This document shows positions 1 to 36,476 of a stretch of 36,476 nucleotides of DNA, in pieces. Source of the stretch: Cytophagaceae bacterium (GTDB taxonomy: Bacteria > Bacteroidota > Bacteroidia > Flavobacteriales > Flavobacteriaceae); contig PAUP01000064.1 in the NCBI GenBank assembly GCA_002712765.1, positions 1 through 36,476 of the forward strand, read 5' to 3'. The stretch's first letter is position 1. Each line of letters starts with the position of its first letter. Under the pieces are notes generated by a model that saw only the letters and a list, made by a program, of their open reading frames with translations, searched no databases and was not told the origin of the DNA. Position numbers and translations under genes: made by a program.

Positions 1-1
1 G

Positions 2-703
2 AAATATTTTGCCATTCCTATGATTATTAGCGTCCTCACAGCAACGGCCATTGGATTTTCTGCTTATGGTTTTTCTGACAATATTGGCGGATGGATTTCC
101 GGACTTTGGGTGTGGAACTGGGGCGCTAACGTGGTAAGCACTATTGCCGAAATATTTGGAGGTATTATTATCATTGCGATTGGTCTTATTCTTTACAAAC
201 ACATTATAATGGCTCTGAGCGCACCCTTTATGAGCCCCGTTTCCGAAAAAATTGAAGCCTATCTACACCATGGGCAGCACAATCATCGCGACACTAGCTT
301 TATGGAGCAATTATGGCGTGGTATAAGGATTAACCTGCGTAATCTAGGCTTAGAATTATTACTTACATTACCCATATTATTGATTGGGCTTATCCCTGTG
401 ATTGGTATTATTTCTACCCTCTTATTATTTTTGGTTCAGGCCTATTATGCCGGGTTTGGGAATATGGATTACACGCTAGAACGCCATTTTAAATACGGAG
501 AAAGCATTGCTTTTGTAAAAAGCAAAAGAGGTTATGCCATTGGGAATGGTATTGTATTTATGTTATTTCTATTAATCCCCGTTATAGGTATTATTTTAGT
601 ATTGCCCATCTCGGTTACAGCGGCTACGGTCCAAACCGTGCGCCTTATTGACCACCACAAAACCAATCCTAGCACTCACCATCAAACGACCCAATTATCT
701 TAA
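2..703 (+). CDS. EI24/CysZ-like integral membrane protein (5' end cut by window)
   Basis: The reading frame is open to the left edge, so the first visible ATG (position 20) is probably internal and the true start lies outside the window. About 233 residues are visible. Hydrophobic segments lie near the start, around the IIIIAIGLILYK stretch, and in two later blocks (LLLTLPILLIGLIPVIGII and the segment ending VLPISV), with a polar His-rich loop (HHGQHNHRD) between. The APFMSPVSEKIE stretch is typical of the EI24 family, which includes the sulfate permease CysZ; the flavobacterial members have no proven substrate. It ends 6 bp before hemF on the same strand, so cotranscription with the haem genes is likely. 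Family assignment is good; function is not established. Confidence 0.8.
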   Translation, partial: KYFAIPMIISVLTATAIGFSAYGFSDNIGGWISGLWVWNWGANVVSTIAEIFGGIIIIAIGLILYKHIIMALSAPFMSPVSEKIEAYLHHGQHNHRDTSFMEQLWRGIRINLRNLGLELLLTLPILLIGLIPVIGIISTLLLFLVQAYYAGFGNMDYTLERHFKYGESIAFVKSKRGYAIGNGIVFMLFLLIPVIGIILVLPISVTAATVQTVRLIDHHKTNPSTHHQTTQLS

Positions 704-709
704 GATTGA

Positions 710-1618
710 ATGACCATGAAAGATGCCTTTGTTTCCTATATCAGAAATTTACAAGATCGTATTTGTACACGTCTCGAAGAAATTGATGGGTTAGCCCGTT
801 TTCAAGAAGATCTCTGGAAAAGACCTCAAGGAGGTGGAGGGCGCACCCGAGTTATTGCTAATGGGGCTGTCTTCGAAAAAGGTGGTGTTAATATCTCAGA
901 AGTACACGGAGAACTTCCTAAATCGATGCAAGATTACTTTGGGGTTAAAGACGCTCATTTCTTTGCCTGCGGGCTAAGCCTCGTCTTACACCCTGTAAAT
1001 CCTATGGTCCCTACGGTGCACGCAAACTGGCGGTATTTTGAGATGTATGATCCTGAAGGTAATCTGGTAGATCAATGGTTTGGTGGAGGTCAAGATTTGA
1101 CACCTTATTACCTTTTTGATGAAGATGCCATTCACTTTCATCAGGTATGCAAGACTGCCTGTGATGCGCACGACCCGATGTTTTATCCCAATTACAAACA
1201 TCGTTGTGATACTTATTTTTACAATAGCCATCGCAAGGAGGCCAGAGGTATTGGAGGGTTGTTTTTTGACTACCTCAAAGCCACAGAATCGCGCAGCATG
1301 CAAGATTGGTACGACTTTGTAACCACGGTGGGTGATAGTTTCTTAGATGCTTATGTTCCTATTGTGGAGAAAAGGCAGTCTCACGCTTTCGCGAAAGCGC
1401 ATAGAGACTGGCAAGAAATACGTCGAGGAAGATATGTAGAGTTTAATCTCGTTCATGACAAGGGTACCCTTTTTGGGTTAAAAACCGATGGGAGAATAGA
1501 GAGCATATTGATGAGTTTGCCCCCCAAAGTGCAATGGGTATACGATCATTTGCCGGCCGCTGGAAGCGAAGAAGCTCGCTTACTTGAGGTATTACAAAAT
1601 CCAAAAGACTGGGTGTAG
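710..1618 (+). CDS. hemF: oxygen-dependent coproporphyrinogen-III oxidase
   Basis: HemF performs the O2-dependent oxidative decarboxylation of coproporphyrinogen III to protoporphyrinogen IX in the cytoplasm. The protein has the usual length (about 300 residues) and the family landmarks: GGGGRTRVI near residue 42, the WFGGGQDLTPYYL block, RGIGGLFFDY, and the C-terminal RRGRYVEFNLVHDKGTLFGL block. ATG at 710 and ATG at 716 are both possible; the second (MKDAF) looks closer to family N-termini. The gene follows the EI24 gene by 6 bp and precedes hemB by 39 bp, which suggests a haem operon. Just before the RRGRYVEF block the peptide AFAKA is encoded by one copy of the palindromic repeat (1385-1398), where other HemF proteins have unrelated residues but the same length. 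Confidence 0.97.
   Translation: MTMKDAFVSYIRNLQDRICTRLEEIDGLARFQEDLWKRPQGGGGRTRVIANGAVFEKGGVNISEVHGELPKSMQDYFGVKDAHFFACGLSLVLHPVNPMVPTVHANWRYFEMYDPEGNLVDQWFGGGQDLTPYYLFDEDAIHFHQVCKTACDAHDPMFYPNYKHRCDTYFYNSHRKEARGIGGLFFDYLKATESRSMQDWYDFVTTVGDSFLDAYVPIVEKRQSHAFAKAHRDWQEIRRGRYVEFNLVHDKGTLFGLKTDGRIESILMSLPPKVQWVYDHLPAAGSEEARLLEVLQNPKDWV
1385..1398. repeat. palindromic repeat GCTTTCGCGAAAGC, copy 1 (in hemF)
   Basis: Perfect 14-bp palindrome, extended to 16 bp by flanking C and G. It is read in the frame GCT-TTC-GCG-AAA-GC and encodes AFAKA in HemF. Confidence 0.95.
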
Positions 1619-1657
1619 CTATCCCTATTAAAGAAGTATCAAATTAAACCAAAACCT

Positions 1658-2644
1658 ATGTATCCACTTAGAAGAAATCGCAGATTACGAAGCTCAGAAG
1701 CCATGCGTAGTTTGGTGCGTGAAACCCTAATATCTCCTAATGACTTTATCGTGCCGCTATTTGTGGTAGAAGGTAAGGGGGTTAAAGAAGAGATCAGCTC
1801 TATGCCAGGGTATTTTAGGTATAGTCTAGATCATATAAAAAAAGAGGTGCGAACACTTTGGGATATGGGTCTAAAATCAGTATTGTTATTTGTAAAAGTG
1901 CCTGATACTTTAAAAGATAATACAGGTAAGGAGGCTATTAATCCCGACGGCCTTATGCAACAGGCCATTAAGACAGTCAAAGACACGGTACCCGATATGA
2001 TCGTGATGACCGATGTCGCTTTAGATCCTTATTCGATATATGGTCATGATGGCGTGGTAGGACAAGGCGAGATTTTAAATGATGATACCAATGCCATTTT
2101 AGCCGAAATGGGGCTCTCTCACGCCAAAGCTGGAGCAGATGTACTGGCTCCAAGTGATATGATGGATGGTCGTATTTTTGAAATGCGTACACTTCTCGAA
2201 GATGAAGGTTTTGATCACACTGCTATTATGAGCTATAGTGCCAAATACGCCTCTTCTTTTTACGGTCCTTTTAGAGATGCGCTAGATAGTGCTCCTGTAG
2301 ATCAAAGCGAAATACCCAAGGATAAGAAAACCTATCAGATGGATTTTGCCAATAGGGGTGAAGCTATCAAAGAAACCTTGATGGACATTGAAGAAGGCGC
2401 CGATATTGTCATGGTCAAACCTGGCTTGTGCTATCTCGATATTGTAAGAGATCTCAGAGAGGTAGTTGATGTGCCTATCGCCGTATATCAAGTAAGTGGA
2501 GAATACGCTATGCTCAAAGCCGCTGCCGAAAAAGGTTGGTTAGATCACGACGCTGTAATGCTTGAACAAATTACAGCGATCAAACGGTCTGGAGCTCAAA
2601 TGATTGCCAGTTATTTTGCCAAAGATGTAGTGAATTTGCTTTAA
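1658..2644 (+). CDS. hemB: delta-aminolevulinic acid dehydratase (porphobilinogen synthase)
   Basis: HemB condenses two 5-aminolevulinate molecules to porphobilinogen. The 328-residue protein has full family length. The two Schiff-base lysines are visible as K196 in SYSAKYASSFYGP and K254 in MVKPGLCYLD. The metal-site region, starting at D119, reads DVALDPYSIYGHDG: aspartates and alanine stand where zinc-dependent enzymes carry cysteines, so this is the magnesium-type (Asp-rich) form. The APSDMMDGRI block is intact. It lies 39 bp after hemF on the same strand and no clear terminator follows it. The start MYPLRRNRRLR fits family N-termini. Confidence 0.97.
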   Translation: MYPLRRNRRLRSSEAMRSLVRETLISPNDFIVPLFVVEGKGVKEEISSMPGYFRYSLDHIKKEVRTLWDMGLKSVLLFVKVPDTLKDNTGKEAINPDGLMQQAIKTVKDTVPDMIVMTDVALDPYSIYGHDGVVGQGEILNDDTNAILAEMGLSHAKAGADVLAPSDMMDGRIFEMRTLLEDEGFDHTAIMSYSAKYASSFYGPFRDALDSAPVDQSEIPKDKKTYQMDFANRGEAIKETLMDIEEGADIVMVKPGLCYLDIVRDLREVVDVPIAVYQVSGEYAMLKAAAEKGWLDHDAVMLEQITAIKRSGAQMIASYFAKDVVNLL

Positions 2645-2774
2645 TAATATCACTTACATTATCATGGGTACTTACTGCTTGTGCGATCACACTCTGCCCT
2701 ATGAGGGTATGAAAGGGATCTTTTCGCAAAAGCGTAATAAAATGCATACCTTTACGAAAACACCACTATAAACC

Positions 2775-3866
2775 ATGGGTCAACTCCTACTTTGGGCGGC
2801 AATTTCAATTTTCTTTTCCTTTTTATGCTCTATACTTGAAGCCGTATTGCTTAGTGTAACGCCTACCTTTCTCAATGTTAAAAAAACAGAAGGGAAATCC
2901 TATGCGATAAGTCTTGAGGCACTAAAACAAGATGTAGACAAACCCTTAATTGCGATTCTTACGCTCAATACCCTTGCACATACCGTTGGGGCTATGATGG
3001 TAGGTAAAGTTGCTGCCACCTTATATCCTGACTTTGACTTGTATGGGATTAACTTTGTTGGTCTAGTCTCTGGAATTATGACTTTTTTGATTTTGGTGGC
3101 TTCAGAAATAATTCCTAAAACCATTGGGGCAACCTACTGGAAACAACTCGCTAATTTTACAGCCAAAGCGCTTAACGTTTTAATTTTTCCTTTAAAGTGG
3201 ACGGGTATATTATGGTTGCTACAGCGTACCACAAAATTAGTGGGTGGCAAAGGGCATCACGGCAGTGTTTTGAGTAGAGAAGATTTTACGGTCATGGCAC
3301 AAATGGCAAGTGACGATGGCGTTTTTGAAGAGTCTGAGTCAAAAATTCTCAATAACCTGCTCACCTTTAAAGAAGTCCTAACCAAAGATGTGATGACACC
3401 TAGAACGGTGATGAAAACTGCCTCTGCTAGCACGACAGTGGCCACTTTTTTTAAGGACAATCAGGAATTGCGATTTTCGCGTATTCCTATTTATCAGACC
3501 AATGTCGATCATATTTCGGGTATTGTTCTCAAAAGTGAAGTATATCGCGAAATGGCCTTAGACAATCACACCACAACCCTCGCCGATCTTGAGCGACCAA
3601 TATTAGTGACCAATAGAAACCTGCCTATTCCAGAACTTTTTGAAAAGCTTATATCGACCAAAAATCACATTGCATTGGTGGTTGATGAGTATGGTACTAC
3701 CAGTGGTTTGGTCACTATGGAAGACGTGATAGAAACCCTGTTGGGTCTCGAGATTATGGACGAAAGTGACCACGTGGCCGATCTTCAAAGACTGGCACGC
3801 CGCAAATGGGAGAAAAGAGCTCAAGAGTTAGGTTTAATAGAAGATGACACCAGTAGCAATGAGTAA
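2775..3866 (+). CDS. CNNM (DUF21) and CBS-pair membrane protein, HlyC/CorC-like, without CorC domain
   Basis: The first roughly 165 residues form a CNNM/DUF21 membrane domain with about three to four hydrophobic segments and the conserved stretch EIIPKTIGATYWKQLA. A CBS pair follows at about residues 200-325 (VMTPRTVM; VDEYGTTSGLVTMEDVIETLLG). Related proteins (CorC, GldE, TlyC-like) usually carry a further CorC_HlyC domain of about 80-90 residues; here the protein ends soon after the second CBS with a basic segment and an acidic tail. Members are linked to Mg2+ or other cation efflux, but the substrate here is unknown. A promoter-like TACCTTTA lies at 2747-2754. The stop overlaps the start region of the next gene. 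Confidence 0.85.
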   Translation: MGQLLLWAAISIFFSFLCSILEAVLLSVTPTFLNVKKTEGKSYAISLEALKQDVDKPLIAILTLNTLAHTVGAMMVGKVAATLYPDFDLYGINFVGLVSGIMTFLILVASEIIPKTIGATYWKQLANFTAKALNVLIFPLKWTGILWLLQRTTKLVGGKGHHGSVLSREDFTVMAQMASDDGVFEESESKILNNLLTFKEVLTKDVMTPRTVMKTASASTTVATFFKDNQELRFSRIPIYQTNVDHISGIVLKSEVYREMALDNHTTTLADLERPILVTNRNLPIPELFEKLISTKNHIALVVDEYGTTSGLVTMEDVIETLLGLEIMDESDHVADLQRLARRKWEKRAQELGLIEDDTSSNE

Positions 3867-4383
3867 AATGCGATTTCTTTCTTTGTGGCTGTTGTTAAGT
3901 GCCCTTACCATCACGGCCCAGCAATCTACTCCAAAAAATGCATTTCTTGAAAAATGGCAAAATTCTCGTGAATATTTGATCGCGATCGCCGAGGCAATGC
4001 CCGAAGATCACTACGACTACAAACCAACACAAAGGCAAATGGAATTTGGCGCTCAACTATTACACATTCGCGGAAATATGCTGTGGCTGGGAAATACGTA
4101 TTTTAGTGCTATCCCTTTTGATCGGCAATCACTCACTCAAAATGTTCCTCAAGGCAAAGCTGCTATCATCAAAGCATTGCAAGTCTCATTTGATGCTGTG
4201 TATCAATTTGTTGAGGAGGCAGACGAGGCTACACTCACCACAACGGTTGACTTTTTTGCAGGGCCAAAATCAAAGCTTCAAATACTCAACTTACTACATG
4301 ATCACGTGACTCATCACAGAGGGCAACTCGTTGTCTATCTCAATCTAAATGATATTGAGCCCCCCGGATACAGCGGATGGTAG
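3859..4383 (+). CDS. secreted DinB-fold protein
   Basis: After a signal-peptide-like N-terminus (MRFLSLWLLLSALTITAQ) comes a DinB/YfiT-type four-helix domain with candidate metal-binding histidines in LLHIRGNMLWLG and HDHVTHHRGQLVVYL; the HHRGQ motif is characteristic of the superfamily. DinB-fold proteins are often thiol-dependent metal enzymes, but this one has no assigned reaction. Three in-frame ATGs compete: 3844 (inside the previous gene), 3859 (overlapping its stop as ATGAGTAA) and 3868. I chose 3859 because it gives a normal signal peptide and a stop/start overlap suggesting translational coupling. The gene is convergent with the kinase that follows. Confidence 0.8.
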   Translation: MSKMRFLSLWLLLSALTITAQQSTPKNAFLEKWQNSREYLIAIAEAMPEDHYDYKPTQRQMEFGAQLLHIRGNMLWLGNTYFSAIPFDRQSLTQNVPQGKAAIIKALQVSFDAVYQFVEEADEATLTTTVDFFAGPKSKLQILNLLHDHVTHHRGQLVVYLNLNDIEPPGYSGW

Positions 4384-4406
4384 GCTAATGTTTGCTTAGC
4401 CATCAC

Positions 4407-6635
4407 CTATTCATTGGCCAAATTGGCTTTGTTGATATTTCGTAAAATTGTGGTTAGAAATTGAGAGACGTCATAAGGTTTTAAAATGATGTCATCCATG
4501 CCAGATTCTATAATAGTCGCTCTCATTTCGTCTAGCTCGACCGCTGTCAATGCTACTATAGGGGTGGTAGTATTAAACTCTCGAATCTGTAATGTAGCTT
4601 GAATCCCGTCAATTTTTGGCATATGAATATCCATCAGGATGAGATCATAGGTATTTGTTTTGACCATGGCTATGGCCTGAGCACCATCATCGGCAAGACT
4701 GCATTGAAACTGACGTTTTTCAAGAATCTTTTGAGTGATTTTTTGATTGATGCGATTGTCATCAACCACTAAGATATGTATGTTCTTTAATGAGTGAATG
4801 GTGTGACCTTCTCCTATCGCCAAATCCTTGGTTTCTTCACGATCGAGATCACTGCCTTGATTAGATTCTAAATTAATAATAAATGAGAAAGTTGATCCTT
4901 CTCCAATGCTGCTTTCCAACATGATTTCACTGTCGTATAAAGCCAGTAATTTTTTTACGATAGGTAGACCAAGGCCCGTCCCTTGATAATTATAGTTTCT
5001 ATTTTCGACTTGTGAAAATTCTTCAAAAATCGTCTTTTGCTTGCTTTTGGGAATACCGATCCCATCGTCTTTGACGGTAAACTTTGTGCGATAATAACCC
5101 TCTTTGGTCTTCTCTACCAATTTGATAGACACCCAGATATTTCCGTTTTCATTAAACTTGATAGCATTACCAATCAAGTTCATCAAGATTTGAGATATCC
5201 TTACCGAATCGCCTACTAATTTATTAGGAACTTGCTCATCTATCTCTAAATGAATAGTGTTTTTGTTTTGTTCAAGACTAAATTCAAAAGAGCGTGTAAT
5301 ACTCTTGGTCAAAGTAGACAACCTAAACGGTGTATGTTCTAACCTAACGCCATTGGCATCCATCTTATTTAAAAGCAAGACGTCGTTGATAAGCGCGAGA
5401 AGATAATCTGCCGAAAATTTTAACGACTGTAAATCTTCTTGATGCGTTTTTATGGCCTTTTCCTCTAGCAATATCGAGGCAATACCAATCACCCCGTAAA
5501 GAGGAGTTCGCAATTCGTGACTTACCGTCGAAAAAAACTGCGTTTTCATCTTGGACAGATGCTCTGCTTTTTCTTTGGCTACTTGAAGCTCGTGATTTCT
5601 TTCGCGTAAGCGCTTTACCAAATCTCTACGTGATTTAAAGGCTAGAATTAAAGTGATCAGTGCTACGAGCAACACCACCGAAGAAATGATAAATATAAGA
5701 TTGAGTTCACTAGATTTTTCTACGAGCTGATCACTAATTAGTTGCTCTTTTTTTGCAGCTTGGAGGTCGCGTTCAATCTGTTTGAGGTTGAGCTTGGCAC
5801 TAGCTGCTTGAATCTCACTTAACTTATCAGACTCATAGACGCGCTTTTCATAGGCCGTATACTTTTTGTAGTAGGCTAAGGCTGTTTGATAGTCATTTTG
5901 CAATTCCTTTAATTGAGCAAAATATTGATATACCTCGGCACCTTCTGTATATAATTGCTGTGCATCGGCGAGTTGAGCTGCAGTACTTAGTTGTTCTTCG
6001 GCAAGGACGTAATTGCCTTTACTCAAGTAATAGCGTCCCAAAAGTGTTTTGATCGCAACTGTGAATTCATTGTCTATAGGCGATTGATCAGAGAGTCTTT
6101 TGGCCTTTAGCAAATAGGGATAAGCTAGATCTGGCAATCCTTCATCGAGATAAGTCCAGGCAATATTAATATACGGGGTCGCATTTTCTCGTTGTCTATT
6201 GAGCTTGTCATTTATGGCAATACTTTTCTGGTAATAACGAATACCTTTTTGATAATTGGCCTTGCCATCAGATTCGACATTGCCAAGACTTATATAAGCC
6301 CATGACAAAAGACTATCTACCTGCATATCCTTGGCGATCTCTAGTCCTTTCTCATAAGATTGACGCGCCAATAGGGTATCCTTAATGTTGGTGTATACAT
6401 CACCTAATAAGTTATAGCCTTCAAATTGATAATAATCATATCCTCCAGCCTCGGCCATTGAGATGAGCTTACTGCTGTATTTGATTGCTTCGGTCGTGTT
6501 GTATTCGTAGAGGTTACTAGCGGCTAATTGTGCATAGTATTCTAAACTGTCTTTTACAACAGTATTCTCCTGCGCTTTGACCATAGAAGTCAAAAACAGA
6601 AATACTAGGCCACAAATAAATTTAAAGCGCATCAT
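4407..6635 (-). CDS. TPR-containing hybrid sensor histidine kinase/response regulator
   Basis: The 742-residue protein has a signal peptide (residues 1-22), periplasmic tetratricopeptide repeats (about 30-270), a coiled-coil-like segment, one transmembrane helix near 308-330 (LIFIISSVVLLVALITLIL), a HisKA domain with phospho-acceptor H373 in SHELRTPLYGVIG, an ATPase domain with NLIGNAIKFN, DDGIGIP and GTGLGLPIVKKL, and a C-terminal receiver with phospho-acceptor D669 in LILMDIHMPKIDG. All catalytic motifs look intact. No DNA-binding output domain or adjacent partner gene is seen, so the signal and target are unknown. A Bacteroidota-type promoter lies upstream (6657-6687). A near match to the palindromic repeat (12 of 14) at 5598-5611 encodes part of LRERN. 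Confidence 0.95.
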   Translation of the reverse strand: MMRFKFICGLVFLFLTSMVKAQENTVVKDSLEYYAQLAASNLYEYNTTEAIKYSSKLISMAEAGGYDYYQFEGYNLLGDVYTNIKDTLLARQSYEKGLEIAKDMQVDSLLSWAYISLGNVESDGKANYQKGIRYYQKSIAINDKLNRQRENATPYINIAWTYLDEGLPDLAYPYLLKAKRLSDQSPIDNEFTVAIKTLLGRYYLSKGNYVLAEEQLSTAAQLADAQQLYTEGAEVYQYFAQLKELQNDYQTALAYYKKYTAYEKRVYESDKLSEIQAASAKLNLKQIERDLQAAKKEQLISDQLVEKSSELNLIFIISSVVLLVALITLILAFKSRRDLVKRLRERNHELQVAKEKAEHLSKMKTQFFSTVSHELRTPLYGVIGIASILLEEKAIKTHQEDLQSLKFSADYLLALINDVLLLNKMDANGVRLEHTPFRLSTLTKSITRSFEFSLEQNKNTIHLEIDEQVPNKLVGDSVRISQILMNLIGNAIKFNENGNIWVSIKLVEKTKEGYYRTKFTVKDDGIGIPKSKQKTIFEEFSQVENRNYNYQGTGLGLPIVKKLLALYDSEIMLESSIGEGSTFSFIINLESNQGSDLDREETKDLAIGEGHTIHSLKNIHILVVDDNRINQKITQKILEKRQFQCSLADDGAQAIAMVKTNTYDLILMDIHMPKIDGIQATLQIREFNTTTPIVALTAVELDEMRATIIESGMDDIILKPYDVSQFLTTILRNINKANLANE

Positions 6636-6656
6636 ATATTTAGATCAGGGGGTAGA

Positions 6657-6687
6657 CAAAACTAGGTATAATGCACGGTATACACAA
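6657..6687 (-). promoter_or_regulatory. Bacteroidota-type promoter of the hybrid kinase gene
   Basis: On the minus strand a TTG (6687-6685) is followed after 20 nt by TAGTTTTG (6664-6657), matching the TTG and TAnnTTTG pattern of Bacteroidota primary-sigma promoters. Transcription would start about 15-20 nt before the kinase ATG at 6635. Confidence 0.5.
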
Positions 6688-6742
6688 TTATTTTGAAAGG
6701 TTGCTGTCCTAAAAAATTCAGTAAAATTCGATACCTTTAAAC

Positions 6743-7216
6743 ATGGATCGAGCCGTGTTATCTACCCCGCTGGGAAACCTAGAAATTGTAGGAAATCACA
6801 AAGGAATAACCGCTGTAACTTTTGTAGATCAGCCTGCTACGGCTACACTTCCTATTGCCCCGTCTCTGAGCGAAGCCAAAAAGCAACTACAGGAATATTT
6901 TGACAAAAAACGTCAAACTTTTGATTTGGTTTTGACTCCAAACGGCACCGTATTTCAAAAGAGGGTTTGGAATGAATTGGTCCAAGTACCTTATGGTCAA
7001 ACAGTATCTTATATGGAAATTGCCAAAAGATTGGGTGATCCTAAGGTAATTAGAGCAGCGGCCAATGCCAATGGTAAAAACCCTATCGCAATTATCATCC
7101 CTTGTCATCGCATTATTGGAAGCGATGGATCACTTACTGGCTATGCTGGGGGCTTAGATCGAAAAAAACGATTATTGGACCTTGAAAGTAACTACACACA
7201 AGGTCGCTTATTTTAG
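6743..7216 (+). CDS. ogt: methylated-DNA--protein-cysteine methyltransferase
   Basis: This protein repairs O6-alkylguanine and O4-alkylthymine by transferring the alkyl group to its own cysteine, a one-use reaction. The active-site loop IPCHRIIGSDGSLTGYAGG is intact, and the helix-turn-helix region (VWNELVQVPYGQTVSYMEIAKRLG, then RAAANANGKNP) is complete. At 157 residues it is a standard Ogt-length protein without an Ada regulatory domain. It diverges from the kinase gene across 107 bp. A TACCTTTA box ends only 3 bp before the ATG, so a very short or absent leader is possible. Confidence 0.93.
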   Translation: MDRAVLSTPLGNLEIVGNHKGITAVTFVDQPATATLPIAPSLSEAKKQLQEYFDKKRQTFDLVLTPNGTVFQKRVWNELVQVPYGQTVSYMEIAKRLGDPKVIRAAANANGKNPIAIIIPCHRIIGSDGSLTGYAGGLDRKKRLLDLESNYTQGRLF

Positions 7217-7257
7217 CTATTGATCCTATACTATTTAACACACTCACCTTGTCCCTT

Positions 7258-8406
7258 ATGAAAATTTTCAAATCTCTGCTCAAATTAATAATAGGACTTC
7301 TCGTTTTAGGGGTTTTGCTACTTTTTATTACAGACTATGAATATATCCTAAAAGGGGTTCGAGTAGTTTATATGACAGGACACACGACCGCTTTTATAGA
7401 CGATCATGTTTATTTTGAGAATACAGTTATTGACAAAGGTGAAGGCCAACCTTGGCCAAAACATTCACAGTATAATACCGTCGCTCCTACCGCTGGCTTG
7501 ACGCAAATCAATGAGCAGTTAGGTACTGTTGCCTTTCTCATCATCAAAAATGACAGCCTATGGTATGAGGACTATGCGCAAGATTATGGCCCAACCTCAA
7601 CAACCAATAGCTTTTCTATGGCCAAAAGTATCACCTCTGCCTTGCTGGGCAAAGCCATTCAAGACGGCTATATCAAGAGTCTGGATCAGCCCATTGGTGA
7701 CTTTTATCCTAAATTCGAGAGTGCTGAAACGACGGTAGGTGATTTGGCCTCGATGGCCAGTGGTCTAGACTGGGAAGAAAGTTATAAAAGCCCTTTTAGC
7801 GTAACGGCTAGGGCCTATTATGATGATGATCTGGCCGAGACTATTCTCAATCAAAGCGTTACAGAAACCCCAGGGCAATCGTTTAAATATTTGAGCGGCA
7901 ACACCCAATTACTAGGTATGATTATTCAGAAGGCAACTGGCCAACCCCTGGCGCAGTATCTGGAAAAAAGCTTTTGGCAACCTCTTGGTATGGAACAAGA
8001 TGCCCTATGGCAGATTGATGATAAAGACAATAAATTGGTCAAAACCTATTGTTGTATAGCCAGTAATGCTCGTGATTTTGCACGTTTTGGAAAATTGTAC
8101 AAAAATAATGGCCAATGGAATGGTGAGCAAATACTCCCCTCGGAGTTTGTAGCCAAAAGTATCGTTCCTAGATTTGAAGCTGATCCAGAATACGGATATG
8201 GATTTTGGCTTAGCGACCATTTAGACAAACAAATTTTTGTGATGCGTGGTATCTTGGGGCAGTATGTCATCACTATACCCGAAGATGATCTCATCATTGT
8301 GCGTTTAGGACATCAACGCGGTAATTTTATGGCAGGCAAACCCTTTACACAAGACTTTTACGACTATATAGATGCGGCCTATAACATGCTAGCCAAAAAA
8401 AGTTAA
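7258..8406 (+). CDS. serine hydrolase, class C beta-lactamase/esterase family
   Basis: A membrane-anchor or signal segment (KLIIGLLVLGVLLLFIT) is followed by a beta-lactamase-like transpeptidase fold. The nucleophile motif is S120-M-A-K123 in NSFSMAKSITSALLG; the second motif includes Y211 in YLSGNTQLLG. These proteins are usually esterases or D-aminopeptidases rather than resistance enzymes, and the substrate here is unknown. A TTG lies in frame at 7249, but the ATG at 7258 (MKIFKSLLK) gives a normal start. It follows ogt by 41 bp on the same strand. Envelope location is inferred from the N-terminus. Confidence 0.88.
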   Translation: MKIFKSLLKLIIGLLVLGVLLLFITDYEYILKGVRVVYMTGHTTAFIDDHVYFENTVIDKGEGQPWPKHSQYNTVAPTAGLTQINEQLGTVAFLIIKNDSLWYEDYAQDYGPTSTTNSFSMAKSITSALLGKAIQDGYIKSLDQPIGDFYPKFESAETTVGDLASMASGLDWEESYKSPFSVTARAYYDDDLAETILNQSVTETPGQSFKYLSGNTQLLGMIIQKATGQPLAQYLEKSFWQPLGMEQDALWQIDDKDNKLVKTYCCIASNARDFARFGKLYKNNGQWNGEQILPSEFVAKSIVPRFEADPEYGYGFWLSDHLDKQIFVMRGILGQYVITIPEDDLIIVRLGHQRGNFMAGKPFTQDFYDYIDAAYNMLAKKS

Positions 8407-8490
8407 GAGATTGCTATTTAACACCTTATTGGCACTTTCTACATCTTACAATGTGTTTTTTTGATATTCAATCAATCAACACTTTCTTAT

Positions 8491-10701
8491 ATGTATAAAA
8501 TAATTACACTTATTTTAGGTCTAATGGCTTCTCTGTCTCTTTTTGCCCAGCAAGAAGCCGCCCAATATAGTTTTGAGCCCAATGATCCTAATACTTCGCT
8601 TTGGTACGGCTATGGAGACGGCAACTATCTGGTAGCACTAGACAAGGACGTCTATCACGATGGTGCTACCTCGGTGCGTATTGAAAGTAAACCCGATAGC
8701 AAACAGTTTCAGCCTTTAACATTTTCTATTCCAGCAAATTTTGGAGGAAGCAAAATACAATTAAGTGGATGGATGAAATCAGAAAATATCAGTGGTGGCT
8801 ATGCTTCTTTTTGGCTGCGAATAGATCCCGATGTAGGCTTTACCAATATGGGAAGTAAGGTCCTAAGCGGCACTTCAGATTGGACAAAGTATACCCTCGA
8901 GCTCGATCTTAAACCTGGAGAGGCCAAGAAAATTGTATTTGGCGCCTTACTTTCGGGTCAAGGTAAAGTTTGGGTTGATGATATAACGCTTACTGTAGAT
9001 GGTCAACCCCTTGATAAAGCACCACCGGTACAGCTTACCAAAGCCCAAAAAGATACTGCTTTTGACCAGGGCTCTGGCTTTGAAATTGAAAATCCAACTA
9101 CTCAGCAACTTGAAAATTTGGCTTTATTAGGTAGAGTTTGGGGGTTTTTAAAGTACCATCACCCCGCTATTGCCAAGGGAGACTACAATTGGGACTATGA
9201 GTTATTTAGACATATGCAGGAGATTGCTTTCGCGAAAGCGGATACCACAAGAGATCAACTACTGCTCAAATGGATCGAATCATTAGGACCACTCCAAGAC
9301 TGCAATAGTTGCAAGCCAACACCGGCAAGCGCGGTCTTAAAACCAGATCATCAGTGGTTTACCAAAGGAGCTATCTCAGAGGACCTTGCACAAAAATTGC
9401 AAGAAGTATATCAAAAAAGAACCCAAGGCAACCATTATTATATAGAAACCGCCATAAATGTGGGCAATCCCGTATTTAAAAATGAAAAATCCTACGGGGA
9501 TATGCCTTATCCCGACACAGGATTTAGGCTGCTCGGGCTTTTCCGATATTGGAACATCATACAGTATTATTTTCCGTATAAGGACATAACAGATAACGAT
9601 TGGAATACTGTTTTGACTAGCTATCTCCCCATCTTTATCAATGCCCAAGATGAGCTAGCCTACGAAAAAGCCAATCTTCGACTCATTGGAGAAGTACAGG
9701 ACACACACGCCAATGTTTGGGGTGGGGCAGATAAATTTCAAGCTACCTTAGGCCGTAAATATCCCCCTATTCGGGCCGCATTTGTTGAAAATGAACTTGT
9801 TGTGGTTGATTATTACAATCCCGAAATGAAAGCAACTGTAGGTCTTGAATTAGGAGATGTAATTACACATATTAATAATAAAACAGTCAAAGACATTGTT
9901 CGAGAACGCATGCCATTTTATCCTGCTTCCAACGAAGCTGCAAGAGCTAGAGATATAGCCGAAAATATCCTGAGAAGTGATCGAGAAATCATTGAACTCA
10001 AGATAATACGAGACAAACAAAAGATGTCAAAAAATATCTCGATGTACCTTCAAGATGAACTGGACTATTACCGCTGGTATCGTCGGGAGAGTGAAGCCCC
10101 AAGTTTTAAGATGTTACCTGGTAATATAGGCTATATCACCCTAGCCAATATTAGTAGAGACGATCCTGAAAAAATAAAAAAGGCCTTTGCCAATTGCAAA
10201 GGGATAATCATTGATATCAGAAATTATCCATCGGCTTTTATGCCTTTTGCATTGGGTCAGTTTATTGCGCCTAGAAATACCGAGTTTGTCAAATTTACGA
10301 CTGTTGACCCCTCTAATCCTGGTGCTTTCATCATGGGAAAACCTCTGGCTACAGGAGCTGGAAATAAAGCAGAATTTCAAGGTAAAGTAGTGGTGCTAGT
10401 AAATGAACTCAGTCAAAGCCAAGCCGAATATACGGCAATGGCCTTTAGAGCGGCTCCTAATACCACCATCATTGGGAGTACTACGGCAGGAGCCGACGGT
10501 AATGTTTCTCGATTTAATCTCCCTGGGGGGCTAAGAACCATGATTTCTGGAATAGGTGTATTTTATCCTGATGGCAGCCCTACCCAACGTGTAGGTATTG
10601 TTCCAGATCTTGAGGTAACCCCTACCATACAAGGTATCAAAGAAGGACGAGACGAACTCTTGGAAAGTGCAATAAGTGTGATAGAAAAGGTAAAGCAGTA
10701 G
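8491..10701 (+). CDS. secreted S41 family peptidase
   Basis: A signal peptide (MYKIITLILGLMASLSLFAQ) is followed by a beta-rich N-terminal domain with a carbohydrate-binding-like appearance (about residues 25-175), a helical part (LLGRVWGFLKYHHP), a PDZ-like segment (LGLELGDVITHINNKTV after the VDYYNP strand) and the S41 protease domain. The likely catalytic serine is S643 in SQSQAEYTAMAF, followed by GSTTAGADGN. The ATG at 8491 is preferred over the upstream in-frame TTG at 8461 because the signal peptide starts there. A perfect palindromic repeat (9226-9239) encodes AFAKA in the segment before the protease domain. There is no T9SS tail, so periplasmic location is likely. Substrate unknown. 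Confidence 0.88.
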   Translation: MYKIITLILGLMASLSLFAQQEAAQYSFEPNDPNTSLWYGYGDGNYLVALDKDVYHDGATSVRIESKPDSKQFQPLTFSIPANFGGSKIQLSGWMKSENISGGYASFWLRIDPDVGFTNMGSKVLSGTSDWTKYTLELDLKPGEAKKIVFGALLSGQGKVWVDDITLTVDGQPLDKAPPVQLTKAQKDTAFDQGSGFEIENPTTQQLENLALLGRVWGFLKYHHPAIAKGDYNWDYELFRHMQEIAFAKADTTRDQLLLKWIESLGPLQDCNSCKPTPASAVLKPDHQWFTKGAISEDLAQKLQEVYQKRTQGNHYYIETAINVGNPVFKNEKSYGDMPYPDTGFRLLGLFRYWNIIQYYFPYKDITDNDWNTVLTSYLPIFINAQDELAYEKANLRLIGEVQDTHANVWGGADKFQATLGRKYPPIRAAFVENELVVVDYYNPEMKATVGLELGDVITHINNKTVKDIVRERMPFYPASNEAARARDIAENILRSDREIIELKIIRDKQKMSKNISMYLQDELDYYRWYRRESEAPSFKMLPGNIGYITLANISRDDPEKIKKAFANCKGIIIDIRNYPSAFMPFALGQFIAPRNTEFVKFTTVDPSNPGAFIMGKPLATGAGNKAEFQGKVVVLVNELSQSQAEYTAMAFRAAPNTTIIGSTTAGADGNVSRFNLPGGLRTMISGIGVFYPDGSPTQRVGIVPDLEVTPTIQGIKEGRDELLESAISVIEKVKQ
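9226..9239. repeat. palindromic repeat GCTTTCGCGAAAGC, copy 2 (in S41 peptidase)
   Basis: Perfect 14-bp palindrome, encoding AFAKA in the same frame as the hemF copy. Confidence 0.95.
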
Positions 10702-10747
10702 GCAGGATATTTATTTGTAACTTCATTTGAGAATAGACATTGTCTAG

Positions 10748-12763
10748 ATGAAGTTATTTTCGATATCCGAATTTTTTAAAAAGGCTACAGCGGCGTTTAG
10801 GCGCTTTCCTTTTACCTTAAGCTGGGCGCTTTTAGGCACGGCCCTCATGGTCTATTGGATAGAGGTTGACAATCATCTCTTTTTTGAAGATCACTACAGA
10901 ATATTTTTGGTAATCATCCTAGGTATTAGCTGGCTTATAGGAAGTCAGTTTTATATAGAACAGTTTACTGCCTACAAAAAACTATGGTGGTTAAAAATAG
11001 TAGTGATCCTAGCGGTATGCGCTTTCTATTTTTTACTCCCTGCAGATACCTCTCAAACCTCAGACCCTACTCCATTTGTTAAGTGGGGTATCTTTTTACT
11101 GGGAGGACATATAAGCTTACTATTTGCCCCTTTTATCACGGTATGGCACCCCAAAGCTTATTGGAATTATTTGAGCAATAGCCTAGTGGCTGTGGCGCGT
11201 AGCCTACTATTTACCGGAATCTTGTATTTAGGATTGGTATTGGCCTTACTCGCTGTACAGTTTTTATTTTCGGTTGACATTCCAGAACGACGCTATCTAA
11301 TGCTATTTGTAGTTTGTCTAGGCATCGTACACACCTGGGTGTATCTGGCCGATTTTCCAGAATTAATACAGCATAATATCCATATGCATTTTCACAAAGC
11401 CTCAGCGGTTTTTGTGAAATTTATTCTCATCCCATTGGCCCTGTTATACATTGTGATCTTATATGCATATGCCCTAAAGATTGTCGTTAATTGGGAATTG
11501 CCCAAAGGATGGGTGAGTTATCTCATCACCGCCTTAGCAGCACTATTGCTCCTTATACAATTTATAATTCACCCTATTAGAATACGCCACGAATCCCGTC
11601 TTATTCGCAAATTTCAACCCTTGTGTTATTGGTTGTTTTTGCCCTTGTTGCCGCTGCTGTACGTTGCCATTTACAAACGCGTGCATGACTACGGAATCAC
11701 GGTAGCACGTTACTATTTGGTAGTGCTAGCGCTATTTATTACTGGGGCAGTGTTATACCTGATCTTTAGTCGCAAACAGCAATTACGAGTATTACCAATA
11801 GTCTTTGTCGTCCTACTTCTAGGTGGGTCATTTGGATTTTGGGGCGCTTTTTCAGTCTCAATAAGGAGTCAGAAATACGAGTTGAAGGAATTGTATAACG
11901 CTTTCGCGAAAGCTGACATTAACCCAACAAAAACGGACATCGCTATAATCAGTAAAACCAAAAACATAAATTCTATTCAATCCAATAATGACAAGACTAC
12001 CTCCTACAACCACATTAATAACAATGCGAACAACAATGACAACACTTCTAATAACACACAAACTGTCGTCACTACAAGTACATCCGATAAGTACAACCGT
12101 GTAAAGACTACTACACCCCATGACAACCTGACACAAACTACCATCGCCAATCATAGCACTTCCAAAACAATAAGCGCTGCCCAAGCTGGTCGCTTCCAAG
12201 ACATTATCCAATATCTATATAAACGAGAAGCCATAACAGAAATAGCCGAGGCTATTGGATATGATCCCACAAGTTTCGCCAACAAAAACAGCTATTGGGA
12301 AATTGCCGATTATATATTAGAACGAGAAGGTATTACACCCCTCGAAGCTAATTTAGATACTTCTTATAGAAGTTTTCTAGCTCAGTATGACGCTGCCCTA
12401 CCTATAGAAAACTACCAATGGCTCCGATCGATGTATCTCAACTCAGAAACTAAAACATGCAACCCCAAGCAGATGCTACAAGACTATTGTTTTGTGTTCA
12501 ATTCTCAACAAACTGCAATACGTGTTAAAAAAGAGCAGCAACAAGTGCTTGAAATAGATTTTCAACCACTCAAAAAACGACTATTGCAACGTCCCATTAG
12601 GGATGGTTCAAATATCCCACTTGAAGAGCTTATGATAAGTAGTGAGAACGATAGTATTCGTATAAAGATCTATTTTACCGAACTCTATATTAACTTTGCC
12701 AATAAGGACCAAGAACAATTAAATTCAAAAATGCAGGTGCTTTTGAGTAAGAAGTATGATTGA
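10748..12763 (+). CDS. DUF4153 multi-pass membrane protein with Asn/Thr-rich insertion
   Basis: The N-terminal 375 or so residues contain about ten hydrophobic helices and the DUF4153 signature, including YKRVHDYGITVARYYLVVLALF and the later GFWGAFSVSIRSQ. The soluble C-terminal part follows. Between them (about residues 390-475) is a low-complexity Asn/Thr/Ser-rich stretch with runs such as NNNANNNDN, which I do not recall as part of the family. Its left edge coincides with a palindromic repeat encoding AFAKA (11900-11913). Function of DUF4153 proteins is unknown. A 13-bp inverted repeat (10734-10746) ends 1 bp before the ATG. The stop overlaps the start of the next gene by 8 bp, indicating coupling. 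Confidence 0.85.
   Translation: MKLFSISEFFKKATAAFRRFPFTLSWALLGTALMVYWIEVDNHLFFEDHYRIFLVIILGISWLIGSQFYIEQFTAYKKLWWLKIVVILAVCAFYFLLPADTSQTSDPTPFVKWGIFLLGGHISLLFAPFITVWHPKAYWNYLSNSLVAVARSLLFTGILYLGLVLALLAVQFLFSVDIPERRYLMLFVVCLGIVHTWVYLADFPELIQHNIHMHFHKASAVFVKFILIPLALLYIVILYAYALKIVVNWELPKGWVSYLITALAALLLLIQFIIHPIRIRHESRLIRKFQPLCYWLFLPLLPLLYVAIYKRVHDYGITVARYYLVVLALFITGAVLYLIFSRKQQLRVLPIVFVVLLLGGSFGFWGAFSVSIRSQKYELKELYNAFAKADINPTKTDIAIISKTKNINSIQSNNDKTTSYNHINNNANNNDNTSNNTQTVVTTSTSDKYNRVKTTTPHDNLTQTTIANHSTSKTISAAQAGRFQDIIQYLYKREAITEIAEAIGYDPTSFANKNSYWEIADYILEREGITPLEANLDTSYRSFLAQYDAALPIENYQWLRSMYLNSETKTCNPKQMLQDYCFVFNSQQTAIRVKKEQQQVLEIDFQPLKKRLLQRPIRDGSNIPLEELMISSENDSIRIKIYFTELYINFANKDQEQLNSKMQVLLSKKYD
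11900..11913. repeat. palindromic repeat GCTTTCGCGAAAGC, copy 3 (in DUF4153 gene)
   Basis: Perfect 14-bp palindrome encoding N-AFAKA-D at the left edge of the Asn/Thr-rich insertion. Confidence 0.95.
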
Positions 12764-13469
12764 TCGATTATCATTAGAGAACATTTTATTTTTAGACATA
12801 GAAACAGTACCCCTATTTGAACATTATTCAGATATGGACGAGGTGCAACAACAGTTATGGGCCGACAAAACCAAATACCTTAGAAAAGAAGAGCACAGTC
12901 CAGAAGCCTTTTATGAGCGTGCTGGCATTTGGGCCGAGTTTGGTAAAATTGTGTGTATATCGGTAGGCTATTTTACCCATCTGGCAGGAGAGAGACAGTT
13001 TAGAACAACCTCATTTTTTGGAGATGAAAAAAAGCTGCTTCAAGAGTTTAAAAATTTATTAGAGGCCCATTTTAATCGCAACTATCATTTGCTTTGTGCG
13101 CATAATGGCAAAGAATTCGACTTTCCTTATATCGCCAGACGCATGATCATACAGGGTATCACGTTACCGTCAAAACTCAATTTATTTGGTAAAAAGCCCT
13201 GGGAAATCCCACATATTGACACCTTAGACTTATGGAAGTTTGGAGATTATAAACACTATACCTCATTAAAATTGTTAACCAATGTTCTGGGCATTCCTTC
13301 TCCCAAAGACGATATAGATGGAAGCCAAGTGAGCGCTGTTTTTTACAAGGCACAAGATATTGATCGCATTGTCACTTATTGCGAAAAAGACACTGTAGCC
13401 GTGGCTCAGATACTGCTAAGACTTAAAAATGAACGGTTATTAACCGATGATGAGATCCTATCGGTTTAA
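12756..13469 (+). CDS. predicted 3'-5' exonuclease, PolB-like DnaQ superfamily
   Basis: This 237-residue protein has the three exonuclease motifs of the DEDDy group: ExoI FLDIETVPL near residue 14, ExoII AHNGKEFDFPYIARRM, and ExoIII YCEKDTVAVAQ, which carries the tyrosine. It resembles the family described as exonucleases related to the proofreading domain of DNA polymerase B. The physiological substrate is unknown. It overlaps the DUF4153 gene by 8 bp and is probably translated from the same mRNA. The gene is convergent with the M36 peptidase. Confidence 0.88.
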   Translation: MIDRLSLENILFLDIETVPLFEHYSDMDEVQQQLWADKTKYLRKEEHSPEAFYERAGIWAEFGKIVCISVGYFTHLAGERQFRTTSFFGDEKKLLQEFKNLLEAHFNRNYHLLCAHNGKEFDFPYIARRMIIQGITLPSKLNLFGKKPWEIPHIDTLDLWKFGDYKHYTSLKLLTNVLGIPSPKDDIDGSQVSAVFYKAQDIDRIVTYCEKDTVAVAQILLRLKNERLLTDDEILSV

Positions 13470-13584
13470 TCTCAATACATGCCCCATCTTATTCTTGGAT
13501 ATTTGATGACTAAGCTGTCTCGTCCTGACATTATCTCAGGTAAATAGATCCTACTTTAGTATGGAATCTTTTTTATAATTAGAC

Positions 13585-13616
13585 AAAAAAAGCCCGACCT
13601 CACATTGAGGCCGGGC
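13585..13616 (-). terminator. intrinsic terminator of the M36 peptidase gene
   Basis: On the minus strand the arms GCCCGGCCTC and GAGGTCGGGC form a 10-bp stem (one G-U pair) followed by seven T residues, 30 bp past the peptidase stop. Confidence 0.9.
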
Positions 13617-13646
13617 GATCTTCACAATAATGGTTAGTGTTAAAAC

Positions 13647-16600
13647 TTATTGTTTGATAAAGCGTTTGTTCATAGAAGTAGTACCAACGGTAACTTCTAT
13701 CATATATACGCCAGCATCTAGATTAGAGACGTCAAGAGTACTATTAAAAGTTCCTGAACGTACGGTTTGTCCTAATAGATTGTAAATCGTGTAGGTATCA
13801 GCATCGACGCCTTGAACGTTGATGTTGAGCTGACCTCGACTTACTGGGTTAGGATAAATAGAGAACTCAAAACTATCTAAACTATCCTGATTAGACACAT
13901 TTAATCCTGAGCCGTCATTAGACGTAAACGATGAACCTGAGCCAATATTGACGATATAATCTTCAACCTCTCCGTATTGGAAACTCTCACAAGCCGTTGG
14001 CACCCCGTTGTACTTCATAGAAACACGCATACGAGTTGGCCCGTTTGAGGCCCCTGAAGGTGTATTAAAGCTTCCTGTAATAGGAGTAGCAGTGGTTGCA
14101 GATCTTGTAAATACTGTCTCACCTGCATCGGTAAAGTCGCCATCGCGATTCCAATCTACAAATACGGCATAACCTTCACTATAAACGGTTCCTGTCCAAG
14201 CTGGGGTAATCGTAATCGTATTAGAAGATGACAGGTTGGTCGATAAGTTAGTGTAATCACCATATCCGCCAGAAGAAGCTCCTGTTGCATTATCGATACT
14301 TCCAATCTGAACGCGTTGAATATATTCATCAGTAATGATGTTGCCATTAGAAGCGCAATAACCTGATGGTGGGTTTTGAGAACCACCTCCTGCGGTTAAG
14401 CGTGTATTGTCAATGGCCACATCAGACTGCCAAGTGTTACCCGTCAAACGGTTAAAGCGCAATTGTACGCTTCCACCTGTATAGGCCGTCATATCTACAT
14501 TTACCGTTTGCCAAGCATTACCTTGATGTGCCGTCTCGCTCCAAACAGAAGTCCAGCTTGCACCATCATCATCACTGGCCTCTAAGGTGATATTACCCAT
14601 AGTACCAGATCCGTTGGCGTGATAGTTAAATGTAAAAGTCGCTGCAGTCTCTCCAGATAAATCAAAACAAGGTGAATTTAAAATCGCACGCTTGTTGGGG
14701 TACCCTGTACCATTTCCTGAAGCTTCAACAAACATATAGAATGATCCTGAAGATCCTGTAGAAGGTCCCGTTCCAGAAGAAGGAGTTCCCCCAGCATCAC
14801 GAGTCCAGTTTAAATCATCTCCACTCGCCTGAGACCAAAGACCAAGATTGGCTTCAAAACTCTCAGAATAAGGATATGCCGCTACCCCACCAGTACAACC
14901 TCCAGAGGTTCCTCCGGTAGTTGTGGCAGTAGCCGTATTACTAAATCCTGATATATTCCCAGCTGCATCCTTTGCACGTACTCTAAAAGAGTAGGCTGTA
15001 GCAGGAGTTAATCCCGTTACTTGTGCCGTGGTTCCGGCCACTTCTCCTAATAGTGTGGCACCTTGATATACATCGTATCCTGTCACACCTACATTATCTG
15101 TAGAAGCGTTCCAAGATAAATCAATAGTAGTATCTGTTGCATTTCCTGCTGTTAAACTAGCTGGAACTGTTGGAGCTTGAGTATCTGGCGCAGCACCTGT
15201 AGTAATTTCAAAAGCGTCAATGGCCATATCGCCTTGCCAAGAGTCTGAAGTTGTTGCTCTAAATCGCAACTGTACCGTACTGTTAGCATAGGCTGCAAGA
15301 CTTACATCGGCTTCTATCCAATTGGCTCCTTGATCACCAGATTGAGACCAAATCTCTGTCCAGGTTTCTTGGCCATCTTGGCGTACTTCCAATCGGTTTG
15401 TCCCTACAGAATTTCCTGTTTGTTGGAAATGGAAATTGACTGTTGCGGCTGTGGTTGGAAGGTCAAAACACGGACCATTTAAAATAGTTGTTTTAGATCC
15501 AAAATTAGGACTTGAGGCTTCTACATAAATATAATGTGTCCCTTCAAATGCACCAGAAGGCCCTGTACTACTAGATGGTGTTGTACCTGTACGTAGTGTC
15601 CAGTCAAAGTTATCACCCGATGCCTGAGTCCAAGCGCCTAATGTATTTTCAAAACCTTCGTTATATGGAAAAGCAGCAACTGTAGCGTCACAGCTAGCTG
15701 GTGGTGGAGGTCCAGAACATCCACTGGTAAACGAGACCGTTTGATCCGAGTTGGTATTGGTGCCTCCATTTGCATTTTCGACAGCATCGACGCCTACACC
15801 GCGAGCAGCAAAAGCATCCCAAATAAGACAGTTGTACTGACCTCCATAAAGATCTTGATCGGCTTGTAGAATACCATCTCTACCCGAAACAAAACCAGGG
15901 TTGTTGGCTGTATTCTTAAGACCTTCGATAACAAGAGCCATGGCAATATTATTTCCTCCAGTACCTGTGTATTGATTACTGTCATAGCCTTCAAGATCAA
16001 TAAGATCCCAAGTCATATCCCAAAGGATAGTAGCAAAAGCATATCCTACACCATGAGGTACAGAAAGACCTCCAATATCACTATAAGTAGTTCCATTTAC
16101 TGCTGTATCTGGCGAGTAACGCGTTGGGCGAATACCTGCACCTGTCGTAGGTTGCCCTATAGCATAGGTTCCTACCCCTCTTGCCGTATCTCTAGTATCG
16201 CCAGGACGAATAGTCATTACCAAACCAAACCAGTCAGACCATCCTTCACCCATTTGTTCAGAACCTCCTAAGGCATTTGTACCAGGACCTCCTACAAGTC
16301 GGGTTGATATACCATGACCGTATTCATGAGCAATAATTACGTTATCCAAATCGCCATCACGTGTTGGATTCGTAAATAAAAACATTTGCATTCTTGGGTT
16401 GTTACCATCTGGTGGTGTTGCAAAATTGGCATTATTTGTACCACTCCCATCTTGAGCATCTGCAAAAACACTATCACTACCTAGGCCACCTTTTCCATAA
16501 TTGTTTTCTTGAAAATTTCCAGCAGATTCGGTAAAACCATATTGGTACCAAACATCGTGCATGATGTTATTCCAGTAAAATAGGTTGGTCGTAGCTGCAG

Positions 16601-17657
16601 GTAAAAAAGTAGACGGAGCACTACTTAGATTAAGCGGAAAATCAAAATCGAGTGATGCCCCTCCATTTGGAGAAACTCCTGTTCCATTATTTCCGTTGGT
16701 ATCCTCTTGTGCCAAAACATTATTACCACGTGTAATGGTAAATTCGGCCCCTGCCGATCCATTAGTATCATGCCATCCATAAGGCGATGCCGTGGCATTA
16801 GCCGGATCTGTAACGATAGCTCTATTTCCGTGATTAGGACTTTCTATCCCAAGCGGATATACGTTGTATGAGCCTCCGCCTACCATGGCAGCTGCTTCTT
16901 CATAAGATATGGCACCATGTGCTGTAGAAGCTTTATCATGTACCGTATGCATATGCGTATCGCCTTCTTCACTGCCAAAATTACAAGAGATTACCCAATC
17001 ATCCGTGTGAAGGGTATTACCTGTAGTCGCATCAATATGCTCATTCCACCAGTGCTGCCCATCTAATTGATAGATGCTCACTTTGTATGTAAGTCGTAAG
17101 GCGCCATCTTTATAGTAATACACCTTGTCTACTTTAATTGGTTCTAGGCTAATCCCAGAATCATGATAAACTAATGTACCATTACTTCTGGAGGGGATCA
17201 ACTTTGAAGGAGAAGGTAATTGATGGTTTCCCACTACCTTTAAAATGGCATTCTCTGGAGAAAGTGAAGCATAAGCTGAGGAAGATTTTTTAGATAAATC
17301 ATCAATAAAATTATTGATTTCCCATGTGACTTTTCCATTTTTTACGGTCAGTTTGTACCGGCCATTTTCAATGGGAATACCTTGGTACATCTGTTGAACA
17401 TAGACGTGCTTAATAGACGGATTCATAGAGGGTACGACATCCGTAATTCTCCATTCGGCTACATCTTGTTGAGTTAAGGAAGATTTTGTAGTAGATTCGG
17501 TCAAGTAATCTTGTACTATGCCGTTAAAACTACTTCTTTGGTTCGCCTGCGACATCGATGACGACTGCGAATTTGTGGGTAATTGCTGTGCATCCATAGT
17601 GACCGACCCTAAAATCAGTGCTGCACAGGCAATTACGCCTGAGTAACGATTTCTCAT
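13647..17657 (-). CDS. secreted M36 (fungalysin) metallopeptidase with T9SS sorting domain
   Basis: The 1336-residue precursor has a signal peptide, an FTP-type propeptide (about 40-220), and an M36 catalytic domain with zinc site H444-E445-Y-G-H448 and the downstream glutamate in MGEGWSDWFGL. Two MAM/jelly-roll-like modules follow (about 650-815 and 915-1075; both contain PYxExFExxLGxWxQASGD), separated by a fibronectin type III domain (about 822-911). Next come a GEVED domain ending GEVEDYIVNIG and a C-terminal type A sorting domain beginning FSIYPNPVSRGQ and ending KRFIKQ. It is therefore expected to be exported by the T9SS and released or surface-bound. Probable role: extracellular protein degradation. 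The single gene has its own terminator. Confidence 0.95.
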   Translation of the reverse strand: MRNRYSGVIACAALILGSVTMDAQQLPTNSQSSSMSQANQRSSFNGIVQDYLTESTTKSSLTQQDVAEWRITDVVPSMNPSIKHVYVQQMYQGIPIENGRYKLTVKNGKVTWEINNFIDDLSKKSSSAYASLSPENAILKVVGNHQLPSPSKLIPSRSNGTLVYHDSGISLEPIKVDKVYYYKDGALRLTYKVSIYQLDGQHWWNEHIDATTGNTLHTDDWVISCNFGSEEGDTHMHTVHDKASTAHGAISYEEAAAMVGGGSYNVYPLGIESPNHGNRAIVTDPANATASPYGWHDTNGSAGAEFTITRGNNVLAQEDTNGNNGTGVSPNGGASLDFDFPLNLSSAPSTFLPAATTNLFYWNNIMHDVWYQYGFTESAGNFQENNYGKGGLGSDSVFADAQDGSGTNNANFATPPDGNNPRMQMFLFTNPTRDGDLDNVIIAHEYGHGISTRLVGGPGTNALGGSEQMGEGWSDWFGLVMTIRPGDTRDTARGVGTYAIGQPTTGAGIRPTRYSPDTAVNGTTYSDIGGLSVPHGVGYAFATILWDMTWDLIDLEGYDSNQYTGTGGNNIAMALVIEGLKNTANNPGFVSGRDGILQADQDLYGGQYNCLIWDAFAARGVGVDAVENANGGTNTNSDQTVSFTSGCSGPPPPASCDATVAAFPYNEGFENTLGAWTQASGDNFDWTLRTGTTPSSSTGPSGAFEGTHYIYVEASSPNFGSKTTILNGPCFDLPTTAATVNFHFQQTGNSVGTNRLEVRQDGQETWTEIWSQSGDQGANWIEADVSLAAYANSTVQLRFRATTSDSWQGDMAIDAFEITTGAAPDTQAPTVPASLTAGNATDTTIDLSWNASTDNVGVTGYDVYQGATLLGEVAGTTAQVTGLTPATAYSFRVRAKDAAGNISGFSNTATATTTGGTSGGCTGGVAAYPYSESFEANLGLWSQASGDDLNWTRDAGGTPSSGTGPSTGSSGSFYMFVEASGNGTGYPNKRAILNSPCFDLSGETAATFTFNYHANGSGTMGNITLEASDDDGASWTSVWSETAHQGNAWQTVNVDMTAYTGGSVQLRFNRLTGNTWQSDVAIDNTRLTAGGGSQNPPSGYCASNGNIITDEYIQRVQIGSIDNATGASSGGYGDYTNLSTNLSSSNTITITPAWTGTVYSEGYAVFVDWNRDGDFTDAGETVFTRSATTATPITGSFNTPSGASNGPTRMRVSMKYNGVPTACESFQYGEVEDYIVNIGSGSSFTSNDGSGLNVSNQDSLDSFEFSIYPNPVSRGQLNINVQGVDADTYTIYNLLGQTVRSGTFNSTLDVSNLDAGVYMIEVTVGTTSMNKRFIKQ

Positions 17658-17850
17658 AATAATTGAGTATTAGTTAGTGTTTGAGTTTATTGAGTGTGTT
17701 TTTCTCAAAATTTCTCTAAATATCTTAAATTATTTTTAATAACCTAAATTTTTTCGACAAACAATGCAAAGTTTTTTTAACAAGACTTTAAGATTTGATC
17801 TTTTCCCAAAATCATTAAACAAAATCGTGTCAAAACTGTATTTTTAGACT

Positions 17851-19539
17851 GTGAAATCACCTCCTATTCTTAGCGCTCGTCATCTTCATATTTCCTTCAA
17901 ACAACAAAATGATTGGAGGCAAGTGGTTCACGATGTTAATTTTGAGCTGTTTCCTAATGAGGTTCTTGCCATAGTCGGAGAGTCTGGCTCTGGCAAATCG
18001 GTATCTACCTTGGCCATCCTAGGACTATTACCAAAGAAAAAAGCGCGTATTTCGGGTAGTATCACTTTTGAAGGTCTAGAGCTTAACCACTTAGACCAAG
18101 CTTCGTTTCGCAAGATACGAGGACGACAAATCTCTATGATTTTTCAGGAACCCATGAGTTCTCTCAACCCATCTATGCATTGTGGAAATCAGGTAATAGA
18201 AGTGTTGATGCAACATACGGCTATGAGCTACAAACAAGCGCGTAGCCAGACGCTTTCGCTATTTGAAAAAGTAAAGTTGCCAAGACCAGAAAGTATGATG
18301 CGCTCTTATCCTCATCAGTTAAGTGGTGGCCAGAAACAACGTGTTATGATTGCTATGGCAATAGCTTGCAAGCCCAAAGTTCTCATTGCAGACGAGCCAA
18401 CAACTGCTTTGGATGTAACCGTCCAAAAAGAGATCATCGACCTGCTCAAAACCCTGCAGCAAGAAACGGGGATGAGTATTATTTTTATTTCTCATGACCT
18501 CTCTTTAGTAGGTGATATTGCAGATAGAGTAATGGTGATGTACCAAGGACAGGTAGTAGAGACCGCTTCCGCGAAAGCGATATTTGATCAACCACAACAC
18601 CAATATACCAAGGCTTTATTACACGCACGACCTTCATTGGAGGTGAGGCTCAAAAAACTGCCTACTATAGATGATTATTTGAAAGAGCGTACCCACACCG
18701 CAATCATCTCACCACAACAAAGACAAGAAGCACACGAAAAAATTTACAACCGACACCCGCTCTTGGAAGTGAGAGATCTGTCCAAAACCTATATATCTAA
18801 TACAGGATGGTTTGGAAAAAGAGAAGAAGTTAACGCTGTTAATGAAGTTTCTTTTAAGATTTATGAAGGTGAAACATTAGGACTTGTAGGAGAATCGGGC
18901 TGTGGTAAGTCTACCCTTGGCAATGCGATATTACAATTGGAGCCGGCTACCTCTGGAGCTATTTTTTACAAAGGAAAAGACATCACCACCCTCAAAGGGA
19001 AACAGCTAAGAGCTTTACGTAAAGAAATACAAATTATATTTCAGGATCCTTTTGCCAGTCTCAACCCAAGATTAACTGTGGGACAAGCCGTCATGGAGCC
19101 TATGACGGTACATAAATTATATGCCCACAAAAAAGAGCGCATAAGCCGTACTATAGCTTTACTTAAAAGTGTAGGCCTTACCGAAGATCATTTTCACAGA
19201 TATCCTCATGAGTTTAGTGGTGGGCAGCGACAACGTATTGGTATCGCGCGCACTATTGCCTTGCAACCTAAGTTAATTGTATGTGATGAATCTGTAAGCG
19301 CTCTTGATATTAGCGTTCAAGCTCAGGTGTTAAATTTGCTCAATACCCTTAAAGAAACCTATGGCTTTACCTATATATTTATATCACATGATCTTGCCGT
19401 AGTCAAATACATGGCCGATCAATTAATTGTCATGCAAGCTGGTAAAATAGAAGAAATGGGAGAAGCCGACCAGGTCTATAAAAAGCCGCAAAGGCCATAC
19501 ACCCAACGTCTCATTAATGCCATACCTAAAGGTCGTTAA
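17851..19539 (+). CDS. peptide/nickel-type ABC transporter, fused double ATPase
   Basis: Two complete ATPase domains lie in one chain, corresponding to DppD plus DppF or to YejF. Walker A motifs are GESGSGKS (residues 43-50) and GESGCGKS (about 347-354). Signature motifs are LSGGQKQR (about 156) and FSGGQRQR (about 455), and the Walker B segments are VLIADEPTTALD and LIVCDESVSALD. Each half ends with the oligopeptide-family segment (QHQYTKALL; QRPYTQRLINAIP). No permease or binding protein gene is adjacent, so its partners are encoded elsewhere. The start is GTG at 17851. A palindromic repeat variant (18565-18578) encodes ASAKA in the region where relatives usually have GxxKE. Confidence 0.93.
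   Translation: MKSPPILSARHLHISFKQQNDWRQVVHDVNFELFPNEVLAIVGESGSGKSVSTLAILGLLPKKKARISGSITFEGLELNHLDQASFRKIRGRQISMIFQEPMSSLNPSMHCGNQVIEVLMQHTAMSYKQARSQTLSLFEKVKLPRPESMMRSYPHQLSGGQKQRVMIAMAIACKPKVLIADEPTTALDVTVQKEIIDLLKTLQQETGMSIIFISHDLSLVGDIADRVMVMYQGQVVETASAKAIFDQPQHQYTKALLHARPSLEVRLKKLPTIDDYLKERTHTAIISPQQRQEAHEKIYNRHPLLEVRDLSKTYISNTGWFGKREEVNAVNEVSFKIYEGETLGLVGESGCGKSTLGNAILQLEPATSGAIFYKGKDITTLKGKQLRALRKEIQIIFQDPFASLNPRLTVGQAVMEPMTVHKLYAHKKERISRTIALLKSVGLTEDHFHRYPHEFSGGQRQRIGIARTIALQPKLIVCDESVSALDISVQAQVLNLLNTLKETYGFTYIFISHDLAVVKYMADQLIVMQAGKIEEMGEADQVYKKPQRPYTQRLINAIPKGR
18565..18578. repeat. palindromic repeat variant GCTTCCGCGAAAGC, copy 4 (in ABC ATPase)
   Basis: One base (T to C at the fifth position) differs from the consensus. 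It encodes T-ASAKA-I in the usual frame. Confidence 0.85.
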
Positions 19540-19663
19540 AGCATAAATAGAAATACCTTTTTGGCTAGGTACATACAATTTCCAACAAATACAAAACCGC
19601 TTTTTAATTGAGCTGCTGTTTTTCTGACAGGAGTCGCTATTCTATTCATCGATTCAAAATGTG

Positions 19664-19702
19664 TGGTTAAAACAAAATCCGCAGGGCTCCCCCTGCGGAT
19701 TT
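19664..19702 (-). terminator. intrinsic terminator of the candidate small RNA
   Basis: A perfect 12-bp stem (arms 19675-19686 and 19691-19702, AAATCCGCAGGG type) with a 4-nt loop is followed on the minus strand by TTTTGTTTT. The plus-strand side has only TTT next to it, so the minus direction is favoured, though it could also stop readthrough from the ABC gene 135 bp away. Confidence 0.85.
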
Positions 19703-19830
19703 CTAACAAATCATAACTTAAAACACTCGTATGAGTCTATAAAAGTTATTCGGTGTAGACAATCGCCTAAAAAAACCTTGGGGGCAGCTTTTTTAGACCC
19801 TGTCTTAATCATTCAATTATGATGATTGGG
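19664..19830 (-). ncRNA. candidate small RNA of unknown family
   Basis: The minus strand shows a complete transcription unit of about 165 nt. A promoter precedes it (19836-19866). The RNA can form hairpin 1 (19822-19827 with 19807-19812), a long interrupted helix 2 (outer arm 19801-19805 with 19757-19761; inner arm 19089-type A/U helix at 19089 is not used, the inner pairing is 19889-free and lies at 19789-19796 with 19767-19774), hairpin 3 (19743-19749 with 19713-19719, inner 19733-19736 with 19725-19728), and a terminator hairpin. Pairings were read by eye. No protein gene follows on this strand, so it is not a leader. I cannot match it to 6S, tmRNA, RNase P or SRP RNA. 6S-Flavo and Flavo-1 motifs are possibilities to test. 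Confidence 0.55.
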
Positions 19831-19835
19831 GACTG

Positions 19836-19866
19836 CTAAAGTAGTATAAATAATTACTTATCCAAA
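19836..19866 (-). promoter_or_regulatory. promoter of the candidate small RNA
   Basis: On the minus strand TTTG (19866-19863), a 19-nt spacer and TACTTTAG (19843-19836) match the Bacteroidota TTTG, N19, TAnnTTTG pattern at all but one box position pair. The expected start is near 19830. Confidence 0.55.
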
Positions 19867-20126
19867 TTTTTATCTTAAAAACTTTTGATAAATGTTAAAA
19901 AAACGTGTATTTCATCGAATAAATATGTTTTTTGTCGTTTTAAAAAGTGATTTTCGACAATTGACATGTTTTTATCGCCAAAATGCTAGGACTGTTTTTT
20001 AAATGTAAATATGCTCATTAGGATAGAGGTAAGGTCAAACTACCAACAAATCCAAGTTGGGGTATGTAAATCGTTTACTTATCAGAAAAAAAGTGAAGTA
20101 TAGCCCTTAGAGCTCGCAATGTAATC

Positions 20127-20780
20127 CTAAAAGCTCATTTCGGGTATCTCACCTTCAATGATGAGATGGCCATCTGTTGCCTGCTTAATAGCTTCTACGG
20201 TCACACCAGGGGCACGTTCTAGCAATTTAAAGCCATCATTGGTAACTTCCATCACCGCAAGATTGGTGACTATCTTTTTAACACAGCCCACGCCTGTAAG
20301 CGGAAGACTGCACTGCTTAAGCACCTTTGACGCCCCTGCACGGTTGGTGTGCATCATAGCTACTATAATATTGTCGGCACTGGCCACAAGATCCATAGCG
20401 CCACCCATGCCCTTAACCATCTTACCGGGTATTTTCCAGTTTGCGATATCGCCATTTTCAGAAACTTCCATAGCTCCTAGTATAGTCAAATCTACATGCT
20501 GGCCACGTATCATCCCAAAACTCATAGCGCTATCAAAAAAACTCGCCCCTGGCAAGGTAGTAATGGTTTGCTTACCTGCATTGATAATGTCTGCATCTTC
20601 TTCGCCTTCAAATGGGAAAGGCCCCATACCCAAAACCCCATTCTCACTTTGAAATTCGACCTCTATATCATCGCGTACATAATTGGCGACCAAGGTCGGA
20701 ATACCAATACCGAGATTAACGTAGTATCCGTCTCTAACTTCTTTGGCGATACGCTGGGCGATTTGATTTTTATCTAACAT
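20127..20780 (-). CDS. scoB: 3-oxoacid CoA-transferase subunit B
   Basis: This beta subunit of a class I CoA-transferase moves CoA between succinyl-CoA and a 3-oxoacid such as acetoacetate, used in ketone-body and branched-chain degradation. The catalytic glutamate is E46 in SENGVLGMGPFP. Other family blocks are YYVNLGIGIPTLVANY, GMGGAMDLV and the C-terminal GVTVEAIKQATDG. At 217 residues it has normal length. It lies 62 bp downstream of the alpha-subunit gene on the same strand, so the two form one operon. AtoA is an alternative name; substrate preference (acetoacetate or 3-oxoadipate) cannot be settled from sequence. Confidence 0.95.
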   Translation of the reverse strand: MLDKNQIAQRIAKEVRDGYYVNLGIGIPTLVANYVRDDIEVEFQSENGVLGMGPFPFEGEEDADIINAGKQTITTLPGASFFDSAMSFGMIRGQHVDLTILGAMEVSENGDIANWKIPGKMVKGMGGAMDLVASADNIIVAMMHTNRAGASKVLKQCSLPLTGVGCVKKIVTNLAVMEVTNDGFKLLERAPGVTVEAIKQATDGHLIIEGEIPEMSF

Positions 20781-20842
20781 GATGGGTGTTCTATTTTAAG
20801 TGCAGTAGTCTATTACTAGGTCAATATGTGTTTGTTATACGA

Positions 20843-21544
20843 TTAATTCCTTTGCCGTACCGTACGCTGTTCTATACGCTTTTCATAATTGACACCTTGA
20901 AAAATACGCTGTATAAAAATACCTGGCATATGTATCTCATTAGGATCTAGTTCACCGGCAGGCACGAGTTCTTCTACTTCGGCTACAGTGATCTTGGCAG
21001 CACCACACATATTGGGATTAAAATTGCGCGCTGTACCTTTAAAAATAAGATTTCCAGCAGTATCTCCCTTCCAGGCTTTTACAAAAGCAAAATCGGCATC
21101 AAAGGCGTATTCTAGGATGTGCATCTTCCCGTTAAATTCTCGGGACTCTTTCCCTTGGGCTACTTCGGTACCATAACCAGCAGGGGTATAAAAGGCAGGA
21201 AAACCTGCTTGAGCTGCACGACAACGCTCTGCCAAGGTACCCTGAGGTATGAGTTCGACCTCTAGCTCACCAGATAACATTTGTCGTTCAAACTCTGCAT
21301 TCTCACCTACATAAGATGAGATCATCTTTTTGATCTGATGCTGATGTAAGAGAAGACCAAGTCCAAAATCATCTACTCCAGCATTGTTAGAAATACAGGT
21401 TAATTTATTAATATTTAATCGCACCAATTCTGCAATAGCATTTTCGGGAATTCCGCTAAGGCCAAAACCTCCAAACATAAAGGTCATCCCACTATCGACA
21501 CCTTTCAAAGCTGAAGAAACATCGGCTACTTTCTTTGTAATCAT
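20843..21544 (-). CDS. scoA: 3-oxoacid CoA-transferase subunit A
   Basis: This alpha subunit pairs with the downstream ScoB. Family blocks include [23 protein letters not shown] near residue 15, [42 protein letters not shown], and a C-terminal segment with [32 protein letters not shown]. At 233 residues it is complete. The protein starts with [22 protein letters not shown] box (minus strand, 21570-21563) lies about 20 bp before the ATG and may be part of the promoter, although no clear -33 element accompanies it. Confidence 0.95.
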
Positions 21545-21612
21545 CGTCGTTTTTCTTTGTCTTAAAAATACGACTTTTTATAGGATCATAGGCCTTTCAT
21601 ATTTCAAATGGC

Positions 21613-21643
21613 AAGAAAAATGCCGCCAAGATCGGCAGCATTT
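21613..21643 (-). terminator. intrinsic terminator of the ricT-gldH-PBP1A operon
   Basis: On the minus strand the arms at 21643-21634 and 21627-21618 (AAATGCTGCC with GGCGGCATTT, one G-U) are followed by TTTTTCTT, about 70 bp past the PBP1A stop. Confidence 0.75.
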
Positions 21644-21714
21644 GTAATTTGGCAAAGCAATGATAGGCTAGTACCTGTTTGCCCTATTTTCCTACAACGC
21701 GATATAGCATCATA

Positions 21715-24051
21715 TTAGAAGTCAATTTCGTCCGGAATTTCTTCGTCAACACCAGTTCCCTTATATTTTTCACAATCGATTTCAATGGATAAATCTTCGG
21801 GTTTTTCAAATTCCCCTTTAGAGATGTCCAAGTCTTCATTGGCATACACGTCTTTCATATACATTCCCCAAATAGGTAAGGCCATTGTCGCACCCTGCCC
21901 ATAGCGCAAGGATGGGAAATGGGTGGCTCTATCATCGCCACCTACCCAAACACCAGTTACCAGATTGGGTACAATACCCATAAACCAGCCATCAGACTGA
22001 TTTTGAGTGGTTCCTGTTTTTCCAGCTATAGGGTTAGTAAATCCATAAGGATAGCCTGTAACCGCTCTTTTGTAGTCGGTTCGATTAGTCGCCCAAGTAG
22101 TTCGCAAGCGTTGGCCAGATCCAGCCTGAGTCACACCCTCCATCAATTGAAGTGTCACATAGGCCGCCTCGGCGCTAAGCACATCCCGAGTCTCAGGAAT
22201 ATGTTGATACAAAATGGTGCCATTTTTGTCTTGAATCGTACTTACAATTTGCGGCGTAACATATACCCCTTGATTTGCAAATGCCGAATAGGCAGAGACC
22301 ATCTCGTATAAACTCAAATCTGGAGTCCCTAAAGCAATAGAAGGCACCTCAGGAATATCGGCACTAACCCCGAGTTTACGCACCAAATCGATCACGGGCG
22401 CTGGGCCCACTTTATCCATTAATCGTGCAGACACCGTATTGACAGACTGTGCTAAGGCATCTTTCATGGTAATCATACCCCCGTATTCGCCACCAGAATT
22501 TTTAGGTGCCCAATCTTTAGTATTACCATGCTTTCCAGCAGGAATGCTATAGATGGTATTGGGTAAGGTATCACAAGGCGATAAGTGCAATTGATCTACT
22601 GCGGTAGCGTATAAAAAGGGTTTAAAGGTAGAACCAACCTGACGTTTACCCGTTTGTACATGGTCAAACTGGAAATGACGCATATTGATCCCGCCTACCC
22701 AAGCTCGTACTTCACCCGTTTGAGGTACCATAGACATCAATCCTGTACGCAAAAAGCGTTTGTAATACCTAATAGAATCTCTTGGCGTCATCAAGGTATC
22801 AATATCTCCCTGCCACGAAAAAATAGACATATCGGTTTTGACATCAAATGACTTGCGAATCTCTTCTTCGGTTTTGCCAGCTCTTTTCATCAAACGCCAA
22901 CGCGAAGACGATTTCATAGCGCGTTCAAAAATAAGGTCGATCTCATCTTGATCGATATCTCTAAAGGGCGCCGTTTTGTTCTTTTCATTTTGACGATCAA
23001 ACTCCTTCTGCAATTTAGCCATATGTTGTGCCACAGCCTCTTCGGCCATTTTTTGCATTCTACTGTCTATGGTAGTGGTAATCGTTAAACCGTCTCGGTA
23101 AATATTGTAGTATTCCAAATTTCCTTCGGCATCTTCTCCTTTGGGATTTTCTTTAATCCATTGTGACATGAATTTTTTAAGATTCTCTCTAAAATAAGTA
23201 GCAATACCATCGGCATGCCCCTCTGGGGTGTAGCGCAATATTAGTGGCATGGCTTGAAGCGAATCTTTTTCGGCAGTGGTGAGCATGCCATTGCGCTCCA
23301 TTTGTTTAAAGACCTGATTGCGACGACGCAAGGATTTTTCTTTTGAAATCTCTCTGTGTGGATTGTACTGTCTAGGGTTTTTAAGCATCGCTACCAGCAC
23401 CGCCGATTCTGAAACCGTAAGCTCATCTACTTCTTTATCAAAGTATATGCGAGAGGCCGAACTTATCCCAATCGCATTAAACAAAAAGTCAAATTTATTG
23501 AGATACATCGCAATGATCTCCTCCTTGGTATACTGTCGCTCCAAACGTGTAGATATCACCCACTCTTTCACCTTTTGTATCAAACGCTCTAGGGTATTAT
23601 CTGGTGGGTCCGAAAAGAGTAATTTTGACAACTGTTGGGTTATTGTACTCGCCCCTCCGTCAGATCCCAATGCGGCAACGGCTCTGGCAAATCCTCTAAA
23701 ATCTATGCCTGAGTGTTCATAATAACGTTCGTCTTCTGTGGCAACTAGCGCATCTACCAGATTTTGGGGTAAGTCTTCATATTTTATTGGGGTGCGGTTT
23801 TCATTAAAGTAAGTGCCCAGTTGCTTCCCATCTGCAGATAGAATTTTGGTGGCCAGATTGCTCTCAGGATTTTCAAGCTGTTCAAAGGTTGGAAGGGTTC
23901 CAAAAACATTCCAACTCGCCAACAAGAACACCAATACTATGGCTGCAAGACCTCCTATAAATAGTCCCCAAAACCACTTGAGATATTTTACTACCGCACT
24001 GCCCGATTTGGACTGCTTCTTCTTTGTTTTTTTAACTGCTTTTTTTGCCAT
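21715..24051 (-). CDS. class A penicillin-binding protein 1A (glycosyltransferase/transpeptidase)
   Basis: This bifunctional enzyme polymerises and cross-links peptidoglycan on the periplasmic face of the inner membrane. A basic cytoplasmic N-terminus (AKKAVKKTKKKQ) precedes one membrane helix (LFIGGLAAIVLVFLLASW). The GT51 domain contains EDERYYEHSGIDFRG and the STITQQLSKLLF block. In the transpeptidase domain the nucleophile is S474 in GSTFKPF, followed by SVN and KTGTTQNQSDGWF. A longer start at 24075 overlaps gldH by 17 bp; the ATG at 24051, which lies 7 bp past the gldH stop, is preferred. Third gene of the ricT-gldH operon, followed by a terminator. Confidence 0.93.
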   Translation of the reverse strand: MAKKAVKKTKKKQSKSGSAVVKYLKWFWGLFIGGLAAIVLVFLLASWNVFGTLPTFEQLENPESNLATKILSADGKQLGTYFNENRTPIKYEDLPQNLVDALVATEDERYYEHSGIDFRGFARAVAALGSDGGASTITQQLSKLLFSDPPDNTLERLIQKVKEWVISTRLERQYTKEEIIAMYLNKFDFLFNAIGISSASRIYFDKEVDELTVSESAVLVAMLKNPRQYNPHREISKEKSLRRRNQVFKQMERNGMLTTAEKDSLQAMPLILRYTPEGHADGIATYFRENLKKFMSQWIKENPKGEDAEGNLEYYNIYRDGLTITTTIDSRMQKMAEEAVAQHMAKLQKEFDRQNEKNKTAPFRDIDQDEIDLIFERAMKSSSRWRLMKRAGKTEEEIRKSFDVKTDMSIFSWQGDIDTLMTPRDSIRYYKRFLRTGLMSMVPQTGEVRAWVGGINMRHFQFDHVQTGKRQVGSTFKPFLYATAVDQLHLSPCDTLPNTIYSIPAGKHGNTKDWAPKNSGGEYGGMITMKDALAQSVNTVSARLMDKVGPAPVIDLVRKLGVSADIPEVPSIALGTPDLSLYEMVSAYSAFANQGVYVTPQIVSTIQDKNGTILYQHIPETRDVLSAEAAYVTLQLMEGVTQAGSGQRLRTTWATNRTDYKRAVTGYPYGFTNPIAGKTGTTQNQSDGWFMGIVPNLVTGVWVGGDDRATHFPSLRYGQGATMALPIWGMYMKDVYANEDLDISKGEFEKPEDLSIEIDCEKYKGTGVDEEIPDEIDF

Positions 24052-24058
24052 ATTCTGA

Positions 24059-24538
24059 TTATTCTGGTCTTTCAATACGCATGCCTACTTCGGTAATCCC
24101 CTTTAGGACCTGGTCACCTTCTACGCTGCCGTTTCTGCGCATCGCGTGATTGATTTTAAGGGTGTAGGTTCCGCTTTCGCGAAAGCGAAAACCTTCCTTA
24201 TACCACAATTTGCTTTCTTTTATATCTCCCATTCCTGCTCCTAAAAGTTCTCCCGAGGGAGCCGCCATACGATATTCTAAGGTATCCGTTTGAAGCTTGC
24301 CATTGGGGTAATTCATCTCAGTAATCAGAAACAAATTATTGTATGGATACTCGTGATTTGCTCTTAGAGTGATAAACAGATCTAGCGGTTGCAGACTATC
24401 TATATCGGCCAAGTCAAAAGCGAGTGTTCTCGATTTTTCCCAACCATCACCCAAGGATTGGTAACTGTCATACACGCTGTTGTCATCACATCCAATAAGC
24501 GACAACACAACAACAAATACTCCTATCCATTTACGCAT
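24059..24538 (-). CDS. gldH: gliding motility lipoprotein GldH
   Basis: This 159-residue lipoprotein is needed for gliding in Flavobacterium johnsoniae. The lipobox is LSLIGC with lipidated C17, and the body contains the family blocks LPLDLFITLRANHEYPYNN (seen as LQPLDLFITLRANHEYPY) and NLFLITEMNYPNG. A much longer frame extends upstream to 24772 but lies inside ricT in another frame; the start at 24538 gives a proper lipoprotein signal and overlaps the ricT stop by 8 bp. A perfect palindromic repeat (24173-24186) encodes FRES in the segment FRFRESGTYTLKI, where relatives have an F+FPESGTYTF-like sequence of equal length. Confidence 0.92.
   Translation of the reverse strand: MRKWIGVFVVVLSLIGCDDNSVYDSYQSLGDGWEKSRTLAFDLADIDSLQPLDLFITLRANHEYPYNNLFLITEMNYPNGKLQTDTLEYRMAAPSGELLGAGMGDIKESKLWYKEGFRFRESGTYTLKINHAMRRNGSVEGDQVLKGITEVGMRIERPE
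24173..24186. repeat. palindromic repeat GCTTTCGCGAAAGC, copy 5 (in gldH)
   Basis: Perfect palindrome, 16 bp with the flanking C and G. It is the only copy in this window read in the TTT-CGC-GAA-AGC frame (FRES). Confidence 0.95.
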
Positions 24539-25853
24539 CAGACCCTGGTTTTGGTTTACGCTTGTTGTTTTTTCTTCGAGAAGAATTTCTTTTTTGATTC
24601 GATCCTTTGGCTTCGCCTGGCTGCTTAGCACTTTGAGATTTGTTGTTTTGTCGCTTTGACGATTGTCCTGATGATGCTTTGGCCTGCGACTTAGCTTGTT
24701 GTGAAGCAACGGGCTTTTTACGGCGTGAATTCTTGCGTTTTTTTCGTCGGTTGTTTTTTTGAGGTTGATCAAAGCGAGTTAAGCTGTCTTGTCCTACAAC
24801 GTTGCCAAAATCTACTTTAGTATCTATGACGAGCTCGGCGGCAAATTCTTCAAGACTAGCTACAGGTTCTTTGGCCTTATTGGCAGCAATGATTTCATTG
24901 GCATGTGTGGTAGATAGTTTGTGCCAATTCATCCACTCACCTTCATAAGCATACCATAACAGCCCCTGAAAAATATCAATCTTTTGACATACGGCTGTCC
25001 CTTTTTGGGTATAGAGTTTTTGTTCGGTTTTGGGAAAATCTTTGAGCGCATCCATATAAGCATCCAGCTCATAATTGAGACAGCACTTTAATTTTCCACA
25101 TTGACCGGCGAGTTTTTGAGGGTTGAGTGATAATTGTTGGTAGCGCGCAGCACTCGTACTCACAGATCTAAAATCTGTTAGCCAAGTAGAACAGCACAGC
25201 TCACGGCCGCAGGAACCAATCCCGCCCAGTCGTGAAGCTTCCTGCCGCAACCCAATTTGACGCATCTCAATTCGGGTTCTAAATTCTTGAGCAAACTCTT
25301 TGATGAGTTGTCTAAAATCGACTCTGTCTTCGGCGGTGTAATAAAAGGTGGCTTTGGAAGCATCGCCCTGAAATTCGATATCCGAGATCTTCATTTGCAA
25401 TTGAAGTCGTATCGCAATCTCGCGCGCTCTCACCTTCATCGGTTCTTCTCGCTCTCTAGCTTTGGTCCAGATATCGATATCTTTTTGAGTTGCCTTGCGA
25501 TATACTTTGAGGGTGTCTTCGGTATCTTGTTTGACGCGTTTGCGTTTCATCTGTACCCGTACGAGTTCTCCAGTAAGGGTTACCATCCCAATATCATGGC
25601 CAGAAGCGGCCTGAGTGGCAACGATATCGCCAATATTTAAAGACAAATCTTCTGTATTCTTATAGTAGTCTTTACGACCGTTTTTAAAACGTACTTCTAC
25701 ATAATTGAACGGTGCCTGACCTTCGGGGAGTGCCATATTTGACAACCAGTCAAATACGGTCAATTTATTACATCCATCTGTTCCACAAGTGCCGTTATTC
25801 TTACAACCTTTGGGTTGCCCATCGGCTCCTGTGCCACAATTTCCACATGCCAT
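24531..25853 (-). CDS. ricT: PSP1 domain protein (RicT/YaaT homologue)
   Basis: The 440-residue protein begins with a Cys-rich segment (MACGNCGTG, CKNNGTCGTDGC). The PSP1 core carries two conserved cysteine clusters, SCGRELCC near 213 and QCGKLKCC near 248. In Bacillus, RicT belongs to the Fe-S-containing RicAFT complex that acts with RNase Y in mRNA maturation; the flavobacterial role is not established. The C-terminal 75 or so residues are a Lys/Arg/Ser/Gln/Asn-rich tail, probably disordered and perhaps RNA-binding (inference). It is the first gene of an operon, with its stop overlapping the gldH start (ATGCGTAA, 8 bp). Confidence 0.88.
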   Translation of the reverse strand: MACGNCGTGADGQPKGCKNNGTCGTDGCNKLTVFDWLSNMALPEGQAPFNYVEVRFKNGRKDYYKNTEDLSLNIGDIVATQAASGHDIGMVTLTGELVRVQMKRKRVKQDTEDTLKVYRKATQKDIDIWTKAREREEPMKVRAREIAIRLQLQMKISDIEFQGDASKATFYYTAEDRVDFRQLIKEFAQEFRTRIEMRQIGLRQEASRLGGIGSCGRELCCSTWLTDFRSVSTSAARYQQLSLNPQKLAGQCGKLKCCLNYELDAYMDALKDFPKTEQKLYTQKGTAVCQKIDIFQGLLWYAYEGEWMNWHKLSTTHANEIIAANKAKEPVASLEEFAAELVIDTKVDFGNVVGQDSLTRFDQPQKNNRRKKRKNSRRKKPVASQQAKSQAKASSGQSSKRQNNKSQSAKQPGEAKGSNQKRNSSRRKNNKRKPKPGSDA

Positions 25854-26003
25854 ATTCCTTCTATATATTGAGGTAAAATGTCTGATAAAGCGTCCTTTAG
25901 ACGGTTTTCTGCGTCATTTTACTCGTGATTATTACTTATATTTAACCATATGCTCCGTTAAAGATACCATTTTTGAGGTTTCTAGGAGACCGTAGCTTGA
26001 GAT

Positions 26004-26017
26004 GCTTTCGCGAAAGC
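26004..26017. repeat. palindromic repeat GCTTTCGCGAAAGC, copy 6 (upstream of M23 gene)
   Basis: Perfect palindrome, 16 bp with flanking T and A, in noncoding DNA ending 24 bp before the M23 peptidase ATG. Confidence 0.93.
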
Positions 26018-26041
26018 AAATTTACTATTAATCATCGACCC

Positions 26042-27427
26042 ATGAAACAAATTACACTAGGCTGTCTTATTGCCCTTATGATGGCAGCAGCCACAGCGGT
26101 AAAGGCACAACAAACAGCAGGTGGCGCTTTTACACATAATCCAGATGAGCTCCCTTGTCTCACCCAGGCAGATTATGATTATTACAACGACGTGGTCACG
26201 CAAAACACAGCCCTTCTAGAGGCACAGGGTCTTAGAGCCTACCAGCCAGGATTATCTTCAGAGATCATCGCTTTTGACTGGCCAGTGGCTCAAGCCTCGG
26301 GTTTTGAGTACAACAGCACTTGGGCTATTTCTAATTATGTAGATCACGATGACACCACTGGTGCACTCGAAGACTGGAATTGTGGGGTAAGAACCTATGA
26401 CACTAGCTCTGGGTACGACCATAAGGGCTTGGACATTTATCTATGGCCTTTTACCTGGACTCAGGTAGATCAAGAACAAACCGAAGTAGTCGCAGCTGCT
26501 AGTGGGCAAATCGTGTTTAAAAACGATGGCGCCTTTGATATGAATTGTGATTTTAACAGCCAGCAATGGAACGCCGTCTATGTCGAACACAGCGATGGTA
26601 GTATGGCCTGGTATGGGCATATGAAAAATGGAAGTTTGACTCCTAAAAATGTAGGAGACATGGTTACGGCTGGAGAAAAGCTGGGTATTGTTGCCAGTTC
26701 TGGAAATTCTACAGGGCCTCACTTACACTTTGAGGTCTATGATGTTAATGGTGATTTGATCGATCCCTATGTGGGGCCTTGCAATCCTACCACGACTACC
26801 TCCTGGTGGGCCAATCAAAAAGACTATCTCAATACGGGAATCAATGCGGTGCTAACCCATACAGATATACCAGATTTTGGTAGTTGTCCAGCTATAGAAA
26901 CCACACATATCGCCAATAGCTTTCAACCTGGTGATACGGTTTGGTTTTTTGGGTATTATAGAGATCAACGCTCTGGCACTTCGGCCTTGTGCGAAGTGAT
27001 TACCCCTAGCGGGGCTGTATTTAGCTCTTGGACGCGCGATTTTGCAAATGATTACTATTCGTCTTGGTGGGGGCGCAGCCGTGTGCTAAGTAGTGAAGAA
27101 GGCACTTGGAGATTTAGTGTAAGCTATAATGGAGACACCGTCACTCACGAGTTTGACGTGGCCGAACTCTCTGTAGACGAATCCAGTCTATTACAGCTAT
27201 CGGCCTATCCCAATCCTACGACCCATAGTACGCAAATCACAACAACCCTGCCCATAGCAAACTATAAGATCTATGACCTGACAGGAAAAATTATCGCTCA
27301 AAAGACAGGCATCAACAATATTGAAGCCACCGTCGATCTTAGTAGTGTATCTCCAGGAATGTATTTTTTACATGCCAAAGCCCTAGATAGTGACCAGAGC
27401 ATTGGCGTAAAACTTCTTAAAGAATAA
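26042..27427 (+). CDS. secreted M23 peptidase with T9SS sorting domain
   Basis: The 461-residue precursor has a signal peptide (MKQITLGCLIALMMAAATAVKAQ), a LytM/M23 zinc domain with H127 and D131 in YDHKGLDIY, GHMKNGS, and the H227-L-H229 pair in TGPHLHFEVYD, a beta-rich domain (about 290-385), and a C-terminal type A sorting domain (LSAYPNPTTHSTQ to GVKLLKE). It likely cuts Gly-containing peptide bonds outside the cell, in peptidoglycan or other proteins, after T9SS export. The ATG at 26042 is chosen because the signal peptide begins there, although the frame stays open upstream. It is convergent with trhO, separated by 7 bp. Confidence 0.93.
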   Translation: MKQITLGCLIALMMAAATAVKAQQTAGGAFTHNPDELPCLTQADYDYYNDVVTQNTALLEAQGLRAYQPGLSSEIIAFDWPVAQASGFEYNSTWAISNYVDHDDTTGALEDWNCGVRTYDTSSGYDHKGLDIYLWPFTWTQVDQEQTEVVAAASGQIVFKNDGAFDMNCDFNSQQWNAVYVEHSDGSMAWYGHMKNGSLTPKNVGDMVTAGEKLGIVASSGNSTGPHLHFEVYDVNGDLIDPYVGPCNPTTTTSWWANQKDYLNTGINAVLTHTDIPDFGSCPAIETTHIANSFQPGDTVWFFGYYRDQRSGTSALCEVITPSGAVFSSWTRDFANDYYSSWWGRSRVLSSEEGTWRFSVSYNGDTVTHEFDVAELSVDESSLLQLSAYPNPTTHSTQITTTLPIANYKIYDLTGKIIAQKTGINNIEATVDLSSVSPGMYFLHAKALDSDQSIGVKLLKE

Positions 27428-27434
27428 GCGCGTA

Positions 27435-28466
27435 TCAAGCCTTGAACTTGAGTTTTTCGGATCGTCCTTTTTTAAAGATTTGATTGCTATTGCCTTTTCC
27501 GCTGCGCAAGGATTTCTGCTCCTCATAAGGTAAATGTATGATCTCGATACAATCGGTAGAGCAACAATTTTCCATCGTCTCTTTACATTCATCGCACTGA
27601 ATAAACAACAAGTGACACGCCTCATTGGCACAGTTGACATGAGTATCACAGGGCTTTCCGCATTGATGGCATTGAGAAATAACATCTTCAGATATACGCT
27701 CTCCACGACGGTGATCAAAGACAAAGTTTTTGCCCTTAAATTTATTTTCAAGATGTTGCGATTTTACCTGTCTCGCATATTCTATAATCCCACCTTCGAG
27801 TTGATACACCTTTTTAAATCCTTTGTGTTTAAAATAGGCACTGGCTTTTTCGCATCTTATCCCTCCGGTACAATACATCACGAGATTTTTGTCTTCTTTG
27901 TGATCTTTGAGTTGGTCTTCTATCAAATCTAGTGAGTCTCTAAAGGTATCGACGTCTGGAGTAACCGCATTTTTAAAATGTCCTATTTCGCTTTCGTAGT
28001 GATTGCGCATATCGACCAAAACCGTATCCTGGTCTTCTATGAGGGTGTTAAAGGTCTCGGCATCGACGTGCACTCCTTTATCAGTCACATCAAAAGTATT
28101 GTCATTAAGCCCATCGGCCACGATTTTATGACGCACTTTTACCTTGAGTTTGAGAAAGGATTTATTGTCTTGTTCTATGGCAATATTGAGCCGTACATCT
28201 TTTAAAAAGGTAATGCTATCTAAAAAGGTTTTAAAAGTGTCAAACTTTTTGGCCGGCACAGACAATTGGGCATTAATCCCTTCGTGTGCTACATAGATTC
28301 TTCCCAAAACCTCCATGTCGTTCCAGTGCAAAAAAAGATAATCTCGAAATAAGGTTGGATTGCCTATTTGGGCATATTTGTAAAAAGAGAGTGTGAAGCG
28401 CTCGTCACCAGCCTCGTCTATAAGGGCTGCTCTTTCTTTAGCGCTTAATTTGTTGTACAGTTGCAT
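27435..28466 (-). CDS. trhO: tRNA uridine(34) hydroxylase, rhodanese-domain protein
   Basis: TrhO (YceA family) forms 5-hydroxyuridine at position 34 of tRNAs in an O2-dependent reaction. The protein has the N-terminal acylphosphatase-like/UPF0176 domain (FRDYLFLHWNDMEVLGRIYVAHEGINAQLS) and a rhodanese domain with C199 in the active loop YCTGGIRCEK. A C-terminal cysteine-rich region (CHQCGKPCDTHVNCAN, CDECKETMENCC) looks like a zinc-binding extension, as in longer family members. At 343 residues it is normal for the long form. A structured, terminator-containing region lies upstream (28559-28720). Confidence 0.93.
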   Translation of the reverse strand: MQLYNKLSAKERAALIDEAGDERFTLSFYKYAQIGNPTLFRDYLFLHWNDMEVLGRIYVAHEGINAQLSVPAKKFDTFKTFLDSITFLKDVRLNIAIEQDNKSFLKLKVKVRHKIVADGLNDNTFDVTDKGVHVDAETFNTLIEDQDTVLVDMRNHYESEIGHFKNAVTPDVDTFRDSLDLIEDQLKDHKEDKNLVMYCTGGIRCEKASAYFKHKGFKKVYQLEGGIIEYARQVKSQHLENKFKGKNFVFDHRRGERISEDVISQCHQCGKPCDTHVNCANEACHLLFIQCDECKETMENCCSTDCIEIIHLPYEEQKSLRSGKGNSNQIFKKGRSEKLKFKA

Positions 28467-28558
28467 GCTATACGCGATTTAAGTGTTAAGAAAAATTTTT
28501 GCAAAGATACACCGATCTTCCAATTAACAAACTTTTGTCTTACGCGATCTAAGGCCAT

Positions 28559-28595
28559 AAAAAATGCCCGGAACAGTTTGTCGCGGGCATTTTTT
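28559..28595 (-). terminator. intrinsic terminator between trhO and recA
   Basis: Arms AAAAAATGCCCG (28559-28570) and CGGGCATTTTTT (28584-28595) pair perfectly over 12 bp. A/T tracts on both sides make it bidirectional in form; the only transcript it could sensibly end is on the minus strand. Confidence 0.8.
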
Positions 28596-28720
28596 AGAAC
28601 GGCTAATTCAAGGTTGAACTTATTTTCTTTTTCATAAGTCTTTTGATAGGGTAGCTATCCACCCTCCAGCCTGCGTTTATGAGTCACTAGACGTAACGCT
28701 ATAAACCTCAGCTGGATGTT
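28559..28720 (-). ncRNA. candidate structured RNA (small RNA or trhO leader)
   Basis: On the minus strand a compound hairpin (arms 28711-28715 with 28666-28670, then 28701-28706 with 28675-28680, then 28693-28697 with 28683-28687) is followed by a small hairpin at about 28645-28659, an unpaired stretch and a strong intrinsic terminator. The terminator stops transcription about 90 bp before the trhO ATG, so this is either a stand-alone small RNA or a regulated trhO leader. No good promoter was found, so the 5' end is uncertain. Family unknown. Confidence 0.35.
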
Positions 28721-28850
28721 CTGATTTTTAGTTCGATTAATACTCATTTTATACATACTTCTCACTCCAAAGACCATAAAAAGCAAAAAGGTTGCGCATG
28801 GTGGTATTATTTTAACAAAAAACGAGGTTCAAATTTGTTAAAAAGTATCT

Positions 28851-28864
28851 GCTTTCGCGAAAGC
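28851..28864. repeat. palindromic repeat GCTTTCGCGAAAGC, copy 7 (upstream of recA)
   Basis: Perfect palindrome, 16 bp with flanking T and A, 56 bp before the recA ATG and 19 bp before a TATTTTTA box, in the position expected for a -33 element. Confidence 0.93.
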
Positions 28865-28920
28865 AAACCCCTAAAAGAAGCCTTATTTTTACAACACATT
28901 TAAGGATAAAAATACAAGCT

Positions 28921-29928
28921 ATGAGCAGCGAAAAAGACGCAAAATTAAAAGCATTAAAACTTACATTAGATAAATTAGACAAGACCTACGGTAAAGGTAC
29001 GGTGATGAAAATGGGCGATAGTGCCGTAGAAGAGGTAGACGCTATCCCAACGGGGTCTTTAGGCCTAGACGTTGCTTTAGGTGTGGGAGGTTACCCAAGA
29101 GGAAGAATTATTGAAATTTACGGGCCAGAATCTTCTGGTAAAACTACGCTAACCCTACACGCCATTGCCGAGGCTCAAAAAGCGGGTGGTATTGCCGCCT
29201 TTATCGATGCAGAGCACGCCTTTGATCGTTTTTATGCCGAAAAGCTTGATGTAGATATAGAAAACCTAATCATTTCACAACCAGACAACGGAGAGCAGGC
29301 CCTTGAGATTACCGATAATCTTATTCGCTCGGGAGCTATAGACATCATTGTTATTGACTCTGTAGCTGCCTTGACGCCTAAAAGTGAAATCGAAGGAGAA
29401 ATGGGTGATTCTAAAATGGGACTACACGCGCGTTTGATGTCTCAGGCACTGCGTAAATTAACAGGTTCTATTAGTAAAACCAATTGTACGGTGATCTTTA
29501 TCAATCAGCTCCGTGAAAAAATCGGGGTGATGTTTGGAAATCCAGAAACCACTACGGGTGGTAACGCACTGAAGTTTTACGCCTCAGTTCGTTTGGATAT
29601 TAGACGTTCTACTCAAATTAAAGATAGTAATGCCAATGTAATGGGTAACAAAACCCGTGTCAAGGTCGTAAAGAACAAAGTCGCTCCACCATTTAGAATG
29701 GCCGAATTTGATATTATGTATGGTGAAGGTGTTTCTAAGGTTGGAGAAATAATTGACATAGGTGTCAATTACGAGATTGTCAAGAAGAGTGGATCTTGGT
29801 TCTCTTATGAAGACACCAAGTTAGGTCAAGGAAGGGATGCTGTCAAGGCCTTGCTGCTAGACAATCCAGACCTGATGGAAGAGCTAGAAACAAAAATTCA
29901 CGCAGCCATTAAAGCAACTGCCGAATAA
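28921..29928 (+). CDS. recA: recombinase RecA
   Basis: RecA forms ATP-dependent filaments on single-stranded DNA and drives strand exchange in recombinational repair. The Walker A motif GPESSGKT starts at residue 68. Other landmarks are the MAW-type block [37 protein letters not shown], the L2-type region [37 protein letters not shown] and the C-terminal domain. At 335 residues it is complete. It is monocistronic by appearance: a strong terminator follows immediately. One perfect palindrome overlaps its probable promoter region. Confidence 0.99.
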
Positions 29929-29933
29929 TAAAA

Positions 29934-29964
29934 AAAACCTCCTGCCCCAAAGCAGGAGGTTTTT
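29934..29964 (+). terminator. intrinsic terminator of recA
   Basis: AACCTCCTGC (29936-29945) pairs with GCAGGAGGTT (29952-29961) around a 6-nt loop, followed by TTTT; it starts about 6 bp past the recA stop. Confidence 0.93.
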
Positions 29965-30029
29965 ACTTTAGACACGCAACCTTTTAGGCCAAATTGCATC
30001 TACAAAGCAAACCCCCTAGTACTAAGCAT

Positions 30030-30443
30030 ATGAAAAGGATACTACTAGTTTGCCTGATGGCAATCACAGTGATGAGCTGTAGCGATGAAGAGGTGCCTAT
30101 ATTTTTCTTTGAATTCGTACCTGTTGAATCGGTGACCAACATTCCCGACAACTTTACGGTCGATAAACCCGACACGCTTCAAATTACGTATTTTAGACCT
30201 TCTACCTGTCATGGTTTTGACGGTTTTGAAGTAGAGAAAGATGGCGATGCTCGCAATATTGCTATTATAACTAAAGTCATAGAAGAGCGTGGTGATTGTG
30301 AGCCGCTTAATGAGGATGTTCGTACAGCACCACTTATCTTTAAGCCAGAAGAGACAGGAAGTGTACAACTTCGCTTTTTTCAAGGCAAAGATGAAGAAGG
30401 AGAAAACCAATTTTTAATTGTCGATGTACCTATTATAGACTAA
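30030..30443 (+). CDS. small lipoprotein of unknown function
   Basis: The 137-residue product starts with a lipoprotein signal (MKRILLVCLMAITVMSC, lipidation at C17) and continues as an acidic, beta-rich domain with the segments FEFVPVESVTNIPDNF and PDTLQITYFRPSTCHGF. Two further cysteines (in STCHG and RGDCEP) could form a disulfide. An upstream in-frame ATG at 29994 lacks a lipoprotein signal and was not used. I do not recognise the family. It ends 22 bp before the ECF sigma factor gene on the same strand, so it is likely in the same operon and may act in the same envelope-signalling circuit (inference). Confidence 0.8.
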   Translation: MKRILLVCLMAITVMSCSDEEVPIFFFEFVPVESVTNIPDNFTVDKPDTLQITYFRPSTCHGFDGFEVEKDGDARNIAIITKVIEERGDCEPLNEDVRTAPLIFKPEETGSVQLRFFQGKDEEGENQFLIVDVPIID

Positions 30444-30465
30444 GAACTAACCAATAAACGAATTA

Positions 30466-31014
30466 GTGAGTTTAGATCAACTCATCAAGAATTGTAAACG
30501 GAACAATGCAAAAGCACAAGAAGAACTCTACAAGCGCTACGCGAGTACCTTGTTTTCAATTTGCTTGAAGTATTCTCCAAACTATGCAGATGCTGAAGAT
30601 ACACTGCAAGATTCGTTTATGGTCATCTTTGATAAGGTAAGTCAATACAAAGGCAAGGGGTCGTTTGAAGGATGGCTCAAACGAGTGACTATCAACACGG
30701 CTTTGCAGCGCTATCGCAAGCATACCGTATTGGATATTATAAATGAAGAAAAAATACAAGATGTAAATGTCGAGGTTGACCAAGAAAGTATCTCGCTCGA
30801 TTTTTTACTGGGCATTATTCAAGAGTTGCCTGATCGTTACCGTTTGGTGTTTAACCTCTACGTGCTCGATGGCTACTCTCACAGAGAAATAGCAAAGATG
30901 CTTGATATTTCTGAAGGCACCTCAAAATCAAATTTGGCACGTGCCCGCGTTATTTTAAAGGACAAAATTGAGGCGATCAAATCAAGGCCTCTAAGACAGA
31001 CTCAAACCCGATGA
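30466..31014 (+). CDS. ECF-type RNA polymerase sigma factor
   Basis: A 182-residue sigma-70 family protein with region 2 (YADAEDTLQDSFMVIFDKVSQY and FEGWLKRVTINTALQRYRK) and region 4 (LPDRYRLVFNLYVLDGYSHREIAKML followed by SEGTSKSNLARARVILK). Regions 1 and 3 are absent, as in extracytoplasmic-function sigma factors. The start is GTG at 30466. Its stop overlaps the next start as ATGA, so it is translationally coupled to the TM-barrel protein, the expected position for an anti-sigma or regulator gene. The regulon is unknown. Confidence 0.93.
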   Translation: MSLDQLIKNCKRNNAKAQEELYKRYASTLFSICLKYSPNYADAEDTLQDSFMVIFDKVSQYKGKGSFEGWLKRVTINTALQRYRKHTVLDIINEEKIQDVNVEVDQESISLDFLLGIIQELPDRYRLVFNLYVLDGYSHREIAKMLDISEGTSKSNLARARVILKDKIEAIKSRPLRQTQTR

Positions 31015-32543
31015 AGGAGAGAAAGAACATAGACCGGTTGTTTCAGGAGAAATTCAAAGACTTTGAAGCACATCCTAGTGATCGTGTGTGGCAAAATATT
31101 GCTTCCGCGAAAGCGCAAAAAGAAGAACGAAAAGTACTGCCTATATGGTGGCGCCTTGGCGGTATTGCTGCGGCCTTATTGTTATTGTTGGCACTGGGAA
31201 ATATCCTATTAAATTCAAATGCTGATAGCACGACACCACTTGTCAATACCGAGACAAAAGACACCACGCTATCTAAAGAAACCCCTGTTGCTACAGATCT
31301 TAAGGAGGCAAATATTACCCCAGAGCAGTCCAATAACCCAAAAACACAAGTAACAACCACGGCTACACAAGCAGACTTTGATCAAAATCCTGTGGCCACA
31401 TCAAATACTGACTCAAATATTAGCGCTAAAGGACGTAACCCATTGACTACAGCGACTAGTGTTATAGCCACCACAGAGCAAGAAGAACAAACTTCTAACA
31501 ATGGTCAGAATCAAAATTTAAGGTATAAAACCCCAGTAGAAGAGACACGTGTCAAGGCAGTGCAAACGACTAGTGCAATTGCCCAGACGCCTGTAATAGA
31601 AGAAACTATCACTGCAAAAAGCGGCGTGTCTGAGGTAAGCCAAGACGCTAAAAACAATACTGCCATTGACTCTAATCAAGACCTGTCTTCTGATCGTGCT
31701 GTTGCTGTTCAAAATGAGAATGAGCAACAAGGTCAAGACAATGAAAAAGTATCGCTTATTGACGTAGCCGAAGAAATTAATCGCAATAAAACGGAAGAAG
31801 ATGCTATTGCTAGTACTAATGCTACGCAGCCAAGTGATAAATGGCGAGTGGGAGCCGTTGCTGCGCCGGTATACTATGGAGACTTTGGCGGATCTGGAAT
31901 AGATCCTCAATTTAAAGACAACAGCAAATCTGGAGATGTCAATCTGAGTTATGGGGTACAGGTTAGCTATGCGGTTTCTGATAAAATCAAATTGAGAACT
32001 GGTGTTAGCAATGTTGACCTGAGTTATGGCACCAATGATATCTCATTTAGGCCAGATATCGCCGCGACCAAACTCGCTGGGGTAGCCCCCAATAGAAATG
32101 GTAAATTTTTGAGCGTATCAGACAAGGTAGGGCCTCAGGCGCTACAGCAAAGTGATTTTCAGGGCGGAGGCAGCTCGGTGTCTAATGGAAGTATCAATCA
32201 GCAAATTGGATATATAGAAGTACCCTTAGAGGCGGTTTATGTGTTGTCAAACAAAAGACTAGGCGTAGAGGTTATTGGCGGCGTAAGTACCTTGTTTGTA
32301 AACGATAATGAAATCGCGATAGAATCTGATGGCTTACGCACTCCTATAGGTGCATCAAGCAGTTTGAATGACGTTAGTTTTACCACCAACATAGGTGTTG
32401 GCCTCAATTATAAAGTCACAGAAAAAATAGACATCAATATGGAACCTACTCTCAAATATCAGTTAAATGCATTTGAGGCAAGTGCGGGTAATTTTAAACC
32501 CTATTATGTCGGATTGTATACAGGAGTGAGTTATCGCTTCTAA
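31011..32543 (+). CDS. TM-anchored protein with outer-membrane beta-barrel C-terminus, possible anti-sigma
   Basis: The 510-residue protein has a short charged cytoplasmic N-terminus (residues 1-46, including DRLFQEKFKDFEAHPSDRVW), one membrane helix (about 48-68, GGIAAALLLLLALGNILL), a low-complexity Ser/Thr/Asn/Gln/Glu-rich linker (about 70-270), and a C-terminal part (about 275-510) with repeated short beta-strands ending YVGLYTGVSYRF, the aromatic end typical of outer-membrane barrels. The N-terminus resembles anti-sigma-like proteins following flavobacterial ECF factors. It overlaps the sigma gene by 4 bp. A palindromic repeat variant encodes ASAKA near residue 31. The anti-sigma role is inferred, not shown. 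A strong terminator follows. Confidence 0.78.
   Translation: MKERKNIDRLFQEKFKDFEAHPSDRVWQNIASAKAQKEERKVLPIWWRLGGIAAALLLLLALGNILLNSNADSTTPLVNTETKDTTLSKETPVATDLKEANITPEQSNNPKTQVTTTATQADFDQNPVATSNTDSNISAKGRNPLTTATSVIATTEQEEQTSNNGQNQNLRYKTPVEETRVKAVQTTSAIAQTPVIEETITAKSGVSEVSQDAKNNTAIDSNQDLSSDRAVAVQNENEQQGQDNEKVSLIDVAEEINRNKTEEDAIASTNATQPSDKWRVGAVAAPVYYGDFGGSGIDPQFKDNSKSGDVNLSYGVQVSYAVSDKIKLRTGVSNVDLSYGTNDISFRPDIAATKLAGVAPNRNGKFLSVSDKVGPQALQQSDFQGGGSSVSNGSINQQIGYIEVPLEAVYVLSNKRLGVEVIGGVSTLFVNDNEIAIESDGLRTPIGASSSLNDVSFTTNIGVGLNYKVTEKIDINMEPTLKYQLNAFEASAGNFKPYYVGLYTGVSYRF
31101..31114. repeat. palindromic repeat variant GCTTCCGCGAAAGC, copy 8 (in TM-barrel gene)
   Basis: The same T-to-C variant as copy 4, encoding I-ASAKA-Q in the usual frame, close to the sigma-contact candidate region. 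Confidence 0.85.
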
Positions 32544-32605
32544 ATAAGTAAGTTAAGTTAGTTTTTTAGTTGGTTAGGTTAGTTATTGCTCTTGCAATAA
32601 TGACA

Positions 32606-32641
32606 GAAAGGCTCCGCTGGTTACGGGGCCTTTCATTTTTT
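32606..32641 (+). terminator. intrinsic terminator of the sigma/TM-barrel operon
   Basis: GAAAGGCTCCG (32606-32616) pairs with CGGGGCCTTTC (32624-32634), one G-U, and ATTTTTT follows. There is no T-tract in the minus direction. Confidence 0.92.
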
Positions 32642-32647
32642 ACATCA

Positions 32648-33397
32648 TTATTTCTGAGCTTCAAAGCCCTCTGTTAAGGCTTCTAAGATCACCTCTCGGG
32701 TTTGTTGACGTAAGGTCTTCTTGTCGTCTTGTGTTAGACCTTTTGTTTTAATAAAGGCATGAACTTTAGCACGCATCTGCCCAATACTTCCTTTAAAAAA
32801 TGAATAAGGAAAGCGTCGTTTGTTGTCATAAAAGGTAATGGGCACAATATCGATTTGATGATCTATTGCAAGGCGAAACGCGCCATCCTTAAAACTATCT
32901 AAGACCACGCTCATATCGTCTGGAACACCGCCTTCTGGAAATATACAAATACTTAAACCTTGACTAAGGCGCTTTTGAGCCTGATCAAATACTTCTTTTC
33001 TGCTACGGGCATTACCGCGATCTACCAAGATACATGTGCGCTTATAAAAAAAACCAAAAAGCGGGATTTTGGCAAGTTCGGCTTTTCCTACAAACACAAA
33101 AGGGTTGCGTGAGATATGTAACATCATCATGATATCGGCCATCGAGGTGTGATTGGATACAAGCATATACGAATTGCCTTTGATAAGTTTTTGCTCTCTA
33201 TTCACCTTGGGATACCATCCCATACAAAAGAGTATAATACGCGCCCAGAGTTGGGCCAGCCTAAAAAACAATGGGTACCAGCTTTCTTTGAGTATACTGA
33301 TAATTAAGATGGGTAATAAAGCCAGAATAATGATCAGGATGAGCAGATAAAACCATATCCGCCATAGGGCAATTGCGATCTGTTTCAATAGTGTCAT
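32648..33397 (-). CDS. 1-acyl-sn-glycerol-3-phosphate acyltransferase family protein
   Basis: This LPLAT/PlsC-family protein probably transfers an acyl chain to lysophosphatidate or a related lipid at the inner membrane. An N-terminal hydrophobic helix (WRIWFYLLILIIILALLPILI) precedes the catalytic HxxxxD motif in NHTSMADIMM (near residue 82) and the FPEGGVPD motif (near 150), plus VGKAELAKIPLFGF. The frame extends 21 codons further to 33460, but the extra peptide is unlike family N-termini and overlaps a plus-strand promoter box, so the ATG at 33397 (MTLLKQIAIALW) is chosen. A TATTTTTG box lies just upstream. PlsC-type function versus other acyl acceptors is unsettled. Confidence 0.85.
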   Translation of the reverse strand: MTLLKQIAIALWRIWFYLLILIIILALLPILIISILKESWYPLFFRLAQLWARIILFCMGWYPKVNREQKLIKGNSYMLVSNHTSMADIMMMLHISRNPFVFVGKAELAKIPLFGFFYKRTCILVDRGNARSRKEVFDQAQKRLSQGLSICIFPEGGVPDDMSVVLDSFKDGAFRLAIDHQIDIVPITFYDNKRRFPYSFFKGSIGQMRAKVHAFIKTKGLTQDDKKTLRQQTREVILEALTEGFEAQK

Positions 33398-33403
33398 TAC
33401 CGC

Positions 33404-33411
33404 CAAAAATA
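33404..33411 (-). promoter_or_regulatory. -7-like box TATTTTTG upstream of acyltransferase
   Basis: An exact TAnnTTTG match on the minus strand, 6 bp before the chosen ATG. No -33 element at the right distance was found, so it is tentative. Confidence 0.3.
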
Positions 33412-33444
33412 GACAATTGTATTTATCTAGTTCGTAGAAAAGGG

Positions 33445-33452
33445 TAACTTTG
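33445..33452 (+). promoter_or_regulatory. -7-like box TAACTTTG, distal, upstream of trpS
   Basis: An exact TAnnTTTG match. The nearest TTG (33417-33419) lies 25 nt upstream, longer than the usual spacing. Confidence 0.4.
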
Positions 33453-33490
33453 CGACTCACAACCTATAAAGGAGCTACCTCAATAAGAGG

Positions 33491-33498
33491 TAACTTTG
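33491..33498 (+). promoter_or_regulatory. -7-like box TAACTTTG, proximal, upstream of trpS
   Basis: A second identical TAACTTTG, both preceded by GG, 46 bp after the first and 57 bp before the trpS ATG. No clear -33 element. Confidence 0.4.
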
Positions 33499-33555
33499 TA
33501 GAACGCAATACAAGCTGTTGTTGTAGCAAGACTACAAAACGATTGAAACTATATT

Positions 33556-34527
33556 ATGGCAAGAATTCTTACTGGTGTTCAAAGCACTGGCACTCCTCAT
33601 CTCGGCAATTTATTGGGCGCAATTATACCTGCCATCAAAATGGCTAATGACCCAGGTAATGACTCCTTTCTCTTTATCGCCGATATGCATTCTTTAACCC
33701 AAATTAAAGATGGTCAAAGCTTACGTCAAAACACCTATAGCACAGCAGCGACATGGCTCGCTTTTGGTTTGGATATAGAAAAAACGGCGTTTTATCGCCA
33801 AAGTGATATCCCGCAAGTCACAGAGCTATCTTGGTATTTGAGCTGTTTCTTCCCGTATCAAAGACTTACTTTGGCACACAGTTTTAAAGATAAGGCAGAT
33901 AGGCTTGATGACGTCAATGCAGGATTATTTACCTATCCTATGCTTATGGCTGCCGATATACTATTGTATGACGCCGAAATAGTCCCAGTAGGAAAGGATC
34001 AAGCACAACATCTTGAAATGACTAGAGATGTAGCTACTCGTTTTCACGCAAGTATGAAAAAAGAAGTCTTTGTAATGCCAGAGGTCAAGCATAATGAACA
34101 GACCATGTACATTCCTGGTACCGACGGTGGTAAAATGTCAAAGTCTAAGGGTAATATTATCGATATTTTTCTTCCAGATAAAAAATTGCGAAAACAAGTC
34201 ATGAGTATTCAGACCGATAGCACGCCTATGGAAGATCCCAAAGATCCTGATAGCTGTAATGTTTTTGCGCTCTATAAACTATTGGCCTCTACCGCTCAAA
34301 TTGCAGCCATGCGTAACAACTACACCGCAGGCAATTATGGATACGGTCATGCAAAGCAGGCTTTGTACGAACTCCTTATAGACAAATATGCTCTAGAGCG
34401 AGAACGCTACAACCATTATATGAACAATCTCAACGAAATTGATCAGGCTCTGGCTGTTGGAGCAGCCAAGGCCACCAAAGTTGCCAGGGAGGTCTTAGAC
34501 CGTGTGAGAAACGTTGTAGGCTATTAA
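33556..34527 (+). CDS. trpS: tryptophan--tRNA ligase
   Basis: This class I aminoacyl-tRNA synthetase charges tRNA-Trp. The HIGH-type motif appears as TPHLGN (residues 13-18) in GVQSTGTPHLGNLLGAI, and KMSKS as K193-M-S-K-S in TDGGKMSKSKGN. The DQAQHLEMTRDVATRF block is typical of TrpRS. At 323 residues it has full length. It is divergent from the acyltransferase gene, with tandem promoter-like boxes upstream. A very short membrane-peptide gene starts 11 bp after its stop. Confidence 0.98.
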   Translation: MARILTGVQSTGTPHLGNLLGAIIPAIKMANDPGNDSFLFIADMHSLTQIKDGQSLRQNTYSTAATWLAFGLDIEKTAFYRQSDIPQVTELSWYLSCFFPYQRLTLAHSFKDKADRLDDVNAGLFTYPMLMAADILLYDAEIVPVGKDQAQHLEMTRDVATRFHASMKKEVFVMPEVKHNEQTMYIPGTDGGKMSKSKGNIIDIFLPDKKLRKQVMSIQTDSTPMEDPKDPDSCNVFALYKLLASTAQIAAMRNNYTAGNYGYGHAKQALYELLIDKYALERERYNHYMNNLNEIDQALAVGAAKATKVAREVLDRVRNVVGY

Positions 34528-34538
34528 ATAACCTCAGT

Positions 34539-34640
34539 ATGGATGTCTTAAAATTTTTAGGAGGTAACGGATTATTTTTAATCTTAGGGTTACTTTTGAT
34601 TGTTGTAGTTTTGTACAACAAATTCAAAAGAAGACGCTAA
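34539..34640 (+). CDS. 33-residue single-pass membrane peptide (small gene)
   Basis: An ATG at 34539 opens a 33-codon frame encoding MDVLKFLGGNGLFLILG, then a hydrophobic run LLLIVVVLYNK and the basic end FKRRR. This is a single membrane helix of about 17 residues with a positively charged tail, so the tail would face the cytoplasm by the positive-inside rule. It begins 11 bp after trpS on the same strand. The regular amphipathic ends and Leu/Val core argue against chance, but the frame is short and I do not recognise a family. An alternative is an untranslated spacer before queD. Confidence 0.5.
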   Translation: MDVLKFLGGNGLFLILGLLLIVVVLYNKFKRRR

Positions 34641-34715
34641 CCGCAGAGTACAGGCCAAAATAGGATTTTTTCTTTGACGGCTACTGTGATCTGTAAGCGA
34701 TTAATACACAAATAC

Positions 34716-35165
34716 ATGTCAAAAATTCGAATTACCAAACAATTCACTTTTGAAACCGGTCATGCCTTATATGGTTATGACGGCAAATGTAAAAATGTGC
34801 ACGGGCATAGCTACAAATTAAGCGTCACAGTTATAGGTACGCCTATTAACGACAACCATCATGTCAAGTATGGAATGGTTATCGATTTTGGGGATTTAAA
34901 AAAGATCGTGAATAGAGAAATTGTAGATGTTTTTGATCATGCTACTGTATTTAATAAAAACACCCCTCATGTAGAGTTGGCCAAAGAACTTTCTGACAGA
35001 GGTCACAATGTCCTTTTGGTAGACTATCAGCCTACTAGCGAAATGATGGTTATTGACTTTGCCGCCAAGATTAAAAGCCTGCTACCAGAAAATATAGAAC
35101 TGCATTCTTTGCGATTACAGGAAACTCAAACCAGCTATGCCGAATGGTTTGCTGACGACAATTAA
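34716..35165 (+). CDS. queD: 6-carboxy-5,6,7,8-tetrahydropterin synthase
   Basis: QueD converts 7,8-dihydroneopterin triphosphate to 6-carboxytetrahydropterin, the second step of queuosine/7-deazaguanine synthesis. Zinc-ligand histidines appear in ETGHAL and in VHGHSYKL, and the catalytic cysteine in GKCKNVHGH. Further family features are MVIDFGDLKKIV and the C-terminal LRLQETQTSYAEW with the conserved glutamate. The ATG at 34716 (MSKIRITKQF) gives the normal 149-residue length; an upstream in-frame TTG at 34674 adds an unrelated peptide. Eukaryotic-type PTPS activity is possible but less likely. It precedes lpxH by 3 bp. Confidence 0.93.
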   Translation: MSKIRITKQFTFETGHALYGYDGKCKNVHGHSYKLSVTVIGTPINDNHHVKYGMVIDFGDLKKIVNREIVDVFDHATVFNKNTPHVELAKELSDRGHNVLLVDYQPTSEMMVIDFAAKIKSLLPENIELHSLRLQETQTSYAEWFADDN

Positions 35166-35168
35166 CCT

Positions 35169-35957
35169 ATGAATATTCCTTCAGGAAAAAAAGTTTATTT
35201 CTCTAGCGATAATCATCTTGGCGCTCCTACACAAGCCCAAAGTAGGCCTCGCGAACGTAAATTTTTGCGTTGGTTAGACAGTATTAGAGATGATGCGCAT
35301 GCCATCTTTTTAATGGGAGATCTCTTTGATTTCTGGTTCGAATATAAGACCGTCGTTCCTAAAGGATTTGTGAGAGTCCTAGGCAAACTTGCCGAATTTA
35401 GAGATAGCGGTATCGAAATTCACTTTTTTGTAGGTAATCACGATTTGTGGATGAATGGTTATTTTGAAGACGAATTAGGCATTCCAGTATATCACGACCC
35501 TAAGGTTTTTACCTTAAATGACAAAAAATTCTTTTTAGGTCATGGTGATGGTCTGGGCCCTGGTGACAACGGGTATAAAAGAATGAAAAAAGTGTTTCGC
35601 GGTCGGTTTTTTCAATGGTTATTTAGATGGGGGCATCCAGATATAGGGATAAAAATTGCCCAGTATTTTTCGGTCAAAAACAAACTGATTTCTGGAGACG
35701 ACGACCATGTGTTTTTAGGAGAAGAGAACGAATGGCTAGCTGCTTATGCCAAGAGAAAATTAGAAACAGAACATTACGACTTCTTTGTTTTTGGCCATCG
35801 TCATCTTCCTATGAAAATTCAAGTGGCCCAAAATTCGACCTATTACAATTTAGGAGATTGGCTACATCATTATACATATGGCGTTTTTGATGGATCTCAA
35901 TTTGAACTCAAGTCCTTTGAAAACCCCAATCCATCGGCCATCATTGATTTGAGTTAA
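35169..35957 (+). CDS. lpxH: UDP-2,3-diacylglucosamine diphosphatase
   Basis: LpxH hydrolyses UDP-2,3-diacylglucosamine to lipid X in lipid A synthesis at the cytoplasmic membrane face. Metallophosphoesterase motifs are in order: SSDNHLG, GDLFDFWFE, VGNHDLWM, LGHGDGLGPGDNGYKRM, and GHRHLP. At 262 residues it has normal length. It follows queD by 3 bp. Its stop codon overlaps the stop of the convergent recJ fragment: the four bases TTAA supply TAA to both strands. Confidence 0.92.
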   Translation: MNIPSGKKVYFSSDNHLGAPTQAQSRPRERKFLRWLDSIRDDAHAIFLMGDLFDFWFEYKTVVPKGFVRVLGKLAEFRDSGIEIHFFVGNHDLWMNGYFEDELGIPVYHDPKVFTLNDKKFFLGHGDGLGPGDNGYKRMKKVFRGRFFQWLFRWGHPDIGIKIAQYFSVKNKLISGDDDHVFLGEENEWLAAYAKRKLETEHYDFFVFGHRHLPMKIQVAQNSTYYNLGDWLHHYTYGVFDGSQFELKSFENPNPSAIIDLS

Positions 35958-36476
35958 GATAACTGCGGTTTAATATCTTTGACACGCAATTGAAGACTTA
36001 CCTTGTCTCTCCACTTATTTTCATCAAGTGCATATGCGGCTTTAAAGACCTGCTGTTTTTGAACCAGTTCATAGGCATGTCCAAGACCAAAACCAATACC
36101 GTCTATAGCCTTTGGGAGATTGGCTTGTTTTATTTTTAATTTCAGATGCGAAAGATCGGTGCCCACTTTTTTGGCTTGTCCTACATCCTGCAACATTTCA
36201 CTCATAAACACAGGCGCCATATTACCAGGACCAAAAGGAGCAAATTGTTTAATGATTCGATAGAATTTTGGGGTGATATCAGCCAAAGTAATGACAGCGT
36301 CAATTTTTAGTTCTGGAGTGAGTAGACTACGATCACATTGGGCAGTAACTACCTGCTCAAATTTTTCCTTAAACGCCTCATAATTTTCGGGTAATAGTGT
36401 CAATCCTGCGGCATATTTATGCCCGCCAAATTGATCGATAAACTCGGTACAGCCTTCAAGCGCGTTGTACACATCA
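35954..36476 (-). CDS. recJ: single-stranded-DNA-specific exonuclease RecJ, C-terminal part (cut by window)
   Basis: The minus-strand frame is open to the right edge (reading D-V-Y-N-A-L-E-G inward), so the start lies beyond the window; a GTG at 36472 is not a real start. The 170 or so visible residues contain the DHHA1 signature FIDQFGGHKYAAGLTL and the following OB-fold region (FGPGNMAPVFMSEMLQDVGQAKKVG, and LHLKLKIKQ-like strand). RecJ degrades single-stranded DNA 5' to 3' in recombination and mismatch repair. The DHH catalytic domain is not visible here. Its stop overlaps that of lpxH. Confidence 0.9.
   Translation of the reverse strand, partial: DVYNALEGCTEFIDQFGGHKYAAGLTLLPENYEAFKEKFEQVVTAQCDRSLLTPELKIDAVITLADITPKFYRIIKQFAPFGPGNMAPVFMSEMLQDVGQAKKVGTDLSHLKLKIKQANLPKAIDGIGFGLGHAYELVQKQQVFKAAYALDENKWRDKVSLQLRVKDIKPQLS

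Follow-up and report, generated by a model that had tools for sequence, protein, structure and literature searches.

A strictly conserved, highly iterated palindrome of flavobacterial genomes and its possible role as a mark of self DNA

HIP1 (GCGATCGC) of cyanobacteria is a perfect palindrome of 8 bp, which occurs in very many copies and in certain lineages only; we know of no function agreed upon so far. The uptake sequences (USS/DUS) of Pasteurellaceae and Neisseriaceae are long words with hundreds of copies, which are restricted to clades and possess an extended consensus around a core. Chi sites of AddAB and RecBCD are found on the whole chromosome, in E. coli about once per few kb; known Chi words are short, asymmetric, and read on one strand. 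The sites of ParB (parS), Noc, and MatP are strongly conserved palindromes of 13-16 bp, which are far less frequent than the word described here and show a positional bias. Finally, REP elements are short dispersed palindromes.

The flavobacterial word studied here resembles each of these systems and deviates from each of them. Compared to HIP1, it is longer (14-22 bp, with arms of about 20 nt) and belongs to a different phylum, and no constant methyltransferase accompanies it among the three families tested. According to passages of PMC4390886, 'one-off' forms of HIP1 are common in many cyanobacteria, whereas one-mismatch copies of the flavobacterial word are rare. In contrast to USS/DUS, it is palindromic, its over-representation falls more steeply from the exact form to one mismatch, and it is also found in phages and islands. 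With Chi it shares the density of about one per few kb, the distribution over the chromosome, and the presence of AddB-like genes; however, it is a 14-bp palindrome, which would be unique for a Chi site, and a low-power comparison revealed no AddB signature that separates carriers from non-carriers. Unlike those of parS, Noc, and MatP, its sites follow no trend that would be evident along the chromosome, and no ParB specific to carriers goes with them. It differs from REP elements in that half of the sites lie in genes, the site in gldH did not arise by insertion, and the arms do not covary.

The window, i.e. the whole stretch of DNA that was analysed, comprises 36,476 nt. A preliminary description had listed eight copies of the palindrome, and all eight coordinates were correct: six copies are exact and two share the same single change. 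Together with the more distant forms, the sites are:

1385..1398: exact site, read in the AFAKA frame, within hemF (coproporphyrinogen III oxidase, 710-1618, plus strand; assigned by Pfam PF01218)
5598..5611: two-mismatch form TCTTTCGCGTAAGC, within a hybrid histidine kinase gene (4407-6635, minus strand)
9226..9239: exact site, within a gene with a Peptidase_S41 domain (8461-10701, plus strand; PF03572)
11900..11913: exact site, 5' arms without C, within a DUF4153 gene (10748-12763, plus strand)
18565..18578: one-mismatch site GCTTCCGCGAAAGC, within an ABC-transporter ATPase gene (17851-19539, plus strand; PF00005)
24173..24186: exact site, read in the FRES frame, 5' arms without C, close to the 3' terminus of gldH, which lies on the minus strand within 24059-24772
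26004..26017: exact site; according to the start codon chosen for a Peptidase_M23 gene, it either lies between this gene and a PSP1-domain gene or coincides with the very beginning of the Peptidase_M23 gene
28851..28864: exact site, intergenic, directly upstream of recA (28921, plus strand)
31101..31114: one-mismatch site GCTTCCGCGAAAGC, close to the 5' terminus of a gene for an outer-membrane beta-barrel protein (31011-32543, plus strand)
2720 and 21075: two three-mismatch forms

With up to three mismatches, the window contains 11 matches, compared to an expectation of 1.29 (standard deviation 1.21); none of 100 dinucleotide shuffles reached 11. The two-mismatch form at 5598 is possibly a decayed site. 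Four of the six exact copies are flanked by complementary bases, as had been described (1385, C/G; 24173, C/G; 26004, T/A; 28851, T/A). The three open frames of the repeat are also real: the peptides AFAK, LSRK, and FRES recur in proteins.

The genome of origin contains 369 exact copies in 2.77 Mb, i.e. one per 7.5 kb, in an assembly that is 78% complete; the reversed control word has 0 copies. In all 17 congeners, 385-905 exact copies were counted; within the genus, the window and its own genome represent the sparse end. These numbers fully support the earlier proposal of a genome-wide element, and the hunch that similar peptides occur in marine flavobacteria was right. Among 397 genomes of the family, only the source genus (g1, probably Dokdonia), the genus g11 (three genomes), and g210 (one genome) are rich in the word; all others possess 0-19 copies. 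A phylum sample of 394 other genomes contained the 16-mer in 10 cases, with one or two copies each. In the following, G016 and G007 are congeners belonging to g1, G005 and G008 are further carriers, G230 is a member of g210, and G281 a member of g11. A 400-kb sample of G016 contains 129 exact copies, whereas Markov models (orders 1-4), fitted after masking of the sites, predict 0.00014-0.00084. The preliminary description had named counts near Markov expectation and a lack of conservation in relatives as observations that would speak against its proposal; the data are very far from both. As with HIPs, a short perfect palindrome is thus distributed genome-wide far above expectation, and the features of uptake sequences, namely hundreds to thousands of copies, an extended consensus, and clade restriction, are likewise present. 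Copy number rises weakly with genome size among the 17 congeners (Spearman 0.54, P 0.026; for the 13 congeners that are at least 93% complete 0.40, P 0.18), and site density is lowest in large genomes; consequently, a drive acting on the core genome fits as well as a requirement for a certain density.

The preliminary description had not noted that the copies possess flanking arms, that one-mismatch forms are scarce, that the spacing is even, that positions are conserved, and that a second lineage carries the word. A longer dyad, TTAC-GCTTTCGCGAAAGC-GTAA, has the 14-mer as its core, and 5' of this dyad each strand possesses a segment of about 20 nt that is poor in C and rich in G/T. The extended dyad is present in g1 and g11; in the flanks of the g11 sites, T amounts to 79% at position -4 and C to 92% at position -1, and between -4 and -19 C does not exceed 13%. 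No covariation connects the arms of the two sides, which argues for base preferences and not for a stem. A hairpin or RNA element was rejected for the same reason; Rfam gave only one tRNA in the window and three further loci (L080, L081, L130), and the ability of the 22-mer to fold (-7.3 kcal/mol) is common to all palindromes. A terminator was rejected as well, because a G/T-rich 5' arm with an A/C-rich 3' arm is the reverse of what a terminator needs, and because genes contain half of the sites. A polarity of the arms relative to replication or transcription was also rejected; the differences were small when means were compared. The C depletion has no 3-nt rhythm at intergenic sites; at coding sites, its rhythm can originate from codon wobble positions. 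In G230, 41 of 47 sites are located in coding DNA and the arms are weak, so that neither arms nor intergenic preference are universal. (Arm, coding, and half-site counts of G230 are based on 19 of 22 stretches, with L197-L199 excluded, its shared positions and mismatch fall on all 22; sites too close to stretch ends, 2 of 91 in G281, were excluded from arm and coding counts.)

The core is strict. Besides the 129 exact copies, the G016 sample contains 6 one-mismatch and 18 two-mismatch copies, which exceed expectation but are far rarer than the exact form. In all 141 TTTCGCGAAA words of this sample, GC adjoins one side or both, and the half-sites GCTTTC and GAAAGC were found solely at a spacing of 2 bp with the centre GC. 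In the 22 site-rich genomes, one-mismatch copies amount to 6-31% of the exact ones. From exact to one-mismatch copies, over-representation, computed by the formula given in a section of PMC1939737, falls 1018-fold in G016, 388-fold in G007, 569-fold in G281, and 128-fold in G230.

In the four sampled genomes, the mean gap between sites is 2.9-5.3 kb. Counts per 20 kb are more even in G016 than expected at random (variance/mean 0.30, Poisson P 0.0013), and G281 has a similar ratio of 0.29. Taken in their order along the G016 chromosome, 20 evenly spaced stretches showed no evident trend in counts. Of the 129 sites, 64 lie outside called genes, i.e. in about 9% of the DNA, and 65 within them. 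The site upstream of recA occupies the same alignment column in all 14 aligned genomes of the genus; the gldH site does so in 13 of these and additionally in G230, whereas in the 14th genome, G011, gldH lies outside the fetched stretch. Even spread and positions often kept between species indicate that some component of the cell most likely reads the word. Of the coding sites, 9/13 are shared between G016 and G007, 3/13 between G016 and G230, and 2/15 between G007 and G230; with G281, G016 and G007 share 0/19 and 0/20. As positions are mostly common within the genus, in part with g210, and in none of these comparisons with g11, the word apparently spread on two occasions; the sites of g11 form a second set, whose core is identical and whose arms are similar. 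How a site originates can be seen at the one locus examined, gldH: the alignment is free of gaps, carriers have FRESG, and five non-carriers have FREAG, FKEAG, FSEAG, FFEDG, and FKEEG. Base substitution created this site where it stands.

The word is also carried by phages and by metal-efflux islands of other genera. Stretches from nine non-carrier genomes contain 38 sites, the majority within related islands; these sites possess the same arms (C 8%), and armed sites are present in phage contigs. The idea of a local dialect of a universal system was rejected: among 93 loci of at least 8 kb, the palindrome was detected in all seven reference loci from carriers, and a palindromic 10-mer in at least four spaced copies in none of the other 86, a scan that shorter or rarer words would escape. 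Four loci contained non-palindromic repeats; 75 loci, which stem from a scan with the S41 peptidase, served as controls only.

No reader was found: neither methyltransferases of three families nor an extra ParB follows the carriers, and the evidence on AddB is divided. In G005 (757 copies) and G008 (808 copies), no match to PF00145, PF01555, or PF02086 (C5, N6/N4, and D12 methyltransferases; Type I, Eco57I-like, and phosphorothioate systems lie outside these families) exceeded the family cut-offs, and the three families are patchy in the other carriers tested. Methylation, one of the signals suggested in the preliminary description, is therefore disfavoured as a common cause. The same holds for segregation of the ParB/Noc type, since a single chromosomal-type ParB is found in 30 of 30 genomes, carriers and non-carriers alike, and no trend is evident along G016. 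Extra ParB copies exist in the carrier G010 and in the non-carriers G141, G254, and G029; among these 30 genomes, no paralogue is restricted to carriers. All 28 genomes searched contain a frame of about 900-1000 aa that matches PF12705, and 24 of them a second, weaker match; we read these as putative AddB and AddA. An AddB tree computed by FastTree joins g1, G230, and g11 (0.914), whereas a tree of eight genes places g11 elsewhere; with IQ-TREE, AddB of g1 and g11 join without G230 (bootstrap 45). In a low-power comparison of 20 genomes, no AddB residue was fixed in the 9 carriers and absent in the 11 non-carriers.

What, then, might the word be for? A chromosome-organising protein, which anchors loops, positions topoisomerases, or acts in the nucleoid and binds once per few kb, is a possible but doubtful explanation. 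The perfect dyad with its symmetric arms, the even spacing in G016 and G281, the absence of a trend along the chromosome, and the intergenic enrichment in G016 agree with it. However, no nucleoid protein is known to us that is this strict over 14 bp at hundreds of sites, carriers have no ParB paralogue of their own, and the organiser alone does not explain armed sites in phages. We consider it unlikely that a surface receptor prefers the word and that transformation and recombination spread and repair it. Such an uptake sequence would match the hundreds of copies in few genera, the conserved positions, and the origin by substitution, and its drive would remove one-mismatch copies, too; yet known uptake words are asymmetric, and the sites in phages and islands do not fit. 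In addition, the fall of 128- to 1018-fold is larger than the values of 92 for H. influenzae and 82 for N. gonorrhoeae printed in a section of PMC1939737, although longer words may fall more steeply regardless of function.

Very improbable is a HIP1-like system, in which an orphan DNA methyltransferase recognises the interior of the palindrome and methyl-directed repair ratchets the sites up, because methyltransferase sites are shorter than 14-22 bp plus arms and G005 and G008 are devoid of matches to the three families. What speaks for it is that the palindrome is highly iterated and rich in CG at its centre, like the cyanobacterial HIPs described in passages of PMC4390886. That the word is a self-copying mobile repeat of the REP/MITE type is scarcely credible: it is a dispersed palindrome, half of whose sites lie outside called genes in G016, but the other half does not, the gap-free gldH alignment reveals no insertion at this locus, and beyond the dyad there is no conserved unit, as the outer flanks consist of base preferences only.

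With a probability of roughly 0.35, we favour the dyad as the recognition site of a putative dimeric reader that tags self DNA, perhaps in a Chi-like manner. The existence of a sequence-specific reader is very probable; a Chi-like 'self' mark for the processing of DNA ends, a function that the preliminary description does not list, is a tentative guess at its job. A trans-acting, dyad-symmetric DNA-binding factor would recognise the word as the core of its site and benefit if DNA residing in the cell offers such a site every few kb, and selection or drive would clear damaged sites. Whichever side a helicase-nuclease comes from, it would find the core in readable orientation, and a recombinase would be loaded 5' of the core, on the segment rich in G/T and poor in C, which is available on both strands; RecA prefers G/T-rich strands. 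For this Chi-like job alone we count the AddB-like genes in all 28 genomes, the FastTree grouping of AddB, and a 3-nt rhythm of G/T in the arms, which is weak but also occurs at intergenic sites (P 0.0044, uncorrected); against it we count that AddB-like genes are equally present in genera without the word. The word may represent a new class of genome-wide self tag, long and palindromic with strand-specific arms, wanted every few kb and carried by phages and islands, the same letters having perhaps evolved twice in flavobacterial lineages after the gain of a reader.

Compared to HIP1, the word is longer, has few one-mismatch copies and additional anatomy, and seemingly originated twice. We know of few genome-wide DNA words that are as strict, and its hosts, probably Dokdonia, are culturable marine model bacteria. 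The word may also be usable as a tag of provenance, as clusters of copies in other genera may suggest DNA that stems from carriers.

The six exact and two one-mismatch copies of the 14-bp palindrome (the word) that the preliminary description had reported were all located again at their positions when the window was re-scanned. Their excess over chance is real: 11 matches with at most three mismatches compare with 1.29 expected, and none of 100 dinucleotide shuffles reached 11. The window forms contig 64 in a genome assembly of 2,773,188 bases (78% complete), which contains 369 exact copies of the word and none of the reversed word. The predicted conservation among relatives was also found, since all 17 other examined genomes of the same genus (g1, probably Dokdonia, Flavobacteriaceae) contain 385–905 copies. 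In the same count, 39 of 41 other relatives from the family or order had none; G029 had 6 and G027, a member of genus g11, had 578. A draw of 397 genomes from the family, G000 and G011 of g1 among them, gave 80 with at least one copy, and high counts were confined to g1, g11 (besides G027, G281 with 664 and G433 with 609) and genus g210 (G230, 408); the rest had 0–19. G116 and G326 of genus g96 and G091 of g71 stand above the other non-carriers with 16, 19 and 17 copies, which may belong to islands or to a low-level system. Extended by an outer C and G to a 16-mer, the word occurred in 11 of 395 genomes of a phylum sample, 162 times in the window's own genome and once or twice in each of the other ten. 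Within 13 kb of an unrelated Bacteroidota contig (L058), non-palindromic 12-mers recur in about 11 copies spaced by 300 bp or more.

The 14-mer and its inner 12-mer were absent from the main texts of the 5.39 million papers searched, most subscription papers lying outside this set; ten papers contain the inner 10-mer alone. The opening abstract lines of papers on Dokdonia that mention palindromes contain nothing on this word, and literature on the "highly iterated palindrome" deals, judging by titles and abstracts, with cyanobacteria or with the subject in general. A term search of the PRO95 genome paper (PMC3587595) gave no mention of palindromes, the parts seen of the RepRanger paper (PMC12306157) do not mention Dokdonia, and the listings of further searches held nothing on the word.

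The word is kept strictly. In a 400-kb sample of the g1 genome G016 (one contig, 3,293,944 bases), 129, 6, 18 and 14 words had 0, 1, 2 and 3 mismatches, compared with averages of 0, 0, 0.77 and 10.4 for 60 permuted palindromes. From exact to one-mismatch words, over-representation in the samples dropped 1018-fold in G016, 388-fold in G007 (also g1), 569-fold in G281 and 128-fold in G230. In whole genomes, one-mismatch copies (total at up to one mismatch minus exact count) ranged from 46 versus 737 exact copies in G002 of g1 to 128 versus 408 in G230; the window's own genome has 61 versus 369. In the G016 sample, every TTTCGCGAAA is bordered by GC on one side or both, and only one spacing is found between the two half-sites. 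A second iterated form, ATTTTCGCGAAAGC, was found 24 times in 400 kb of G007 (stretches L140–L159), with 20 of the 24 copies outside called genes; this half-variant looks as if a new dialect were forming in one species.

Twenty evenly spaced 20-kb stretches of G016 contained 3–9 copies each, with no evident trend in their order along the chromosome. The variance-to-mean ratio of these counts was 0.30 (P = 0.0013); it was 0.70 in G007, 0.29 in G281 and 0.60 in G230. Outside called genes lay 64 of 129 sites in G016, 46 of 89 in G007, 34 of 89 in G281 and 6 of 47 in G230, counts that are approximate because genes were called as simple longest ORFs; non-coding DNA amounts to 9–13%. The intergenic excess of the other three genomes is thus absent from G230, where 41 of 47 sites lie in coding DNA, flanking arms are weak and one-mismatch copies are many, a pattern that may reflect a system at its beginning or in decay.

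At the 129 G016 sites the dyad extends to TTAC-core-GTAA. Counting both strands, C is preferred at -1 (88%), A at -2 (57%), and T at -3 (74%) and -4 (64%). Between -3 and -19, C drops to 1–14%, and G stays at 15–43% from -4 on (background about 19% each); each strand is therefore G/T-rich for about 20 nt 5' of the core. Such C-poor arms are present in g1, at intergenic as well as coding sites, and in g11, and are weak in G230. The preference of g11 for C (44%) over A (18%) at -2 is a dialect. No arm-to-arm covariation was detected at 25 positions (largest |z| 2.33, negative). A 3-nt rhythm of arm G/T gave P = 0.0044 (intergenic) and 0.011 (coding) in g1 and 0.095 and 0.018 in g11, and T alone gave 0.013, 0.002, 0.053 and 0.065 in the same order, all uncorrected for the several measures and sets tried; C alone showed no such rhythm at intergenic sites (P = 0.27 in g1, 0.78 in g11).

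In several non-carrier genomes the scarce copies are clustered, and in seven of them, from seven genera (G118, G127, G254, G141, G376, G029, G386), related islands account for most of the copies:
L100, L102, L103, L106, L108, L109, L113, L117: copper/heavy-metal efflux island stretches
By Pfam, the genes of the one island scanned (L103/L104) specify RND efflux, an outer-membrane efflux protein, a multicopper oxidase and P-type ATPases, and in four of the seven genomes a pair of sites lies 933 bp apart inside the same outer-membrane efflux gene. Arm C averages 8% over all 38 scorable sites (18 stretches, nine non-carrier genomes). In non-carriers, the word may mark DNA originating from a carrier.

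In IMG/VR, at least 120 stretches contain the word. Among the matches listed, 132 scorable sites average 23% arm C and 20% of sites have at most 10%, so most viral matches resemble chance occurrences or sites of other lineages. Ten stretches on 7 contigs match a strict armed pattern; eight proteins from armed-site viral stretches were compared with protein families, and the protein of L254 had no match. Matches were:
L305: portal and head proteins (phage families)
L326: tail tape measure protein (phage family)
L241: terminase (phage family)
L263, same contig as L241: transposase and transposition protein (phage families)
L258, same viral contig as L241 and L263: a family of unknown function
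The sites of this transposable (Mu-like) phage contig, and those of the other phage contigs (L305, L326), have C-poor arms; some phage copies lie within genes.

The pattern calls for a reader, probably dimeric, that recognises 14–22 bp with two-fold symmetry, tolerates any gene context and favours a regular density of sites. As its job we favour a Chi-like self mark, at which a recombinase would load onto the arms. We rank it first because on either strand the arm lies to the 5' side of the core, where loading would take place, and because phages and islands carry the word; every link from site to job is inferred. A role in chromosome organisation is as likely. The chromosomal-type ParB occurs in 30 of 30 genomes with no paralogue specific to carriers, and is disfavoured as reader. 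DNA uptake and methylation fit less well. C5 and D12 methyltransferases are patchy (16 of 36 and 14 of 30 genomes), N6/N4 enzymes exceed the cut-off in none of 13 g1 genomes, and the g1 genomes G005 and G008 have none of these three families. As to AddB, a low-power comparison of the proteins of 20 genomes revealed no diagnostic residue; FastTree unites g1, G230 and g11 (0.914), and IQ-TREE unites g1 and g11 without G230 (bootstrap 45).

The history of the sites was followed in an alignment of the recA region from 14 of 18 g1 genomes. The site just upstream of recA is present in all 14 and the gldH site in 13, gldH lying outside the stretch of G011; the remaining columns are occupied in 1–9 genomes. 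Four genomes without the site after an outer-membrane gene carry one after tyrS, which indicates that sites turn over. At the gldH site, the gap-free alignment reads FRESG in carriers versus FREAG, FKEAG, FSEAG, FFEDG and FKEEG in five non-carriers. In the samples, reciprocal orthologues of G016 and G007 share 9 of 13 coding sites; with G230, 3 of 13 G016 sites (proteins 40–52% identical) and 2 of 15 G007 sites are shared. With G281 of g11, none of 19 G016 and none of 20 G007 sites are shared, and one of 12 G230 sites is; a looser tally placed a few g11 sites no more than 8 codons from one of g1 or g210. An eight-gene tree places G230 beside g1 with mixed support (FastTree 0.961; IQ-TREE bootstrap 44) and g11 apart from both. 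The simplest account of the shared positions and the tree has the word spreading in the g1/g210 line and a second time in g11, where the core is identical and the arms are similar; a single old origin with near-complete turnover later on is a less simple but possible account. Two spreads with one core point to a reader that would have come or changed in both the g1/g210 line and g11.
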